A program made the position numbers and the translations under genes. Positions 1 through 64,000 of a stretch of 64,000 bases of DNA are shown one piece after another. The stretch is taken from assembly GCA_017617545.1 (NCBI GenBank), contig JAFZVZ010000026.1:1-64000 (forward strand), written 5' to 3'. This DNA is from Lachnospiraceae bacterium. Its GTDB lineage: Bacteria > Bacillota > Clostridia > Lachnospirales > Lachnospiraceae. The notes under the pieces are model-generated. The model was not told the DNA's origin. It was given only the letters and a program-made list of their open reading frames with translations, and ran no database searches. How positions within the stretch are numbered: the first letter of the stretch is position 1; every line of letters begins with the position of its first letter.

Positions 1-3000
1 CTGTCCGCAACAATGCCTGCAACCGTATAGGTTTCCGTCTTAACCACCACGCCGTTCTTCTTCAGGGTGACATCAACGGAATCGGTCATTTCACTCGATG
101 CCAGGTGAGTCGCGTCGATCCGGTAGAACAGTGCTTCTCTCTCCCCGATCAAACGGGTCTTTTTCGGCAGCTTGCTGAGCACCTTGTTCTTCGGCCCGAT
201 GGTAGTCAGAACCGTATTGTGCGGAGTTGTCTCCACCGTATACTGAGAAGCATCCTCTCCATCCGGGATGTGGACATACACGAAGATACCGGTATAATCC
301 GCCATATTCAGCGTCGGCTGGAACACAACAGGTCTCTTCATGTAATAGGTCTTGTTGATCTCGGGTGTGCCCGTAAATGTTCCTCCGGTATTCTCAAACA
401 TATAATCAAGAGCTTTATTGGCTATTGTTCCGGTTCCGGACGAAGGAACTCTGTATTCGTAGTTGTATTCATCCGTCTGCGTTTCTGAAATACAAATGCC
501 GGTGCAGCCGTAAAACATATATAGATAACAAGAATCTGCAAGAGTTGTTGCAGGCAGTTCCGGTGTTGATGTCAAACCAGTGCAGCCTCCAAACATATAC
601 CAGTAGCAACCATCTGCCAGAGTTGTTGCCGGTAGTTCCGGCGCTGATGTCAGACCGATGCATTTTTCAAACATGCCCTCATAACACTCTTTTGCAAGAG
701 TTGTTGCAGGCAGTTCCGGTGTTGTTGTTAGACCGGTGCAACTGTCAAACATAGCAAAGTAACAACGATCTGCCAGAGTTGTTGCTGGCAGTGTCGGCGC
801 TGATGTTAGACCGCGACAGCCGGAAAACATATAAGCGTAACAACCTTTCGCCAGAATTGTTGCCGGCAATTCCGGCGCTGATGTCAGACCGATGCAGCCG
901 TAAAACATACTCTGGTAACAACCTTCTGCCAGAGCTGTTACAGGCAGTTCCGGCGCTGTTGTCAGACCAGTGCAGACGGAAAACATACCATGGTAACAAC
1001 CTTCTGCCAGAGCTGTTGCAGGCAGTTCCGGCGCTGTTGTCAGACCAGTGCAGCCGTAAAACATATACCAGTAACAATAATCTGCCAGAGTTGTTGCTGG
1101 CAGTTCCGGCACTGATGTTAGGCTGGTGCAGCCTTCAAACATAATCCCATAACAATTACTTGCCAGAGTTGTTGCTGGCAGTTCCGGCGCTGTTGTCAGA
1201 CCGGTGCAGCCGGAAAACATACCCACGTAACAACCATCTGCCATCGTTGTTGCAGGCAATTCCGGCGCTGATGTCAAACCGGTGCATTCCACAAACATAT
1301 AAGCGTAACACCCTTCTGCCATCGTTGTTGCAGGCAGTTCCGGCGCTGTTGTCAAACCGGTGCAGCCGAAAAACATAAAGAAAAAGCAACTATCACTCAG
1401 GCCTTGGTCTTTGCCTTCACCGTCCAATCTCAGAGACATGATATTCCCGCTGCACGCTACTTTTCCGGTGATATTCACATGATTGTCTTCACTGAATCTC
1501 ACAGCATTTCCGCGAAAGCGAACGGATTCGCCATTATTGAGGGTTATTGCAGTGCCCACTGTATAATTCTGCCAAGGGTCATTGCCTTTACTATACCGCA
1601 ATGAACCATTCGCAATATTCATCGTAACCGAAGAACCGTTTTCTTTTGCCGTGAACGTCAGATAATCCGACGCCGATATAACATTCGTGTAATAGATCTT
1701 GTTGATTTCAGGCGTGTCCGTAAATGTTCCGCCGGTATCTCTAAACATACCATAAAGAGCGTAATCGGCTGTTGTTCCGGTTCCGGATGAAGGAACTCTG
1801 TATTCGTAGTTGTATTCATCCGTCCGCGTTTCTGACAACTTGATGCCGATGCAGCTGTAAAACATATAAAAGTAACAATAATCTGCCAGAGTTGTTGCTG
1901 GCAGTTCCGGCGCTGATGTCAGACCAGTGCAACCGGAAAACATAGACTCATAACATCTTTTTGCCAGAGTTATTGCAGGCAGTTCCGGCTCTGATGTCAG
2001 ACTGGTGCAGTTGGCAAACATACTCTGGTAACAACATTCTGCCAGAGTTGTTGCAGGAAGCTCCGGCGCTGTTGTCAGACCGATGCAATCGCGAAACATT
2101 TTTGCGTAACAACCATCTGCCAGAGTTGTTGCAGGCAGTTCCGGCGCTGTTGTCAAACCGGTGCAGCATTCAAACATACGCTCATAACACTCATCTGCAA
2201 GAGTTGTTGCAGGCAGTTCCGGCGCTGTTGTCAGACCGGTGCATCCGGAAAACATACAGTTAAAGCAAGCGTCACTCAGGCCTTGGTCCTTGCCTTCATC
2301 GTCCATTCTCAGCGACATGATATTGCCGCTGCACGCTACTTTTCCGGTGATTTCCACATGTTTGTCATCATCGAATGTCACATTATTTCCTCGAAAACGA
2401 ACGGATTCGCCACTATTGAGGGATATTGCAGTGCCCGCTGTATAATCCTTCCAAGCGTCATTGCCTTTTCTATACCGCAATGAACCCTCATAGATATTCA
2501 TCGCAACCGAAGAGCCGTCTTGTTCCGCCGTGAACGTCAGGTAATCTGACTCCGGCATAACATTCGTGTAATAGGTCTTGTTGATTTCAGGCGTACCCGT
2601 AAATGTCCCGCCGGTATTCCCAAACATTTCATATAGAGCGTCAACGGCTGTTGTTCCGGTTCCGGATGAAGGAACTCTGTATTCGTAGTTGTATTCATCC
2701 GTCTGCGTTGTCGACAGCTTGATGCCGGTGCAGCCTTCAAACATTCTATAGTAACAATAATCTGCCAGTGTTGTTGCAGACAGTTCCGGCGCTGATGTCA
2801 GGCCGGTACAGCCATAAAACATATACTCATAACAACCATTTGCCAGAGTTGTTGCAGGCAATTCAGGCGCTGATGTCAGACCGCTGCAACCTTCAAACAT
2901 ACTAGAGTAACAACCATATGCCAGAGTTGTTGCTGGCAGGGCCGGCGCTGTTGTCAGACCGGTGCAGCCGTAAAACATATTCTCGTAACATTTTTCTGCC

Positions 3001-3479
3001 AGAGTTGTTGCAGGCAGGGCCGGCGCTGTTGTCAGACCGGTGCAGCCGTAAAACATACAGTAAAAGCATTCATTACTCAAGCCTTGATCTTTGCCTTCAG
3101 CGTCCAATCTCAGCGACATGATATTACCGCTGCACGCTACTTTTCCGGTGATATTCACATGATTGTCATAATCGAATGTCACATTATTTCCTCGAAAGCG
3201 AACGGATTCGCCATTATTGAGGGTTATTGCAGTGCCCGCTCTATAATCCTGCCATGCGTCGTTGCCTTTTCTATACCGCAATGAACCATTCTCAATATTC
3301 ATCGTAACAGAAGAGCCGTCTTGTTCTGCCGTGAACGTCAGGTAGTCCGACTCCGGTATAAAGTCACCAACATCCGCATGCACCCGAACACCAATATCGG
3401 GCAGTAGCATCAGCGCCATAAACAGCACCAGCACAAGTGCCATAATGATGCTTGCAATTCTCTTCTCAATTCTCTTCAT
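1..3479 (-). CDS. BspA-type repeat surface protein, 3' part beyond left edge
   Basis: The reading frame is open from the ATG at 3479 to the window edge (1159 codons seen). It starts with a signal peptide (basic MKRIEKR, then a long hydrophobic core ending near VHA), and GGAGG lies 5 bases before the ATG. The body has three large modules. Each begins with a beta-rich cap (YLTFTAEQDGSSVTMNI, then GESVRFRGN and a KVACSGNIMSLRL-type strand), continues as tandem 26-residue repeats of type LPATTLA-x-x-CY-x-x-MF-x-x-CTGLT-x-APE, and closes with a DEYNYEYRVPSSGTGT segment. Caps start near 3350, 2550 and 1670; the modules hold 5, 6 and 12 repeats. BspA/DUF285-like repeats are typical of secreted adhesins of mucosal bacteria. 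After the third module the sequence becomes non-repetitive, so a C-terminal anchor is probably just outside the window. Family call firm; ligand unknown. Confidence 0.9.
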   Translation of the reverse strand, partial: MKRIEKRIASIIMALVLVLFMALMLLPDIGVRVHADVGDFIPESDYLTFTAEQDGSSVTMNIENGSLRYRKGNDAWQDYRAGTAITLNNGESVRFRGNNVTFDYDNHVNITGKVACSGNIMSLRLDAEGKDQGLSNECFYCMFYGCTGLTTAPALPATTLAEKCYENMFYGCTGLTTAPALPATTLAYGCYSSMFEGCSGLTSAPELPATTLANGCYEYMFYGCTGLTSAPELSATTLADYCYYRMFEGCTGIKLSTTQTDEYNYEYRVPSSGTGTTAVDALYEMFGNTGGTFTGTPEINKTYYTNVMPESDYLTFTAEQDGSSVAMNIYEGSLRYRKGNDAWKDYTAGTAISLNSGESVRFRGNNVTFDDDKHVEITGKVACSGNIMSLRMDDEGKDQGLSDACFNCMFSGCTGLTTAPELPATTLADECYERMFECCTGLTTAPELPATTLADGCYAKMFRDCIGLTTAPELPATTLAECCYQSMFANCTSLTSEPELPAITLAKRCYESMFSGCTGLTSAPELPATTLADYCYFYMFYSCIGIKLSETRTDEYNYEYRVPSSGTGTTADYALYGMFRDTGGTFTDTPEINKIYYTNVISASDYLTFTAKENGSSVTMNIANGSLRYSKGNDPWQNYTVGTAITLNNGESVRFRGNAVRFSEDNHVNITGKVACSGNIMSLRLDGEGKDQGLSDSCFFFMFFGCTGLTTAPELPATTMAEGCYAYMFVECTGLTSAPELPATTMADGCYVGMFSGCTGLTTAPELPATTLASNCYGIMFEGCTSLTSVPELPATTLADYCYWYMFYGCTGLTTAPELPATALAEGCYHGMFSVCTGLTTAPELPVTALAEGCYQSMFYGCIGLTSAPELPATILAKGCYAYMFSGCRGLTSAPTLPATTLADRCYFAMFDSCTGLTTTPELPATTLAKECYEGMFEKCIGLTSAPELPATTLADGCYWYMFGGCTGLTSTPELPATTLADSCYLYMFYGCTGICISETQTDEYNYEYRVPSSGTGTIANKALDYMFENTGGTFTGTPEINKTYYMKRPVVFQPTLNMADYTGIFVYVHIPDGEDASQYTVETTPHNTVLTTIGPKNKVLSKLPKKTRLIGEREALFYRIDATHLASSEMTDSVDVTLKKNGVVVKTETYTVAGIVAD
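513..3056 (-). repeat. 78-bp tandem coding repeats in three arrays (12, 6, 5 copies)
   Basis: The word AAACAT on the plus strand (Met-Phe codons in the protein) recurs at exact 78-base intervals: 3051-2739 (5 copies), 2250-1860 (6 copies) and 1371-513 (12 copies). Each array codes the 26-residue BspA unit. The arrays are separated by cap segments, giving module spacings of 801 and 879 bases, which differ by exactly one 78-base unit. This fits gain and loss of whole repeats. Confidence 0.9.
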
Positions 3480-3687
3480 GCAAACCTCCAAACCTTCTTC
3501 GTATTTAGTTACTGTCGCAGACTTCTTCCTGCGAAAAATACAATAAAACTAAATTCTATGCTATCAAAAAAAATAATAAAATACAAGAAAAAAGCGACAC
3601 GGTATCATGAATACAGCCGTGTCGCCGAGCATTTGATTCCATTTTCCGATAAAACATCTGTGGGAGGCGGCAACCCTGCCGTCCGTC
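3480..3687. promoter_or_regulatory. Intergenic region upstream of the BspA gene
   Basis: AT-rich spacer (more than 60 % A+T in an otherwise GC-rich window). It holds the BspA ribosome-binding site (GGAGG at 3485-3489), a small hairpin (TCGCAG at 3515-3520 pairing with CTGCGA at 3529-3534) in the probable 5' UTR, and the terminator of the upstream DUF308 gene. I see no convincing -35/-10 pair. Confidence 0.4.
3585..3626 (-). terminator. Rho-independent terminator after the DUF308 gene
   Basis: GCGACACGG (3594-3602) pairs perfectly with CCGTGTCGC (3617-3625). On the minus strand the stem is followed by a run of six T. It lies 60 bases past the stop of the DUF308 gene. Confidence 0.85.
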
Positions 3688-4320
3688 TCACTCCGCCGTC
3701 TCTTCCGTCGTCTCCTCCGGCTTCTTCTCTGCTTCTGCCGCTCTGTTGACTTCCTTCATGTCAACCGCCTCACGGCGCTTGTTGATCACTTTGCGGATGC
3801 GCGCGAGGACCAGTGCGGAGATCAGTCCGGTGAAACCGCTGTAGATGAGGCCGATGCCGATCCAGGTCCAGATGTTCGATTTGTCGATCAATCCCATCAT
3901 CAGGATGAAACCGTACACCATACCGAGAAGCGCAAGGATGGCGTGCAAACCCCATGTGCCGTGGTTCAGGCGCTTCATGTCAAAACTGTTCTGGAGTTTG
4001 ACGGCTCCGCTGAAGAAGATCAGGAACGACAGTGCCGCAGGCATATAGTCAACGACATCGTCGTGGCGGATGAACAGGACAACACCGATCATCAATGCCG
4101 TGACTGCGATGGCGAGCACATAGCGATGCTCATCCGCGAGAGCTTCCTTCTTGAACGCGTCGATCAGGAAGCAGATGCCGACGGCGATTGCCGCGCCGGC
4201 AAGAACATAGCAGATGATGTCGTCCGTGGTGTCCGGGTGCATCAGCATCAGGACGCCGAGCCCGATCAAAACAGCGGCGATCAGGATGATATCCAGTTTC
4301 ATTTTCTTGATAAAGCTCAT
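3688..4320 (-). CDS. DUF308 (HdeD-type) membrane protein
   Basis: A 210-residue protein with about six hydrophobic segments and little soluble sequence except a basic-then-acidic tail rich in Glu and Lys. The run DDIICYVLAGAAIAVGICF and the paired-helix layout match DUF308/HdeD membrane proteins, named after an Escherichia coli acid-stress protein; the biochemical role of the family is unclear. I prefer the ATG at 4320 (MSFIKKMK) because a GGGGTG stretch lies just upstream and it begins the first helix; an in-frame start at 4398 would add 26 polar residues. It ends with its own terminator and is probably transcribed alone or after the GGDEF gene. Confidence 0.75.
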   Translation of the reverse strand: MSFIKKMKLDIILIAAVLIGLGVLMLMHPDTTDDIICYVLAGAAIAVGICFLIDAFKKEALADEHRYVLAIAVTALMIGVVLFIRHDDVVDYMPAALSFLIFFSGAVKLQNSFDMKRLNHGTWGLHAILALLGMVYGFILMMGLIDKSNIWTWIGIGLIYSGFTGLISALVLARIRKVINKRREAVDMKEVNRAAEAEKKPEETTEETAE

Positions 4321-4414
4321 TTTTTTCACCCCGCAATCATCGGGGACCGTCCCTCGACGATCCCTCGGTTTTACCTTCTTTATTCCTGCATGCGGCATCG
4401 CCGCTCATGCACCG

Positions 4415-5494
4415 TCACCCGCTCACACACTGGTTCTTTCCGTTGTGCTTCGCGTTGTAGAGCATCTTGTCGGCAACCTTGAAGAACTCCTCCGCGGTCA
4501 TCGTGTACGAACTCATCTGGAAGATGCCGCAGCTGAAGGTGATGCGGCCGTCCAGCCACTCATACTCCGTCTCGCGGAACTCGCCGAGCGCGTTGTTCAT
4601 CATTGCCGCCGCGTCGCGCACCTTCACGTTGGGGAAGATCACGCTGAACTCCTCACCGCCGTACCGGCACACATAGTTGTCCTCGCCGCACCACTTCTGC
4701 AGCACGCGCGACAGATTGAGGATGACCTCGTCACCCATGTTGTGTCCGTAGGTGTCGTTGACCTTCTTGAAATCGTCGATATCGACGACGGCCAGCGTGA
4801 GCGGAGCCTCGCCGCGGTTGCGGACGAACGTGTCCAGATATTCGTAAAATGCGGTATGGTTGTAGAGCCCTGTCATGGGATCTCTCTGCAGTCTCATCTC
4901 AAGTCGCGTGTTATCGCTCACATGGCTTAGGATGACGCCGTTGTTGTCCATGACGTAAGCCATCAGGATCTCATTGCATATGATGCAGAGCATCAACAGA
5001 ACGAAGCCGAAGATGACGTCAACGATCGTGTTGTCTCCGCAGGTCGGCAACAGCTGCGCCGTTCCGATATACTGAACCACCGTCACAAGGCACAAGCCTT
5101 CCGTCGTGCGGCACATCCACCGTCTTCCGTATATCGACGAAAGCGAGATCGGCACCGCGAATGAACCGTACAGAACCGGCGATTCCGCGCCGACAAAGCA
5201 TCCGACCGTACACAGCACCCATACGAAGAGTATCGTCGCAAAATCCTTCCACTGGGACTGGATGTTCGGCGAATCGAGCATTTGCCACACCACGATGTAC
5301 GATGCCGTGAAGATGACACACGGAATGAGGACATACGTCTTCATATACTGTTCACGCGTGATGTCGGCGTACCTTGCGTCCACCTTGATCAGCATGTAAT
5401 ACTGCAACACGAGCAGCACCAGTATCATCACCGTGACGATCAGCATGATGATCAGAAAATGCTTATGCAATTTTTGGTATCTGCTGTCTTCCAC
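4415..5494 (-). CDS. Membrane-bound diguanylate cyclase (GGDEF)
   Basis: Makes cyclic di-GMP from two GTP at the inner face of the membrane. Residues 1-185 form about six transmembrane helices with no recognisable sensor fold. The C-terminal 170 residues are a GGDEF domain with DPMTGLYN, DIDDFKKVNDTYGH and the active-site loop RYGGEEF. The usual product-inhibition RxxD motif is missing: the aligned residues are GEDN. The GTG at 5494 is chosen because GGAAAGGA lies six bases upstream; a TTG at 5563 would extend the frame by 23 residues but has a poorer site. It lies between mgtE and the DUF308 gene on the same strand. Activity is predicted from intact catalytic residues. Confidence 0.85.
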   Translation of the reverse strand: MEDSRYQKLHKHFLIIMLIVTVMILVLLVLQYYMLIKVDARYADITREQYMKTYVLIPCVIFTASYIVVWQMLDSPNIQSQWKDFATILFVWVLCTVGCFVGAESPVLYGSFAVPISLSSIYGRRWMCRTTEGLCLVTVVQYIGTAQLLPTCGDNTIVDVIFGFVLLMLCIICNEILMAYVMDNNGVILSHVSDNTRLEMRLQRDPMTGLYNHTAFYEYLDTFVRNRGEAPLTLAVVDIDDFKKVNDTYGHNMGDEVILNLSRVLQKWCGEDNYVCRYGGEEFSVIFPNVKVRDAAAMMNNALGEFRETEYEWLDGRITFSCGIFQMSSYTMTAEEFFKVADKMLYNAKHNGKNQCVSG

Positions 5495-5593
5495 CGCCAA
5501 TCCTTTCCGGAGAGAGCGGCTCTCGCCGTTTCCCCCCAAGTTTTGCTTAAATACCTTCCCCAATAACGCCGCGATGCGGCAACGTTTTTTTTG

Positions 5594-7114
5594 TTACAAA
5601 TGCAGCAGCATTGTCGCGAGCGTAAAGAATACGAACAAGGAAACTGCATCCACGATCGTCGTGATGAACGGGCTCGCCATGACCGCCGGGTCAAAACCGA
5701 GCTTGCTCACGATGAGCGGCAGCGTACATCCGAGCATCTTTGCGCAAAATACGGTTGCCAGCAGGGTGAGGCATACCACGAGCGCCACCGGCACCGTGAT
5801 GTCCTGTCCCATGATCAGCTTGTCGACCAGGAAGATCTTCCCGAACGCGACTACCGCGAGGCTTCCGCCGCACAGGAGGGCAACCCGCATTTCTTTCCAT
5901 ATGATGCGCATGATATCCGTGAATTCCACTTCCCCAAGAGAAATCGCACGGATCACGGTAACGCTTGCCTGACTTCCGGAGTTACCTCCGGTATCCATCA
6001 GCATGGGGATGAACATCGCGAGCACCGTCGCCTTCAGCGCATCCTCATACGATGCTATGATCATTCCGGTAAATGTCGCCGAGATCATGAGCAAAAGCAG
6101 CCACACGATACGTGAGCGGTACAGCTCCCACGGACTTGTACGAAGATACGCCTTCTCCGTCGGCAACATAGCGTTCATCTTCGCGAAGTCCTCTTCCGCC
6201 TCGTCCTGCATGACGTCGATAGCGTCGTCGACGGTTACGATACCGACGAGACGGTTCTCCGCGTCCACAACGGGAAGCGCAAGCGCGTCGTACTTACTGA
6301 TCGTCGCCGCCACGTCCTCCTTGTCCTCGAGCGTGTTCACGCTGATGACATGGTCCTCCATGATATCCGCGATCTTCGCGTCATGGGCGGCGCACAAAAG
6401 ATCCTTGACCGTGACAACACCGATCAGGTGGCTGTCGCGATCCGTCACATAACAGGTGTAGATCGTCTCCTTGTCGATTGCGACCTTGCGGATCAGAGCG
6501 ATCGCGTCATCCACCGTCATGTCCTGCTTCAAACGCACGAACTCGGTGGTCATGATGCTTCCCGCGCTGTCCTCGGGGTACTTCAGCAATTCGTTGACGA
6601 TCTTGCGCGCCTCTGGCGTTACGTTCTGTAAAATACGCTTGACGACGTTGGCCGGCATCTCCTCAACGAGGTCGGCCGCGTCATCCATGTACAACTCATC
6701 CAGGACGTCCCGCAACTCGAGGTCACTGAATGATTCGATCAAAATCTGCTGCAGATCACTGTCGAGCTCGACGAACACCTCCGCCGCAAGCTCCTTCGGC
6801 AGGATACGGAACACAACCGCATACTGCTGCTTCGGCAGTTCGTAGAACAGCTCGGCGATATCCGCCGGCTCCGCGTCGCGGAGCATCTGACGAAGCGGCG
6901 CATACCGCTTCCCCTCGACAAGTTCGAGCGCTGCCTCAATGTCAAGTCCGCGCGCCTCCGCCGCTTCCTCCGCGGCCTCAGCGGCATCCACAGCCGCTTC
7001 GCGCGTGATCTCTTCGGAGGAAAGCTCCGTCTCCTCGCTCTCACTCCGATCCGCTTCGGGAAGAACCTTCTCCTCCGCGGTATCCTCTGTCAAAACTCTT
7101 TCCTTCGTTTCCAT
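5594..7114 (-). CDS. mgtE: Magnesium transporter MgtE
   Basis: Mg2+ channel/transporter of 506 residues with the standard MgtE architecture. An acidic N-terminal extension (about 50 residues) leads into the superhelical MgtE-N domain (RYAPLRQMLRDAEPADIAELF). Tandem CBS domains follow (MTTEFVRLKQDMTVDDAI and DHVISVNTLEDKEDVAATI), then five transmembrane helices with the conserved DTGGNSGSQAS loop of the pore. The ATG at 7114 has GGAGG six bases upstream, better than an in-frame ATG at 7132. The gene is preceded by about 430 bases of structured leader. In the family the cytoplasmic domains bind Mg2+ and close the pore; the CBS pair is intact here. Confidence 0.95.
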   Translation of the reverse strand: METKERVLTEDTAEEKVLPEADRSESEETELSSEEITREAAVDAAEAAEEAAEARGLDIEAALELVEGKRYAPLRQMLRDAEPADIAELFYELPKQQYAVVFRILPKELAAEVFVELDSDLQQILIESFSDLELRDVLDELYMDDAADLVEEMPANVVKRILQNVTPEARKIVNELLKYPEDSAGSIMTTEFVRLKQDMTVDDAIALIRKVAIDKETIYTCYVTDRDSHLIGVVTVKDLLCAAHDAKIADIMEDHVISVNTLEDKEDVAATISKYDALALPVVDAENRLVGIVTVDDAIDVMQDEAEEDFAKMNAMLPTEKAYLRTSPWELYRSRIVWLLLLMISATFTGMIIASYEDALKATVLAMFIPMLMDTGGNSGSQASVTVIRAISLGEVEFTDIMRIIWKEMRVALLCGGSLAVVAFGKIFLVDKLIMGQDITVPVALVVCLTLLATVFCAKMLGCTLPLIVSKLGFDPAVMASPFITTIVDAVSLFVFFTLATMLLHL

Positions 7115-7546
7115 CGAAAACCTCCGTTTCACACAGTATTCTCAGCATCCTTGGGATGCCGTTTGTGTAGAACACGGAGCCGATCAGGGTATCTCACTGT
7201 CGTTCGCTCTCCGGGATACGAAGTTATATCATCGCCGGACACCTTGCCGGCAGTAGCTATCGCTTCCCGTCTACCGCGAACCGTGTGCTGTTGTCAATAA
7301 GCGGCACGAGTGATACCCACTTGGGCTCGTGCTACTTCCACCGTCACCGTCCACAGTAAACCTCCTTTTTGGAATGATAATGAACAAAAAGGAGGTCGAT
7401 TGCGCGAGGATCACGCAGCGCAAGCGGGCACCTGCGAAAAACACGAAGTGATTTTCGCAGCATCTCCTTTCTGAAGATAATATTTATCCTGTCACCCGGA
7501 GCGCACTATCGTATAATCCGATATGTATGCACTTTACTACGTTAAT
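7115..7546 (-). promoter_or_regulatory. Long structured 5' leader of mgtE
   Basis: A TATAAT box at 7553-7558 (minus strand) puts the likely transcript start near 7546, leaving about 430 nt before the mgtE ATG. Three strong hairpins are visible. CTGCGAAAA pairs with TTTTCGCAG near 7432-7463. A perfect 12-bp stem (7360-7371 with 7385-7396) buries an AAAAAGGAGG ribosome-binding site. GCACGAG pairs with CTCGTGC near 7302-7332 and encloses CCCA/TGGG. I looked for M-box (ykoK) consensus elements and did not find them. A Mg2+- or translation-responsive leader is inferred from position and structure only. Confidence 0.5.
7271..7354 (-). CDS. Possible 27-residue leader peptide upstream of mgtE
   Basis: A GTG at 7354 follows AAAAAGGAGG with an ideal six-base gap and opens a 27-codon frame ending in TAG at 7271. 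The peptide is rich in Gly, Ser and Thr and resembles nothing I know. Its ribosome-binding site is one arm of a perfect 12-bp inverted repeat, as expected if translation is switched by RNA folding. It could be coincidental; there is no homology support. Confidence 0.3.
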   Translation of the reverse strand: MDGDGGSSTSPSGYHSCRLLTTAHGSR

Positions 7547-7621
7547 ACAGTAATTATATCACCGTCGTGAAGAAAAGTACACGCCACGGGTGCAGTAATC
7601 AAAGATTTTACAAATAGTTTT

Positions 7622-9325
7622 CTATTTCGTCAGGGTCAAGGCTAAAATGGTAAATTTTCTTGCATTTTCCCCTGATTTCAGCGAAATTTTTATAATATGC
7701 TCCCCGCTCTCCTCCTCATCGACGAGAAGATACGTGTTGCAGTGCGTCCATCCGATCGCCTTCGGGTCGATCTCCTTGAACGGCTTTCCGTCAACCTCCA
7801 CGACCGCGGTACCGAAATCCGGTTCTCCGGTATCCTTGTAGGTGAGGAAGAAGTTACGGCATGTTGTCTTGATGACAAACGGCTCATCGCCGGCCACATG
7901 CATCCAGTTGATCGGGAACTGCGGCGTTCCGAACGCGTCATAATCCATCTCCGCGTACTGGGTGACAGGGTCATTTTCCGTAAACGAACCTTCCTCCACC
8001 GTGATGCAGTCCGTGAAGGATGCAACCGTGTCGCGCGTCACCGTGAAACAGTTCTCGTACGGACGCCCGAGGTAGCTGTCCTTTGGCCACTTCGGCTCCA
8101 CCTCGACATGCGCGAGCGACTGCTCCAACAGATGGTTGATGCAGTCCGCCATCACGCGGTGGCCGTCGTTGGTCGGATGATAGCAGTCATAGAAATACTG
8201 GCGCTTGGAGATCACGTGGCCCTCGCCCTTCGCCCACTGCGGCGATACGGCGTCCTTCACGCTCACCATCGGGATCGCGTAGTGCAGACCGATCGGCGCC
8301 AGGCGGTCCTGCAGGTTCCAGTCGTTCATGAACACCGCGAACACCAGCAGCACGGCCGGCATCGCAGGCTGATTGTACGCCTTCGAAACAAGGCTCTCGA
8401 AGCACACGCCCTCGGTTTCGTCGCCCGCGTCATTGACGGAAAATTCAATGAACACGATGTCGGGCTGCACGGTACCGTTCTTCAGAACGTCGCGCTCGTA
8501 GCGCACCAGACCGAACTCGGACGGTGTTCCGCCGACGCCCGCCTTCACGAGGTGCACCTTCTCCGGATCCGTCGCGTACGTGTTCCGGAAATGATCGAAC
8601 ACACGGTAGCAGTAGCTCTCCGTCTCGATCGGCTTCGCTCCCGCTCCCTGCGTGATCGAACCGCCGATAAACGCAAGCGTCACATCCTCGCCGCGCTCCG
8701 CCTTCTCCATCGCCGCGCGCAGCCGGTGGGTGTTGCCCATCGACACAAGCGAGTGGCTGATCATCTCGCGGTACGCGTCGGACTCGTAATCGATCGGATC
8801 GTCCAGCTGCGGCTCCGGCACATCATAGCCGTCCTGCAGGTAGAAGATCACCGTCACCTTGACGCGAAGATCTTTCTTCTCCGAGAACAGGAAAAATGTT
8901 CCCAGTATGTCGTCATGCTCCCGGAAGTCAAACTCCGACAGCTCGAAAACTCGCTCAGCGCCGTCACAGCAGGTCTCCATGACCATGTGCGTGCCGTCGT
9001 TGTAGCGGTCCGTAGTTGCATAATGATGCAGTTCGCAGGTTACCTCCTGCTCCCTGTCCGCCTCATCCGTGCTGTCCACGATGATACCGATGCTGTGCAC
9101 CATCTCGCGGAAGCCCGCGCTCTTCTGCAGCTTCGCTCCCATCTCCTCCGGCAGCTCCGGGCAGATCAGTTGAAGGTTCTGCGCAACGCGGTTCTCCAGG
9201 AAGATCATCTCCGCGTACCGGTCGCCGCTCGGCGCCTTGTGGGAAGTGTACAGCAGATCCTCCAGCATCAGATAAATCTTGGCCCTTTGTCGGGTCGGGT
9301 CTTTGGGCGCAACAGGTCCTTTCAT
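7622..9325 (-). CDS. SGNH/GDSL hydrolase, probable carbohydrate esterase
   Basis: A 567-residue protein without a signal peptide. The first 215 residues are a mixed, probably beta-rich region that I do not recognise. The SGNH hydrolase domain begins at block I (AFIGGSITQGAGA, catalytic Ser). It carries the Gly block (KAGVGGTPSEFG), the Asn block (EFSVNDAG) and the Asp-His pair in YDCYHPTNDGH. A C-terminal region of about 100 residues looks like a beta-sandwich. It is a clear paralogue of the lipoprotein at 15726-17078 but with a longer N terminus and cytoplasmic prediction. ATG 9325 is used (AAGGAG 12 bases upstream); a GTG at 9382 is an alternative. It is divergent from the GH30 gene. Deacylation of plant polysaccharide fragments is inferred. 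Confidence 0.75.
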   Translation of the reverse strand: MKGPVAPKDPTRQRAKIYLMLEDLLYTSHKAPSGDRYAEMIFLENRVAQNLQLICPELPEEMGAKLQKSAGFREMVHSIGIIVDSTDEADREQEVTCELHHYATTDRYNDGTHMVMETCCDGAERVFELSEFDFREHDDILGTFFLFSEKKDLRVKVTVIFYLQDGYDVPEPQLDDPIDYESDAYREMISHSLVSMGNTHRLRAAMEKAERGEDVTLAFIGGSITQGAGAKPIETESYCYRVFDHFRNTYATDPEKVHLVKAGVGGTPSEFGLVRYERDVLKNGTVQPDIVFIEFSVNDAGDETEGVCFESLVSKAYNQPAMPAVLLVFAVFMNDWNLQDRLAPIGLHYAIPMVSVKDAVSPQWAKGEGHVISKRQYFYDCYHPTNDGHRVMADCINHLLEQSLAHVEVEPKWPKDSYLGRPYENCFTVTRDTVASFTDCITVEEGSFTENDPVTQYAEMDYDAFGTPQFPINWMHVAGDEPFVIKTTCRNFFLTYKDTGEPDFGTAVVEVDGKPFKEIDPKAIGWTHCNTYLLVDEEESGEHIIKISLKSGENARKFTILALTLTK

Positions 9326-9457
9326 GCGTCTATCAGTCTCCTTTTTCTCTATATCACCGCGCCCTTCCGGCGCGATGAGCACATTTTTCCACTATCTTGC
9401 ATATTATATCATAGTTTGTCAACAAAAGTAAAAGGTTTCTTTCGGAAAATAAGACGG

Positions 9458-9486
9458 TTGCCGAAACCGGGGTTATTTGCTATACT
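9458..9486 (+). promoter_or_regulatory. Sigma-A type promoter of the GH30 gene
   Basis: TTGCCG (9458-9463), a 17-base spacer and TATACT (9481-9486) fit a housekeeping promoter. The predicted start near 9492 gives a 95-nt 5' UTR for the GH30 lipoprotein gene. Confidence 0.6.
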
Positions 9487-9502
9487 GCATGTGATCAAAA
9501 AA

Positions 9503-9564
9503 CGCACCGCCGATCGCCCATTGATCGGCGTAGGAAATCCGGTCCTTACCGGAAACGCGGTGCG
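9503..9564 (+). ncRNA. Predicted three-way-junction RNA in the GH30 5' UTR
   Basis: Three perfect stems nest in 62 nt. CGCACCGC (9503-9510) pairs with GCGGTGCG (9557-9564). Inside it are CGATC/GATCG (9511-9515 with 9523-9527) and TCCGGT/ACCGGA (9538-9543 with 9548-9553). The joining strands are purine-rich (GCGTAGGAAA and AAC). The element starts about 10 nt after the predicted transcript start and ends 22 nt before the GH30 ATG, where a riboswitch-like regulator would sit. It matches no class I know. Confidence 0.4.
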
Positions 9565-9586
9565 ATATGCGCGAAAGGAACATCCT

Positions 9587-11134
9587 ATGAATTCATCTCT
9601 CACGAAACACTGCCCGTCGCGGATCACCCCCGGCAGATACCTTGCGGTTCTCTGCCTCGCGATCCTTGCCGTAATTATTCTCACGGCTTGCAACGGAAAT
9701 AATACCACTCCCGCGGAGCCGACCGTGACTCCCACGGAAACCCCGTCGCCCACGCCCGCCGGCCCGGTGATCGACCCCGACGCCCGCCAGCTGAGCCTGG
9801 ACCTTGACGGCACGCACCAGACGATCGACGGCTTCGGCGCAGGCTTCACGTGGTACGCCGACATGATCTTCCAGAGACAGCATTATGAAGAGATCTTCGA
9901 CCTCCTCTTCAAGGATGCCGGATTCACGATCCTCCGCTTCAAAAACGAGTACGGCTACAGCACATTTAACGCTTCCGCTCTCACGAACAAGCGCTACTAC
10001 GACGCAGCGAAGAAACGCGCTGCCGAGCGCGGCGAGGACGTCACCGTTTTGTATTCCAGCTGGTCGCCCACGGCCGATCTGAAGAGCAACAACTCGATCA
10101 ACGGCTACGGAACCTTGAAGAAGGACGAGAACGGCCAGTACTGCTACGACGAGTTCGCTGCCTGGTGGAAGGAAGCCGTCGATGCTTATCGCAACGCAGG
10201 CATCGCCGTGGATTACGTGAGTATTCAAAACGAGTGCGATTTCCAGGCAAGCTATGACGGCTGCGAGTTCGCTCCCGAGGAAAATGACAACCTCGCTTCG
10301 TACGCGAAGGCGTTCCTCGCGACCTACCGTCTCTTCCGCGACTCCTACGGCGAGGATACGCCTCAGATGGTCGCTCCCGAGACGATGACCGTAGCTCCGA
10401 CCGATCTGCGCGCCTACCTGCGCAACATCATCGCGGAGGAGCCGGACAGCGTCAGCGTCATCGGTCACCACCTCTACTTAGGCGGCGAATCCTCCGATGA
10501 CCCGAACTCCTGCAACTACGATTCGTTCCTCATGAACTTCCGCGGTGTCACCTCCCTCGCGAAGGATTACGGTGCCCGCAAATGGCAGACCGAGTTCTAC
10601 CGCGGCACCGCCCTCGAGACGGCCAACGTCATCAACAACTCGCTGATCCACGAAAACCTCAACGCCTACATCTTCTGGGGCGGCGTATGGACCGGCAGCG
10701 CGCTGGACGGCATCGACTGCGGCAGCCTGATCATCTGCGGCACGCGGTTCAAGGACGGCGCTTCCGAGAAGGGCTACATGGTGACCGGCGACTACTACGC
10801 GATGCGCCATTTTTCGGAGTTCATCCGCCCCGGTTACATCCGCATCGACGCCAACCTCACTCCCGCCGCGGGCGTTCGCCTGAGCGGCTACAAGAGCCCC
10901 GACGGCTCGAAGGTTGTCCTCGTTCTTCTCAACAACAACGCGGAGGCAGCAAAGGTACAGCTCCCGCTCGACAACTATGAGATCACGGGCTCGAAGTGCT
11001 TCCAGTCCGTATTTACCGAAGGCTACACCGCCGATATGCTCTACCGCGACCTCGGCGCCCTCAATAACGACCGCCTGCTCGAGCTGCCCGGCGAGAGCGT
11101 GACGACGATCGTTCTCGAAGGGAAAACAAAGTAA
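9587..11134 (+). CDS. GH30 glycoside hydrolase lipoprotein (xylanase/glucosidase type)
   Basis: A 515-residue exported enzyme. A lipoprotein signal (lipobox LTAC, Cys near residue 34) is followed by a Thr/Pro linker, then a (beta/alpha)8 catalytic domain beginning QTIDGFGAGFTWY. The likely acid/base is Glu in VSIQNECD and the nucleophile Glu in KWQTEFYRG, the usual GH30/clan A positions. The C terminus is the family's beta side-domain (GVRLSGYKSPDGSKVVLVLLNNN). Family members cleave glucuronoxylan, other xylans or beta-glucosides; the exact substrate is not readable here. Start ATG 9587 has AAAGGA eight bases upstream. It is one of few plus-strand genes, has its own promoter and terminator, and is flanked by SGNH esterases, which suggests hemicellulose use. 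Confidence 0.85.
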   Translation: MNSSLTKHCPSRITPGRYLAVLCLAILAVIILTACNGNNTTPAEPTVTPTETPSPTPAGPVIDPDARQLSLDLDGTHQTIDGFGAGFTWYADMIFQRQHYEEIFDLLFKDAGFTILRFKNEYGYSTFNASALTNKRYYDAAKKRAAERGEDVTVLYSSWSPTADLKSNNSINGYGTLKKDENGQYCYDEFAAWWKEAVDAYRNAGIAVDYVSIQNECDFQASYDGCEFAPEENDNLASYAKAFLATYRLFRDSYGEDTPQMVAPETMTVAPTDLRAYLRNIIAEEPDSVSVIGHHLYLGGESSDDPNSCNYDSFLMNFRGVTSLAKDYGARKWQTEFYRGTALETANVINNSLIHENLNAYIFWGGVWTGSALDGIDCGSLIICGTRFKDGASEKGYMVTGDYYAMRHFSEFIRPGYIRIDANLTPAAGVRLSGYKSPDGSKVVLVLLNNNAEAAKVQLPLDNYEITGSKCFQSVFTEGYTADMLYRDLGALNNDRLLELPGESVTTIVLEGKTK

Positions 11135-11169
11135 GAAACCAAGCAAAAGTAATCAGTCCCCACGGACAT

Positions 11170-11203
11170 AAAAAAGCCGCTGCAGTTGTTGCAGCGGCTT
11201 TTT
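11170..11203. terminator. Bidirectional terminator between GH30 and the AAA+ gene
   Basis: GCCGCTGCA (11176-11184) pairs with TGCAGCGGC (11190-11198). It has A-run on the left and T-run on the right, so it can end both the plus-strand GH30 transcript and the converging minus-strand AAA+ transcript. Confidence 0.9.
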
Positions 11204-11213
11204 CTTAACGGGT

Positions 11214-13211
11214 TCAGGCCGTGAACCCGATGATCCGTTTCGGTTCATCGTTACTGTCCTCCCCGTTTTTCTTAGCAGAAGAAGGATCGAGCTGTGCCGA
11301 CGGAAGCGTGAAATCCTCTTCCTGCAGCACGAAGTCCGGCTTGGGATTTTCCTTCCCGATGGCGAAAACTCGCGCCGCGTATCCGAGGATCGCATTATCC
11401 ACGAGATTCCGGCAGAAGCGGCCGTTCCCGCTGTCTTCCTTCGCTCTCGCCTCCTCGCAGAGCGACAGCGCAACCTTTCTTGCCTTCCACGAGGTGCGGA
11501 AGCCTCGCTTCTCGACCTCGAGGTTGACGATCTGCAGCATCTCCTCAGCGGAGTAGTCGGGAAACGCGACCTCGAACGGCACCCGGGATCGAAGGCCGGG
11601 GTTCCTCTTGAAGAACTCCTTCATCTTGTCCGGATACCCCGCGAACACCACGATCGTCCTGTCACGGCGGTTCTCCATCTCCTGGACGATGGTGCTGATC
11701 GCCTCGTCACCGTAGGCACTCTTATACCCGTCCACCAGCGAGTACGCCTCATCGATGAACAGAAGCTTTCCCTCAGCATGCCGGAACACCTCTCTCACCT
11801 TGACCGCGGTCTCCCCGAGGTACTGCCCGACCAGACCCGCGCGACCGACTTCGATCATCTCTGCGGAAGGAAGCAACCCGTACTCGTGGAAAATGCCCGC
11901 GACGATGCGCGCCACCGTCGTCTTGGCCGTTCCCGGGTTGCCGACGAACGACATGTTCAACGTGAGCGACAACGGCTTCCTGTCCATCTCCCTGAAAGCC
12001 TTCTGCATGCGGGCAAATGCGGTGATCCGCTTCACCTGGTTCTTCACCTCGGCAAGGCCGATCAGTTCCTCAAGCTGTTCCGCGGAACTTCTGTCCGTTT
12101 CCTGCCCTGCGGCCTGTCCCTGTCCGGAGACCTGCTCCTTTTGGAAGGAAAAGCCGTACCGGTCGTGCAGCACGTACTCGATCTCGCTGATGCTTTTCCG
12201 CCCGAGATTGCGGACTTTGCGCAAATCCTCGAAGTTCATCAGCTGCAGCTGCTCAACCGTGTTGATCCCCGCCCTCTTCAGGCCGTTGTACGAGCGAACG
12301 CTCAGATCAAGCTCCTCGATCGGAGTTCCCGCGTTTTCGCCTGCGTCATCATCGGGAGCGTCCTCGTCCGTCAGATCGTCGGCCACTTCCCCAAAGTTGA
12401 ATTCGAGATCCTCGCCGCTCAGCGAATCAAACAATTCGTCGTAAAAGGCCTCATCGTCGTCGGCGTCCTCCTGCGCATCGTTCTTCGGATTATTTTCCTC
12501 AGGCCAATGCTTGTGGACGAAATTGCAGAGAAACAGCTTCGCACTGCCCTTCATGTACCGGCCGCTCAGACGCTCCGCGCGGACCCCTCCCTCCGCATCC
12601 GACTTCGTGATCTCACAAATTCTCGTACACGGAAAGATCATGGTGATCTCGATCGCTGCCTGAAATGACATCTTCTCCGGGAAGCTGAGCAGTACCGTTC
12701 CGCACCGGGAGTCCTCGCTCCCGCCGCCACCTGTCGCGGAGATCTGAACGATCATCCCCTCCTCCTTCATCATCTCAAAGAAACGGCGGATATAATGCTC
12801 CCTGAGCAGGCAGTCCACGCAGTCGGTGCACTGCGTACACGCGACATACTCGCTCTCCGGATCGGCAGTCACAGCTTTGAGCTGGTACACAACACGGTTT
12901 TCGCCGAAGATGTCCTGCATCTGCGGATACATCCGCCCGCCGGTCAGTTTGCTTTCCGCGAAGATCCAGTTCACATCGCTCTCCGACACCGCGGTTGCCC
13001 CCGGGGACGTAAAGAAATGCGCACACATCGCATCAGCCAGGGAGAACTGAACCCCGAGAAATTCGCCCTCGGGAAGCGCGAGTGCCGCGTGCAGCAGCCG
13101 GTCGCACGTGGTTTCAATATGATCCCCGATCCAATCGTCCTCGCAGCCGGAGCCGTTCAGAACCAGCACGTTAGACAGATTGCCTGCAGCATATCTGCTA
13201 TATTCTTTCAT
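11214..13211 (-). CDS. CbbX/SpoVK-type AAA+ ATPase with an RNAP-alpha-CTD-like domain
   Basis: A 665-residue multidomain protein. Residues 1-230 are unrecognised and include a Cys cluster, [10 protein letters not shown], at 125-134 that could bind metal. An acidic linker (about 245-293) follows. Residues 296-350 ([18 protein letters not shown] ... [14 protein letters not shown]) closely resemble the C-terminal domain of RNA polymerase alpha, a helix-hairpin-helix DNA- and protein-binding fold. Residues 380-650 are a CbbX/SpoVK-type AAA+ domain with Walker A GNPGTAKT, Walker B LLFIDEAY and the pore-loop region [16 protein letters not shown] 13211 is chosen (GAGG six bases upstream) over a TTG at 13259. 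The alpha-CTD module suggests a link to transcription or DNA; the function is unknown. Confidence 0.8.
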
Positions 13212-13387
13212 AAAGCGCCTCACTTTCCGGATCCTTCGAAGGATCCTTTGATCAACCAAAAGAAACAGTTACGTACAGCAGAGACGCACAACACAGAGGA
13301 CTATTCCCTGGTCCGCTCATCTCATCGCGCGACTTCGCCGGTCGGCCGTCCACCGTATTGTGCTGCGATTGTCAAGGTGCGTAGGCA
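13212..13387 (-). other. Spacer between candidate RNA and AAA+ gene
   Basis: About 175 bases. It contains a TTGACA word near 13373 without a good -10 partner, and the palindrome annotated separately. No coding potential seen. Confidence 0.3.
13229..13246. promoter_or_regulatory. 18-bp perfect palindrome upstream of the AAA+ gene
   Basis: GGATCCTTCGAAGGATCC is fully self-complementary and lies 18 bases before the AAA+ ATG, overlapping its leader. It could be an operator or an RNA hairpin close to the ribosome-binding site. Confidence 0.35.
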
Positions 13388-13583
13388 ACAAAAAAAGAGC
13401 CATTGTCAGGAATTTGGTAAGAAGGCATAGTACACCCTTGGTGCACATGTCTGTCTCCTTTCCAAGTTCCCTCTAATGGCTCTAGAAGCCTACGTTATAA
13501 GCGCATTATTACTCTCGCTTTCTCCTTAAACACTCTGAATGACTGTTTCACATATTCAATTGTGAGGCGCTGTTCATCAGCGT
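13388..13583 (-). ncRNA. Candidate small RNA or attenuator leader with own promoter and terminator
   Basis: On the minus strand, TTGCAT (13613-13618), a 17-base spacer and TATAAT (13590-13595) predict a start near 13583. The transcript opens with a hairpin built on CGCTG/CAGCG, has an A/G-rich middle, and ends in a long imperfect hairpin: AGAGCCATT (13475-13483) with AATGGCTCT (13396-13404), then GGAACTTGG with CCAAATTCC, then GTGCACC/GGTGTAC at the tip. A run of seven T follows. GTAGGC/GCCTAC can extend the base of the stem. It ends 177 nt before the AAA+ ATG, so it is either a 190-nt independent RNA or an attenuator. No 6S, T-box or SRP signature was recognised. Confidence 0.45.
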
Positions 13584-13666
13584 GAGGCAATTATAACTCA
13601 CATTTTCCGTAAATGCAAGTGTTTTTGTAAATATTTTTTACCATCGTGCAGAGGTATCATATAAAG

Positions 13667-14608
13667 TCAGGTCCACTCTTCGATTCCCTTGTTTTCAGGT
13701 TCTCCGATAATGCGGTTCAGCCATTTGTTGTAAATGAGCCAATGTTTATGGTTGTTTGCCGTGACAATTTTGTTATACTCGCTCCAGATCGGACCGTTGA
13801 GCACATTCCCCAGTTCATTGTTTCCCGGGTTAGCATATACGGCGAGACTAAAGCATGTCCGATCTTCTTTTTCCTTGTTCACACAGATCTGATGATCCAT
13901 CGCGGGATATGTGTACCCTTCCAAAAAACCTTCCGCGACATATCTATCCGGCCGACAGGTCATATCATCTCGGAAGTATAACTTCCGTAAAGCTGAATCT
14001 TCCGGCAATTGATCAGCGGAAAGGATCCTCAGCACGGCATGCAATCCCCTGTCATCCGTAAGGGTGTACGTTTTTCCGCGCGGGTCCGGATCGTCGAACA
14101 AACCACCGTCGTCTTTACAGTTAAACAACACACGTATTTTTGTGACATCGTGATACGGGTGAGCTACCTCCCACATCGGGCAGATCACATCCTCCGGAAT
14201 AGGCTCTCCCGGATCAAACAACTCAAGCGGAATACCGATCCCGTCAATCATCCGAAAGACTTGTTCCTTCTCCTCTTCCGTGATATCCGGACACTCACTG
14301 AGCACCGGGAAAGCCGCCCTGGTGTAATATATTCGGTTTTTCGAAGACGAATGATCCGGGATGACCCCGTTTTTCCAATCATCAAACTCCCTCACGAGTC
14401 CTTCGTAGTCCACTGAATTAAAAAGCAATCCGTTTCTTTCCAGTATTTTTTCGAAACAGTCTTTCATCACCCGACCGATGAGATCCCTGAGACCCTCATC
14501 TCGGCTCATAATGCCTTCGTTGTACGCCTTCGAAATATTCTGAATTCTCTCCTTCCCCGTGGTGATCGCAGTTATAACCGTTTCATCAGGCATTCTCTCA
14601 TAATCCAT
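13667..14608 (-). CDS. Unknown protein, tandem paralogue A
   Basis: A 313-residue soluble, acidic protein with no signal peptide or membrane segment. I do not recognise the family. It is clearly related to the next gene upstream (14657-15643). Both share an N-terminal helical part ending in a long Arg/Lys-rich helix, the phrase DITEEEK/DITAEEK followed by MIDG/LIDGM, a NCKDDGGLFD / ECADDGGFFD segment, the strongly conserved LTDDRGLHAVLR core, and VAEG(F/Y)(L/I)EGYT near the C terminus. ATG 14608 is chosen because GGAGGGG lies six bases upstream; an ATG at 14623 is also in frame. The conserved polar core suggests an enzyme or binding fold, but no catalytic motif is evident. Confidence 0.65.
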   Translation of the reverse strand: MDYERMPDETVITAITTGKERIQNISKAYNEGIMSRDEGLRDLIGRVMKDCFEKILERNGLLFNSVDYEGLVREFDDWKNGVIPDHSSSKNRIYYTRAAFPVLSECPDITEEEKEQVFRMIDGIGIPLELFDPGEPIPEDVICPMWEVAHPYHDVTKIRVLFNCKDDGGLFDDPDPRGKTYTLTDDRGLHAVLRILSADQLPEDSALRKLYFRDDMTCRPDRYVAEGFLEGYTYPAMDHQICVNKEKEDRTCFSLAVYANPGNNELGNVLNGPIWSEYNKIVTANNHKHWLIYNKWLNRIIGEPENKGIEEWT

Positions 14609-14656
14609 GTGCAACCCCTCCATTTTCCGTAGCTTTTGACCCGGGCTTTCCTATGT

Positions 14657-15643
14657 TCACTCCTTCTGCAGCCAGACCATTTTCCCATCGGGAATGCCCA
14701 GCAACCGGCTCACCCACTTGAAGCATGCCGTTTCAAACCGGCGGATGTGCCGCCCCACCCACATACGGTATTTTTTCCACAGCCGGTTTTGATAGTGCCA
14801 CTGATTTAACTCGCTGTCGCTGATCGTGAAGTAGAACAGCATTCGGTTCCTTCCCGTGATCTCAACATAGATCAGATGCTTCATCGACGGTTCGGTGTAG
14901 CCCTCTATGTACCCTTCCGCGACATATTCCACCGTATCGTAGCCCTTGGTGCCGCGAAACTTCTTGGCTTTCACGTAGAAATCTTCATCCACTTCCTCCG
15001 GCGACAGCACACGCAATACCGCATGCAGCCCGCGGTCATCCGTGAGTTTGAATGTTGACCCGTACGCGTTGGCACTGTCGAAGAAGCCGCCGTCATCCGC
15101 GCATTCAAACATGACAATTAGATCACGGTTACCCAGATACGAGGCCGCCTGCGCTTTGTGAGGCACGACCGCCCCATCCGGCACGGGGTCCTCCGGCTCA
15201 AACATGTCCGGCGGAAAATCCATTCCGTCGATCAGCTGAAACATGTGTGCCTTTTCCTCAGCCGTGATATCAAGGCTCTCCTCATATATCGGAAAATAGT
15301 CCCTGCTAAAATAGACCTCGCAGTTTTTCCTCGACGCGGGATCAATCGCTCCGTCCTCTTTCCAGCTTCGGAACTCCTCCTGAAATCCATCGTAATCATT
15401 CACCCGAAATCGAAGCCCGTGCATCATCATGAACCGGTAATATTTTTCGTAATACACTGAGTTTTTGAGGTGGGACACTGCTTCTCTGTACGTGATCAAC
15501 CCTTCGTCATAAACCTGCAGCAGTTCCTCGATTTTTTCGTTCGCATCCGCAACAGCCTGCGCAACCTCTTCGTCAGAAATTCTTCTGTACTCCCGGTCCC
15601 CGGAATCCAGCCAGACCAGAAAAGCCTCACATAAGTCTTCCAT
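14657..15643 (-). CDS. Unknown protein, tandem paralogue B
   Basis: A 328-residue paralogue of the preceding protein, 48 bases upstream on the same strand, so the pair is probably co-transcribed. It keeps the DITAEEKAHMFQLIDGM, ECADDGGFFD, LTDDRGLHAVLRVLSP and YVAEGYIEGYTEPSMKHLIYVEI blocks. It has a more basic, aromatic C terminus (WKKYRMWVGRHIRRFE) that could contact membrane or nucleic acid. ATG 15643 has GAGG eight bases upstream; the open frame extends to 15685. No known domain recognised. The tandem copies have diverged widely outside the conserved blocks, so the duplication is not recent. Confidence 0.65.
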   Translation of the reverse strand: MEDLCEAFLVWLDSGDREYRRISDEEVAQAVADANEKIEELLQVYDEGLITYREAVSHLKNSVYYEKYYRFMMMHGLRFRVNDYDGFQEEFRSWKEDGAIDPASRKNCEVYFSRDYFPIYEESLDITAEEKAHMFQLIDGMDFPPDMFEPEDPVPDGAVVPHKAQAASYLGNRDLIVMFECADDGGFFDSANAYGSTFKLTDDRGLHAVLRVLSPEEVDEDFYVKAKKFRGTKGYDTVEYVAEGYIEGYTEPSMKHLIYVEITGRNRMLFYFTISDSELNQWHYQNRLWKKYRMWVGRHIRRFETACFKWVSRLLGIPDGKMVWLQKE

Positions 15644-15685
15644 AGGCAATACCTCACTGTCTATGCAACAACCGCACTGATACAA

Positions 15686-15720
15686 TTAGGGAAACGCCGA
15701 CGGAATCAGCGTTTCCCTAA
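15686..15720 (-). terminator. Inverted repeat after the SGNH lipoprotein gene
   Basis: TTAGGGAAACGC (15686-15697) and GCGTTTCCCTAA (15709-15720) form a perfect 12-bp stem just past the stop codon at 15726. There is no strong T-run, so termination would be weak or the hairpin may protect the 3' end. Confidence 0.5.
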
Positions 15721-15725
15721 ACTCA

Positions 15726-17078
15726 TTACTTACCGATACCTACTGCCAGGATTGTGAATTCCTTGTCCTCGCTGCCCGCGGCCATGCGGATCTCAAGCGT
15801 GTGCTCCGCGACTTCGTCCTCGTTGAGCACGACAAGCGTGTAAGGGTTGTTCCAGCCGCCGGCTTCCTTGCCGTTCACGGTCTTCACAACCTCACCGTCC
15901 ACGAGGATCGTGGCCTCACCGAAGTTGCTCTCCGTCGTCTTCTTGTACGCGATCAGGATAGAGCGGCATTCCGCCTTCAGGGTGAACGCCTCGTTTCCGT
16001 CCGCCGCGCCGTGCTTCCAGTTCTCCGGGAAGCACACAAGACCTTTCTCAAAGCTGGTGGCGAACACGTTCGTGTCCGTGCTCTTGAAGCTGCCCGCCGT
16101 CAGCGTCACGCCCTCGGTGTCCGCGCCGACCATCACGACGTTGTCAAACGCGTCGCTCAGCAGCGGTTCCACCGGCACCGCGATCGCGCCATCCGCGTCC
16201 TGCTCCGCAATCGTGCGCATCAGGTACATTAAGGAGTCTCTCATGATCTTGTGACCGTAGTTGGTCGGGTGATACTCGTCCGCAAAATACTTCGTGTTCG
16301 TGACGGACCCGTCCTCCAGTCTCGGCACGACAGCATCCTTCACGCTGACCATCGGAAGTCCGTAGTATTCGCCGATCGGCTTCAGGCGATCCTGCAGGTT
16401 CCAGCGGGATTTGAACACGCTGAAGAGCAGAACCACGGCTGGATCATTGTCCGCCATGAGCGCGCGGCGCACGATGCCCTCGAACGTCTGTCCGTTCGTC
16501 GGGTCGTCACCGTCGTTGACGGAAAATTCAACGATCAGCAGGTCGGGCTTGTGTCCCTCATTTTTCGCGATCACATCGCGCTCGTAGCGGATGATGCCGA
16601 GCGTCGAAGGCGTGCCCGAAAGGCCCGCGTTGATGAAATGCACGTTGTTGCCGCCGTCCTTGCCGAACTCCTTGGCAAACGCGGTGTAGAACGAGTACGC
16701 GTAGCAGTTGATGTACAGCTGCGCGCCTGCGCCCTCGGTGATGGAACCGCCGATGGTCGCGATGTACACGTCCTCACCGCTCTGCGCCTTCTCGATGACG
16801 CGCTTCAGGCGTGCGTTGTTGCCGTCGCTCATCAGCGAATCGGCGATCATGTTGTTGTACCAGATATCCTGCTCCGTAAGGCCCTCCGTCGGTGTGGGCG
16901 TCGCAGGCTCCTCCGTCGGGGTCGCGCTCGGCTCGGCAGGTGCCTCGGTAGCCGTGGGCTCCGCAGCCTTCGTCGGCTCGGTCGACCCGTTCGTGTCCTT
17001 GCCGCACGCGGTCAACGCAAGCACGAGGAGCGCCAGCGCAAGAAGCGCGCAGAAACGATTGCGTAGTGATCTGTTCAT
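15726..17078 (-). CDS. SGNH hydrolase lipoprotein
   Basis: A 450-residue exported esterase-like protein. A lipobox (ALTACGK) is followed by a Thr/Pro/Glu linker of about 45 residues, then an SGNH domain with block I ATIGGSITEGAGAQ, Gly block NAGLSGTPSTLG, Asn block EFSVNDGDD and the Asp-His block DEYHPTNYGH. A beta-sandwich-like C-terminal region follows (about residues 320-450). It is a paralogue of the 7622-9325 protein, sharing RWNLQDRL and PMVSVKDAV. GGAGG lies upstream of the ATG at 17078. Extracellular deacetylation of xylan or other glycans is the likely job, fitting the nearby GH30 lipoprotein; substrate not proven. It precedes the unknown tandem pair on the same strand. Confidence 0.8.
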   Translation of the reverse strand: MNRSLRNRFCALLALALLVLALTACGKDTNGSTEPTKAAEPTATEAPAEPSATPTEEPATPTPTEGLTEQDIWYNNMIADSLMSDGNNARLKRVIEKAQSGEDVYIATIGGSITEGAGAQLYINCYAYSFYTAFAKEFGKDGGNNVHFINAGLSGTPSTLGIIRYERDVIAKNEGHKPDLLIVEFSVNDGDDPTNGQTFEGIVRRALMADNDPAVVLLFSVFKSRWNLQDRLKPIGEYYGLPMVSVKDAVVPRLEDGSVTNTKYFADEYHPTNYGHKIMRDSLMYLMRTIAEQDADGAIAVPVEPLLSDAFDNVVMVGADTEGVTLTAGSFKSTDTNVFATSFEKGLVCFPENWKHGAADGNEAFTLKAECRSILIAYKKTTESNFGEATILVDGEVVKTVNGKEAGGWNNPYTLVVLNEDEVAEHTLEIRMAAGSEDKEFTILAVGIGK

Positions 17079-17157
17079 AGTGTAATTATCCTCCTTGACC
17101 GGTTCCCCGGTTCTTATTTTGAAACGCTTACGTCGCTTTATTCATCGGAAAATGACT

Positions 17158-17472
17158 TCACGGGACGAAGCGCATCAGAAGCATCATTGCGAACGCTCCG
17201 GCGCACGCGCCGAGCGACACCGTTACCAGTCCGCGTCCGCGGTACGCGAGAAGCATCGCGACGCACAATCCGCAGGAGCAGACCGCGATCGACGAGGTTG
17301 CGAACCACGCCGCGGGGACCGTCATCGCCGTCAGCACGGCGTACGGCACATAGTACAGAAACGACCGCACGAAGCGGTTCTTCACCTTCCGGCGGAACGC
17401 CGTGAACGGCACGGCGCGAACAATGTATGCGACCGCCATCATCACGATGGCATAGACGAAGAAGTTACGCAT
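17158..17472 (-). CDS. azlD: AzlD-type branched-chain amino acid exporter subunit
   Basis: A 104-residue protein of four hydrophobic segments with the AzlD signature region RAVPFTAFRRK. Together with AzlC it forms an inner-membrane exporter of branched-chain amino acids and analogues. ATG 17472 has GGAGG eight bases upstream and overlaps the azlC stop by eight bases, so translation is probably coupled. A GTG at 17481 is also in frame. Confidence 0.85.
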   Translation of the reverse strand: MRNFFVYAIVMMAVAYIVRAVPFTAFRRKVKNRFVRSFLYYVPYAVLTAMTVPAAWFATSSIAVCSCGLCVAMLLAYRGRGLVTVSLGACAGAFAMMLLMRFVP

Positions 17473-18187
17473 CCCCGCCACCTCCGATCTCCGGCACCGG
17501 GAACCACAGCGCTCCCAATGCGGCCGCTAAGACGGCGCAGATGATGATGGCAAAGCCGGACGGTATTTTGGAAAATATCGGTGCGAAATACAGCGCGCAG
17601 CTGACGGCTGCCGCCAGCTCAACCACGACAAGCACTCCCCTCTCCGCCTTGGCCTTCGGCAGGACGATGGCGATGAACATGCCGTAGATCGCGAGCGTCA
17701 TGACATCCGTCACCGACGCCGGCAGTATCCCGCCGAACAGCGCTCCCGCGAGCGTTCCGAGCGACCATCCGAAATACGGAAGTGTCATCAGCCCTAAGAA
17801 GAACCACGACGACACCGGCGTAGGCCGGTTTACGGCCACCGCGTAGATCTCATCGGTGATGCCGAACCCGAGCGTCGCCCGCTTCACGCCCGTAAAATCA
17901 TCGTCCGTATTTTGCGAAAGCGAGATGCCCATCAGCGAGTACCGCAGGTTGATCACCAGCTGGGAAAGCGCAAGCTCCGCGATCGAACCGCCCGCGGCGA
18001 TCGTGCGCACGCCGGCGACCTGCCCCGCGCTCGTGAGGTTCGTCATCGAGATCAGCACCGACTCCCACCAGCGAAACCCGAGCGAAGCGCCGAGGATGCC
18101 GAACGTAAACGAGACAAAGAAATATCCGCAGGCAATCGGAATTCCCTGTTTCACACCGTCCCACCATTCTGACCTTCGGTTCACCAC
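17465..18187 (-). CDS. azlC: AzlC family branched-chain amino acid permease
   Basis: A 240-residue integral membrane protein, the large subunit of the AzlCD exporter. The N-terminal GVKQGIPIACGYFFVSFTFGILG block and the TNLTSAGQVAGVR segment are typical of AzlC, followed by about five more hydrophobic helices. The start is taken as GTG 18187; the next codon is also GTG and the upstream Shine-Dalgarno (AGGG) is weak, so the exact start is uncertain. It overlaps azlD at its 3' end. No Lrp/AzlB regulator is adjacent. Confidence 0.85.
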   Translation of the reverse strand: MVNRRSEWWDGVKQGIPIACGYFFVSFTFGILGASLGFRWWESVLISMTNLTSAGQVAGVRTIAAGGSIAELALSQLVINLRYSLMGISLSQNTDDDFTGVKRATLGFGITDEIYAVAVNRPTPVSSWFFLGLMTLPYFGWSLGTLAGALFGGILPASVTDVMTLAIYGMFIAIVLPKAKAERGVLVVVELAAAVSCALYFAPIFSKIPSGFAIIICAVLAAALGALWFPVPEIGGGGDA

Positions 18188-18317
18188 AACAACCCTGCCT
18201 CTCGCTACAAAGGGGCTGCCTCAGGCAGCCCCGTCGTATTTTTCTTCACTGAAGAATTGCAACAAGCCTGCACATAAGCATGATCAAATCCCGCATTCTC
18301 ATCACAATCCCAAACAA
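18188..18317 (-). terminator. Spacer with GC-rich hairpin after asnA
   Basis: GGGGCTGCC (18212-18220) pairs with GGCAGCCCC (18224-18232) across a three-base loop. On the minus strand only three T follow; on the plus strand a TATTTTTC follows at some distance. It probably ends the asnA transcript before azlC. Confidence 0.55.
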
Positions 18318-19328
18318 TTACAAAAGCTCCACGCCGCGCGAAGCCGCATACGAAACGACCTCATCCGGCCATACGGAAACCTGTACTTCCCCGATGTGCG
18401 CCTTGCGCAGGAAAAACATACAGATACGCGACTGACCGATACCGCCGCCGACCGTGTACGGAAGCTTACCCTCCAGAAGAGCCTTCTGGAAATCCAGCTC
18501 CGCGCGCTCCGGGCACCCCGCCTTATCGAGCTGGCTCTTCAGGGAAACCTCGTCAACACGGATACCCATTGAGGAAAGCTCAAGCGCGATGTCGTCTACC
18601 GGATAGTACACAAGGATATCGCCGTTCAGCTGCCAGTCATCGTAGTCCGGCGCGCGACCGTCGTGCTTCTCTCCGTTGGTGAGAAGGTCGCCGATCTGCA
18701 TGATGAACACTGCCCCGTACTCCTTCACCGCGAGGTACTCACGCTCCTTCACGGGCTTGTCCGGATACAGGTCCAGAAGCTCCTGCGAGGTGATGAACGT
18801 GATCTCCTCAGGCAGGATGCACTGTACGTAATCGTACTGGTTTGCGATGTATTTCTCCGTCACGCGAAGCGCCTCGTAGACCTCCTTCACGGTCTTGCGA
18901 AGCATCGCCTCCGTGCGCTGCTCCTTCGTGATGACCTTCTCCCAGTCCCACTGGTCCACGAAGATCGAGTGGATGTTGTCCGTGTCCTCGTCCCTGCGGA
19001 TCGCGTTCATGTCGGTGTACAGGCCTTCGCCGACCTTGAAGCCGTATTTGGCAAGCGCCATGCGCTTCCATTTTGCGAGCGAATGAACGATCTCGACCTG
19101 AGCCTCGTCGCGCTCCTTGATCCCGAACACAACCGGACGCTCAACACCGTTGAGGTTATCGTTCAGACCCGACTCCGGCGTTACAAACAGAGGAGCCGTC
19201 ACGCGGTGCAGGTTGAGCTGCGTCGCGAGTTCTCTCTGAAAATAGTCCTTCACCTTCTTGATGGCAATCTGGGTTTCCTTGTTGGAAAGAGCTGCCTTGT
19301 ACCCTTCCGGGATATAACACTTGTCCAT
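18318..19328 (-). CDS. asnA: Aspartate-ammonia ligase
   Basis: Makes asparagine from aspartate, ammonia and ATP in the cytoplasm. Its 336 residues match AsnA, a class II aminoacyl-tRNA-synthetase-like enzyme: NLHRVTAPLFV near residue 40, the block FGIKERDEAQVEIVHSLAKW, YTDMNAIRRDE, HSIFVDQWDWEKVI and the C-terminal GGGIGQSRICMFFLRKAHIGEVQ. The length is normal. AAGGTGG precedes the ATG at 19328. It lies 12 bases downstream of the DUF1846 gene and is probably part of the same transcript. Confidence 0.95.
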   Translation of the reverse strand: MDKCYIPEGYKAALSNKETQIAIKKVKDYFQRELATQLNLHRVTAPLFVTPESGLNDNLNGVERPVVFGIKERDEAQVEIVHSLAKWKRMALAKYGFKVGEGLYTDMNAIRRDEDTDNIHSIFVDQWDWEKVITKEQRTEAMLRKTVKEVYEALRVTEKYIANQYDYVQCILPEEITFITSQELLDLYPDKPVKEREYLAVKEYGAVFIMQIGDLLTNGEKHDGRAPDYDDWQLNGDILVYYPVDDIALELSSMGIRVDEVSLKSQLDKAGCPERAELDFQKALLEGKLPYTVGGGIGQSRICMFFLRKAHIGEVQVSVWPDEVVSYAASRGVELL

Positions 19329-19340
19329 GGTAATACCACC

Positions 19341-20825
19341 TTAATGATAGAGTTTCTTGGTTTCGTACACCGGCTCGCTCGTCAGGTGCGTGCCGAGCTT
19401 GCGGAACACGCCCTCGTCGACGGAGGAGAGGATGACGGTGCTGTGCACTTCGCAGTCCTTAAGGTTCTCAAGCTGCTGCATCGCGAGCTCCGCGCGGTCG
19501 TCCTGCGTAGCGCAGACGGAAAGCGCGATGAGCACCTCGTCCGTGTGCAGACGCGGGTTGCGGTTGCCGAGATGATTGATCTTGAGGTCCTGGATCGGCT
19601 CGATCAGCGTCGGCGACAGAAGGTCGACGGCATCGTCGATGCCGGCCAGCGTCTTCAGGGCATTCAGCAGTGCTGCCGAGGAAGATCCGAGCAGCGCCGA
19701 AGTCTTGCCCGTAACGATACGGCCGTCATTGAGCTCAATGGCAACGGCGGGAGCACCGCCGGTCTCTTCGGATTTGCGCTTCGCTGCTGCAACGACCTTG
19801 CGGTCCGCGGGGCTGATGCCTGCCTTCTCCATCAGGAGTTCCAGCTTCGCCTCCGCCTCAGCCGTGGCGCGCGCCTTGCGGCGGTCGCACATGGTCGCGT
19901 AGTAGCGGCGGATGATCTCCTCCTTGGAGGCTGCGCGGGTAGCCTCATCGTCGATGATGCAGTTGCCCGCCATATTCACGCCCATATCGGTCGGTGACTT
20001 GTACGGCGACGAACCGTAGATGCGCTCGAACATCGCGTTCAGCACGGGGAAGATCTCGACGTCACGGTTGTAGTTGACCGTGGACACGCCGTAGGCTTCC
20101 AGGTGGAACGGATCGATCATATTCACATCGTTGAGGTCTGCCGTGGCAGCCTCATACGCGAGATTGACAGGATGTGCCAGGGGAAGGTTCCAGATCGGGA
20201 ACGTCTCGAACTTGGCGTAGCCGGCGCGGATGCCGCGCTTGTGCTCATGGTAGAGCTGTGAGAGGCACGTAGCCATCTTGCCGCTGCCCGGTCCCGGAGC
20301 CGTGACGACAACGAGCGGACGGCTCGTCTCAATGTACTCGTTGCGTCCGAGTCCCTCATCGCTCACGATCTTCGAAACATTGACGGGATAGCCCTCAATG
20401 CGATAGTGACGATATACATTTAAGCCCAGGTCACGGAGCTTCTTCTCGTAGTTGAGAACACTGCTCTGCGCGGTGTACTGCGTCAGCACGACGCTGCGCA
20501 CCAGAAGGCCGTAGCCGCGGAACGCGTCGATGAGGCGGAGCACGTCGAGATCGTACGTGATACTCAGGTCCGCGCGCACCTTGTTGTTGACGATGTCGTT
20601 CGCGTTGATCGCGATCACGATCTCCGCATCGTCCTTGATCTGCGCGAGCATGCGGATCTTACTGTCGGGCTGGAAGCCCGGCAATACGCGGGATGCGTGG
20701 AAGTCGTCGAACAGCTTGCCGCCGAACTCCAGATACAGCTTGCCGCCGAATTTGCCGATGCGCTCCTTGATGTGCGCTGACTGCATCTCCAGATACTTGT
20801 TGTTGTCAAATCCGAGTCGTTTCAT
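19341..20825 (-). CDS. DUF1846 (UPF0371) family protein
   Basis: A 494-residue cytoplasmic protein of the DUF1846 family, common in Firmicutes, whose reaction is not established. The N terminus [19 protein letters not shown] and the phosphate-loop-like [22 protein letters not shown] are characteristic. I chose ATG 20825 (GAGG eight bases upstream); the longer frame to 20882 overlaps the upstream HD-GYP gene. It sits between the HD-GYP gene (10-base gap) and asnA (12-base gap), so the three are likely co-transcribed. Confidence 0.85.
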
Positions 20826-20835
20826 GCCTATATCC

Positions 20836-22065
20836 TCACTCTTCTTTCTCCTTGCGGCTCTCCTCAAGGAGGAACTCTTCAATCTCCGACCGCAGCTTCA
20901 CTACGGTATCCACGATACAAGGCTCAAAATGCTTTCCCTTTTCCTTGACGAGCTCGTACAGCACCTCGTCGAGATCCATGCTCTTCTTGTACACGCGCTC
21001 CGACAGCATTGCGTCGAGCGTGTCCGCGATCGCCATGATTCTCGCGGGAAGCGGGATCTGCGTGCCTCGCAGTCCTTCCGGGTATCCGGTGCCGTCCCAG
21101 CGCTCGTGGTGGCTCAGGGTGATCTCCTGCGCGCACTTGAGCAGGCGCTTGTCGGGCAGCTCGGAAAGATTTTCCGTGATCAGACGATACCCCTCGCGGG
21201 TATGGTTCTTGATGATCTCATATTCCTCATCCGTCAGCTCGCTGTCCTTCAGAAGGACCGCATCGGGAATGGCAATCTTACCGACGTCGTGGAGCGGCGC
21301 CGCCGTCTCCATGTAACTGATGGCCTTGGCGGAGAGCTCCGACTGGTAGTATCCGCGGTGATACATGCCGAGCGCGATCATACGCACATACGCCTGCGTG
21401 CGGCGCACGTGGTGACCGGTGCTCTGGTCGCGGAACTCCAGGAAATTAGCAAATCCGGAGATCAGCTGCAGCTGCATGTCCTGCATCTGCCGGTTGCTCT
21501 TATGTAACAGATTCAAACTCGATTCGGTCTTGCCGACCAGCGCGATCAGCACGATGGCCAGGAGCACATACTCCCATGTGAAACCGAATCCGAAGACGCT
21601 GTACCACTCCTCCGAGGTGAGGGAATCGTACGCGTAGGTTGTCTCATTGTCCGCGCGCAGGAACATCGTTCCCATCATGATCAGGTAACAGAACCCTGTG
21701 ATGTGCAGCGTGAACCGCTTGCGGTAATACAGGCACGACAGCGCCGGCATCAACGCGTAACTGATGTACACCAGGATGCCCGGCTTCGTCGCCATGTAGC
21801 ACACGCCCGCGTGCATTCCGAGAAGAATCAGATACTTCAGCAGCCATTGAAACCGTTCCGTGTGCTGCAGGGCTCTTCCGAAAATGTACAGCACAAGCAC
21901 GATGGCGGAGAAGAAAAAGCACTCCAGATAGTTGAACTCCTGGTTGATCCCCCAGATGCGCAAAAGCGCGAGAAACGGGCCGACAAACAAAAGCACAAGC
22001 GCGCATCGCAGCAGAATGGCGTTGACCTCAACCTCATTGCGCTGGTAATAGTATTCGCTCTCCAT
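20836..22065 (-). CDS. Membrane HD-GYP domain protein, probable c-di-GMP phosphodiesterase
   Basis: A 409-residue protein. About six N-terminal transmembrane helices (residues 15-190) are followed by a full HD-GYP domain with the outer His ([12 protein letters not shown]), [13 protein letters not shown], the HTREGYRLI helix, the diagnostic [16 protein letters not shown], and [15 protein letters not shown]. All metal and GYP residues are present, so hydrolysis of cyclic di-GMP to GMP or pGpG is likely. It forms a potential balance with the GGDEF cyclase at 4415-5494. It lies 11 bases from the trpS stop and is probably read from the trpS promoter. Confidence 0.9.
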
Positions 22066-22076
22066 GCTGACCTCCG

Positions 22077-23195
<1,119 letters not shown>

Positions 23196-23214
23196 TTAAT
23201 AATCATAGCAATAT

Positions 23215-23246
23215 CGCGCCCGAAAGTCAATCCGCTTTCGGGCGCG
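23215..23246 (-). terminator. Terminator after deoD
   Basis: CGCGCCCGAAAG (23215-23226) pairs perfectly with CTTTCGGGCGCG (23235-23246). A very stable stem 60 bases past the deoD stop, though the T-run is poor. Confidence 0.7.
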
Positions 23247-23307
23247 AAGATTACAAAAATGATCTCAGGTTTTTGTGGATTGTTCCGATCCGCCGTACGG
23301 CTCCGGG

Positions 23308-24051
23308 TCAATCCACCTTCTTGGCTACCGTCAGAGCCAGCTTCATCATCTCGGTGAAGGACGTCTGCCGCTCCTCCGCGGGCAGGCTCTCGCCGGTGAT
23401 CAGGTGATCGGAGATCGTGCAGATCGCGAGCGCCTTCTTGCCTGCGCGCGCCGCGTTCATGAAGAGCCCCGCGGCCTCCATCTCAACACAGAGCACACCC
23501 ATCTTGCTCCATGCCGCTCTGGGCTGCTCGGCATCGGTGAACGCCTCCGGATCCCCGTAGAAGATATCGCTCGAGAACAGGTTGCCCACATGGTAGCTCA
23601 ACTGCTGTTCCTTTGCCGTTTCTACTGCTGTAGAAAGCAGTCCGAAATCACTGATCGCCGAGTACGTTCCCGGCAGGTTGAACTGTCTCACATAATTGGT
23701 GTCGTAGCACGCGCCCTGCGCGATCACGATGTCGCGCACCTTCACCTTCGGGCTGTACGCGCCCGCCGAACCGATGCGGATGATATTTTCCACATCGAAG
23801 AAGTTGAACAGCTCGTGCGTGTAAATGCCGATGGACGGAATGCCCATGCCGCTGGCCATCACGCTCACGCGCGTTCCCTCGTACGTTCCGGTGTAGCCCT
23901 GGATGCCGCGCACGTTGTTGAACAGCACGGGATTTTCCAAAAACGTCTCCGCGATAAATTTCGCGCGCAGCGGGTCGCCCGGCATCAGCACGGTCTTCGC
24001 GATGTCATCGGGTGTCGCCTTGATATGAGGGGTCGGATAATTTGTTGCCAT
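23308..24051 (-). CDS. deoD: Purine-nucleoside phosphorylase, DeoD type
   Basis: Hexameric trimeric-fold PNP that splits purine (deoxy)nucleosides with phosphate. Its 247 residues begin with the standard TPHI-KATPDDIAKTVLMPGDPLRAKFIAE. They contain GMGIPSIGIYTHEL, RIGSAGAY, the VEMEAAGL nucleoside-binding block and a catalytic Asp in TISDHL. GGAGG precedes the ATG at 24051. It is 13 bases downstream of deoC, forming a deoxynucleoside salvage operon: DeoD releases deoxyribose-1-phosphate and DeoC cleaves the 5-phosphate isomer. A deoB phosphopentomutase is not in the window. Confidence 0.95.
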   Translation of the reverse strand: MATNYPTPHIKATPDDIAKTVLMPGDPLRAKFIAETFLENPVLFNNVRGIQGYTGTYEGTRVSVMASGMGIPSIGIYTHELFNFFDVENIIRIGSAGAYSPKVKVRDIVIAQGACYDTNYVRQFNLPGTYSAISDFGLLSTAVETAKEQQLSYHVGNLFSSDIFYGDPEAFTDAEQPRAAWSKMGVLCVEMEAAGLFMNAARAGKKALAICTISDHLITGESLPAEERQTSFTEMMKLALTVAKKVD

Positions 24052-24064
24052 AGTTGTTCCTCCT

Positions 24065-24751
24065 TTACGAAAAATAACTCAGGTTGCTGTGCTTCTTCTC
24101 GTTCAAAATGGATTTGACCTCGCCCACGACCTTGCTCGTTCCGAGCCGCTCCGCGCCGAGCTCGATGAACTTCTCCGCGTCCTCGATGGAGCGGATGCCG
24201 CCTGCCGCCTTGACCTTCTTGCCCTTGCAGTGAAGCGCCATGAGCTCGACATCGTGGAATGTCGCTCCGCCACCGCCGAAGCCGGTCGAGGTCTTGATGT
24301 AATCCGCCGTCGAGCGCGACACAACGTCGCAGAGCGCGAGTTTCTCAACCTCCGTGAGCTTGCACGTCTCGATGATGACCTTCAGAAGGCGTCCGTCGCA
24401 CGACGTCTTGACCGCGTTGATCTCCGCGAGGACATCGTCATAGCGGCCCTCCTTGACCATTCCGAGGTTCACGACCATGTCGATCTCCGCCGCGCCGTTT
24501 CGAACCGCGTCCGTCGCCTCCGCGCACTTGGTCAGCGTCGTCGCGTAACCGTTCGGGAAACCGATCACCGTGCACACGGGCACGCCGCCCTTCACGTACT
24601 CCACAGCCTTCTTCACGTAGCACGGAGGGATGCACACGCTCGCCGTGTGGAACCGCACGCCGTCGTCGCAGATCGCGCGGATCTCCTCCCATGTCGCCGT
24701 CGTCGACAGCAGTGTGTGGTCGACCTTGTTCAACAAATCCTGAATTTCCAT
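24065..24751 (-). CDS. deoC: Deoxyribose-phosphate aldolase
   Basis: Cleaves 2-deoxyribose-5-phosphate to glyceraldehyde-3-phosphate and acetaldehyde. A 228-residue TIM barrel with the class I aldolase Schiff-base Lys in YIKTSTGFG, a second conserved Lys in KVKAAGGIRS and the phosphate-binding GTSKVV near the C terminus. GGAG lies 9 bases before the ATG at 24751. It is followed closely by deoD; the CE2-type esterase lies 48 bases upstream. Confidence 0.95.
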   Translation of the reverse strand: MEIQDLLNKVDHTLLSTTATWEEIRAICDDGVRFHTASVCIPPCYVKKAVEYVKGGVPVCTVIGFPNGYATTLTKCAEATDAVRNGAAEIDMVVNLGMVKEGRYDDVLAEINAVKTSCDGRLLKVIIETCKLTEVEKLALCDVVSRSTADYIKTSTGFGGGGATFHDVELMALHCKGKKVKAAGGIRSIEDAEKFIELGAERLGTSKVVGEVKSILNEKKHSNLSYFS

Positions 24752-24799
24752 CTTCTCACGCTCCTTTTCCTATTCTTCAGGCCCCTTGGGCGCCTCATT

Positions 24800-25852
24800 T
24801 CAAAAAATGTTCTCGCGCATGTACGCGATCAGCTTGTCCGCCGCCTTCCGGTGCGTGACCGCGCTCGGATGCCAGTCAACCGCGGCTCCGTCCTTCTCCA
24901 TGTTCTGCGGCGTGAAGATCATCGTGCGCACATCCGCGTCACCGCTCTCCTCCACGTACTCCGCTACGGCCGTCTCCATCGCGCCGTTTAAGCGGTCATC
25001 CATGATGCCGAGCGTGCACAGGATCACCGCGATCGGGTTGCACGCCCGCACGTCCGCGAGAAATCTCTTGTACTCCTCGATATACGCGCGATGCCGCTCC
25101 GGTACATCCCTGCAGTAGCTCGCGTCGTTCGTGCCCAGGTTGATCACGACTACATCTGCGGAAAATGCCCCGAAATCCCACGTGACCTCCGACGGCTCCA
25201 CGCGGTCCGCGAAGCGTCCGTAGGAGTTACCCATCGTCTTGTAGTAGTCCGGCACAAGGCACTCGGTCCTCGGAACCTCAAGCTCCGTGTAGCCGGAAAT
25301 GATGCCGTAGCCGCTGAACGAGACGAGGCTGTAATCGACGTCCAGATCCTGTGCCGTGAGGTATGCGTACGCCTTCGTCGCGTCCTCGTTGGAGGTGCTG
25401 TACAGATCGCCGAGCACTCCGTCCACGCCGTAGCCGCAGGTGATGGAATCGCCCACAAACTCCACGCGGAACACCTTCTCCTCCGTCGGTTCGGGCTTCG
25501 TGTCGCACGTGACCGACGCGATCCCAAGCGTTGAGTCCGCGCACTCCGAGAGTTTCAGCACGCGCACCGTGCCTACCTCGGTCGCGCCGTCCGCGGCCTT
25601 CACCGTGTGCACCGCCTCTCTGTCCGCGGGCATCGTCGCGCTCACGACGCGCTCTCCGTTCACCTCGATCGCGTACCGCGGGCTGTGCACCGCATCCCCG
25701 CTCATCGCGTCGCCGACAAGGCGGATCGTGCATTCCGCGTCGCGGCAGATCCACTCCGCGCCCGACGCCGAGAAGCTCAGCCACAGCGTGCCGTCGATAT
25801 CATATGTTCTGCCCAGCCGCTTGGCTGAGCCGTCCGTCAAACTCCATTCCAT
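24800..25852 (-). CDS. CE2-type carbohydrate esterase
   Basis: A 350-residue protein resembling carbohydrate esterase family 2 (acetyl-xylan and gluco/mannan deacetylases). An N-terminal jelly-roll region (about 1-130, YDIDGTLWLSFSASGAEW) precedes an SGNH domain. The nucleophile Ser is in EFVGDSITCGYG, the Asn block is INLGTNDASY, and the His is in DWHPSAVTHRKAA. No signal peptide, so it would act on imported oligosaccharides or be exported another way. ATG 25852 is used; the Shine-Dalgarno site is weak. It sits between deoC and the decarboxylase gene without an obvious functional link, but adds a third SGNH-type esterase to the window. Confidence 0.8.
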   Translation of the reverse strand: MEWSLTDGSAKRLGRTYDIDGTLWLSFSASGAEWICRDAECTIRLVGDAMSGDAVHSPRYAIEVNGERVVSATMPADREAVHTVKAADGATEVGTVRVLKLSECADSTLGIASVTCDTKPEPTEEKVFRVEFVGDSITCGYGVDGVLGDLYSTSNEDATKAYAYLTAQDLDVDYSLVSFSGYGIISGYTELEVPRTECLVPDYYKTMGNSYGRFADRVEPSEVTWDFGAFSADVVVINLGTNDASYCRDVPERHRAYIEEYKRFLADVRACNPIAVILCTLGIMDDRLNGAMETAVAEYVEESGDADVRTMIFTPQNMEKDGAAVDWHPSAVTHRKAADKLIAYMRENIF

Positions 25853-25878
25853 GTCCGTCTTCTTATCCTCTCGATATG

Positions 25879-27342
25879 TTACTTTCTTCTAAACAGCGCC
25901 ACCGGCTCCTTCACCACGCGCACGCGCCCTGTCACGAAACGCACCGCGTCCTCACCGAGCACCTCGCCGCACATGTAAACCGGCACGCACGGAGGCATGT
26001 GAACAAGCGGCTCCGCCAGCACGCGCCCGACGCACTGCGAAGCGTCCACATACTCGCTCTCCGCGAGGATGGCCTCCGCCGGCGTCAGAACCTGAACCGG
26101 CACGGGGATGCGCTCATCCGCCGATGAAGCCTGCTCCTCCGATGCCTCGCCGTTCTGCTCCTCAGACTCATCCTTCTTCTCCTCGTCGCTTCTCTCCTTG
26201 GCGATCTGCGCAAGCACGCTGCCGACCAGGGCAAACTCGCCCTCCGTGGTCTGCGTGCTGAACATCATCACGACGTGCCTGCGATCGTGGTACTCGACGA
26301 AGATGCCGAATTTGCCGAGCATTTCCGCTAACATGTCTCCATCGGAAAATGCGCCTTCCTCGTCCTCATCGCCGTACTCCGTCACATCGCCCACGACGAG
26401 CGTGATCTTCCACGGCTCCGTTCCCACCATGCGGTATCCCGCCTTCGCAAGGTCCTCCTTGAGCTGCGCCACACGGGACGCCGTCCGCTCGAAGAGGGCT
26501 TCATTTTCCTCGATATAGGCATTGCAAAGGTCGAGAGACTGCAGGATCAGATAGGACGGGCTCGTGGTGGCAAAAAGAGCCATCGCGCGGCCCGCGATCT
26601 CCGTCAGATAATGGTTGTCGCGGCTGATGTGAAGATACGCGCCGCCGGTCAGCACCGGGAGCGTCTTGTGAGCGGAATCGCAGCACAGATCCGCGCCGAG
26701 GTTCATTGGGTGAGCGGACTCCGCAAGAAAACGAAGATACGCGCCGTGCGCGTTGTCAACGGCAAGAAAACAGCCGTGACTGTGGCACACCTCGGCAAGC
26801 GCGGCGATGTCCGCGCGGTTTCCGAGATAGTCCGGGCTTGTGATGTAGACGGCCGAGGGCATGCGCCCCTCCTCGCGCAGACGGTCGATCATGACCGCCA
26901 GCTCATCGCCGCTGACCTCGCACGTTTCGTAAGCAAACGGCTTTCCGTCGCACGCCGCCTTCGGCATGATCCAGTCCACCTCAACGTCCAACAGAGCGAT
27001 CGCGTCCAAAAAGGACCGATGCACGTTGCGCGCTGCAAGGATGCGCGGGGTGACCCCGCGGTGGAGCGCCGTCATTTTCAGAAGAAAGACCATCGCGCGC
27101 ACGCACAGTGACGACCCCTCGGTCGAGTAGAGCGTGCGGCAGCCGAACAATGAACCCGCGTTGGCCTCGCTCTCGGCGATGATGCCGCAGGCCTGCGAGA
27201 GCACGTCCGCTCCGTCGATCTCCGTGATGTCAAAAGGTTCAACGCCCAAAGGCCCGGGCACTCCCTTGTGGCCGGGCATATGAAGCCGCACCGCGTCGCT
27301 TTCGCGGTAGGCCTCTACAAAATCATAAATCGGTGTGTTCAT
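25879..27342 (-). CDS. Orn/Lys/Arg decarboxylase family protein
   Basis: A 487-residue PLP enzyme of the short Gram-positive (SpeA/YaaO-like) type. The N-terminal VRLHMPGHKG and FDITEIDGADVL blocks, the PLP aspartate region AVDNAHGAYL and the Schiff-base lysine in CCDSAHKTLPVLTGGAYLH are all present. It decarboxylates arginine, lysine or ornithine to the polyamine precursor; the sequence does not decide which. A Glu/Asp/Lys-rich low-complexity stretch (about residues 388-412) interrupts the C-terminal domain and looks like an insertion. AGGGG precedes the ATG at 27342. Confidence 0.85.
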   Translation of the reverse strand: MNTPIYDFVEAYRESDAVRLHMPGHKGVPGPLGVEPFDITEIDGADVLSQACGIIAESEANAGSLFGCRTLYSTEGSSLCVRAMVFLLKMTALHRGVTPRILAARNVHRSFLDAIALLDVEVDWIMPKAACDGKPFAYETCEVSGDELAVMIDRLREEGRMPSAVYITSPDYLGNRADIAALAEVCHSHGCFLAVDNAHGAYLRFLAESAHPMNLGADLCCDSAHKTLPVLTGGAYLHISRDNHYLTEIAGRAMALFATTSPSYLILQSLDLCNAYIEENEALFERTASRVAQLKEDLAKAGYRMVGTEPWKITLVVGDVTEYGDEDEEGAFSDGDMLAEMLGKFGIFVEYHDRRHVVMMFSTQTTEGEFALVGSVLAQIAKERSDEEKKDESEEQNGEASEEQASSADERIPVPVQVLTPAEAILAESEYVDASQCVGRVLAEPLVHMPPCVPVYMCGEVLGEDAVRFVTGRVRVVKEPVALFRRK

Positions 27343-27420
27343 ACTAAACCCCTAACTTCCCCATGCGTACGGCCCGCACCGCCGCAGTATACCATCAGCC
27401 CTCCGGCTTCTCCCCGCCGG

Positions 27421-28806
27421 TTACTCCTCCTCGTCCTCTGCGTCGTCAGCCTCCGCGATCTTCAGCATGATCGCGCACTCCAGACGCTTGCGGAACAGCC
27501 GGCAACCGTACTCGTACACGCCGCGCACCGAGCCGGTCGCGTGATACGCGTTCGCCGCGCATCCTCCGGCACAGTACAGGCGTGCCCAGCAGTCGCGGCA
27601 CTCCTCTCTCGCATATACATTGCAGCTCGCGAAATCATCGCGGACCGCAGTATTATCGACTCCATTCCAGATGTCACCGAGTTTGAACTTCTCCTCGCCC
27701 ACAAACTGGTGACACGGATACAGATCGCCCCACGGCGTGACCGCCATATACTCCGTTCCCGAGCCGCATCCGCTGATTCGCTTGTAGATGCAGGGACCGT
27801 CCTCAAGGTCGATCATGTAGTGGTAGAACGTGAACGGACACCCCTCGCAGCGCCTCTTGTCCATCAATTCGGCGAGCTTCTCATACTGCTCGCACACGAT
27901 CGGAAAATCCTCATCCGTCAAAGCCATCGCGTCCCCCGGCGCGCACACGACGGGCTCCATGCTGAGCTCCGTGAACCCGAGGTCGAGCATCGTCTCGATG
28001 TCCGCGAGGAAATCGGGATTGGCATGCGTGAACGTGCCGCGGATGTAGTAGTTCTTCCCTCCGCGCGCCTCGACGAATTTCTGAAACTTCGGCACGATGA
28101 CGTCCCAGCTGCCCTTGCCCGCGTAATCCTTGCGGAAGCGGTCATGGACCTCCTTTCGGCCGTCAAGGCTTAAGACTACGTTGTGCATCTCACGGTTCGC
28201 GTACTCGATGACCTCGTCATCGACGAGCATGCCGTTGGTCGTCAGCGTGAAGCGGAAATTCTTCCCCTTCTCCTTCTCGATGCTCCTCGCATACCCGACG
28301 ATCTGCTTCACAACATCCCAGTTGAGAAGCGGCTCGCCGCCGAAGAAATCGACCTCGAGATTGCGTCTGGTGCCTGAATTTTCCACGAGAAAATCAATCG
28401 CTCGCTTTCCGGTCTCAAAGCTCATGATCGCGCGCTCGCCGTGGAACCGCCCCTGGCTCGCGAAGCAGTAGGAACAGTTCAGGTTGCAGGTGTGCGCGAC
28501 GTGCAGGCACAGCGCCTTCACGACACCGCTCGTGCGCGCCTTCAGTTCGCCCGCCATCGGCGCGAACGTGTCCTCCGCGAACAGCTGTCCGTCCTCCGCA
28601 AGCTCCGCGATCTCGTCGTAAACCTCGCACAGCTCCTCATACGGCGTGTCCGGGTACTTCGCCCGCATCGACGCAAGCAGCGCCTCGCGCTCCGCGCCCT
28701 GATACTCCGCGATCATGTCGTAAGTCAGATCGTCAACCTCATGGATCGCGCCCGACGCGATATCCATGACAATGTTGTGACCGGCCATTTTATACTGGTG
28801 TATCAC
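27421..28806 (-). CDS. SCIFF-peptide radical SAM maturase
   Basis: A 461-residue radical SAM/SPASM enzyme that installs thioether links in the SCIFF RiPP precursor. The N-terminal precursor-binding region is followed by the radical SAM motif CNLNCSYC, then FFGGEPLLNW and TTNGMLVDDEV. The C-terminal SPASM/auxiliary cluster region is Cys-rich (CEGCPF, GCGSGTEYMAVTPWGDLYPCHQF, CRDCWARLYCAGGCAANAYH). The family role comes from the characterised CteB and Tte1186 enzymes. GTG 28806 has GAGGAG six bases upstream; an ATG seven codons in is the alternative. The precursor gene lies 127 bases upstream on the same strand. Confidence 0.92.
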   Translation of the reverse strand: MIHQYKMAGHNIVMDIASGAIHEVDDLTYDMIAEYQGAEREALLASMRAKYPDTPYEELCEVYDEIAELAEDGQLFAEDTFAPMAGELKARTSGVVKALCLHVAHTCNLNCSYCFASQGRFHGERAIMSFETGKRAIDFLVENSGTRRNLEVDFFGGEPLLNWDVVKQIVGYARSIEKEKGKNFRFTLTTNGMLVDDEVIEYANREMHNVVLSLDGRKEVHDRFRKDYAGKGSWDVIVPKFQKFVEARGGKNYYIRGTFTHANPDFLADIETMLDLGFTELSMEPVVCAPGDAMALTDEDFPIVCEQYEKLAELMDKRRCEGCPFTFYHYMIDLEDGPCIYKRISGCGSGTEYMAVTPWGDLYPCHQFVGEEKFKLGDIWNGVDNTAVRDDFASCNVYAREECRDCWARLYCAGGCAANAYHATGSVRGVYEYGCRLFRKRLECAIMLKIAEADDAEDEEE

Positions 28807-28890
28807 TGGTAACTCCTCTTTATAAGTCTCGAATGCTCCGCACTACTGATTGTCGCCAATCCCCGCCGGCGAGAGTGCTTTTGCTTATCG

Positions 28891-28918
28891 TTAAAAAAAT
28901 CGCCCCGAAGGGCGATTT
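28891..28918 (-). terminator. Terminator between SCIFF precursor and maturase
   Basis: On the minus strand AATCGCC pairs with GGCGATT around a CTTCG loop and is followed by a run of seven T. It lies just after the precursor stop and before the maturase, so it should make far more precursor transcript than enzyme transcript. Confidence 0.85.
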
Positions 28919-28932
28919 CTTTAACGTTTGAT

Positions 28933-29088
28933 TTACTTGCTGCTCTTCTCGCACTTCTGATTCGCAATACCGCAGCTCGTCTTGCAAGCCGACTGGCAAG
29001 ATGTCTGGCACTCACCGCATCCGCCCTTCTTAGCGCTCTCGCAAAGATTGCGCGTCTTCATCGTCTTGATATGCTTGTTCTGTTTCAT
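28933..29088 (-). CDS. SCIFF ribosomal peptide natural-product precursor
   Basis: A 51-residue peptide encoded by ATG 29088 with GGAGG five bases upstream. It begins MKQNKHIKTMKTRNLC and has the typical SCIFF core GGCGECQTSCQSACKTSC followed by NQKC. Cysteines fall at 16, 24, 27, 31, 35, 39 and 46, one more than the six that name the family (six cysteines in forty-five). The adjacent maturase confirms the call. The peptide is expected to be cross-linked by Cys-to-alpha-carbon thioethers; its biological role across Clostridia is unknown. Confidence 0.93.
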   Translation of the reverse strand: MKQNKHIKTMKTRNLCESAKKGGCGECQTSCQSACKTSCGIANQKCEKSSK

Positions 29089-29173
29089 AAGAACCTCCTG
29101 TCGCTATCCGTTACTTCATCGTAACAACTGTACTCAGTTTAGCGAATTTCACGGAAAATGTCAATAGCCCGGC

Positions 29174-29428
29174 TTACTCGTTCTTCAAGTATGCCTCGAT
29201 GTCCTTCATTGCGGCTTCCTCGTCCGTTCCGTTCACGGTCACGGTGACGTTGGAACCGGTCGGAAGAGCCAGGCTCATCATACCCATGATACTCTTCGCA
29301 TTGACCTTCTTGTTCTCACACTGTACATACACGCTGCTGTCGTAACGGCTTGCCACCTGTACCAGCAAGGCAATCGGTCTTCCGCCGAGACCATTGGGAA
29401 TGTTTACTGTCACATCTTTGGAAATCAT
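29174..29428 (-). CDS. HPr-like regulatory protein (Crh-like, no active-site His)
   Basis: An 84-residue HPr-fold protein. The phosphotransfer histidine of HPr (GxHARPA) is replaced: the loop reads NGLGGRPIALLVQVAS, with Gly where His15 would be. The regulatory serine site is intact (KSIMGMMSLALPTG, Ser46 equivalent). So it cannot carry phosphate in the PTS but can be phosphorylated by HPr kinase, as Crh of Bacillus subtilis is. It follows whiA by four bases, matching the whiA-crh order of Firmicutes. HprK is encoded 3 kb upstream on the same strand. Confidence 0.88.
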   Translation of the reverse strand: MISKDVTVNIPNGLGGRPIALLVQVASRYDSSVYVQCENKKVNAKSIMGMMSLALPTGSNVTVTVNGTDEEAAMKDIEAYLKNE

Positions 29429-29432
29429 TGAC

Positions 29433-30395
29433 TCAACCTCCTTCTTTCAACCGTAAACCCTCGGCGATTTCACATAGTTTTTGCAAACGATGATTGACAC
29501 ACGACCGCCCGACAGGCGGTGTGGAGCAATCCCCCAGTTCCTGCAGCGAATACTCCGGGTTCTCCAACCGAAGCTTCGCCATTTTCCGAAGCTCATCCGG
29601 CAGTGTGTGCAACCCCGCAACACGCTCGATGAGTTCGATGGCTTCTATTTGCCGTCCCGCAGCCTGCGTCGTCTTCGCGAGATTGGAAATTTCACAATTC
29701 ACCATCCGCTGGACTTCGCCACGCTTATTGCGCACTACCCGGACTTCCTCAAACCGCAGTCTCGCGCCCACCGCATCCATCACGGTCAGCGCATCGGCAA
29801 TCTGCTCTGCGTCTTTCAGATACACCACAATGGACCCTCGCCGCTCCCTCATGCGCGGCTCGCAGTCAAACTGCTGAAGAAAGCCGGCCAGCCATCGGCC
29901 AACTGTCTCCGAAGGTACGGCAACTTCAAAATGATACGATTTTTCGGGATCGTTCATCGTCCCCCGCATCAGGAACAACCCGCGCGTAAAACTCCTCGCG
30001 CAACAGGTCTCCTCCGGCATGGTCAATGTCCAATCCGACAGAGCCTCCGTCGCCTGAAGGTCCCTTCCTTCCGGCCACACAAAGCCCATCTCCTCCGTGC
30101 AGCGTCTGACATCGCTGTCCCCCGACACGCTGACCGTGTAGGTCTTTCCGCGGCGGCTTTCGACAGTTGTCTCCCCTGCACCAATCCTCATATTAAAGGA
30201 CTTTTTGAGAAATGTAAAGCACTTTTTCGCAATTATTTCCTTTTCCGTGGAAAAAACGAGAAGTCGGCTGCCGTCCTCCTCCGTGACCACCGAGCCGCCG
30301 TACACCATCATACCGGCGAGCTCCGCAACCCTGCAATGACGCGCGCCCGACAGTTTTTCCGCCAGTTCCTCTTTCAGGTCTTTCGCAAATGACAT
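29433..30395 (-). CDS. whiA: WhiA, DNA-binding developmental/cell-division regulator
   Basis: A 320-residue WhiA with an N-terminal LAGLIDADG-homing-endonuclease-like part (SFAKDLKEELAEKL, CRVAELAGMMVYGG, FTRGLFLMRGTMNDPEKSYHFEV) and a C-terminal helix-turn-helix (LRKMAKLRLENPEYSLQELGDCSTPPVGRSCVNHRLQKL). Gram-positive WhiA affects chromosome segregation and cell division. ATG 30395 with GAGG seven bases upstream is chosen over the frame start at 30473. The usual neighbours rapZ and yvcK are absent: murB is directly upstream. Confidence 0.93.
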   Translation of the reverse strand: MSFAKDLKEELAEKLSGARHCRVAELAGMMVYGGSVVTEEDGSRLLVFSTEKEIIAKKCFTFLKKSFNMRIGAGETTVESRRGKTYTVSVSGDSDVRRCTEEMGFVWPEGRDLQATEALSDWTLTMPEETCCARSFTRGLFLMRGTMNDPEKSYHFEVAVPSETVGRWLAGFLQQFDCEPRMRERRGSIVVYLKDAEQIADALTVMDAVGARLRFEEVRVVRNKRGEVQRMVNCEISNLAKTTQAAGRQIEAIELIERVAGLHTLPDELRKMAKLRLENPEYSLQELGDCSTPPVGRSCVNHRLQKLCEIAEGLRLKEGG

Positions 30396-30503
30396 TCCGT
30401 TTCCTCGTGGTTTTCGCCCCGTGCGCCAGCGCGCCCGAAGCGGTGAGACACTCATTTTCCTCTTCGAGATCACGATCCCGCTAAGCCCGGGATCCGCGGT
30501 CCG

Positions 30504-31427
30504 TCACGAGAGGAATTTTACCTCGGGCTCCAGCTTCACGCCGGATTTCTCCAGCACGATCCGCTGTACATCCGCGATCAGCTTCTTCACATCCGCGCAG
30601 GTTGCCCCGCCGCGGTTGATCACAAACCCGCAGTGTTTCTCCGAAACCTGCGCCCCGCCGACCGTGTATCCGCGAAGGCCCGCCTCCTCAATGAGCTTGC
30701 CCGCAAAGTACCCTGTCGGCCTCTTGAACGTGCTTCCCGCGCTCGGATACTCAAGCGGCTGCTTGTCGCGCCGCCTTGCCGAAAGCTCCAGCACCTTCGC
30801 TCGGATCCCGTCGCGGTCGCCCTCCTTCATGCCGAAGGTCGCGCTCGTCACGAGATACCCTTTCTCGGGGATGATGCTGTAGCGGTATGAAAGCTTCAGA
30901 TCCGCCGCCGGGAGAACCCGTCTCTCGCCGTCCGCCGTGATCACCGTCACTTCCTGAAGCGAATGCTTGATCTCGCCCTCGTAGGCGCCCGCGTTCATCA
31001 CGACACCGCCGCCGACCGTGCCGGGAATTCCCGTCGCGTATTCCATGTCCGCAAGCCCGCGCTCGCACGCGTCCCTCGCGAACCCCGACAGCGACATTCC
31101 CGCCGTGACCGTCGCCAGCACCGTACCGCCTTCCGTGCGGTACTCCGGCACGCTCTTCTTGTCCTCCATGTGGATGAGCACGCCCGCGATCCCCTCGTCG
31201 GCCACAAGCACGTTGCTGCCGTTGCCGAGGATCTGCCACCGCATCCCCTCGCTGCGCAGCAGCCGCACCGTCGCCGCCAGCTGCTCCTCGTCGGCCGGCA
31301 CAAGGTAAACCTCAGCCGGTCCTCCGATCCGGAAGGTCGTGTGCGCCGCCAGGGGCTCTTTCTCTCGGAAAATGCCCCTCTCGCCGTACAGCGCGCTCAA
31401 CAATTGTTTCTGTTTCTCACTAACCAT
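30504..31427 (-). CDS. murB: UDP-N-acetylenolpyruvoylglucosamine reductase
   Basis: FAD- and NADPH-dependent reductase making UDP-MurNAc for peptidoglycan. A 307-residue short (type II) MurB with the FAD-binding AAHTTFRIGGPAEVYLVP and LGNGSNVLVADEGI, the GIPGTVGGGVVMNAGAYEGEI block and the proton-donor Ser in SAGSTFKRP. ATG 31427 (AAGG upstream) is chosen; the frame extends to 31460, overlapping glk. It belongs to a compact hprK-glk-murB-whiA-crh run. Confidence 0.93.
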   Translation of the reverse strand: MVSEKQKQLLSALYGERGIFREKEPLAAHTTFRIGGPAEVYLVPADEEQLAATVRLLRSEGMRWQILGNGSNVLVADEGIAGVLIHMEDKKSVPEYRTEGGTVLATVTAGMSLSGFARDACERGLADMEYATGIPGTVGGGVVMNAGAYEGEIKHSLQEVTVITADGERRVLPAADLKLSYRYSIIPEKGYLVTSATFGMKEGDRDGIRAKVLELSARRRDKQPLEYPSAGSTFKRPTGYFAGKLIEEAGLRGYTVGGAQVSEKHCGFVINRGGATCADVKKLIADVQRIVLEKSGVKLEPEVKFLS

Positions 31428-31446
31428 ATAACCTTCTGTCCTTTGA

Positions 31447-32388
31447 TCAGCGGTCCTCAAGCGTCATTCGGGCCGCTCCGAAAATTCCCGCGTCGTTGCC
31501 AAGCTCCGCTAAGCGGAACACCTTGCCGCGCAGTGCGGGAAGAATATTGTCATTGTAATGCTTCTCGATCGCGTCGATCAGGATCGCTCCTGCCTTGCTC
31601 ACTCCGCCGCCGATGACAAATGCCACCGGATCGGCAACCGCCGCCACGTGTGAGAGCGCAAGCGCAAGGTACGAACCGAGCGTATCCACGAGGGAGCACG
31701 CAACCTCATCGCCCTTCTTCGCCTCGTCGAAGATGTCCTTCGCCGTCAGGTTGGCAAAGCCGTGCAGCGATGTCGCAACCGACTCGGACGCAAGGCGCTT
31801 CTTCGCCATGCGAACGATGCCCGTCGCCGAAGCGTACTGCTCAAGATGCCCTCTGCAGCCGCAGCCGCAACGGTCCGTCTCCTCCGGGTTCACGACGATA
31901 TGGCCGATTTCCGCTGCCGCTCCGTTGCTGCCGCAGACGATCTTTCCGCCGAGGATCAGACCGCCGCCGACACCCGTGCCGAGCGTCACCATGAGCATGT
32001 CGGAATAGCCGCGTCCGCCGCCCTTCCACTGCTCGCCGAGAGCCGCCACGTTTGCGTCGTTGCCGACACGCACCGGAACTCCGAGCATCTGCTCCATCAT
32101 CACGCGCACGTTGATGTGATCCCATCCGAGGTTCGGGCACAACAAAACCATGCCGTCCGCGAGAACCGGTCCGGGAACGCCCATGCCGACGCCGATGACC
32201 TGGTCCTGAGTCAGATTTTCCTCGCCCATCACCTGTGAGATGGACGCCGCGAGCTCGCCGGGGATCTTAACGCCGCCGGCTTCACGGTTCGTGGGGATCT
32301 CCCATTTGCGGACGACCGTGCCGTCCTGCGTGAACAGACCGCATTTGATGGAGGTGCCTCCTATGTCAATACCAAAGCAATATCTCAT
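31447..32388 (-). CDS. ROK-family glucokinase
   Basis: Phosphorylates glucose with ATP. A 313-residue ROK protein: N-terminal phosphate loop FGIDIGGTSIKCGLF, the VGNDANVAALGE active-site block and TLGTGVGGGLILGG. The ROK zinc site reads VVNPEETDRCGCGCRGHLEQYAS. ATG 32388 has GAGG six bases upstream and lies one base after the hprK stop. Linkage of glucokinase and HPr kinase fits glycolytic-flux sensing. Confidence 0.9.
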   Translation of the reverse strand: MRYCFGIDIGGTSIKCGLFTQDGTVVRKWEIPTNREAGGVKIPGELAASISQVMGEENLTQDQVIGVGMGVPGPVLADGMVLLCPNLGWDHINVRVMMEQMLGVPVRVGNDANVAALGEQWKGGGRGYSDMLMVTLGTGVGGGLILGGKIVCGSNGAAAEIGHIVVNPEETDRCGCGCRGHLEQYASATGIVRMAKKRLASESVATSLHGFANLTAKDIFDEAKKGDEVACSLVDTLGSYLALALSHVAAVADPVAFVIGGGVSKAGAILIDAIEKHYNDNILPALRGKVFRLAELGNDAGIFGAARMTLEDR

Positions 32389-32389
32389 G

Positions 32390-33340
32390 TTATTCCTCTC
32401 CGTTCGCATGTTTCATAAGATTTTCCGTGACACGCTTCTGAAGCTCGAGCGCCGCGTTGTAACCCATCTTCTTCTGGCGGTAGTTGATCGCCGCTGCCTC
32501 GCAGATGATGGCGAGGTTACGACCCGGGCGGATCGGGATGTTGTTGCACACCACGCGGTTGCCGAGGAACTCCGTGTATTTCTCCTCAAGGCCGAGACGG
32601 TCGTACTCCTTCTCGCGGTCCCACTCCTCAAGCTGGATCACGAGGTCGATCGTCTGCGTCTCCTTGACGCTCTGAACACCGTACAGCGTCTTGACGTCGA
32701 TGATGCCGATGCCTCGAAGCTCGATCAGATGCTTCGTAACATCAGGCGCGGAGCCAAACAGCGTATCGTCGCTGACCTTCTTGATCTCGACGACATCGTC
32801 CGAAACCAAACGGTGTCCTCTCTTGATCAGCTCAAGCGCAGCCTCACTCTTACCGATGCCGCTCTCGCCCATGATCAGCAGGCCTTCGCCGAAGACGTCG
32901 ACCAAAACGCCGTGGATCGAGATGCGCGGCGCGAGCTGAACCTTCAGCCAGCGCACGAGCTCCGCGACGAGCGCGGTCGTCTCCATGCTGCTCTGGAACA
33001 CCGGAACACCCTTGTCGAGCGCGAGCTTGCGCATGCCGTCACTCACATGAAGATTACGGCAGAAGATGATGCACGGCACGCCGTAGCCCATCAGCCGCGA
33101 GAAGCAGACGTGACGGTCCTCCGACGTCATCTCGTTCTTATACATATACGCGTACTCCACGTTACCGATCAGCTGAATGCGGTCCGCGTCAAAGTCGCTG
33201 AAAAATCCTGCCAGCTGCAGTGCCGGGCGGTTGATCTCCGGCTTCGTGATCTTCCGCTTGGAGATATCGATCTCTGGCGTCAGATTCACCAGATTCATCT
33301 TCTCCACCATCTTTACGAGTGAAACCTCATATGTGCTCAT
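32390..33340 (-). CDS. hprK: HPr kinase/phosphorylase
   Basis: Bifunctional sensor of carbon status that phosphorylates and dephosphorylates the regulatory Ser of HPr and Crh. Its 316 residues contain an N-terminal Mur-ligase-like domain and a C-terminal kinase domain with Walker A GESGIGKS, the preceding HGVLVDVFG, LVSDDVVEI and the signature LRGIGIIDVKTLYG. GGAGG precedes the ATG at 33340. Its likely local partner is the His-less HPr-like protein at 29174-29428; a true PTS HPr is not in the window. Confidence 0.95.
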   Translation of the reverse strand: MSTYEVSLVKMVEKMNLVNLTPEIDISKRKITKPEINRPALQLAGFFSDFDADRIQLIGNVEYAYMYKNEMTSEDRHVCFSRLMGYGVPCIIFCRNLHVSDGMRKLALDKGVPVFQSSMETTALVAELVRWLKVQLAPRISIHGVLVDVFGEGLLIMGESGIGKSEAALELIKRGHRLVSDDVVEIKKVSDDTLFGSAPDVTKHLIELRGIGIIDVKTLYGVQSVKETQTIDLVIQLEEWDREKEYDRLGLEEKYTEFLGNRVVCNNIPIRPGRNLAIICEAAAINYRQKKMGYNAALELQKRVTENLMKHANGEE

Positions 33341-33401
33341 ACCTACCTCCGAATATTTAGATTACGCACCATAACCATTATATAGTACGCGAAAGTATAA
33401 T

Positions 33402-35384
33402 TCAATCGCTTTCGTTAGCGCCCTCCGCCGCTTCCTCCCGATGCAGGAAGGAATACACCGAGGCCGCTGCCGCCTTGTTCATGCCGGGCACTCCCGCGAT
33501 CTGCTCCACGGTCGCTTCCCTCAGCTCCGCCATGCCCTTAAAATACATCATGATAGCCCGACGCCTCGTCGGTCCGATGCCCGGAATGTCATCGAGCACC
33601 GACTTCGTCTGTCCCTTCGAGCGAAGGCTTCTGTGATACTCGATCGCGAACCGGTGCGTCTCGTCCTGAATCCGCGTGACAAGCGCCGCTACCTCCTCGT
33701 TCGCTCCCGCGCTTCCGCGGCTTGCGCCCGACAGCGCGATCTCGTTCCCGTGGAAATACAACCCTCTCGTGCGGTGCCGGTCGTCCTTGACCATGCCGCA
33801 GACCGGGATCGTAAGCCCGAGCTCCGCGAGCACCTCCTCGGCGATCTCAATCTGGCCCTTGCCGCCGTCCATCAATATGACATCAGGGAATACGGAAAAT
33901 GAGTTCCCGTCATTTTTCTTCGCCCCTGACGCCGTCTCCGCGCCGGCCTGCGTCCCGGCAGCCTCAGCCTCCGCTTCCGCCGTGATCGCTGCCGCGGCCT
34001 TGCGCTCCCGCAGCCCGTGCGTGAACCGCCTCGTCAGCACCTCGCGCATCGACGCGTAGTCGTCCGGCCCGTCGACGCTTTGGATGCGGAACTTGCGGTA
34101 GTCGGACTTGCGTGCATGGCCATCCGTGAAGACGACCATCGAGCCGACACTGTGAAAGCCGCTGATGTTGGATATATCATAGGACTCCACGCGGTGGAGA
34201 TCCTCAAGCCCAAGCAACGCCGCAAGATCGCGCATCGCGCCGTGCGTGCGCGCCTCCTCCCGCGTGATCTTCTCGAGATCCTTCGCGATGACCATGCGGG
34301 CATTTTCCTTCGCGAGGCGGATCAGCCGCTCCTTGTCGCCGATCTTCGGCACGCGGATGTGCACCGGCTGCTCGCGCTTGACCGTGAGCCACTGCTCGAG
34401 AAGCTCCGCCTCCTCCGGCATGACCTCCGTCATCACCTCGCGCGGGATGTACGGGGTCCCCTCGTAAAACTGCCGCAAAAACGCCGACAGAACCTCCGCG
34501 TCGCCGCGCTCGTCCGTCTCCTGCATATGAAAATGCTCCCGGCCGATCAGCTTGCCGTCGCGCTCGAAGAAGACCTGCACCACGCAGTGCTCCTCCTCCC
34601 TCGCCATCGCGATGATGTCGCGCTCATCGAGCCTCTTGTCGTTCGCGTGCTGAACCTGCGCGAGCGCCTTCACGCGCGTGATCAGGTCGCGGAACTCCGC
34701 CGCCTTCTCAAACTCAAGCGCCTCGCTCGCCTCCTCCATCCGCTTCGTGAGGTACGCGATCCCGTCGGAGTAGTCGCCGCCTAAGAACCGAAGCACCTTC
34801 GCGACCATCTCCGCGTACGCTTCCTCGCTCACAAGGCCGACGCACGGCGCGTCGCACTGCCCGATCTGGTGGTACAGGCACGGCCGCAAACTCGGGTCCG
34901 TCGAGGGAAGCGCGCGGTTGCACGTGCGGATGCGGTAGATTTTCCGAAGAAGCTCTATGGTGTCGTTCACGGACACGCCGTTCGTGAACGGTCCGAAATA
35001 TCTTGCTTTGTCCTTCTCCTGCCGCCTCGTCAAAAACACGCGCGGGTACGGCTCGTCGACCGTCACCTTGATGAACGGGTACGTCTTGTCGTCCTTCAAA
35101 AGCGTGTTGTACGGCGGGCGATGCTCCTTGATGAGGTTATTTTCCAAAACGAGGGACTCGAGCTCCGAGGAGACCACGATGTACTCGAACCAGTTAACCT
35201 GCGAGACCATGCGGCGGATCTTCGGCGAGAGCTTGTTGCCCTCCCGAAAATACTGGCTCACGCGGCGTTTCAAGATCTTCGCCTTGCCGACATAGAGTAT
35301 GCGGTCGCGCGCGTCGTGCATGATGTACACGCCGGGGCACGACGGCAGCTTCGCCAGTTCCGCATGAATGTCAAACTCCCTCAT
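33402..35384 (-). CDS. uvrC: Excinuclease ABC subunit C
   Basis: Makes both incisions in nucleotide excision repair. A 660-residue protein: GIY-YIG nuclease (CPGVYIMHDARDRILYVGKA, about residues 13-90), UVR domain (SDGIAYLTKRMEEASEALEFEKAAEFRDL), the RNase H-like UvrC core (VESYDISNISGFHSVGSMVVF, DVILMDGGKGQI) and tandem helix-hairpin-helix at the end (LDDIPGIGPTRRRAIM ... VPGMNKAAAASVY). An Ala/Glu/Gly-rich insertion (about residues 465-495) sits inside the core domain and looks like a flexible loop. ATG 35384 with GGAGG seven bases upstream is chosen over the TTG at 35390. Confidence 0.95.
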   Translation of the reverse strand: MREFDIHAELAKLPSCPGVYIMHDARDRILYVGKAKILKRRVSQYFREGNKLSPKIRRMVSQVNWFEYIVVSSELESLVLENNLIKEHRPPYNTLLKDDKTYPFIKVTVDEPYPRVFLTRRQEKDKARYFGPFTNGVSVNDTIELLRKIYRIRTCNRALPSTDPSLRPCLYHQIGQCDAPCVGLVSEEAYAEMVAKVLRFLGGDYSDGIAYLTKRMEEASEALEFEKAAEFRDLITRVKALAQVQHANDKRLDERDIIAMAREEEHCVVQVFFERDGKLIGREHFHMQETDERGDAEVLSAFLRQFYEGTPYIPREVMTEVMPEEAELLEQWLTVKREQPVHIRVPKIGDKERLIRLAKENARMVIAKDLEKITREEARTHGAMRDLAALLGLEDLHRVESYDISNISGFHSVGSMVVFTDGHARKSDYRKFRIQSVDGPDDYASMREVLTRRFTHGLRERKAAAAITAEAEAEAAGTQAGAETASGAKKNDGNSFSVFPDVILMDGGKGQIEIAEEVLAELGLTIPVCGMVKDDRHRTRGLYFHGNEIALSGASRGSAGANEEVAALVTRIQDETHRFAIEYHRSLRSKGQTKSVLDDIPGIGPTRRRAIMMYFKGMAELREATVEQIAGVPGMNKAAAASVYSFLHREEAAEGANESD

Positions 35385-35475
35385 TCCCAAACCTCCGTCG
35401 GAGTGTTACTCTGTGTTACCTGCGCCGCGGCCTTCCGTGTTACGGAAATGCCGCTGCCGTCGCAGTCCTGCAATT

Positions 35476-37653
35476 CTATGATTTCAGCATCGGAAAATAC
35501 TTCCTCACCAGCTCGTCCGGTATTCCCTTCGCCTTGACAAAATCCTTAATGATCTTCCACTCTCGTCCGTTGACCTGCTTCCGCAGCGATTCGACGTTGC
35601 TCTTCCAGCTCTTGTAGCTGCGGTAACCGATCTCGCCGCGCGGGTCCTTCACACCCTGCCACCGCTCGCAGTTGTATTTCATGTCGTGATCAAGCATCTG
35701 TTCCAGCTGATTGATCTTTGTCAGAGCCGCGTCGCTCGACAGCGGTGTGTACATGATCTGCGCCATGCGCGATAGGAACAGCTCGCGGAATTCCTCATTT
35801 TCCAACAGACGATTGATTAACGCGTTGAAGGTGGAGTACCCGGTGTTGAAGGTCCCGAGCTGCTCCGTCGTTGTCCCGGAGGCACCGCGGTACAGCGTCA
35901 GATCGAGATCGTACAGAATGTAGATCCAGCGGTTGTCACCGGCCTTGCACACGCGCACGTTGTCCATGTCGATGTTGCCGTTCCAAAGCTGGATGATGTA
36001 GTAATCGGCGACGCTCTGCACATCCGCCACCGATTTGACATACTCGTACGCTTCCGCGTCCGTCAGACGGTTGTTGCTGATGTATTTCCAGAGGTCCCTC
36101 CACTCCTGACCGTCCCTGCCGCAGACGATCTTGTTCATCTGCTTGACGATCGTGACCTCCTCGGGATCGCAGCCGTAGTGCGAGGCGATCATGTCCTCGT
36201 CGATGTGCTCGCGGATATAGTAGATGCCCCAGTACTGCCCGTTGATGTAGAGGTTCACGGGCTTGTACGCCTGCACAAGCACGTCCGCGACGACGCCGTA
36301 CGAGGTGGACAGCGAGGAGACGAACTCGTCCCTCATCATCGCTCCCGCGGCATCCTGCGAGCCCGAGCGCAGCACGAGCGCGTTGAACTCGTCGATCTCC
36401 AAGTCGTCAAACACGCGATACCGAAGCTTGGAAACCCCGTACGCAGTGGAAAATGTGATCTGATAGCTCTTCTTCGGATACGCCCGGCTCGTCGCGCCGT
36501 ACATGCTGACCGCGCAGTCCTCCGAGAACTGCATCTGCCCGTCGGAGAACAGCGTAACGCTCGCCGCGTATTTCTTCTTCGAATTATAATTCTTGTTCAG
36601 CGTCTCAAAATCCGATGCCTTCATGGAGAGCGCGAGCACGTCGAGCTCGTAGTCCGGCACGCCGATGAAATACTCAAACGCCGCGTCAAAGCTCGCCATG
36701 CAGTTCTCTTCCGTCGCGTACGCGCGGATCGTGCACGTTGACGAGATCTCGATCGGCTGGCCGTCCCATTTCTTCGAGGACGCGTCCGGCTTGCTTCCGT
36801 CGAGGGTGTACCGGATCGTGCCTCCCGTGGTGAACGTTACCGTCTGCGTTCCCTCGTAAAATCCGGGCGCCAGGTCTACCTCGGGCTTCGCCGAGATGCG
36901 CTCGTAGCCGCCCACGTTGGCGCTCCCGAGCGTCGGCTTGTCATAGACCCGCCACGCTTCACCGTCGCGCCCGTAGCTTACGTTCTGCGGCATCTCCGGG
37001 TACTCGACCTTGTCGATGACGTTGCCGTCCGCATCGGACAGGAACACTTTCTCACCGAAGTAGGAAAGCTTGAACGCAAGATCGTACTCCCCCGCCGCGT
37101 CATATTCGCCGGTGCAGTAAAACACCATGTACTCTCCCGCAGCAAGCTCCACCTCGGGTAGCGGGTACTCCGTGAGGCGCTTCTTCGAATCGGACAGGCA
37201 GTACCCCGAGAGCATGACTGCCCCCTCCGACGCGTTATAGATCTCGACGGCATCGCAGTAGCCGCCGTTGTGTTTGTTGTATTTCGAATTTGTGGCAAGG
37301 ATCTCGTTAATGTATAGTTTCGGCGCTTCCGTCGGGGTCGGTGTGGCTGTAGGCTCCGGGGTAGCCGTTGGTTCCGCTGTTACCGTCGGCGTTACTGTCC
37401 CGTCGGTCACTGCAGATGCAGGTTCCGCCGCAGCCGTCGGATCAGGTGTGACCGTCAGCGCGGAAGGCACCGCCTCTGCCGGCTCCGTGACTACCGTCTC
37501 TTCTAACGTCTGTCCCTCGTTCTCGGATTGCTTCTCACTCATCTGCCCGGCGGAAGTGCGCACTTCTGCCCTCATCGGTCCCCGGTACCAGGTCCAGGCG
37601 ATCATCAGCAATGCGATGGTGAGCGATAACGCGCCAAACAGGATCCGCCTCAT
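35476..37653 (-). CDS. CotH-kinase family surface protein with lamin-tail domain, copy 1
   Basis: A 725-residue exported protein. An N-terminal membrane anchor/signal (ILFGALSLTIALLMIAWTW) precedes a long Thr/Pro/Glu linker (about 30-105). A lamin-tail (LTD) domain begins KLYINEILATNSKYN, then comes a chitobiase-C-type beta region (GTIRYTLDGSKPDASSKKW), then a CotH protein-kinase-like domain (SRAYPKKSYQITF, LRSGSQDAAGAMMRDEF, LYINGQYWGIYYIREH, QLWNGNIDMDNVRVCK, ILYDLDLTL). CotH proteins of Bacillus phosphorylate spore-coat proteins; LTD-CotH fusions also occur on surfaces of anaerobes. It is adjacent to a paralogue of the same layout. Confidence 0.85.
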   Translation of the reverse strand: MRRILFGALSLTIALLMIAWTWYRGPMRAEVRTSAGQMSEKQSENEGQTLEETVVTEPAEAVPSALTVTPDPTAAAEPASAVTDGTVTPTVTAEPTATPEPTATPTPTEAPKLYINEILATNSKYNKHNGGYCDAVEIYNASEGAVMLSGYCLSDSKKRLTEYPLPEVELAAGEYMVFYCTGEYDAAGEYDLAFKLSYFGEKVFLSDADGNVIDKVEYPEMPQNVSYGRDGEAWRVYDKPTLGSANVGGYERISAKPEVDLAPGFYEGTQTVTFTTGGTIRYTLDGSKPDASSKKWDGQPIEISSTCTIRAYATEENCMASFDAAFEYFIGVPDYELDVLALSMKASDFETLNKNYNSKKKYAASVTLFSDGQMQFSEDCAVSMYGATSRAYPKKSYQITFSTAYGVSKLRYRVFDDLEIDEFNALVLRSGSQDAAGAMMRDEFVSSLSTSYGVVADVLVQAYKPVNLYINGQYWGIYYIREHIDEDMIASHYGCDPEEVTIVKQMNKIVCGRDGQEWRDLWKYISNNRLTDAEAYEYVKSVADVQSVADYYIIQLWNGNIDMDNVRVCKAGDNRWIYILYDLDLTLYRGASGTTTEQLGTFNTGYSTFNALINRLLENEEFRELFLSRMAQIMYTPLSSDAALTKINQLEQMLDHDMKYNCERWQGVKDPRGEIGYRSYKSWKSNVESLRKQVNGREWKIIKDFVKAKGIPDELVRKYFPMLKS

Positions 37654-37690
37654 AGTTCTCTCCGATAGTCCTCTCCGAAAAAAGCAATGA

Positions 37691-37728
37691 CTGAGGAAAC
37701 CCTCGCGGGTAATTCCTCAGCATTTTCC
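37691..37728 (-). terminator. Hairpin between the two CotH genes
   Basis: CTGAGGAA (37691-37698) pairs with TTCCTCAG (37713-37720), with a further CCC/GGG inside. No clear T-run, so likely an attenuating or processing hairpin. A GGAAAAT motif abuts it. The 11-base word CTGTCTATACA occurs twice just upstream. Confidence 0.45.
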
Positions 37729-37767
37729 AAAAGCTGTCTATACAGCCCAAATCTGTCTATACAATGA

Positions 37768-39891
37768 TCACTCGAGCAGGTCCGCAAAATACCGGTCCAC
37801 AAGCTCGCTCGAAATCCCCTTCGCGCTCACGAAATCGCGGATGATCTTCGGCCCGCGGCCCGCGACCATCTCGCGAAGCGTCTTGACACTGCTCTGCCAG
37901 CCGCTGTAGCTGCGGTAGTTGGTCTTCTTCACCGGGTCCCTGACCGGGTTCCAGCGCGCGCAGTTGTAGACCATGTCGTGGTCGAGCATCGCGACAAACT
38001 TGTCGATATACTCGCTGCAGCGCTCGTCCGTGAGCACGTTGGTCAGGATGTATTCCATCCGCTCGCAGAACAGCTCGCGGAACTCCTCATTTTCCAAAAG
38101 ACGGTAGATCAGCGCGTTGAACGTGTAGTAGCCCGTGTTGAACGTGCCGAGCAGCTCGTTCGTCGTCCCGGACACGCCGCGCGTCAGCGTGAGGTCGAGG
38201 TCGTACAGGACGTAGATCCACCGGCCGCCGAACTTGTCACCGGCCTTGCAGACACAGATGTTGTCGGGGTCGATGTTGCCGTCCCAAAGCTGCACGACGT
38301 AGTAGTCGGCGATGCTCTGCAGGTCAACGACCGACTTGACATAGTTGTAGGCTTCCTCGTCCGTCAGCCGGTTCTCGGAGATGAACTTCCACAGGTCCGT
38401 CCACTCCTTCGCTTCCTTGCCGCATTTGACGGTGTGCATCTGCTTGACGAGCGTGACCTCCTCCGGATCACAGCCGTAATGGGAAGCCACCATGTACTCG
38501 TCGGTGTGCTCGCGGATGTAGTAGATTCCGCGGTATTCGTCGTTGATGTAGAGGTTCACCGGACGGTAGGACTGCACCAAAAGGTCGTCCACAAGCCCGT
38601 TGTCCGTAACGAGCGACGTGAGCATCTCATCCCTCATCAGCGTCGCCTCGTTGTCCTGGCTTCCGCCGCGGAGAACGATCGAGTTGAACTCGTCCTCATC
38701 CATGTTGGTAAACAGCGGGTAGCGCAGCTTGGACGGGCCGTACGTCGTGGTGAACGTGATCTGATAGCTCTTCTTGATATATGCCCGGCTCGACCCGCCG
38801 AACGTGCTCACGGCACAGTCCTCGGAAAATTCGAGGTGTCCGTTTACGAACAGCGACAGGTTGGCCGCGTACTTGGTGCTCGACTGATAGTTCTCGTTCA
38901 TCCGGTTGAGATCCGCTTCCTTGATCGTCAGCCGCGCCACGTCGAGTTCATAATCGGGCGTATCAAAGAAATAGCTGAAGGTTGCCGGAAAGCTCTTATA
39001 ACAGCCGTCCACCTCCGCGTACGCGCGGATCGCGACGTTCGAGGAAATCTCGATCGGTTTGCCGTCCCACACCTTCGAGGATGATGTCGGCGCGCTGCCG
39101 TCGAGGGTGTACCGGATCGTCCCCTCCGTGAGGAAGCTGACGGTCTGTGTTCCCGCGTAAAATCCCGGTTCAAGGTCCACATCGGGTTTTGTCGTCATCC
39201 GCTCGAAGCCGCCCTCGTTGGCCGCTCCGATGCTCGGCTGGTCAAATATCCTCATCTCCTCGCCGACGCGCCCATAGCTTACGTTCTGCGGAAGCTCCGG
39301 ATACTCGACCATGTCGATGACACTGCCGTTTTTGTCCGACAGGTACACCTTCTCGCCGAAGTAGGACAGTTTGAACGCAAGGTCCTCCTCGTCGGTCACA
39401 TCATACTTTCCGGTGCAGTACACAACCGCGTATCCGCCCGCGGGCAGCTCGATCGCCGGAAGCGGATAGTCCGTGAGATGCTTCTTCGAATCGGACAGAC
39501 AAAAGTCTCCGAGTCGGATCGTCTCATCAGAGCCGTTGTACAGCTCGACGAGATCGTAATATGCTTTATTCTTCTCGTTGTATTTTGTGTTGGTCGGAAG
39601 TATTTCGTTGATGAACAACAGAGGCTTCGGCGCAGGCACCTCGGTCGGCGTCGGCGCAGCTTGTGTCGGCGCTGCCCCGGTCACAACCGTGGTCGGGGTG
39701 GTCTTTCCATCCGGGTCATTGCCGTTTGGGTTCGGGCCGTTCGGGTCCTCGGCACCGGTTGGCTCCGTCACGGTTCCGCCCGCGTCCTCGTTCGTGCCCG
39801 AATTGAGCCGGCTCGAGTTCACGACGGTCACGAGTACCAGCACAACAGCAAGCGTCGCAAATACCAATAAAGCTCTCTTGTTCCCGCTCAT
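37768..39891 (-). CDS. CotH-kinase family surface protein with lamin-tail domain, copy 2
   Basis: A 707-residue paralogue of copy 1 in the same order: hydrophobic N-terminal anchor (ALLVFATLAVVLVLVTVV), Gly/Pro/Thr/Asn linker, LTD domain (PLLFINEILPTNTKYNEKNKAYYDLVEL), beta region (GTIRYTLDGSAPTSSSKVW) and CotH domain (SRAYIKKSYQITF, LRGGSQDNEATLMRDEM, LYINDEYRGIYYIREH, QLWDGNIDPDNICVCK, VLYDLDLTL). The CotH core is well conserved between copies while the linkers differ completely, so the duplication is old and the catalytic function kept in both. Transcribed between ftsH and copy 1. Confidence 0.85.
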   Translation of the reverse strand: MSGNKRALLVFATLAVVLVLVTVVNSSRLNSGTNEDAGGTVTEPTGAEDPNGPNPNGNDPDGKTTPTTVVTGAAPTQAAPTPTEVPAPKPLLFINEILPTNTKYNEKNKAYYDLVELYNGSDETIRLGDFCLSDSKKHLTDYPLPAIELPAGGYAVVYCTGKYDVTDEEDLAFKLSYFGEKVYLSDKNGSVIDMVEYPELPQNVSYGRVGEEMRIFDQPSIGAANEGGFERMTTKPDVDLEPGFYAGTQTVSFLTEGTIRYTLDGSAPTSSSKVWDGKPIEISSNVAIRAYAEVDGCYKSFPATFSYFFDTPDYELDVARLTIKEADLNRMNENYQSSTKYAANLSLFVNGHLEFSEDCAVSTFGGSSRAYIKKSYQITFTTTYGPSKLRYPLFTNMDEDEFNSIVLRGGSQDNEATLMRDEMLTSLVTDNGLVDDLLVQSYRPVNLYINDEYRGIYYIREHTDEYMVASHYGCDPEEVTLVKQMHTVKCGKEAKEWTDLWKFISENRLTDEEAYNYVKSVVDLQSIADYYVVQLWDGNIDPDNICVCKAGDKFGGRWIYVLYDLDLTLTRGVSGTTNELLGTFNTGYYTFNALIYRLLENEEFRELFCERMEYILTNVLTDERCSEYIDKFVAMLDHDMVYNCARWNPVRDPVKKTNYRSYSGWQSSVKTLREMVAGRGPKIIRDFVSAKGISSELVDRYFADLLE

Positions 39892-39944
39892 CGCACGAAC
39901 CCTCTCTCCTCACACCTCTCACCGGACAACACGGTGATCGTCCG

Positions 39945-42041
39945 TTACAGTCTCTCCCCGGTCTCGTCTCCGTCCGGTACGGTTGCCGCACCCTCTGCGG
40001 TCCCGCTTTCTTCCCCGGTCGACGCAACCGTATCCCCGCTCACATCCTGGGCTGCCGGCGTTTCATCGGTCTCGCTCTCGTCGAGAGTGATCGACGTAAC
40101 CTCACCGGTCTGCGGCTTCTCGCCGCGCACGCGACGGAAAATCTCCATGAACTGCGCACCGGTGATCGTCTCCTTCTCGATCAGGAACTCCGCTGCCTCC
40201 TCAAGCACCTGGATATTTTCCCGAAGCATGCGCTCCGCGTCCGCGTAGCAGGCACCGATCGTGTTCTTCACCTCGGTGTCGATCTTCGTCGCCGTCTGGT
40301 CGCTGCACTGCGTCACGGCGCGTCCGTCAAGGTAACGGCTCTCGATCGTCTCCAAAGCGACCATGCCGAACTCATCCGACATACCGTACATCGTGATCAT
40401 CTGGCGTGCGAGCGAAGTCGCGCGCTCGATGTCGTTGCTCGCGCCGGTCGTGATCGAGTTGAAGATGACCGCCTCGGCCGCGCGTCCGCCGCACAGCGTG
40501 CGGATCTCGCGCAGGATATCGTTCTTCGAGCTTAAGTACTTCTCCTCCTCGGGCACCTGCATCGTATAACCGAGAGCGCCCATCGTACGAGGCACGATCG
40601 TGATCTTCTGCACCGGCTCAGCGCCCTTCTGCAAAGCAGCCACAAGCGCGTGACCGACCTCGTGGAACGCGACGATCCTCTTCTCCTCCGGGCCGAGGAT
40701 GCGGTCCTTCTTCTCCTTGCCGGCGAAGACGACCTCCACGGACTCCATCAGGTCGGACTGCTGCACGACCGTACGTCCCTCCTTGACCGCGAGGATCGCG
40801 GCCTCGTTGATGATATTGGCAAGATCCGACCCGACCGCGCCGCTCGTCGCGAGGGCGATGGCCTCGAGGTCGACCGAATCGTGCATGAGAACATTTTTCG
40901 AATGAACCTTCAATGTCGCGAGACGTCCCTTCAGATCAGGCTTGTCCACGATGATCCGGCGGTCGAAACGACCCGGGCGCAGAAGCGCCTTGTCGAGGAT
41001 TTCCGGACGGTTCGTCGCCGCTAAGATCACGACACCCTTCGAAGTGTCGAAGCCGTCCATCTCCGCGAGGAGCTGGTTCAGGGTCTGCTCGCGCTCGTCG
41101 TTGCCTCCGCCGTATCGGCTGTCACGGCTCTTGCCGATCGCGTCGATCTCGTCGATGAAGACGATGCAGGGAGCCATCTGCTGCGCCTGGCGGAACAGAT
41201 CACGCACACGGGACGCGCCGACACCGACGTACATCTCGACGAAGTCGGAACCCGACAGCGAGAAGAACGGTACCTTCGCCTCGCCGGCGACCGCCTTCGC
41301 AAGCAGCGTCTTACCGGTTCCGGGAGGGCCTACCAAAAGAGCTCCCTTCGGCAGCTTCGCGCCGATGCGGGTGTATTTTGCGGGATCATGCAGGAAGTCG
41401 ACAAGCTCCAGCACGGACTCCTTCGCTTCCTCCTGGCCGGCCACATCCTTGAACGTGACGCCGGTCTCCTTCTCGACATACATCTTCGCGGTCGATTTGC
41501 CCGCGCCGAAGCCGCCGATACCGCCGTTCTTCGAGAACATGCGGTACACGCCCCAGAGCATCAGGTAGATGAACACGAAAGGCAGGATGTACGCGAAAAA
41601 GATATCCAGGATCGTCGTGCTCTTGTCGACGATCAGCCTCTTGTACTCAAACTTCTCGGTCTGTTTCTCATCGGCCTCGCTGCGGCTTCTCGCCTCTTCG
41701 AGTCGCTCCGTCAGCTTCGAGTCCGTCTCGATGATACCCGTGTAATAGGTCTCAACGCGCACGTCCTCCTTGGCGCTCTCGCGCGGATAGATCACGATCT
41801 TGTCGTAATCGTCCTGGATCTCGATCTTGAGGATCTCATCCTTCTCCAACATCGTGAGAAACTCGCCGTAGGTGATCTCGCGGTTGCGGATCTTGTTGAT
41901 CTCCGACGAGATAAACATGTAGCAGAGAATGAAAATGAAGAACAGGATCACCGTCAGGATGATCCGTGAGGCTACGCCGTTTTTGCGGCCGTCGTTCTTC
42001 TTGTTGCCTCCGCCCTTGTTGTCATTGTTCGATGTTCCCAT
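39945..42041 (-). CDS. ftsH: ATP-dependent zinc metalloprotease FtsH
   Basis: Membrane AAA+ protease degrading unassembled and regulatory proteins. A 698-residue protein: TM helices near 26-46 and 143-166 flanking an extracytoplasmic domain, Walker A GPPGTGKT (238-245), Walker B IVFIDEIDAIG, second-region-of-homology RPGRFDRR, and the zinc site HEVGH. The third zinc ligand lies in the helix after TGASNDIERAT. Ala in the common HEAGH is Val here, a tolerated change. A C-terminal tail of about 60 acidic/Thr-rich residues is longer than usual. GGGAG precedes the ATG at 42041. Confidence 0.95.
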   Translation of the reverse strand: MGTSNNDNKGGGNKKNDGRKNGVASRIILTVILFFIFILCYMFISSEINKIRNREITYGEFLTMLEKDEILKIEIQDDYDKIVIYPRESAKEDVRVETYYTGIIETDSKLTERLEEARSRSEADEKQTEKFEYKRLIVDKSTTILDIFFAYILPFVFIYLMLWGVYRMFSKNGGIGGFGAGKSTAKMYVEKETGVTFKDVAGQEEAKESVLELVDFLHDPAKYTRIGAKLPKGALLVGPPGTGKTLLAKAVAGEAKVPFFSLSGSDFVEMYVGVGASRVRDLFRQAQQMAPCIVFIDEIDAIGKSRDSRYGGGNDEREQTLNQLLAEMDGFDTSKGVVILAATNRPEILDKALLRPGRFDRRIIVDKPDLKGRLATLKVHSKNVLMHDSVDLEAIALATSGAVGSDLANIINEAAILAVKEGRTVVQQSDLMESVEVVFAGKEKKDRILGPEEKRIVAFHEVGHALVAALQKGAEPVQKITIVPRTMGALGYTMQVPEEEKYLSSKNDILREIRTLCGGRAAEAVIFNSITTGASNDIERATSLARQMITMYGMSDEFGMVALETIESRYLDGRAVTQCSDQTATKIDTEVKNTIGACYADAERMLRENIQVLEEAAEFLIEKETITGAQFMEIFRRVRGEKPQTGEVTSITLDESETDETPAAQDVSGDTVASTGEESGTAEGAATVPDGDETGERL

Positions 42042-42143
42042 CGTAGTTCTCCCTCTGTCGCGCCGCCCCGCGTGGCACGGCGCATTTCTTTTTTATTGTT
42101 CGGAAAATGTTTCCGCGAACTTCCGCTTTCCTCTTCGTTACGC

Positions 42144-42881
42144 TCACCCGAGCGCGTCGACCGCGTCCTTCATCACCGACGCGATGTCGTCGTGGATCAC
42201 GAGCTGCGCATACGAATCCGCCTGCGTCACGCTCTTGTTGATCAGCACCAGCTTGCGCCCGCGGTAGTATTGGATCAGCCCGGCCGCCGGGTATACGATC
42301 AGCGACGTTCCGCCGATGATCAGCGTGTCCGCCTTCGCGATCGCCGAGACCGCCTTGTTGATGACCGTGTCATCGAGGCTCTCCTCGTAGAGCACGACAT
42401 CGGGCTTGATCACACCGCCGCACTCGCAGCGCGGCACGCCGTCCGCCTCTAAGATCGCGTCCACGCCGTAGAACTTATGGCAGCGCGTGCAGTAGTTTCG
42501 GAGCACGGACCCGTGCAGCTCGTACACAACCTTCGAGCCCGCCTTCTGGTGCAGACCGTCAATGTTCTGCGTCACCACGGCCTTGAGCTTGCCCATCTGC
42601 TCGAGCTTCGCGAGCGCCTTGTGGCAGTCGTTCGGCTCCGCCTCCGGGTAGACAAGGTATTTCTTGTAAAAGTCGAAGAAATCCTCGGGATATCTCTCGT
42701 AAAATGTTCTCGACACCATCTCCTCCGGCGACAGCGTGCGGTGCAGCTTCTGATGGAACAGCCCGTTCGCGCTCCGGAAATCCGGAATGTTGCTCGCGGT
42801 CGAAACGCCCGCGCCTCCGAAAAATACGATGTTGTCGCTTCCCCTCAACAAATCCGCCAGTTTCTGTCTCTGCTCGTCCAT
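42144..42881 (-). CDS. NAD-dependent protein deacylase (sirtuin)
   Basis: A 245-residue Sir2 protein that removes acyl groups from lysines using NAD+. It has the Rossmann motif GGAGVSTASNIPDFRS, catalytic region TQNIDGLHQKAG and YELHGS (catalytic His), a four-cysteine zinc site (YCTRC ... RCEC), IKPDVVLYEE and GTSL for NAD binding. AGGAGAGGGC precedes the ATG at 42881. Stands between the AraC regulator and ftsH; probably co-transcribed with the former. Confidence 0.93.
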   Translation of the reverse strand: MDEQRQKLADLLRGSDNIVFFGGAGVSTASNIPDFRSANGLFHQKLHRTLSPEEMVSRTFYERYPEDFFDFYKKYLVYPEAEPNDCHKALAKLEQMGKLKAVVTQNIDGLHQKAGSKVVYELHGSVLRNYCTRCHKFYGVDAILEADGVPRCECGGVIKPDVVLYEESLDDTVINKAVSAIAKADTLIIGGTSLIVYPAAGLIQYYRGRKLVLINKSVTQADSYAQLVIHDDIASVMKDAVDALG

Positions 42882-42932
42882 GCCCTCTCCTTTCCGGGTC
42901 GGTCCCGGCCCTGTTGCCGCTGCCGCGGCAGG

Positions 42933-43799
42933 TTACTCCGTATCGATCGCCGCCTTGCGGTAGTACAGCGGCGAAACCCCATAATACTTCTTGAACAGCT
43001 TGCTGAAATGGTACACATCGTCGTAGCCGACCTGCGCGGCGATCGCGCGGATGCTGCCGCGATTTTCCTCGAGCATCTCCTTCGCCTTCGCGAGGCGGAT
43101 CTGGATCAGGTAGTTGATCGGCGAGTCTCCGGTCTTCTCCTTGAAGATCTTGGAGATGTACACGGGACTTAAGTACATGTTCTGCGCGATCCCGTCGAGG
43201 GAAATGTGCTGCGAATAATTCGCCTTCAGGTACTGGATGATCTTCTGCACGACGTAGCTCTTCGAGTAGCTCTCGAACGTCACGCCGACAACCTCCTCCT
43301 TCGGCTTCTCCACCACGGAGCGGTACAGAAGGATCAGGATCTTCATCATCTGTGCCTGCACAAGGTAGTATCGTCCGGACTGCGGAGCCATGTTCTCATC
43401 GATGATCTCGTAGCAGCAGCGGCTGATCTCTCGCTTTACCTCGTTGCTCAGCGTGAGAACCGGACACCCGTCCGGCAGCCGCAGCGAGTTCGGCTCCATG
43501 TTCAGAAAATGCAGGTCCGAAATGCCCGCCACGAACTCGAGCGTCGGGTCCGCCGGGTTTGTGATGATGCTCTGATGCATCACTCCCGGGTTACACACGA
43601 GAAGATCGCCCTGCTTGACATCGTATGTCACGCCGTCGATCAGATACTGTCCCTTTCCGGAGAGTATGTACGCGATCTCCAGGATCGAATGCGAATGATA
43701 GTAGGTGAGCCGCGCGTCCCTCACGCGGCTGCAGTACAGCACGCTCGGATGAAAATCCTCGTAGGAAATGTCCGACTGATTCCCTGAAAACCCCGCCAT
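42933..43799 (-). CDS. AraC/XylS-family transcriptional regulator
   Basis: A 288-residue regulator. The N-terminal 110 residues form a cupin-type sugar-sensing domain (HSHSILEIAYILSGKGQYLIDG, GDLLVCNPGVMH), typical of regulators of carbohydrate use in Lachnospiraceae. The C-terminal 100 residues hold two helix-turn-helix motifs (SLDGIAQNMYLSPVYISKIFK and IRAIAAQVGYDDVYHFSKLFKK) with the AraC signature ending YYGVSPLYYRK. GGAGG lies nine bases before the ATG at 43799. No sugar operon is adjacent, so the target genes are unknown. Confidence 0.9.
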   Translation of the reverse strand: MAGFSGNQSDISYEDFHPSVLYCSRVRDARLTYYHSHSILEIAYILSGKGQYLIDGVTYDVKQGDLLVCNPGVMHQSIITNPADPTLEFVAGISDLHFLNMEPNSLRLPDGCPVLTLSNEVKREISRCCYEIIDENMAPQSGRYYLVQAQMMKILILLYRSVVEKPKEEVVGVTFESYSKSYVVQKIIQYLKANYSQHISLDGIAQNMYLSPVYISKIFKEKTGDSPINYLIQIRLAKAKEMLEENRGSIRAIAAQVGYDDVYHFSKLFKKYYGVSPLYYRKAAIDTE

Positions 43800-43845
43800 A
43801 TGTTGTTACCTCCTCAACCTCATGCCGGCTTGTACCGGCGCCTTC

Positions 43846-44520
43846 TCAAATATTCTCGATCTGCCAGTCGATCGGTTTCACCCCGTGCGCTGCCAGAAAC
43901 TCGTTCGCCCTGCTGAAGTGCTTGCATCCGAAAAATCCACGGTACGCCGACAGCGGGCTCGGATGCGGCGCCGTCAGGATCAGGTGGTTTTTGTTCGTAA
44001 GCATCGAGATCTTACTCTGCGCCGGCCTTCCCCAAAGCATGAACACGATCGGCCGGTCCTCGCCGTTCAGCGCCTCGATCACGGCGTCGGTGAACTTCTC
44101 CCATCCGCGGTTCTGATGCGAGTTCGCCTGGTGCGCGCGCACCGTGAGAACCGTGTTGAGCAGGAGTACTCCCTGCTTCGCCCATTTTACGAGGTATCCG
44201 TTATTCGGAACGTAGCACCCCAGATCGTTGCGCAGCTCCTCGTAGATGTTCACGAGCGAAGGCGGAACCTCCGTGCCCGGACACACCGAGAAGCACAGGC
44301 CGTGCGCCTGGTTGACCTCATGGTACGGATCCTGTCCCAGGATCACCACCTTGACATCCTCGCGCTTCGTGTAGCGGAACGCCTCGAAGATCTGGTCCTT
44401 CGGCGGATACACCGTGCCGCGCGCGTACTCCGTCTTTACGAAATCGCTGAGCTCACGGTAGTACGGCTTGGCAAACTCGGTCCTCACAAGACCGGTCCAG
44501 TCCTCCGCGATCACTGCCAT
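43846..44520 (-). CDS. ung: Uracil-DNA glycosylase, family 1
   Basis: Removes uracil from DNA. Its 224 residues contain the water-activating loop [18 protein letters not shown], the [18 protein letters not shown] block, [12 protein letters not shown] and the Leu/His intercalation loop [21 protein letters not shown]. The ATG at 44520 overlaps the hisF stop by ten bases, so ung is translated as the last gene of the hisH-hisF-ung run. Confidence 0.95.
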
Positions 44521-45284
44521 CCCGGCACCTCCCGCACGCTCACGCCGCGCTCCTTCAAGTACTTCTTGACCTCGCCGATCTCAAGTTCCTTGTAGTGGAA
44601 CAGCGTCGCCGCCAGCGCAGCGTCCGCGCCGCCTTCGGTCAGCGCCTCGTAGAAGTGCTCGCAGTTGCCCGCGCCGCCCGACGCGATCACCGGGATCGTC
44701 ACGCGGTCCGCGACCGCTCTCGTGAGCGCGAGATCATAACCGTCCTTCGTTCCGTCGCAGTCCATGCTCGTGAGGAGGATCTCCCCCGCGCCGAGCTCCT
44801 GCGCGCGTCCGGCCCACTCGACCGCGTCGATGCCCATGTCCACGCGGCCGCCGTTTTTGAAAATGTGCCATGTGCCGTCGGGCATGCGCTTCGCGTCGAT
44901 CGCCACGACCACGCACTGGCTGCCGAACTTGTCCGCCGCCTCGCTGATCAGCGTCGGGTTCATGATGGCCGCCGAGTTGACCGCCACCTTGTCCGCGCCC
45001 TCGCGAAGGATCATGCGGAAATCATCGACCGAGCGGATACCTCCGCCGACGGTGAACGGGATGAACACCTGCTCCGCCACGCGTCTGACCATCTCCTTCT
45101 TGATGGTACGCGCGTCCGACGACGCCGTGATGTCCAGGAACACCAGCTCGTCCGCGCCGGCTTTGCCGTACGCCTTGCCGACTTCCACGGGGTCGCCCGC
45201 GTCGCGCAGGTTGACAAAATTGATACCCTTGACCACGCGTCCGTTGTGAACGTCGAGGCAGGGAATGATTCGTTTTGTAAACAT
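44511..45284 (-). CDS. hisF: Imidazole glycerol phosphate synthase, cyclase subunit
   Basis: With HisH converts PRFAR and glutamine-derived ammonia to imidazole glycerol phosphate and AICAR in histidine synthesis. A 257-residue (beta/alpha)8 barrel: catalytic Asp near the start ([17 protein letters not shown]), second Asp in [11 protein letters not shown], phosphate sites GGGIRS and ASGGAGN. GGAG precedes the ATG at 45284. Only hisH and hisF of the pathway are here. Confidence 0.95.
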
Positions 45285-45293
45285 TGTATTCTC

Positions 45294-45896
45294 CTAGAAA
45301 GCCGCGAAATTCTTCAGTATCTGCATGCCCACATCCCCGCTCTTCTCGGGATGGAACTGGCACGCGCACAGGTTGCCGTGCTCAACCGCCGCGTGGATCG
45401 TCGGGCCGTACTCGGTCGTCGCCGCAACATCCTCGGGATTCCCCGCCTGCAGGTAGTACGAGTGGACAAAGTACACATAGCTCTCCTCGGGGATACCCCG
45501 GAACAGCTTCGCCTCCTTCGGAAAATGCAGATCATTCCACCCGATGTGCGGGATCTTCCGTCCGCCTCCCTCGGGGATGCGCACGATCCTTCCGGGGAGA
45601 AGCGACAGTCCGGGAACTCCGGGTGCCTCCTCGCTCGAGTCGAACAGAAGCTGCAGTCCGAGGCAGATGCCTAGGAACGGCTTCGTCTGCGAGACCTCGC
45701 GGATCACGTCGATGAGGTTTCTCTCCGCAAGCTTGCCCATCGCGTCACCGAACGCGCCTACGCCCGGAAGGATGACCCGATCCGCCTTGCGGATCACCTC
45801 GGGATCCGAGGTCACCGTGTTGTCAATGCCGAGCGAGAGCAGCGCATTTTCCACGCTCTTGATGTTGCCGGCATCGTAATCAATGATTGCTATCAT
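45294..45896 (-). CDS. hisH: Imidazole glycerol phosphate synthase, glutaminase subunit
   Basis: A class I glutamine amidotransferase of 200 residues feeding ammonia to HisF. Standard N terminus IAIIDYDAGNIKSVENAL, oxyanion region LPGVGAFGDAM, nucleophile Cys in FLGICLGLQLLFDSSEE and the His/Glu pair in CACQFHPEKSGDVG. The frame is open to 45953. ATG 45896 fits the family N terminus; ATG 45905 is also possible. Either start lies inside the 3' end of the histidine-kinase gene, so they are translationally linked. Confidence 0.92.
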   Translation of the reverse strand: MIAIIDYDAGNIKSVENALLSLGIDNTVTSDPEVIRKADRVILPGVGAFGDAMGKLAERNLIDVIREVSQTKPFLGICLGLQLLFDSSEEAPGVPGLSLLPGRIVRIPEGGGRKIPHIGWNDLHFPKEAKLFRGIPEESYVYFVHSYYLQAGNPEDVAATTEYGPTIHAAVEHGNLCACQFHPEKSGDVGMQILKNFAAF

Positions 45897-47382
45897 GTGT
45901 CTCATGTCTCCGTTCCTCGCCTGCGGGCTCCAGCTCAAACCAGAACTCCACACCGTTCTCGTGGTTTAACACGCCGAACCGGCGATGATGTCGATCCATC
46001 ACGGCCTTCACGATGGAGAGGCCGATGCCGCTGCCGCCGTACTCGCGGCTGCGGGCTTTATCCACCTTGTAAAACTTGGTCCAGATCTTGTCGATATCCT
46101 CCTCGGGGATCGGGTCGCCCGTGTTGTACACGGACACTCTCACGGAATCCTCCATTGTCTCCAGTGAGACCGCGATCTCCTTCGACTTCGAGGCGTGATT
46201 GATCGCGTTGCTCACGTAGTTCGTCACGACCTCCTCGATCATGTACTCGTCCGCCCACACGTACACGGGCTCCGTCTCGTGCCAGTGCAGCTTGATCTCC
46301 TTCTGCGTGCGCAGCACCTCCGTCGAGTTCAGCACTCCGTTGATGAGCTCCACGATGTCGATGCGCGAGTACTCCACCTGGTTTCCGCCGAACTCCAGCT
46401 GGTTGAGCGTCAGGAGTTTCTGCACCATCCGGTTCATCTTCGCCGCCTCGTCGGATATTACACTGCAATAGAATTCACGGCTCTCCGCGTCGTCGGATAT
46501 ATTTTCCGAAAGACCTTCCGCGTAGCCCTGGATCAGGGCGATCGGGGTCTTCAGCTCATGCGATACGTTCGCGATGAAATCCGACCGCATCTCGTCAAGC
46601 TGCGTGCGGTGCTCCAGGTCTCGCTGGAGCTCGCTGTTCGCGTTCTTGAGCTCGCCGATCGTCTCCTGCAAGCGCTCGGACAACCGGTTGAGCGCCCCGG
46701 CCAAAACGCCGATCTCGTCGCTTCCGTGCTCGGCGCACCGCGCCTCGAAATCAAGGCCGACCATTCTCTCCGCGACCTCGGACATCTGCCGGATCGGCTT
46801 GGTAACCGCACGGCTGATCAACAGCGCGATACCGATGGAGACCAGCAAAACGATCAGTCCGACCAAAAGAAGTCGGTCCGTGATGTAGCGGTTGTCGCTC
46901 TCCATCTGCATGTAGCTCGCGCGGATCAGAACGGTGAAGCCGTTGTCGAGCGTGCCGTACAGGTCGAGGCTCATCAGCTTCGTCGTCTCGTCGATGTTCT
47001 TGTACACGGTGTACTTCTCCGTGGTCACGAGCTCAGCCACTTCATTTTTCGAGCTGTAGCCGGTGTAGCGCATGATCGGATCCATGTACCAGCTGTCCGC
47101 GTTCGTGCTGTAGTTGACCTGCGCCTTCGCGTTGTACAGGAACACCATGTACTGCTGTCCGACCCGGACAGAGATCGCCGACCGCTCCTCGCGGTCCAGT
47201 TTGGTCTTGCCGTCCATGATCTCGTTGAGCGTGTCGTAGCAGTCCTCGATCTCGATCACGATCTTCCGGAACGAAAAATCATCGATCAGGACGCGGAACA
47301 GAAGCCACATGCCGCCGAGGCTCACGATGATCAGCAGCGCGAACGCCAGCATCATTTTGTATCGAAACGATATCTTCTTCAT
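45880..47382 (-). CDS. Membrane sensor histidine kinase (HAMP, HisKA)
   Basis: A 500-residue classic sensor kinase: TM1 (MMLAFALLIIVSLGGMWLLF), an extracytoplasmic sensing domain of about 140 residues, TM2 (LLLVGLIVLLVSIGIALLI), HAMP, a dimerisation/phosphoacceptor helix with HELKTPIALIQGYAEG, and an ATPase domain with N box (YVSNAINHASK), G1 (VYNTGDPIPEEDI) and G2 (GGSGIGLSIVKAVM). Signal unknown. It pairs with the response regulator nine bases upstream and overlaps hisH downstream. Confidence 0.93.
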   Translation of the reverse strand: MKKISFRYKMMLAFALLIIVSLGGMWLLFRVLIDDFSFRKIVIEIEDCYDTLNEIMDGKTKLDREERSAISVRVGQQYMVFLYNAKAQVNYSTNADSWYMDPIMRYTGYSSKNEVAELVTTEKYTVYKNIDETTKLMSLDLYGTLDNGFTVLIRASYMQMESDNRYITDRLLLVGLIVLLVSIGIALLISRAVTKPIRQMSEVAERMVGLDFEARCAEHGSDEIGVLAGALNRLSERLQETIGELKNANSELQRDLEHRTQLDEMRSDFIANVSHELKTPIALIQGYAEGLSENISDDAESREFYCSVISDEAAKMNRMVQKLLTLNQLEFGGNQVEYSRIDIVELINGVLNSTEVLRTQKEIKLHWHETEPVYVWADEYMIEEVVTNYVSNAINHASKSKEIAVSLETMEDSVRVSVYNTGDPIPEEDIDKIWTKFYKVDKARSREYGGSGIGLSIVKAVMDRHHRRFGVLNHENGVEFWFELEPAGEERRHETHDSNH

Positions 47383-47391
47383 GCTCTTCCC

Positions 47392-48066
47392 TTATGCGTC
47401 CGGCTCAAACTTGTATCCCATGCCCCAGATGGTCTTGATGAAGTCGCCCTTCTCTCCCATCTTGCTGCGGAGCTTCTTGACGTGCGTGTCGATCGTGCGC
47501 GCGTCGCCGTAGTAATCGTAATTCCAGACGTTGTTGAGGATCTTCTCGCGCGACAGCGCCACGCCGCGGTTCTCCATGAAGTAGTTCAAAAGCTCGAACT
47601 CCTTGACACTCAGCTCCACCTGCTTGTCGTCGATGGTCACCAGATGTGCCTTCTTGTCGATCACGATGCCGCCGACCGAGATCGCTTCCTCCTCCTGGCC
47701 CGTGCGTCGTAAAATGGCGTCGATCCGCGCCATGAGGATCTTCGGGCTGAACGGCTTGCTGATGTACTCATCGACACCGAGCTTGAACCCGAGCAGCTCA
47801 TCGCGCTCCTCCGAGCGGGCCGTCAGCATGATGATCGGCACCTTCGAATACTGCCGGATCTCCTTGCACACCGCCCATCCGTCCATCTTGGGCATCATCA
47901 CGTCGAGGATGACCAGATCGATGTCCTTGCGCTCAAAGAAGCGGTCGACCGCCTGCTCGCCGTCCTCCGCTTCCACGTATTTGTACCCCTTCTTCTGCAG
48001 AAAATCGCACACAAGCTTGCGCATGCGCGCCTCGTCGTCAACCACCAATACCGTAATATCGTCCAT
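47392..48066 (-). CDS. OmpR-family response regulator
   Basis: A 224-residue two-domain regulator: receiver domain with the acidic pocket (VVDDEAR), phosphoacceptor Asp in VILDVMMPKMDG, Thr in MLTARSEE and Lys in YISKPF. A winged-helix DNA-binding domain of OmpR/PhoB type follows (ELSVKEFELLNYFMENRG, RTIDTHVKKLRSKMG). ATG 48066 with GGAGG eight bases upstream is chosen over a start at 48090. Cognate partner of the kinase at 45880-47382. Confidence 0.95.
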   Translation of the reverse strand: MDDITVLVVDDEARMRKLVCDFLQKKGYKYVEAEDGEQAVDRFFERKDIDLVILDVMMPKMDGWAVCKEIRQYSKVPIIMLTARSEERDELLGFKLGVDEYISKPFSPKILMARIDAILRRTGQEEEAISVGGIVIDKKAHLVTIDDKQVELSVKEFELLNYFMENRGVALSREKILNNVWNYDYYGDARTIDTHVKKLRSKMGEKGDFIKTIWGMGYKFEPDA

Positions 48067-48161
48067 AGTAATTTCCTCCATCTCCGGCAATTTGACCGTA
48101 CACCTCGCCGGTATTCTTCGAAATATCGTATCACAGTTGTATGTTTGTTCTGTGAAAGGTT

Positions 48162-49034
48162 TTATTTTTCGCCGTAATGGAACACCCGCACCTTCGAGAT
48201 CGTGATGGCGGGGTTCGGGCGCAGCTTCGAGGTCACCTTCACGGAGATGATGGCATCCAGCACATCATACCCCTCGTAGATCTGCCCGAACACGGTGTTG
48301 TGCCCGTACAGCCAGGGCGCGCCGCCGTAAACCTCGTACAATGCCAGCTGCTCGTCCGTCAGCTCCGTGCCGTAGGCTTCCTTCAGGTACTGCGCCAGCG
48401 TCATGTTGTAGCGGTTGTCAAGCGGATCCTTCAGCGCGCGCACGAGCGATGCCTTCGTCTGAACGAAGAAGAACTGGTTCGTGTTCGTGGAATCCTCGCC
48501 GAGGTTGGCCATGCACAGCGCTCCTCGGATCGGCTGCAGCCTCTCCGAGATCTCGTTGGCAAATCCGCCGCCGTAGATGCTCGTGCCGCTCACGCCGAGG
48601 CCGTCCTTATCGCCGGCCTGGAACATGTACTCATCCACGACGCGGTTGATGCGGATCCCGTCGTACAGTCCGCTCTCCGCGAGCGTTTTGAAGTTCTCCA
48701 CTGCCTTGCGGGCGTCATCCGAGAACAGCCGCACGTAGATCGATCCGTAGCCGTCAATCACAAACTCCGCGCACAGTTCTCCCTGCGCGGGAAGCTGCAG
48801 CTGGTATATGCTCTGCGCCTCCGGGCGGAGCGCGGGTTCCGTCTCGTCCTCATCTTCGATCGGCCGTGCCGACACGGTGGCCTCCGGCGTCAGACTGTTC
48901 GGATCCGTCGTGTTCGTCCCGTTCCCCTTGCCGCAGGCGGTCAATGCCATCGCGGACAGGATGATCAGCGCAAGACACAGAGCCTGTATCGCACCGCTTC
49001 GACGAGATTCAATTGTTCGGTGTAACCGGCTCAT
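48162..49034 (-). CDS. Cyclophilin-type peptidyl-prolyl isomerase lipoprotein
   Basis: A 290-residue exported foldase. A lipobox (LTACGK) follows a hydrophobic signal, then a 45-residue linker, then a cyclophilin fold: VRLFSDDARKAVENFKTLAESGLYDGIRINRVVDEYMFQAGD (active-site Arg and Gln region), MANLGEDSTNTNQFFFV and NTVFGQIYEGYDVLDAI. An insertion of about 45 residues (ALKDPLDNRYNMTLAQYLKEAYGTELT) between core strands is unusual compared with minimal cyclophilins but seen in Clostridia. Probably helps fold secreted proteins such as the neighbouring serpin lipoproteins. Confidence 0.9.
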   Translation of the reverse strand: MSRLHRTIESRRSGAIQALCLALIILSAMALTACGKGNGTNTTDPNSLTPEATVSARPIEDEDETEPALRPEAQSIYQLQLPAQGELCAEFVIDGYGSIYVRLFSDDARKAVENFKTLAESGLYDGIRINRVVDEYMFQAGDKDGLGVSGTSIYGGGFANEISERLQPIRGALCMANLGEDSTNTNQFFFVQTKASLVRALKDPLDNRYNMTLAQYLKEAYGTELTDEQLALYEVYGGAPWLYGHNTVFGQIYEGYDVLDAIISVKVTSKLRPNPAITISKVRVFHYGEK

Positions 49035-49148
49035 TTCTCCCTTTCACCTCCGTGTTCCCTCGCGCTCGCGTAGCACGCGCGCGTGCGCATACATGCGCAT
49101 AGTAACACAAGCATATGTTAATACAAAATCGCGCTTTTTGCAAGGAGC

Positions 49149-49184
49149 AAACAGCGCACCGCCCGTGCAGGCGATGCGCTGTTT
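49149..49184 (-). terminator. Terminator after the serpin operon
   Basis: AAACAGCGCA (49149-49158) pairs perfectly with TGCGCTGTTT (49175-49184), with an inner CGCC/GGGCG stem. It lies about 90 bases past the stop of the last serpin gene. Confidence 0.7.
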
Positions 49185-49232
49185 CTTCTCTCTTCTTCCC
49201 TTGTCCGTGCCGCCGGTTGTGCAGCGGCTTTT

Positions 49233-49250
49233 GTTCTACTGCAGTAGAAC
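49233..49250. repeat. 18-bp perfect palindrome 3' of the serpin operon
   Basis: GTTCTACTGCAGTAGAAC is fully self-complementary, between the last serpin stop (49276) and the terminator. It could be a 3' UTR hairpin or a protein-binding site. Confidence 0.4.
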
Positions 49251-49275
49251 ATTTGTCTTTCGCGCTATTCAGGCT

Positions 49276-50667
49276 TTATCCTTCATACGTTCCGAGGAAG
49301 ATCGGCATTCCGTCGGCGTCCACGATCATGTATACGAACGGGCGGTCCAGAACAACGCGGTAAATGTTCTCCTCCGGCCCTACCGCCGTCGCGGTGTCCA
49401 TGATGATGGCCGTTACGGCCGCTGCCCTGGTGCCCTCATTGTCAACGCTGATGTACGTCTTGTGGATCACGCTGCTCACGCATGTATTGCCCGCGGCGGG
49501 GTCGATCAGGCGTCCGAACGTTGCAAGGTCCGGGTCAAACGCGTCCGTCATGCCGAGCGAACCCAGCATACTGTTCAGTACGATGGAAAACTCCTCCTCA
49601 TACTTCGGAAGACCGATGTGTACCTCTCCCATCTTCTCGTTCTGCCAGAGGCTCTTCACGATTCCGGGCTGAAGCGATTCCACAAGCTGCGACACGGTCA
49701 CGCCATCCTTCGGCAGGAGCGCGACATATTTGAACTCCACGCCCTGATAGGACTTCGTAAATCCGGTGCAGAGATCATTTTCCAGATACCCGCGGTCACC
49801 CTCGCCGAACATCATGGACACCTTCGTGGTCGTGCCGTTCTCCTTCGTGAACGTGTAGTCCTCGCGGATGTCTTCCGTGTAGAACGGATGCGCCCACTTG
49901 GCGTCCAGCGCGATCGCGTTGATCAGGATCATGGAAACGTCCGGCGAGAGCTCGTCCACGGCCTCCCTGATCATGCCCATCGTGTGATCATTGATCCACT
50001 GGTTCACGTCGTTGACGGTTCCGGCGTCCATCGCCGCGGAAAATACGGCAGCCTTGTAGTACTGCACGCAGGTGTCTAAGAATGCCTTCGGAACCGCTTT
50101 CTCGAGCGCGCTCTTGACCCAGATGCTGTCGGCGTTGGTGAACACCGTGCCTGCGGTTTCACTCTCCGTGAGACGCTTGATCCACGCCGCCATGTAGGCG
50201 TTGCGCTCCGCGTCCGTCAGGCCGAGCATCTTGTCGATCTGTGCGAGCGTGTTGCCCTCCGCGCCGTTGTCCAGCATGGCCAGTGCCGTGTAGATCGAGA
50301 ACGGCGAGATCATGCGCGTGGCGCCGCCGGGAACCGTCTTGAGCATGCGGAACGCAAACGTCTCATACGCCTCATGCAGCACGTCGTCCGGGTTCTTCAT
50401 CTCCGCGGGGCTTCCCGAGGAACCGGCGGTCAGCTCATTCGATCCGCCCGTGCCGGGAGTTTCGGTCGGTTTCTTCGGTGTCTCGGTCGGATCCCCCGAA
50501 TTCACGGTCGGCGTCGCGTTGCCGGGTTCCGAGGTGTTCTTCCTGCCGTCCCGATTCTCCGTATTCGTGCCTGAACCGCAGGCGACACAGCTCATCACCA
50601 GGACGACCGCGCAGAGAAGCGCGATCATTTTCCGAAGCATTCTGTTTTTCAAACTGTACTTAAACAT
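49276..50667 (-). CDS. Serpin lipoprotein 1 (serine protease inhibitor)
   Basis: A 463-residue exported serpin. A lipobox (SCVACGS) and Thr/Pro/Gly linker (to about residue 85) precede a full serpin fold: MISPFSIYTALAMLDNGAEGNTLAQI (helix B/D region), TVFTNADSIWVKS, ILINAIALDAKWAHPF, and the C-terminal shutter. The reactive-centre hinge reads NEGTRAAAVTAIIM, small residues as in inhibitory serpins but Arg at P13. By canonical 17-residue spacing P1-P1' is Ala-Thr, suggesting an elastase-like target. GGAGG precedes the ATG at 50667. Last gene of a three-serpin operon. Confidence 0.9.
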   Translation of the reverse strand: MFKYSLKNRMLRKMIALLCAVVLVMSCVACGSGTNTENRDGRKNTSEPGNATPTVNSGDPTETPKKPTETPGTGGSNELTAGSSGSPAEMKNPDDVLHEAYETFAFRMLKTVPGGATRMISPFSIYTALAMLDNGAEGNTLAQIDKMLGLTDAERNAYMAAWIKRLTESETAGTVFTNADSIWVKSALEKAVPKAFLDTCVQYYKAAVFSAAMDAGTVNDVNQWINDHTMGMIREAVDELSPDVSMILINAIALDAKWAHPFYTEDIREDYTFTKENGTTTKVSMMFGEGDRGYLENDLCTGFTKSYQGVEFKYVALLPKDGVTVSQLVESLQPGIVKSLWQNEKMGEVHIGLPKYEEEFSIVLNSMLGSLGMTDAFDPDLATFGRLIDPAAGNTCVSSVIHKTYISVDNEGTRAAAVTAIIMDTATAVGPEENIYRVVLDRPFVYMIVDADGMPIFLGTYEG

Positions 50668-50685
50668 TCGTATTTCCTCCGTAGT

Positions 50686-52077
50686 TTACTGATACGTTCC
50701 GATGAACAGCGGCAGATTGTTGCTGTCCACGATCATGTAGATGAACGGGCGGTCAAGCACTACCCGGTAGTATTCCTCCGTATTGATGGAAAATGTCCTC
50801 ACGGAGATGGCGGTCACTGCCGCCGCGCGCGTCCCCTCGTTATCCAGCGAGAGATACGTCTTGTGGATCACGCGGTCGACATAGTTGCTTCCCTCCGTCA
50901 CCATGCGCGACAGATCCGCCGCGCCCGGAGCGAACAGATCGCTCATTCCGAGGCCTGCGAGCACATCCTGCAGATCCTTTCCGTACTCAACCGTATACCT
51001 TGGAATGTAGATGTTGACCTTGGCGCTCTTGCGGTTTGCGAACAGCGCATCCACCGTCTCCGGGCTCAGCGCGGCGATCGCGTCCGCCATGCTCACACCC
51101 TCCTTCGGCAGGAGCGCCACATACCGGAACTCTCCTCCCTCATAACTCTTGGCAAAACCGGTGAAGACGTCATTTTCCAGATAACAGCGGTCCGCCTCGC
51201 CGCTCATCATCGTGGTCGTTTCCTTCTGCCCGTTCTCATGGGTGAACTCCCCGTCCGGAAAGATCTTATCGTCGGTGAACGGATCCTCCCACTTGGCCTC
51301 CATCGTGATCGCGTTGACCAGGACCGCCACAACCGCCGGATCGATATCGCCGTACTCGAGGATCTTCGCGATCATCCCGTCCGTATTCTTCTTCGTCCAG
51401 GCGTTGATGTCGTCGACCGTGCCGTTGTTCATGTCCGCCGCGTACACTTCCGCGCGGTACGAATCCGCGCACGCCGCAAGGAACTCGTTCGCCACGATGG
51501 TGCGGTACCGGTTGGACACCCAGATGCTGTCCGCGCAGGAAAATGTCACATCGCTCTGCCCCGTGAGATCCTCGATCCATGCTGCCATGTACGCGTTGCG
51601 AAGTTCCTCGTTGACGCCCATCACGCTGTCGATCTGCGCCGCCGTGTTGCCTGCCGCTCCGTTCGCCAGCATCGCCAGCGCAACATATACGGAAAATGGT
51701 GACACCAGACAGTTTTTTTCCGCACTCTTCGCGCAGGAAGCGAACAGATTGTAGGAAAATGTCGCGTATGCCGCGCGCATCGTCTCATCCATCGGCTTCG
51801 TCGCCGGCGCCGTTCCCGAGCTGCCGGTCAGCTCGGCCGTCCCCAGATCCGTCCCCTGCACGGTTCCGGTCGGTGTCCCGTCCGGTTCCGTCTGCGGGTT
51901 CGTCGCAGGCGTGGTGTCTGCCCCGGTCGGCGTCGCTGTTTCCGTGCCCGCCGGCGTCGCCGTCACATCGGTTTCTCCCGGCGTGCTTCCGCCGCACGCG
52001 GTGAGCGCGAACACCAGCATGATCGCCACCGCAAGGGCTGTTATTGTCCGAAAAATATGGTATCTCTTTTTACTCAT
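50686..52077 (-). CDS. Serpin lipoprotein 2
   Basis: A 463-residue paralogue with lipobox (ALTACGG), Thr/Pro/Gly linker and serpin fold: CLVSPFSVYVALAMLANGAAGNTAAQI, VTFSCADSIWVSN, VLVNAITMEAKWEDPF. The hinge is NEGTRAAAVTAISV. Counting from the hinge puts P1-P1' at Phe-Ser, predicting a chymotrypsin-, cathepsin-G- or subtilisin-like target, different from copies 1 and 3. It lies 18 bases before copy 1. GGAGG is 11 bases upstream of the ATG at 52077. Confidence 0.9.
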   Translation of the reverse strand: MSKKRYHIFRTITALAVAIMLVFALTACGGSTPGETDVTATPAGTETATPTGADTTPATNPQTEPDGTPTGTVQGTDLGTAELTGSSGTAPATKPMDETMRAAYATFSYNLFASCAKSAEKNCLVSPFSVYVALAMLANGAAGNTAAQIDSVMGVNEELRNAYMAAWIEDLTGQSDVTFSCADSIWVSNRYRTIVANEFLAACADSYRAEVYAADMNNGTVDDINAWTKKNTDGMIAKILEYGDIDPAVVAVLVNAITMEAKWEDPFTDDKIFPDGEFTHENGQKETTTMMSGEADRCYLENDVFTGFAKSYEGGEFRYVALLPKEGVSMADAIAALSPETVDALFANRKSAKVNIYIPRYTVEYGKDLQDVLAGLGMSDLFAPGAADLSRMVTEGSNYVDRVIHKTYLSLDNEGTRAAAVTAISVRTFSINTEEYYRVVLDRPFIYMIVDSNNLPLFIGTYQ

Positions 52078-52106
52078 TGCGCTCTCTCTTCCTCCCTGCC
52101 GCAGGT

Positions 52107-53384
52107 TCAGTTCCCCTCGTATGTTCCCATGAAGATCGGGATCTGATTGTCTCCGGCGACGATCATATACACGAAGGGTCTGTCAAGACGGACCGTGATC
52201 TCCTCCGGAAAGATCGGCGCCGATGACTTCACTCCGACACCTGTTGCGGCCGCGGCGCGAGTGCCCTCCTCGTCCACCTCGATGCGCACCTGATGGATAA
52301 TGAAATCGACCGACAGATCGCCTCCCTCGACGATCTCGGTCAGGCCGCCGCCGAACGCGCCCGTCATACCCATCGCCTTAAGGATGTTCTCCATCTTGTC
52401 GTTACGGTAATCCGTCGTGAACCTCGGCAGTTCCAGCGTGACTTCCGCTGAGTGCTGGTTGGCGTAATCCACCGTACCGCGCATATACTCCGGGGTGAGC
52501 GCTTCGATCAGCGTGTCAAGGCTCACGCCCTCCTGCGGCTGGTAAATCCGGAACGAAAAATTGTAATCCTCATAGGTCTTGCTCACGGACGTGCACAGCT
52601 CATCGCGGTAGTATCTGCCGCTCCCCGTCTCGCACATGAGGTCAACCTCCCGGATCTTGTTCCCGTTCTCATCGTAGAAAGGCTGATCCTTCTTGGTCGC
52701 GCTCTTCTCGAACTGCTTCTCCCAGTCCTGGTCGAACAGCACCGCGTTGACAAGCAACAGCAACAGTCCGGGATCTGCTTCCTTCAGAAACTCTTTGATC
52801 ATCCCGTCGGTGTTATCGCTGACCCACGTGTTGATATCACGCACGGTCGTTTCGTCGAACGGCGCCCGGAACGCCGAAGCTCGGTACGTCTTCGAGCACG
52901 TATCCAGGAACTGCTTTTTGACATTGTCCGCGATGGCGTCATTCAGCCAGACGGAATTGGCGATCCACAGCCCGTCGTCCTTCGTCCACTGATCGATCAG
53001 CGTGGAGAGATACCCGTTCATGGTGTCCCTCGACATCCCGAACATCTCCTCCATCTGTGACAGCGTCTCTCCCGACGCTCCGTTCTCCAGCATGGCAAGC
53101 GCGTACATCACCGAGAACGGCGAGATCGCCATGGACTTGTCGGCGTCCTTGTACGCCAGCCGGAACATCTCGAGCGCGTACGCGCGGTACGCCGAGTAAA
53201 ATGTTCCGTCCAACGCGAGTTTGCTGACGCCCGAGCTCGACGCTCCCGACTCCGGCTCCGCCAGTGCCACCGCCTTCTCCATGCCTCTGCTGCAGCCGAA
53301 CAGCGACGTCATCATCGCTAACACGAGCACGACTGCCGCGATCCTTCGCGAAACTCCTCTTTTGTTTTCGAAAAATGACTTCAT
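52107..53384 (-). CDS. Serpin lipoprotein 3
   Basis: A 425-residue member, first in the operon. A lipobox-like SLFGCSRG follows the signal, with almost no linker compared with copies 1 and 2. Serpin fold: MAISPFSVMYALAMLENGASGETLSQM, LLVNAVLFDQDWEKQF. The hinge EEGTRAAAATGVGV is the most canonical of the three; P1-P1' by spacing is Ser-Ala. ATG 53384 with AGGAG six bases upstream is chosen over the frame start at 53414. It is divergent from the YhbD/bactofilin operon. Confidence 0.9.
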   Translation of the reverse strand: MKSFFENKRGVSRRIAAVVLVLAMMTSLFGCSRGMEKAVALAEPESGASSSGVSKLALDGTFYSAYRAYALEMFRLAYKDADKSMAISPFSVMYALAMLENGASGETLSQMEEMFGMSRDTMNGYLSTLIDQWTKDDGLWIANSVWLNDAIADNVKKQFLDTCSKTYRASAFRAPFDETTVRDINTWVSDNTDGMIKEFLKEADPGLLLLLVNAVLFDQDWEKQFEKSATKKDQPFYDENGNKIREVDLMCETGSGRYYRDELCTSVSKTYEDYNFSFRIYQPQEGVSLDTLIEALTPEYMRGTVDYANQHSAEVTLELPRFTTDYRNDKMENILKAMGMTGAFGGGLTEIVEGGDLSVDFIIHQVRIEVDEEGTRAAAATGVGVKSSAPIFPEEITVRLDRPFVYMIVAGDNQIPIFMGTYEGN

Positions 53385-53428
53385 TGTTATCTCCTTTCCT
53401 GTATGCCCCCACAACGGCTTTTTGTCAT

Positions 53429-53456
53429 TTTATACCCAAGATACGACGCGCAACAA
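53429..53456 (-). promoter_or_regulatory. Probable promoter of the serpin operon
   Basis: On the minus strand TTGTTG (53451-53456), a 16-base spacer and TATAAA (53429-53434) lie about 45 bases before the serpin 3 start. Confidence 0.45.
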
Positions 53457-53558
53457 GGTTTTTATGGAGGAAGATTGTGTCGTAACTGTGAATTATGAGG
53501 GAACTTTGTGCCGGAGATTTGTATCCGAAAAATCTTTCCTCATTTTCCGAAATTCCTC

Positions 53559-53625
53559 TTGACAGTGTAACAGTGTTACGATATAATGCGAGTGTAACAG
53601 TGTTACGGAACAATGTTACACTCGC
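53559..53625 (+). promoter_or_regulatory. Consensus promoter with repeated operator upstream of yhbD-like gene
   Basis: A perfect sigma-A promoter, TTGACA (53559-53564), 17-base spacer, TATAAT (53582-53587). GTGTAACAGTGTTAC fills the spacer (53565-53579) and recurs at 53592-53606 across the transcript start; TGTTACAC at 53614-53621 is a further inverted half. GCGAGTGTAACA (53588-53599) and TGTTACACTCGC (53614-53625) also form a 12-bp stem. The layout is a strong promoter held shut by a dimeric repressor; the HTH protein encoded next is the obvious candidate. Confidence 0.75.
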
Positions 53626-53692
53626 TTCCGTTACCGGAATGCGCGTGAATACATGTTATAACGATAAGGAGATATTGCTGGGAGGTATATTG

Positions 53693-54097
53693 ATGGACGA
53701 AAAACAGGCCTTGATCTCCAAGAAGGCACTTCTGGCGCGCTACGGCATCTCCTACGGTTCGCTGTATCGATGGAAACGAAAGGGACTGATCCCCGACGAG
53801 TGGTTCATCCGGAAGGCGACCGTAACCGGACAGGAGACGTATTTTCCGGAGGACCTGATCTGCGAACGTGTCGAGCGGATCCTCGGGACCAAGGATGAAG
53901 TACTTCTGGACGAACTAGCAGCGCAGCTTTCGGGGGAGATACCAAACAACGGCGCCGTAACCGTGGAGACCGCGTACGGCACACACACCTACCGTCCTGC
54001 CGACATCCGCAGCGTCGTGCTGACCTGCGCGGACGGAACTATGAAAGATGTCACGGAAACTATCAAAAAACTGATTCAGGGAGGAACTACACTATGA
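53693..54097 (+). CDS. YhbD-family HTH regulator
   Basis: A 134-residue protein with an N-terminal MerR-like helix-turn-helix (LISKKALLARYGISYGSLYRWKRKGLIPDEWFIRKAT, then GQETYFPEDLICERVERIL), the pattern of Bacillus YhbD. The C-terminal half is beta-rich, without recognisable domain. ATG 53693 has GGAGG seven bases upstream. The stop overlaps the bactofilin ATG (ATGA), as in the Bacillus yhbD-yhbE-yhbF order. It probably binds the operator repeats in its own promoter. Confidence 0.8.
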   Translation: MDEKQALISKKALLARYGISYGSLYRWKRKGLIPDEWFIRKATVTGQETYFPEDLICERVERILGTKDEVLLDELAAQLSGEIPNNGAVTVETAYGTHTYRPADIRSVVLTCADGTMKDVTETIKKLIQGGTTL

Positions 54098-54813
54098 ACA
54101 TCGCAGGAAGCGGAAGTCTGCCGGGAGGCGACTATAACGAACCTATCCACATCAGCGGAAGTGGGAAAATAACGGGCAGCGTATCCTGTACGGAGCTGCA
54201 TATCGCGGGCTCAGGTAAGGTCGAGGGAGATCTCGCCTGCGGCAGTGAACTGAAGATCAGCGGAAGCGGCAAGATCGCCGGCTCCGTCCACGCGAACGGC
54301 ATCGCGGTCGCGGGAAGCGGCAGCATCGGCGGCCAGGCTGTTGCCGACGGGGAAGTCCGCATCGCAGGATCCCTGCACAGCGGTCCTGTGCGCTGCACTA
54401 CTCTGAAGATCAGCGGCACTCTTCACGCACAGGGTGACGTCTCCGCGGAGGAAGCGATCATCCGCGGCTCCATCCATGCCGCAGGACTGATCAACGCCGA
54501 GAAGGTGGAGATCACGCTAGGCGGTGACAGCGACGCAGACAGCATCGGCGGAAGCACGATCACTGTCAGCCCCCGCGAGGGCAACAAGGGGTTCTTCGCC
54601 CGTCTCTTCACCGGCGGCGGCTACGGTACCCTGACCGTCGCGAACAGCATCGAGGGCGACATCATCACGCTAGAGAACACCAACGCTGCGTCCGTCACCG
54701 GCCGCATCGTCAAGATCGGACCGAACTGCCGGATCGGACAGGTTTACTACACCGAGGGTATCGAAATCTCCCCCGAGTCCAACGTCGACCGGTATGACAT
54801 GATCAACGGATAA
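54094..54813 (+). CDS. Bactofilin-like polymer-forming protein (YhbE/YhbF type)
   Basis: A 239-residue protein built of short beta-helix turns: repeated ISGSGKI, IAGSGKV and similar hexapeptide-like units (residues 1-150), the bactofilin right-handed beta-helix signature. A Lys/Phe/Arg-rich loop (EGNKGFFARLFTGGGYG) interrupts the helix. Bactofilins polymerise without nucleotide and scaffold envelope or morphogenetic proteins. Translationally coupled to the upstream regulator gene. No membrane segment is seen. Confidence 0.85.
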   Translation: MNIAGSGSLPGGDYNEPIHISGSGKITGSVSCTELHIAGSGKVEGDLACGSELKISGSGKIAGSVHANGIAVAGSGSIGGQAVADGEVRIAGSLHSGPVRCTTLKISGTLHAQGDVSAEEAIIRGSIHAAGLINAEKVEITLGGDSDADSIGGSTITVSPREGNKGFFARLFTGGGYGTLTVANSIEGDIITLENTNAASVTGRIVKIGPNCRIGQVYYTEGIEISPESNVDRYDMING

Positions 54814-54817
54814 AAAC

Positions 54818-54851
54818 TTTAGGAGACGCTGATTTATCAACGTCTCCTAAA
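54818..54851 (+). terminator. Inverted repeat after the bactofilin gene
   Basis: TTTAGGAGACG (54818-54828) pairs perfectly with CGTCTCCTAAA (54841-54851), five bases after the stop codon. No T-run beyond the stem, so a weak terminator. Confidence 0.5.
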
Positions 54852-54957
54852 TACATTCGGCATCGATTGACGCAAAAGTGTCCATCGTTTCATATCAGGG
54901 GTTCCGAACAATTCACTTTACTTTGTCGGAAAACTGTGCTATCATACACCGTTGTCG

Positions 54958-55030
54958 GCGCTTGTAGCTCAGTGGATAGAGTAGTGGCTTCCGAAGCCAA
55001 TGGTCGGGGGTTCGAATCCCTTCAGGCGCA
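54958..55030 (+). tRNA. tRNA-Arg(CCG)
   Basis: A 73-nt cloverleaf: acceptor GCGCTTG/CAGGCGC, D arm GCTC...GAGT, anticodon loop TTCCGAA (anticodon CCG), T loop TTCGAAT on a G/CT-paired stem, discriminator A, CCA not encoded. The bottom anticodon-stem pair is a mismatch (G-A). It has its own intrinsic terminator and is immediately followed by the type III toxin-antitoxin cassette in the opposite orientation. Confidence 0.92.
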
Positions 55031-55037
55031 ACACTAA

Positions 55038-55076
55038 AACGCAGCCCGCGGTAATTCGCCGGGCTGCGTTTTTTCG
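55038..55076. terminator. Bidirectional terminator between tRNA-Arg and toxin gene
   Basis: AACGCAGCCCG (55038-55048) pairs with CGGGCTGCGTT (55060-55070), followed by six T on the plus strand and an A-rich left side. It can end both the tRNA and the converging toxin transcript. Confidence 0.9.
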
Positions 55077-55077
55077 T

Positions 55078-55650
55078 TCATTCCATATCCTCTCCTGAAT
55101 AGTGAACAGTAATATATTTTTCAAAAGCCGCAAAATCAAAGGTGTCTTTAAGGTACCCTCTGCCCGCGTTTGTTCCACTGCATTTTTCTCGATATAGCGT
55201 TTCGGCATGCGCAATGATCATCTCTTTGTTTCGATTAATAAATCTCTTCTCCTTCAGTACCAAATTGCGATAGTCTTCGTCTGTTTCCTTATCCAGGTCA
55301 TACAAGACCAATTTGCACTTTGGCACAGGAATCATATTACTGAGTTTTATCGTTCCCAACAAATGGCGTTTCCCGTATATGTCGGTTTCCGTGATACGGA
55401 TGATCGGAAGGATTGAATTACGAATGACTCTGCGTCCTCCGACCATAGTGAAATCCGAATTCTTAGGAGAAGACAATGGCGCAAAATACAGGCACCCGTT
55501 TACGTTAAGCAGTACTCCCAGGTATTTTCTGGAATGTCGGTACCCTGTATCGACATTGGCAAACACATGAGCATTTACATTATCGTGCAGGTCTTTTATG
55601 TACTCATTCTCGACGGTATAAAGTTTAAGATATTCAATCTGGTCTATCAT
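55078..55650 (-). CDS. Type III toxin-antitoxin endoribonuclease toxin (ToxN/AbiQ family)
   Basis: A 190-residue AT-rich gene unlike its neighbours in composition. The family signature is clear: N-terminal LYTVENEYIKDL, HSRKYLGVLLNVNGCLYFAPLSSPK, then GTIKLSNMIPVPKCKLVLYDL and YRNLVLKEKRFINRN, matching ToxN/AbiQ in order and spacing. The Ser-Ser-x-Lys after YFAPL occupies the catalytic position of the family. Such toxins cut RNA, are inhibited by a repeat RNA bound as pseudoknots, and cause abortive infection when phage disturbs the antitoxin. Upstream on the same strand are promoter, RNA repeats and terminator; the ribosome-binding site before ATG 55650 is weak, as expected for a toxin expressed by read-through. 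Confidence 0.9.
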   Translation of the reverse strand: MIDQIEYLKLYTVENEYIKDLHDNVNAHVFANVDTGYRHSRKYLGVLLNVNGCLYFAPLSSPKNSDFTMVGGRRVIRNSILPIIRITETDIYGKRHLLGTIKLSNMIPVPKCKLVLYDLDKETDEDYRNLVLKEKRFINRNKEMIIAHAETLYREKCSGTNAGRGYLKDTFDFAAFEKYITVHYSGEDME

Positions 55651-55692
55651 CTGTTTCTAATCAAAAGTGATTCTACAGGGCTCCTCGCCGCC

Positions 55693-55719
55693 AAAAAAGG
55701 CGGCCTTCTTCAGGCCGCC
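55693..55719 (-). terminator. Intrinsic terminator between antitoxin repeats and toxin
   Basis: GGCGGCC (55699-55705) pairs with GGCCGCC (55713-55719) and is followed on the minus strand by six T. In type III systems this terminator sets the antitoxin-to-toxin ratio. Confidence 0.9.
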
Positions 55720-55720
55720 C

Positions 55721-55798
55721 GATATTAACGCTCCCTACTTCTGTTTGTGGCGGGGAATCACCGATGTTAAGGCTCCCTGCTTAAGGCGGGGAATCACC
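55721..55798 (-). ncRNA. Type III antitoxin RNA, two adjacent repeats
   Basis: On the minus strand two units abut exactly: unit 1 at 55798-55763 (36 nt) and unit 2 at 55762-55721 (42 nt). Both start GGTGATTCCCCGCC and end AGGGAGC-TTAA-ATC. Unit 2 has about six extra nt in the middle. A 5' partial copy (AGGGGAGTAAAA) precedes unit 1. C-rich and G-rich blocks in each unit can pair, as needed for the pseudoknot fold of ToxI/antiQ. Unit length fits known antitoxins (about 35-40 nt). Confidence 0.82.
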
Positions 55799-55810
55799 TT
55801 TTACTCCCCT

Positions 55811-55839
55811 ATTTTATTCTATTGTTTTGAACATGTCAA
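55811..55839 (-). promoter_or_regulatory. Promoter of the type III toxin-antitoxin operon
   Basis: TTGACA (plus positions 55834-55839), a 17-base spacer and TAAAAT (55811-55816), read on the minus strand. The predicted start is just before antitoxin unit 1. The box lies 36 bases from the stop of the DUF5688 gene. Confidence 0.8.
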
Positions 55840-55874
55840 CCAATTCCTTCCTCTATCGGAGGGACATAACCGAA

Positions 55875-56831
55875 TCATCCTCCCACCTGCAGCTGCGTCC
55901 GGAATTCGATCGGCATCATGCTTTCGAACTCGCCGTAGCTGTACACCTCGTCCGAGAGCACCTCCTGCGGAGGCACCTGCGTCTCGTTGATCTCGCGCAC
56001 CATCGCGCAGAGCTTCGCGCGGTCTTCCACCTTCGACACCGGCACAAGGATCACCTCGTGGATGCTAGATGGCAGTATCCAGAAATCCTCTCCTATTCTC
56101 TCGCGGAACTCCTCAAGGAACGGAACCGCCAGAAGCGCCGAAGCGCCCATGTGCGACCTGCTGTTCGACAGCACATACATGGGGAATTCTCTCTGCTCAC
56201 ACGCCTCCTCCACATCCGCGTTCGTCAGTCCCGCGTACGAACCGCCGTTTTCTCGAAGGATCTCCTGCAGAACCTCCTCAATGTTCTTAAGCACCGGCGG
56301 CGTCTCGCGCGCGGAGTTGGCAACCGCGAGCTGCGTCAGCTCCTCCGTCGTCACGCCCCACAGCTCCGCCTGCTCATCCGTGACGCGCACGGACCCGAGC
56401 CGCTTGTCGTCCGTGTCCACGACCCACTGAAATCCGACCGCAAGGTCCCCGATCTCCACATGCGGCATATGCAGCAGCTCCTCCTCGTTGAGCGTTCGGT
56501 TGATGACGCGGAACAGGATCTTGTCTCGGATCTCCGCAAAATCAAAGCTCGGCGGCTCCTTCCACGGCTCCCGGTTGGACCGGTACACATCCGCCACCTC
56601 CTCCGCGATGTGCAGGATCGTCCTTCCCTCCGCGTACTGCTCATAGTACGGGTTCAGATATATGGTCGGCACAACCGCCGAATCCGCGTGCCGGATCAGC
56701 AGCCCGTCCATCGTAATATTGTTGTTCTTTCGCACCGATTTCACCGAAATCGAGTATTCTTCCCCAAGCATTTCGCGCACATGCTCACAAATGCATTCGC
56801 AGAATTCACGAAAATTTTTCATGGCAAACAC
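55875..56831 (-). CDS. DUF5688 family protein
   Basis: A 318-residue cytoplasmic protein of a family frequent in Lachnospiraceae and of unknown function. Conserved blocks include NNITMDGLLIRHADSAVVPTIYLNPYYEQYAEGRTI, DFAEIRDKILFRVIN, HVEIGDLAVGFQWVV, YVLSNSRSHMGASALL and EDFWILPSSIHEVILVPV. GTG 56831 is chosen because AGGGAG lies eight bases upstream; ATG 56822 is the alternative. It is immediately upstream of the toxin-antitoxin promoter but of normal GC content, so not part of that cassette. Confidence 0.7.
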   Translation of the reverse strand: MFAMKNFREFCECICEHVREMLGEEYSISVKSVRKNNNITMDGLLIRHADSAVVPTIYLNPYYEQYAEGRTILHIAEEVADVYRSNREPWKEPPSFDFAEIRDKILFRVINRTLNEEELLHMPHVEIGDLAVGFQWVVDTDDKRLGSVRVTDEQAELWGVTTEELTQLAVANSARETPPVLKNIEEVLQEILRENGGSYAGLTNADVEEACEQREFPMYVLSNSRSHMGASALLAVPFLEEFRERIGEDFWILPSSIHEVILVPVSKVEDRAKLCAMVREINETQVPPQEVLSDEVYSYGEFESMMPIEFRTQLQVGG

Positions 56832-57287
56832 ACACCCGGCTCCCTGCCGGGTCCTTTCGTATAGTTAGTTTTCGTATGTACACGCGCGTGGAGATCATCG
56901 GGGCGATCGCCCCTAAACCGATCCGCGATGCACGGTTGCCCATGCACGGCAGCATCGGAGAACGTGCCGCTTCCATCCCGGCGGCACTGCAGAAACCTGC
57001 ATCAAGAAAAAAAGAGTTGCCGGTATTCCGGCAACTCCGATTGTATCATATGTTGAAGCGGGTACGCAACTCTTTCAGGGCTTCTCCGCCTTAGAAGATC
57101 AGCGCCTGTTTTTGTGCGTTTTTCCCTGTGCTTTTGCGCCCTAATGACTCCTCCATGAGGAACCTCCGGACCTCCGTATCCGCCTTCGTACAACTCGCAC
57201 GAAAACGTCTTCGGAAAATGTACACATCCCACAAATTCCGGCCCTTCACACTCTCCGCTCGAGTTTGCTTCGACCGAACCCGCAGGA
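56832..57287 (-). other. 455-base gap between DUF5688 and the GGDEF-EAL gene
   Basis: I see no convincing gene. It contains a terminator (57007-57037), a minus-strand promoter-like pair TTGCGT / TACAAT (18-base spacer) just before that hairpin, a 14-bp palindrome GGGGCGATCGCCCC (56900-56913), and short inverted repeats around GTGCATG. The segment 57100-57280 has several short frames but no coding signature. Confidence 0.4.
57007..57037 (-). terminator. Intrinsic terminator
   Basis: GAGTTGCCGG (57014-57023) pairs with CCGGCAACTC (57028-57037) with a four-base loop, followed on the minus strand by seven T. Likely ends the GGDEF-EAL transcript, or acts as an attenuator for DUF5688. Confidence 0.85.
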
Positions 57288-58829
57288 TCAGCTCTCGCTC
57301 CGCATCGCCGAGATCATGTGACCGATCAGCTCCGCTCCCATCGCCTCGCCGTACAGGGTTCCCTGCGCGATATCCAGGCCGCATTCCTTCGCAATGCTCT
57401 CCTGCTCACTGCTGTTCACGCCGGTGCCGATCAGTTTCACACCGAAGAGGTGTGCCACCTGCGCCACGATCGTGAGCGCCTGCTCTGCCGCCTCGTTACC
57501 GGGCTCCGGCACATCACTGTTCTTCGGCTTCCAGTACGACACGGGAAGCTCCTGCAGCTCCTTCACGGGAATGGCGGGAATTCCGTCCGCCTCAAGCGCA
57601 AAATGGATCCCGAACGCCGTGAGCTTCTGCATTTTCCCCTTCGCCTTCCCGAGGTTACGGATTATCGCCTGCTCCGGAAGCTCGAACGTGACACGGCGCA
57701 GATCCGCGTCGAGGTTCTGAAGCGTATCATATGTTGTCTTGATGAACTCACGGTTGCAGAAGACGCGCTCCGAAACCGGGATCGCAATACTCACATCATT
57801 GGTGCCCATCTCGGAGAAGCGCTTCAGGCATTCGCCGGCGCGCTGCAGCATCGCCTCGTACACCACCATCGTCAGTCCGCTGTTGTCGAGGCAGCTGAAG
57901 AGCTGCTCGCCGCCCACGACGCCGACTGCCGTCTTCAGCATCGGGGATACCGCCAGCTGTTCGATTCCCTTGCCTCTCAGGCGCTTGCGGGGAATAAACG
58001 GGTACTCCACCGCGCCGCCGCGAACCGCTTCCGTCACAGCCGCCTGGAAACTCATCTTGTCGATGGATTCCTGCGCCATCTCCTTGGTATAAAAGCTGTA
58101 CCAGCTCTCTCCGTGCTCAGCCGCCTGCTTCACTGCCTCGGTCATCGCGAGCCCGAGGTTCATATCGAGAAGCTGCATCGTGTCACCGTCCTCCGGCGCG
58201 ACCGTCACCGCGCCGTACACGACCGGCTCAACCTCCACGCCGTTGCTCATCATCGGAAGAGCCAGCAGCTTGAACAGCTTGTCAATCTTGCTCTCATAGT
58301 CCGTGCGGTGCTGGATCCTGCGCGTGAGCACGGCAAATGCATCGTCGCTCAGCACGGCGATCTCATCGTCATCCTCGCTGAGCGCGCCGTGAAGTCTCTG
58401 CAGGATCTCCTGCTTCATCTCGGCGTTGTTGCGGCCCAAAAGGCTCGGGCCGGCATCCTTATCTCCGCGGAAGGCAAACATCGCAAGACCGATCTCCTCG
58501 CCCTCCGGACATTTCTTCTTCGCCGTCTCAAACGACTCGGCAAGCTTCTGCCGGTTCGGAAGATCCGTTCCCGCATCCGTGTACGCCATCCGCTTCACGC
58601 GCTCGTATTTCTTCTTCAGGGAATCGTAGCTGTCCGTGAGCGAGGTCTTGGCCTGCTCATTTTCCGCGCCGAACGCCTCCGCCTTGGAAAGACGCGATTT
58701 GGCATCGTTCAGCTGGCGTTCCAGCGACTTCAGGCGTCGCTGCGCCACATTGAGACGCATCACATACACAAACGTGACGATCAGCGCCGCAATGGCTACG
58801 ATCGTCATAATGATCAACGGGATTTTCAC
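57288..58829 (-). CDS. Degenerate GGDEF-EAL membrane protein
   Basis: A 513-residue protein: one N-terminal TM helix (IPLIIMTIVAIAALIVTFVYVM), a coiled coil (about 30-80), a GGDEF-like domain (TDAGTDLPNRQKLAESFE) whose signature reads LSDDAF, and an EAL-like domain that begins AVEYPFIPRKRLRGKGIEQL without any EAL triad. Both catalytic sites are lost, so it should neither make nor break cyclic di-GMP. Such proteins serve as receptors or scaffolds. GTG 58829 has GGAGG eight bases upstream; the frame extends to 58847. Confidence 0.75.
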   Translation of the reverse strand: MKIPLIIMTIVAIAALIVTFVYVMRLNVAQRRLKSLERQLNDAKSRLSKAEAFGAENEQAKTSLTDSYDSLKKKYERVKRMAYTDAGTDLPNRQKLAESFETAKKKCPEGEEIGLAMFAFRGDKDAGPSLLGRNNAEMKQEILQRLHGALSEDDDEIAVLSDDAFAVLTRRIQHRTDYESKIDKLFKLLALPMMSNGVEVEPVVYGAVTVAPEDGDTMQLLDMNLGLAMTEAVKQAAEHGESWYSFYTKEMAQESIDKMSFQAAVTEAVRGGAVEYPFIPRKRLRGKGIEQLAVSPMLKTAVGVVGGEQLFSCLDNSGLTMVVYEAMLQRAGECLKRFSEMGTNDVSIAIPVSERVFCNREFIKTTYDTLQNLDADLRRVTFELPEQAIIRNLGKAKGKMQKLTAFGIHFALEADGIPAIPVKELQELPVSYWKPKNSDVPEPGNEAAEQALTIVAQVAHLFGVKLIGTGVNSSEQESIAKECGLDIAQGTLYGEAMGAELIGHMISAMRSES

Positions 58830-58861
58830 GACGGCTACCTCCAGCAACTGTTCTCTAATGA

Positions 58862-58897
58862 CAAAAATACCCTACCTCCGGATGGAGATAGGGTAAA
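58862..58897 (-). terminator. Terminator after the tRNA cluster
   Basis: ACCCTATCTCC pairs with GGAGGTAGGGT (one mismatch) and is followed by five T on the minus strand, directly after the last tRNA. Confidence 0.85.
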
Positions 58898-58900
58898 ATA

Positions 58901-58974
58901 TCGAGGCGACGTGACTTGAACACGCGACCCCCGCGTCCCTAACACGGTGCTCTACCAAACTGAGCCACGCCTCG
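58901..58974 (-). tRNA. tRNA-Pro(AGG)
   Basis: A 74-nt cloverleaf with acceptor CGAGGCG/CGCCTCG (C1-G72 as in bacterial tRNA-Pro), anticodon stem CCGTG/CGCGG, loop TTAGGGA (anticodon AGG), T loop TTCAAGT, discriminator A. It shares acceptor and D arm exactly with the CGG isoacceptor 215 bases upstream. A34 is unusual for bacterial tRNA-Pro and would need deamination to inosine, or direct reading of CCU. Confidence 0.88.
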
Positions 58975-59028
58975 AACTGGCGTCTTGCTTCTCCGAGCGC
59001 GCATTCCGTCCGAAGTACAAAACGAAAC

Positions 59029-59101
59029 AGCTGGAAATCAGATTCGAACTGACGACCCCTTCATTACGAGTGAAGTGCTCTACCGGCTGAGCTATTCCAG
59101 C
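59029..59101 (-). tRNA. tRNA-Thr(CGT)
   Basis: A 73-nt cloverleaf: acceptor GCTGGAA/TTCCAGC, D arm GCTC...GAGC, anticodon stem CTTCA/TGAAG with loop CTCGTAA (anticodon CGT), T loop TTCGAAT, discriminator T. Middle gene of the tRNA cluster. Confidence 0.92.
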
Positions 59102-59189
59102 ATGCACGACAGTGCTTCTTCCCGCAGAACCAACGGTTTTGCAGGCTCTCCCGTGAAGTCTCCGGAAACCGGCATCCTTCCCGGGATAA

Positions 59190-59263
59190 TCGAGGCGACG
59201 GGATTCGAACCCACGACCTCTGCGTCCCGAACGCAGCGCTCTACCAAACTGAGCCACGCCTCG
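59190..59263 (-). tRNA. tRNA-Pro(CGG)
   Basis: A 74-nt cloverleaf with acceptor CGAGGCG/CGCCTCG, anticodon stem CTGCG/CGCAG, loop TTCGGGA (anticodon CGG), T arm GTGGG/CCCGT with loop TTCGAAT, discriminator A. First gene of the cluster. Confidence 0.93.
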
Positions 59264-59387
59264 ATTTTTTCGCGTGCTTTGACATTATGCAACAAAAACC
59301 CCGGATTGTCAACCCTAAAAACAAAGAAAACAAAAAAACAGAGAATACACGGACCGGCGAAGAAAACTGTCGCCGGTCCGCGCTGCC

Positions 59388-60749
59388 TTACTCCTCGTAA
59401 TTGCCCCAATCCCAGTAGACGGAGAGCTCGTCCTCAACGCCCTCGGGCACAAGGTACACGGTGATCTCAAGCGGCATCAGCCACACGGACTTCGACGTGA
59501 GCGTCCGGTCGCCGAACCGCTCCTTCAGCTTCGCGTCCAGCACCGGGATCTTGCTGACATCATACTTCGAGCCCTCGCCGTAGAAGGTCGCCCACGCGCT
59601 CTGCGAGGTCTTGAGCTCCTCTCTCACCGCTGCGGCAACCTCAGGATCCTTGCCGAATTCGACGTACGCGTCCAGAAGTTCATTCAGCATCTGCTCATCC
59701 TGCGTGATCCTGCCTTCGATCGCATCCAGCTGGAACTGCGTCATGTATTTGACTCTCCAGGTGGACTCAACGCCCAGGCTGTTCGTTGTCTTCATGGACT
59801 CGAACTTCTCCTGCGCGGCCGAAGGAACCGAGATCTCTGTCGATCCGATCTCGGAAAATGTGATCGTCCAGTCGGCAGTTTTTCCCGCCACCGCAAAATG
59901 GAACTCGATCTTGTCAAGCATGGCGCCGTTGTAGGAAACCCTGAGCTGCGGTTCCCCGATCATCGTAAGCATATCCAGCGACTGATCCCCGATGTACCAA
60001 CGGAAGCTCGGGAAGTCACTGTCCACGTAATTTACGAATTTCTCGAGCATCTCGTGCCGGATGACAAACAGATCCGCGCCGTCGTCCGCCTTATGATATC
60101 CGAAATTCGCCTCCAGGTACTCGTCGCTGCTGAAAGCCGCCAGAAGCGTGAGCAGCGAAGAATTTTCCGGAATGACCTTCGACGGCCAATCCGGGAAGAT
60201 GTGCGCCAGAACTTTTACGAAGCTTTGGAACCACGCGTCCCCGGGCTCACCGAGATTGCGGATGATCGGATACATGTACCCCGCATCCTCCTCGCTGACA
60301 GCCATGTAGTCGTAGTTCATCTTGCTGTTGCCCCACCAGGTCGCCATATCGACGCCGCCGTGCTCCTGCAGAAAGATATAATCGTTCTGCTTGGAGCCGT
60401 CCTCCCAGGTGTCTGCAACGAACATCAGCACGCCGTCATCGCCGATGATAAACCGGACCTGCTTGGTCCTCGTTTCCTCTTCATCGCCGTTCATGCCCTT
60501 CATCTCGGACGTTACGGTCACGCTGCCCTCTCCGAACGAGTTGTGCAGCGCAGTCAGAAATCTCTCGATCGCCGTGCCCTCCAGCCGCTCGGGTTCGTCC
60601 GTCGGCTTCGGCGTCGGCGTTCCGTCCGTTGCCGTCGTCGGAGTCGGTGCCTCCGTAGGCGTCGGATCATTGTCCGTCGTGTTTTTGCCGCAGCCGATCG
60701 GTAGCGCGATCAAGAATACAGCCAATACAACCAAAATAATATGTTTCAT
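59388..60749 (-). CDS. Lipoprotein of unknown function
   Basis: A 453-residue exported protein. Lipobox LPIGCGK, a Pro/Thr-rich linker (about 22-55), then a large mixed domain I do not recognise. It is rich in aromatic residues (DMATWWGNSKMNYDYM, WYIGDQSLDMLTMIGEPQLRVSYNG, FHFAVAGKTADWTITFSE) and ends with a helical segment and a LPLEITVYLVPEG strand. The central beta-rich part resembles the general layout of LolA/DUF-type lipid- or metabolite-binding lipoproteins, but without a motif to confirm it. GGGGG precedes the ATG at 60749. Single gene between the tRNA cluster and htpG. Confidence 0.7.
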   Translation of the reverse strand: MKHIILVVLAVFLIALPIGCGKNTTDNDPTPTEAPTPTTATDGTPTPKPTDEPERLEGTAIERFLTALHNSFGEGSVTVTSEMKGMNGDEEETRTKQVRFIIGDDGVLMFVADTWEDGSKQNDYIFLQEHGGVDMATWWGNSKMNYDYMAVSEEDAGYMYPIIRNLGEPGDAWFQSFVKVLAHIFPDWPSKVIPENSSLLTLLAAFSSDEYLEANFGYHKADDGADLFVIRHEMLEKFVNYVDSDFPSFRWYIGDQSLDMLTMIGEPQLRVSYNGAMLDKIEFHFAVAGKTADWTITFSEIGSTEISVPSAAQEKFESMKTTNSLGVESTWRVKYMTQFQLDAIEGRITQDEQMLNELLDAYVEFGKDPEVAAAVREELKTSQSAWATFYGEGSKYDVSKIPVLDAKLKERFGDRTLTSKSVWLMPLEITVYLVPEGVEDELSVYWDWGNYEE

Positions 60750-60931
60750 GATACACCCCCAAAAATACATTACACCAAGAAACCGCTGATCTGATCAGCA
60801 TTTTTCTAAGTATAACACTTGTATTTACCTCGGTCAACTGTATTTACTAATTTTTTATAAACTTTTTCTGTCACGGTATCATGCGCGGTATCATGCGAGG
60901 CAACCGTTGTCAACCTTTTTGACGATCGCAC

Positions 60932-60960
60932 GAAAAAACGAGGCATCACCCGGATGCCCC
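60932..60960 (-). terminator. Terminator after htpG
   Basis: GAGGCATC pairs with GATGCCCC (one G-T wobble) over a five-base loop, followed by six T on the minus strand, 40 bases past the htpG stop. Confidence 0.8.
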
Positions 60961-60998
60961 GTTTAAAGTTCATGATTCTTCGGAAAATACTTTCCGCG

Positions 60999-63080
60999 TT
61001 ACTCGTCCTTAAGTCCCGCAAACAGCCCCATCAGCTTCGTGCTGCGCTCCATGAACGCCGTCATGTCGGCAGGCTCCAGCGGCCGCTGCGCAAGTCTCGC
61101 GAGGTCGTAGATCTGCGCGCACAGAAGCTTGCTGTTCTCGGTCTCCGCATTCTCGCTGATGTACTTCACAAGCTTGTTGCCCGCGTTCAGCACGAGCGTC
61201 GAATCATCCGGCATTCCGGCCTGCGCCATGCCGTACATCGCCATCATATCCTGCATCCGTCGGCTCTCCTCCGACAGCGTGATCATCGCCGGGATCGCGG
61301 CGTTCTTAAGCTTCTCCACCTTGACGTCGAGCTCGCTGTTGTCAAGCGCCTTTCGGAAAATGGTAGTGAGCGATTCGGTCAGCGTCTTCAGCTCCTCCGC
61401 GTCCGCCTCGTCCTTGAGGGTGTCCGTCACGTCCGCGTCGATGCGGCGGAACGTCACGGTATCATTGTCCTGCTCCATCTGCTGGATGAACGGCTGGTCG
61501 ATGCGGTGCGTCATGATCAGCGCGTCCACACCGTTCTCGCGGAACATGTTGATGTACTGGCTCTGCTGCTTCTCATCGGTCACGTAGTACACAACCGTCT
61601 TCTCGGGCTCCTTGTCCGCGTCGTCCTTCTCGCTTGCGGCATCTGCGGCAGCCTCGCTCTCCGCGGTCTCCGCATTTTCCGAAGCCTCGCTCTTCGCGTC
61701 CTCTGCCTCGTCCTTCGGGCCTTCCTTCGCAGCCTTCGCCGCCTCAACATACTCCGGCAGCGTGATGTATTTGCCCTCGATGTCCTTGTAGATGAGGAAA
61801 TCCTTCATCTTCTCGCGGAACTTCGCGTCCTTCAGGCAGCCGTACTTGATGAACGGGCAGATGTCGTCCCAGCATTTTTCGTAATTCTCGCGGTCGGTCT
61901 TGTACATGCCCGAAAGCTTGTCCGCGACCTTCTTTGCGATGTAATCGCTGATCTTCTTCACAAAACCGTCGTTCTGCAGCGCGCTTCGCGATACATTCAA
62001 CGGGATGTCCGGGCAGTCGATGACGCCCTTGAGAAGCATCAGGAACTCCGGGATGACCTCCTTGATGTTGTCCGCGATAAAAACCTGATTGTTGTAAAGT
62101 TTGATCGTGCCGTCGAGGCTGTCGTACTCCGTGTTGATCTTCGGAAAATAAAGGATGCCCTTTAAGTTGAACGGATAGTCCATGTTCAGGTGAATCCAGA
62201 ACAGCGGCTCCTTGTAATCGTGGAACGTCGTACGGTAGAACTCCTTGTACTCCTCTTCCTTGCACTCGGAAGGCGTGTGCAAAAACAGCGGGAACGTGTC
62301 GTTGATCGGCTTCGGTCCCTTCTTCTCCTTCTTGGGTTCTGCCTCGGTTTTCTCACCGTCAGCAGCCTCGCCGTCAACCTCCTTCGCCTTGCCGTCCTCG
62401 TCGACCTCGGCGTCGATCACCTCAGGCTCCTCCACGGGAGCGGGCTTCGTCGCGTCCTCGAAGAAGATCGGAACCGGCATGAACGAGCAGTACTTGCCGA
62501 GAACTTCCTTCACGCGGTACTCGTTCGAGAACTCGTAGCTGTCCTCGTTGAGGTAAAGCGTGATCTCCGTGCCGCGCTCGGTGCGGTCGGAATCGCTCAT
62601 CTCATAGTCGATGCCCTCCTCGGACTCCCAGCGCACGGCCTGCGCGCCGTCCTTGTAGGAGAGCGTGTCGATCGTCACCTTGTGCGCAACCATGAACGCG
62701 CTGTAGAAACCGAGACCGAAGTGGCCGATGATCTGGTCCTCGCTCGCCTTGTCCTTGTATTTCGCAAGGAAGTCGGTCGCGCCGGAAAATGCGATCTGGT
62801 TAATGTACTCCTTCACCTCATCCGCGGTCATACCGATACCGTTGTCGATGATGGTGAGCGTCTTCTCCTCGGGGTTGCTGCGCACGATGATCTTCCACTC
62901 GTTGTCATCCGCGATCTCCGCCTCGCCGATCAGCGCAAGCTTCTTCAGCTTCGTGATGGCGTCGCAGCCGTTCGATACAAGCTCTCTTAAGAAAATGTCG
63001 TGATCCGAGTAGAGCCACTTCTTGATGATGGGAAATATATTTTCCGAATTGATGGACAGATTGCCCTGTTCTTTAGCCAT
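60999..63080 (-). CDS. htpG: Molecular chaperone HtpG (Hsp90)
   Basis: ATP-dependent chaperone of 693 residues. The N-terminal GHKL ATPase domain has LRELVSNGCDAITKLKKLA, IIDNGIGMTADEV and GHFGLGFYSAFMV. The middle domain has PLFWIHLNMDYPFNLKGILYFPK and SRSALQNDGFVKKI. Insertions rich in Glu, Lys and Ala (about residues 225-260 and 485-530) are larger than in Escherichia coli HtpG, giving a long charged linker like that of eukaryotic Hsp90. ATG 63080 with GGAGG six bases upstream is chosen over 63146. Controlled by a CIRCE element. Confidence 0.96.
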   Translation of the reverse strand: MAKEQGNLSINSENIFPIIKKWLYSDHDIFLRELVSNGCDAITKLKKLALIGEAEIADDNEWKIIVRSNPEEKTLTIIDNGIGMTADEVKEYINQIAFSGATDFLAKYKDKASEDQIIGHFGLGFYSAFMVAHKVTIDTLSYKDGAQAVRWESEEGIDYEMSDSDRTERGTEITLYLNEDSYEFSNEYRVKEVLGKYCSFMPVPIFFEDATKPAPVEEPEVIDAEVDEDGKAKEVDGEAADGEKTEAEPKKEKKGPKPINDTFPLFLHTPSECKEEEYKEFYRTTFHDYKEPLFWIHLNMDYPFNLKGILYFPKINTEYDSLDGTIKLYNNQVFIADNIKEVIPEFLMLLKGVIDCPDIPLNVSRSALQNDGFVKKISDYIAKKVADKLSGMYKTDRENYEKCWDDICPFIKYGCLKDAKFREKMKDFLIYKDIEGKYITLPEYVEAAKAAKEGPKDEAEDAKSEASENAETAESEAAADAASEKDDADKEPEKTVVYYVTDEKQQSQYINMFRENGVDALIMTHRIDQPFIQQMEQDNDTVTFRRIDADVTDTLKDEADAEELKTLTESLTTIFRKALDNSELDVKVEKLKNAAIPAMITLSEESRRMQDMMAMYGMAQAGMPDDSTLVLNAGNKLVKYISENAETENSKLLCAQIYDLARLAQRPLEPADMTAFMERSTKLMGLFAGLKDE

Positions 63081-63179
63081 GATATGCCTCCGTTCCGTCC
63101 GCCTGCGCGGACCGGTTTTTCGTATGTCAGATCGTCGGTTTTTCACCCTGTCAGACGGTGTATTTTCCGACCTTTCACA

Positions 63180-63208
63180 AGTATACTCCCGCCCGGTATG
63201 TTTGTCAA
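63180..63208 (-). promoter_or_regulatory. htpG promoter
   Basis: On the minus strand TTGACA (63203-63208), 17-base spacer, TATACT (63180-63185). The predicted start is about 100 bases before the htpG ATG. Confidence 0.85.
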
Positions 63209-63215
63209 CGAAAAA

Positions 63216-63242
63216 TTAGCACTCATTTTGTCTGAGTGCTAA
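63216..63242. promoter_or_regulatory. CIRCE operator (HrcA site)
   Basis: TTAGCACTC (63216-63224) and GAGTGCTAA (63234-63242), separated by nine bases, are the exact CIRCE consensus bound by the heat-shock repressor HrcA. It lies eight bases upstream of the htpG -35 box. Confidence 0.95.
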
Positions 63243-63284
63243 CAAGTGTTTTTTGATATGTTGAAAATGCTCCGCAACCGCTCG

Positions 63285-64000
63285 TTATCCGAGCAGCTCC
63301 GCTGCCGCAGCGAGGTACTCCGCCTCCGTCCTGCACTTGTGGATATGCTTCTTCGCGCGCTCCGCGTCGGGAAAACGGTCCCCGAGATAGCCCCAGACTT
63401 CCTTCATCTTGAACAGCGTGTCCTTCACGCCCCACAGATTCACATAGGCGCGGTACAGATCATCGTGGAAGTCCCGCAGCTCCGCAGGCGTCATCTCTCT
63501 GCCCTCGCGGATCTCACGGAAAATGCCCGGGTTCGTGACGGCGCCCCGCCCGATCATGACGGCATTCAAATTCGGAAATCTCCCGATCAGCGCCTCATAG
63601 TCCGCGACGCTTGTGATGTCCCCGTTGAAGCAAAGCGGTGCCTTGCAATGATCATACGCGTAGGCAAACGCGTCCATGTCCGGCGTGCCGCCGTACCAGT
63701 CCTCGCGCACGCGCGCATGCACGATCAATTCGGAAATCGGATGGCGGTTGTAAATGTCAAGAATGCGCGGCCACTCCGCCTGAGCGTCTGCGTACCCGAG
63801 CCTTGTCTTCACCGAGACGGGAACCGGCAGCTCCTGTGCAAACAGCTTCCCAAAGAACTCCTCCATCCCCTCGGGGTCGCGCAGAAAACCGCTGCCGCGG
63901 CGCTTCTTCACGACAGTCCCCGACGGACAGCCGAAGTTTAAGTTGACCTCTGTATAACCAAGATCCGCAAGCAGACGGATCATGTCCGCCGCGCCGTCGG
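63285..64000 (-). CDS. dus: tRNA-dihydrouridine synthase, 5' part beyond right edge
   Basis: FMN-dependent reductase of uridines in tRNA. The visible 238 codons hold the TIM-barrel Dus signature VNLNFGCPSGTVVKKRRGSGFLRD, then VSVKTRLGY, LIVHARVREDWYGG, CFNGDITSVADYEAL and MIGRGAVTNPGIFREI. The frame stays open past the ATG at 63983 to the edge, so the true start is outside. Its stop is about 45 bases from the CIRCE element of htpG. Confidence 0.93.
   Translation of the reverse strand, partial: DGAADMIRLLADLGYTEVNLNFGCPSGTVVKKRRGSGFLRDPEGMEEFFGKLFAQELPVPVSVKTRLGYADAQAEWPRILDIYNRHPISELIVHARVREDWYGGTPDMDAFAYAYDHCKAPLCFNGDITSVADYEALIGRFPNLNAVMIGRGAVTNPGIFREIREGREMTPAELRDFHDDLYRAYVNLWGVKDTLFKMKEVWGYLGDRFPDAERAKKHIHKCRTEAEYLAAAAELLG

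Follow-up and report, generated by a model that had tools for sequence, protein, structure and literature searches.

The heptamer GGAAAAT is strongly over-represented on both strands of the window (the whole 64-kb stretch of DNA analysed here) and of the genome to which it belongs, and in our judgement it probably (with a probability of about 0.6) represents the core of a DNA uptake sequence, a self-tag similar to the DUS and USS that would have evolved independently in Bacillota. This reading is built on computed properties, namely over-representation, symmetry, a strict core with a tolerant flank, dialects, the machinery, conservation in the closest relative and depletion from the pilus operon. 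We propose a likeness to DUS/USS and not membership of that class, because its defining feature is that the word raises uptake and transformation and that a receptor binds it.

Exact matching located 73 copies of GGAAAAT in the window, 35 on the forward and 38 on the reverse strand (Table 1). The original prediction had counted the same number, and its list of starts was exact for 70 of the 73, the other three, which in fact start at 21169, 26503 and 50788, being displaced by 10, 10 and 1 bases. The counts expected from base composition, first-order and second-order models are 4.7, 6.9 and 7.5, giving 15.5-, 10.6- and 9.7-fold excesses, the first of which agrees with the roughly fifteen-fold figure advanced earlier. 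The word is also the top 7-mer of the window by z-score under models of order 0 to 3. A C precedes 44 of the copies and a G follows 42, with both present in the 24 that constitute the full CGGAAAATG, the form predicted as the most frequent. Within genes, 30 copies are in sense and 28 in antisense orientation (58 altogether), while 15 lie between genes or at their edges; shuffling the synonymous codons of the window genes 500 times yielded 2.9 sense and 2.6 antisense copies (maxima of 10 and 8). Five of the six frame and orientation classes contain the word in the window and all six only in a 434-kb sample, which makes the claim that it occurs in any reading frame nearly right.

Table 1. Start positions of GGAAAAT in the window, by strand.
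Feature	Positions	Strand	Basis
GGAAAAT (read ATTTTCC on +)	38 copies, 3641..63168	-	exact match
GGAAAAT starts, part 1	3641, 7664, 7973, 11346, 12492, 13602, 14622, 14679, 21169, 23785, 23932, 26503, 28378	-	
GGAAAAT starts, part 2	29581, 30454, 32215, 32420, 34302, 34939, 35139, 35797, 37722, 38089, 40215, 43062, 45846	-	
GGAAAAT starts, part 3	46501, 49777, 50627, 51172, 53542, 53841, 57631, 58659, 60162, 61674, 63039, 63162	-	
GGAAAAT	35 copies, 8438..63524	+	exact match
GGAAAAT starts, part 1	8438, 9444, 10279, 11888, 15213, 15291, 16521, 17147, 17570, 22381, 25160, 26344	+	
GGAAAAT starts, part 2	27902, 29153, 31367, 33894, 35492, 36448, 38824, 40136, 42102, 45520, 50038, 50788	+	
GGAAAAT starts, part 3	51538, 51691, 51754, 54164, 57213, 59853, 60982, 61355, 62143, 62784, 63518	+	

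The excess holds across the whole genome (2,732,263 bases in 45 contigs), whose count had been named beforehand as the refutation test: CGGAAAATG occurs 1005 times, and its reversed word, a control whose codon use is not matched to CGGAAAATG, 7 times (5 forward, 2 reverse). The 1005 copies divide into 492 forward and 513 reverse, so that the claimed equality of strands extends from the window to the genome; with a density of 1.08 per kb in the 434-kb sample, this reproduces the DUS/USS trait of about one copy per kb in no preferred orientation. In 60 codon-preserving shuffles, 22.7 sense and 14.3 antisense copies were expected against the 194 and 149 observed. The 8.6-fold and 10.4-fold excesses that remain exclude codon usage, as had been claimed, and amount to an over-representation beyond composition and codon use, as in DUS/USS. 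The word reached only 0- to 2-fold in 76 other Lachnospiraceae loci (the background, from 80 UvrC loci), and when 69 of them (7 were too short) were pooled for a codon scan, no such word was among the top ones. On these grounds we consider an artefact of codon use, amino-acid use or composition practically ruled out.

Gene calls made with our own script place 343 of 469 copies inside genes, where the density is 0.91 per kb, versus 2.5-3.5 per kb in intergenic DNA. The gaps between divergent genes are the densest in sites, and in tandem gaps 52 of 77 copies lie closer to where the upstream gene ends. Adjacent sites no more than 60 bp apart form 39 pairs versus 28 expected, 29 of them inverted (p 0.003); a non-coding preference together with some close inverted pairs is also found in DUS/USS. 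A terminator was rejected as the main cause, given the genic copies and the limited number of close pairs, and such a role is not general because the densest gaps hold no gene 3' end. A mobile repeat was likewise rejected, the flanks of the sites being near background except for a T-rich 5' side. The sites are not more regularly spaced than random (CV 0.96; 24% of 2000 random sets were as regular), a trait considered soft because DUS are described as spaced 'somewhat more regularly' in the available text of PMC1626085. Nor was an intragenic bias to gene ends found for the word; the available portion of PMC2346458 reports one for the Pasteurellaceae USS and none in Neisseria.

When the strands were assigned by GC skew, 260 copies fell on the leading and 209 on the lagging strand, a slight polarity in the direction expected from the difference between sense and antisense in the codon null. 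A polar site of the Chi type or one that orients FtsK, recognised by AddAB/RecBCD or by a translocase, would likewise be a short, abundant, genome-wide and clade-specific word, and a small leading-strand excess would suit it. Against this, the excess is small while 86% of the genes are co-oriented, the marked replichore bias typical of Chi is absent, the copies of the window split evenly between strands with nearly all its genes on one strand, and the spelling differs between species within the genus. We regard such a site as very improbable, and the earlier argument against Chi stands.

The actual unit is a degenerate one and reads (c)G-N-[A>C]-A-A-A-T-(g); its G and AAAT are strict and its other positions tolerant. 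It marks one Lachnospiraceae genus, with 63 to 1060 copies per species over 22 species (G309 has the most). Several of these species also use another spelling, CGGCAAATG, and the ratio of the two varies across the 22. On a ComEC tree, the sole phylogeny used and covering 18 of the 22 species, the richest species form one clade, and dialects follow phylogeny around a shared strict core as in DUS/USS. A PilB tree was set aside because the longest frames had unequal, non-homologous ends that gave long false branches. Look-alike words are present in three distant genera, and in G311 and G316 neither spelling exceeds what is usual for the family. Weak 'AAAGC' dialects in G188, G310 and G311 were dropped because words of this type are about 2-fold enriched anyway over 69 non-genus loci; CCGG words are enriched to about the same degree in the pooled loci. 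The conservation check proposed earlier gave an excess in the closest relative, where 22 of 25 sites are intact versus 93 of 159 permuted words, a control without matching of codon position (p 0.003), with no significant excess in three other relatives (p 0.09, 0.12 and 0.39). This conservation, like the genome-wide spread with little polarity and the intergenic preference, would also be expected of a chromosome-organisation or nucleoid site, bound about once per kb by an intracellular protein that folds or protects the chromosome. Such a site predicts neither the change of dialect within one genus, nor the near-absence of the word from G311 and G316, nor the nearly word-free pilus operons of six species described below, and we consider it unlikely.

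A search for comE/pil competence genes, also suggested by the original prediction, found ComEC, ComEA, DprA, PilB/PilT and a type IV pilus in the genome of the window. Across the genus, ComEC is present in 20 of 22 species, ComEA in all 22 (21 over the cut-off) and DprA in 20, and a PilB-grade ATPase is complete in 17 of the 22, which include all 13 genomes of good quality. The word-rich G307 and G314 gave no PilB-grade match, in genomes only 85% and 82% complete. The competence machinery characteristic of DUS/USS is thus found in the genome of the window, but G302 and G309 gave no DprA match, and in G209 a strong look-alike word and ComEC occur together with a single CpaF-sized ATPase, none of PilB grade, and with no credible PilM (missing also from G089, which has PilB). 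G311 and G316 carry PilB, PilT, ComEC, ComEA and DprA though without an excess of the word. The ATPase missing from G209, the DprA missing from G309, the machinery without the word, the absence of the finer DUS traits, the lack of a significant conservation excess in the three other relatives and the only mild site depletion of the ComEC regions (below) count against the uptake reading.

With regard to recognition, uptake, drive and the identity of the reading protein, we infer the following scheme. On extracellular DNA, (c)GN[A/C]AAAT(g) would be bound by a receptor at the cell surface, for which a minor pilin of the type IV pilus is the likeliest choice; a candidate is the GspH-type one encoded in the pilus operon (C7:55911-56420 in the genome of the window). 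Pilus retraction (PilB/PilT) would deliver this DNA to ComEA and ComEC for the import of one strand, which DprA and RecA would then recombine. Because tagged fragments would be taken up more often, tag-bearing alleles would spread by recombination and the word would accumulate in both orientations up to a density near one per kb, and drift in receptor specificity would make the spelling drift into dialects. Some methyltransferases have non-palindromic, degenerate recognition words, and the form of our unit would suit a modification mark, a putative methylation site through which methylated self-DNA is taken up; over-representation is not expected of methylation sites as such, and we find this quite improbable. 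The available part of PMC8468864 reports that methylated DNA is recognised during uptake by Campylobacter.

The Neisseriaceae DUS (GCCGTCTGAA and its dialects; receptor ComP), as described in the available parts of three sources (PMC1626085, PMC3630211, PMC12616744), shares with the Lachnospiraceae word a density of about 1/kb, both orientations, partly inverted pairs, non-coding preference, a strict core with dialects, and a type IV pilus with ComEC. Word and phylum are unrelated, the core here is shorter and more degenerate, no ComP was identified in this putative system, and its pilus operon lacks the word, for which those texts hold no like statement on DUS. The Pasteurellaceae USS (AAGTGCGGT; ACAAGCGGT) shares density, symmetry and two spellings by subclade; its word is unrelated, and the AT-rich flank common to both is T-rich on the 5' side here, whereas the USS has AT tracts downstream of the core (PMC12616744, available part). 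The same portion of that source states in 2025 that sequence-specific uptake is known only in these two families; both are Gram-negative. The original prediction had added that Clostridia are not among the known cases, and the nearest named relatives are indeed Lachnospiraceae. If the uptake reading is true, sequence-specific uptake would have at least three separate origins, biased transformation would be practised by members of a major gut family, DNA acceptable to such anaerobes would become predictable (the word on a construct), and dialect pairs within one genus would help to find the receptor.

The pilus operon is nearly word-free, with 11 sites versus 78.5 expected and depletion in six of six species, the expectations for G304 and G318 being scaled from 9-mer counts and not measured. 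Since this desert was first noticed as the longest gap in the genome of the window, that genome is not an independent test; without it, 10 sites are found versus 62.9 expected. Low GC was ruled out as the cause. Recombination-linked drive without uptake specificity, in which gene conversion or repair favours the word and biased conversion builds it up, would also produce both orientations, conservation in the closest relative and a strict core. It leaves the exemption of the pilus operon and the change of spelling within the genus without a reason, and we judge it distinctly unlikely. Among the three options originally offered (uptake signal, chromosome-organisation site, spreading motif), the uptake signal is favoured by the dialects, strict core, competence genes, conservation, inverted pairs and desert, which render chromosome organisation only less likely. 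At even odds, we propose more broadly that an uptake-sequence system arose independently for a third time, and for the first time in Bacillota. It would have dialects inside a single genus, parallel spellings in further genera of Lachnospiraceae, and a pilus operon kept tag-free, perhaps for the reason that a broken uptake machine can be spread by transformation but not repaired by it. The desert bears on why uptake genes persist though transformation should spread their loss. With expectations for all nine loci scaled from 9-mer counts and not measured, the ComEC regions of nine species are only mildly site-poor, holding 16 sites versus 35.1 expected.

All 73 copies of GGAAAAT listed in the original prediction are real, 70 with exact starts and three shifted by 1-10 bases. 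Considering that 4.7 to 7.5 copies are expected in the window (background orders 0 to 2), the claimed over-representation holds, and the word is the most enriched 7-mer of the window by z-score at every order from 0 to 3. The genome, of which the window is positions 1-64000 of contig 44, comprises 45 contigs totaling 2,732,263 bases. Over its full length we counted 492 forward and 513 reverse copies of the 9-mer form of the word, CGGAAAATG, while the reversed word gave 5 and 2. Codon use had been dismissed as the cause, in agreement with synonymous-codon shuffles of the genes: the window holds 30 sense and 28 antisense copies against 2.9 and 2.6 in 500 shuffles, and a 433,710-base sample (20 genome stretches plus the window) holds 194 and 149 against 22.7 and 14.3 in 60 shuffles. 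The other 126 of the 469 copies in the sample are intergenic or at gene edges, an approximate share since genes were called with a simple script rather than a standard gene finder.

Using single-base changes of CGGAAAATG scored against the codon null, we found G at position 2 and AAAT at positions 5-8 to be strict, changes there lowering the count to 0-3.5 times expectation compared with 19.9 for the intact word. Every base is accepted at position 3, preferably G, A or T; at position 4, A ranks first, C second and T third; and positions 1 and 9 show a preference only. From this pattern of strict and tolerant positions, the unit reads (c)G-N-[A>C>T]-A-A-A-T-(g). The 5' flank of intergenic copies is T-rich, roughly TTNTTCGGAAAATGC.

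Copies occur at 0.91/kb in genes and at 2.47, 2.91 and 3.52/kb in tandem, convergent and divergent gaps, respectively (gaps >800 bp excluded), and 52 of the 77 copies in tandem gaps lie closer to the end of the upstream gene. No significant positional bias along genes was detected. Neighbors within 60 bp form 39 pairs against 28 expected, 29 of them inverted (p 0.003), and the spacing otherwise appeared random when regularity was looked for. Replication strands assigned by GC skew carry 260 leading and 209 lagging copies, with 86% of genes co-oriented, a small excess in the direction expected from the sense/antisense gap of the codon null (22.7 vs 14.3). In L001, a stretch of the closest relative with aligned DNA (89% identical), the word is preserved at 22 of 25 sites, compared with 93 of 159 for permuted words of identical base content (p 0.003); the same comparison was not significant in the stretches L003 (8/13 vs 29/78), L004 (8/24 vs 39/192) and L002 (8/29 vs 47/200).

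At the uvrC-region loci of 80 Lachnospiraceae, the count of GGAAAAT exceeds the second-order expectation 4- to 14-fold only in the window and in its four closest relatives, whose UvrC proteins are 77-93% identical; the other 76 loci show 0- to 2.0-fold. Among 299 family genomes, CGGAAAATG reaches 1005 copies in the own genome, 763 in G189 of the same genus and at most 401 in every other. The 22 genomes searched within the genus hold 63 to 1060 copies, the forward count being 0.87 to 1.16 times the reverse, and 41 to 445 copies of a second spelling, CGGCAAATG. For 18 of the 22 genus species a midpoint-rooted ComEC tree was built, in which the ten species with at least 453 copies of CGGAAAATG form a single clade (support 100/100) and five mixed-spelling species a second one, with G311, G316 and G301 apart.

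Locations of features, and copies of the two spellings in the genus (G, genomes; C, contigs of the own genome, G000; L, loci)
Feature or genome	Location	Strand	CGGAAAATG	CGGCAAATG
Copy-free stretch over type IV pilus operon	G000:C7:46657-59621 (L090:6657-19621)			
169-residue minor pilin	L090:15911-16420			
AAA ATPase-like gene	window 11214-13259	-		
Lipoprotein-like genes	window 49276-53414	-		
tRNA-Pro	window 58900-58975	-		
G309 (most CGGAAAATG copies in genus)			1060	122
G304			1042	155
G318			1019	179
Own genome			1005	129
G306			808	116
G307			797	300
G300			763	123
G189			763	165
G312			744	202
G314			728	94
G313			453	431
G308			435	354
G303			421	287
G317			389	284
G299			324	445
G305			272	155
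G301			253	166
G315			224	124
G310			212	221
G302			96	143
G311			73	41
G316			63	41

The comE and pil competence genes to which the original prediction pointed were found in the own genome, as was DprA: a type IV pilus operon (pilB, pilT, pilC, pilins, prepilin peptidase, pilM and several minor pilins) on contig 7, ComEA and ComEC about 4 kb or less apart on contig 31, and DprA on contig 28. Within the genus, ComEA occurs in 22 of 22 genomes (21 above the curated cut-off) and ComEC and DprA each in 20, DprA having no match in G302 or in G309, the species richest in copies. A PilB-grade ATPase is whole in 17 genomes and split in G312; all 13 of good quality have it, and none was found in the 79-85% complete genomes G299, G307, G314 and G315. 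The G300 counterpart of the 169-residue minor pilin of the own operon has type II GspH as its best NCBIfam match (E 2.8e-7), covering the N-terminal residues 5-59 only and below the model's cut-off. FimT is a minor pilin of the GspH type. Since a passage of PMC12616744 reports that FimT serves DNA uptake in Legionella, the GspH-like pilin would by analogy be a fair candidate for the reader of the word.

The longest copy-free gap of the own sample, 12,964 bases, lies over this pilus operon, the runner-up being 4,795. The operon holds 1 copy in 14.4 kb, which is the second-order chance expectation (1.03), and 14-kb blocks beyond its stretch hold at least 10, with a median of 16 for all 93 overlapping blocks. 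The operons of five further species (L124 and L291-L294; only part of it in G189) hold 1, 4, 3, 2 and 0 copies against 6.0, 14.9, 16.8, 15.2 and 10.0 expected, giving 11 against 78.5 for the six species (Poisson 1.6e-21) and 10 against 62.9 without the own genome, where the expectations for G304 and G318 rest on scaled density estimates. Low GC content was rejected as the cause: eight 2-kb operon blocks hold 2 copies, whereas 20,000 draws of eight among 26 further low-GC blocks averaged 12.9 copies and gave at least 3 every time. Copies are also fewer than expected, though not absent, in the ComEC regions of nine species (16 against 35.1, all expectations scaled); three species have 0, and the own genome has 3 against 4.1. 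Possible causes of the desert are diversification, selection or one ancient acquisition of the operon from a donor without the tag.

A codon-controlled scan revealed similar words in three distant genera, sampled for their high CGGAAAATG counts: GGN[C>A]AATG in G073 (GGTCAATG, 35 vs about 3 expected), GAAAATGA in G209 (40 vs 4.6), and GGAAAATG (30 vs 5.3) and GGGAAATG (16 vs 2.4) in G089. The scan gave only a weak signal in G293 and no convincing look-alike in G220, G188 and G178, and the top words pooled over 69 of the 76 non-genus loci included none of this kind. At these 69 loci (among L005-L080), words containing CCGG or AAGCTT show roughly 2-fold enrichment beyond codon use in both gene orientations, a background level against which weak look-alikes are judged. 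G209, with its strong word and ComEC, has no PilB-grade ATPase, its sole good ATPase being of CpaF (Tad) size; passages of PMC6370729 and PMC8513845 report Tad-type pili in the DNA uptake of other bacteria.

Judged from sequence, the word appears to work like the DNA uptake sequences of Neisseriaceae (DUS) and Pasteurellaceae (USS). Membership in that class is not claimed because G209 has no PilB-grade ATPase, G309 shows no DprA match, the word is not clearly enriched in G311 and G316, and its role in uptake is a prediction. G311 and G316 possess PilB, ComEC, ComEA and DprA with neither spelling above the usual family level, and may have lost the word or use an unread dialect. Among the matches listed from the open-access literature (subscription papers and preprints apart), none describes a comparable word for Lachnospiraceae or any other Clostridia. 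A passage of PMC12616744 states that DNA discrimination by such motifs is known only in Neisseriaceae and Pasteurellaceae, and a passage of PMC5397411 reports that two Veillonella strains (also Bacillota), when screened, yielded no word of at least 10 bp at 100 copies, the question being left open there for 9-mers.

Other features of the window include a predicted protein joining an RNA polymerase alpha C-terminal-domain-like region to a SpoVK/CbbX-like AAA ATPase, with all domain matches below the models' cut-offs, and three adjacent lipoprotein-like genes, the third serpin-like by eye. The tRNA-Pro (anticodon AGG) was predicted by ARAGORN and falls below the Rfam threshold, the other three tRNAs being above it.
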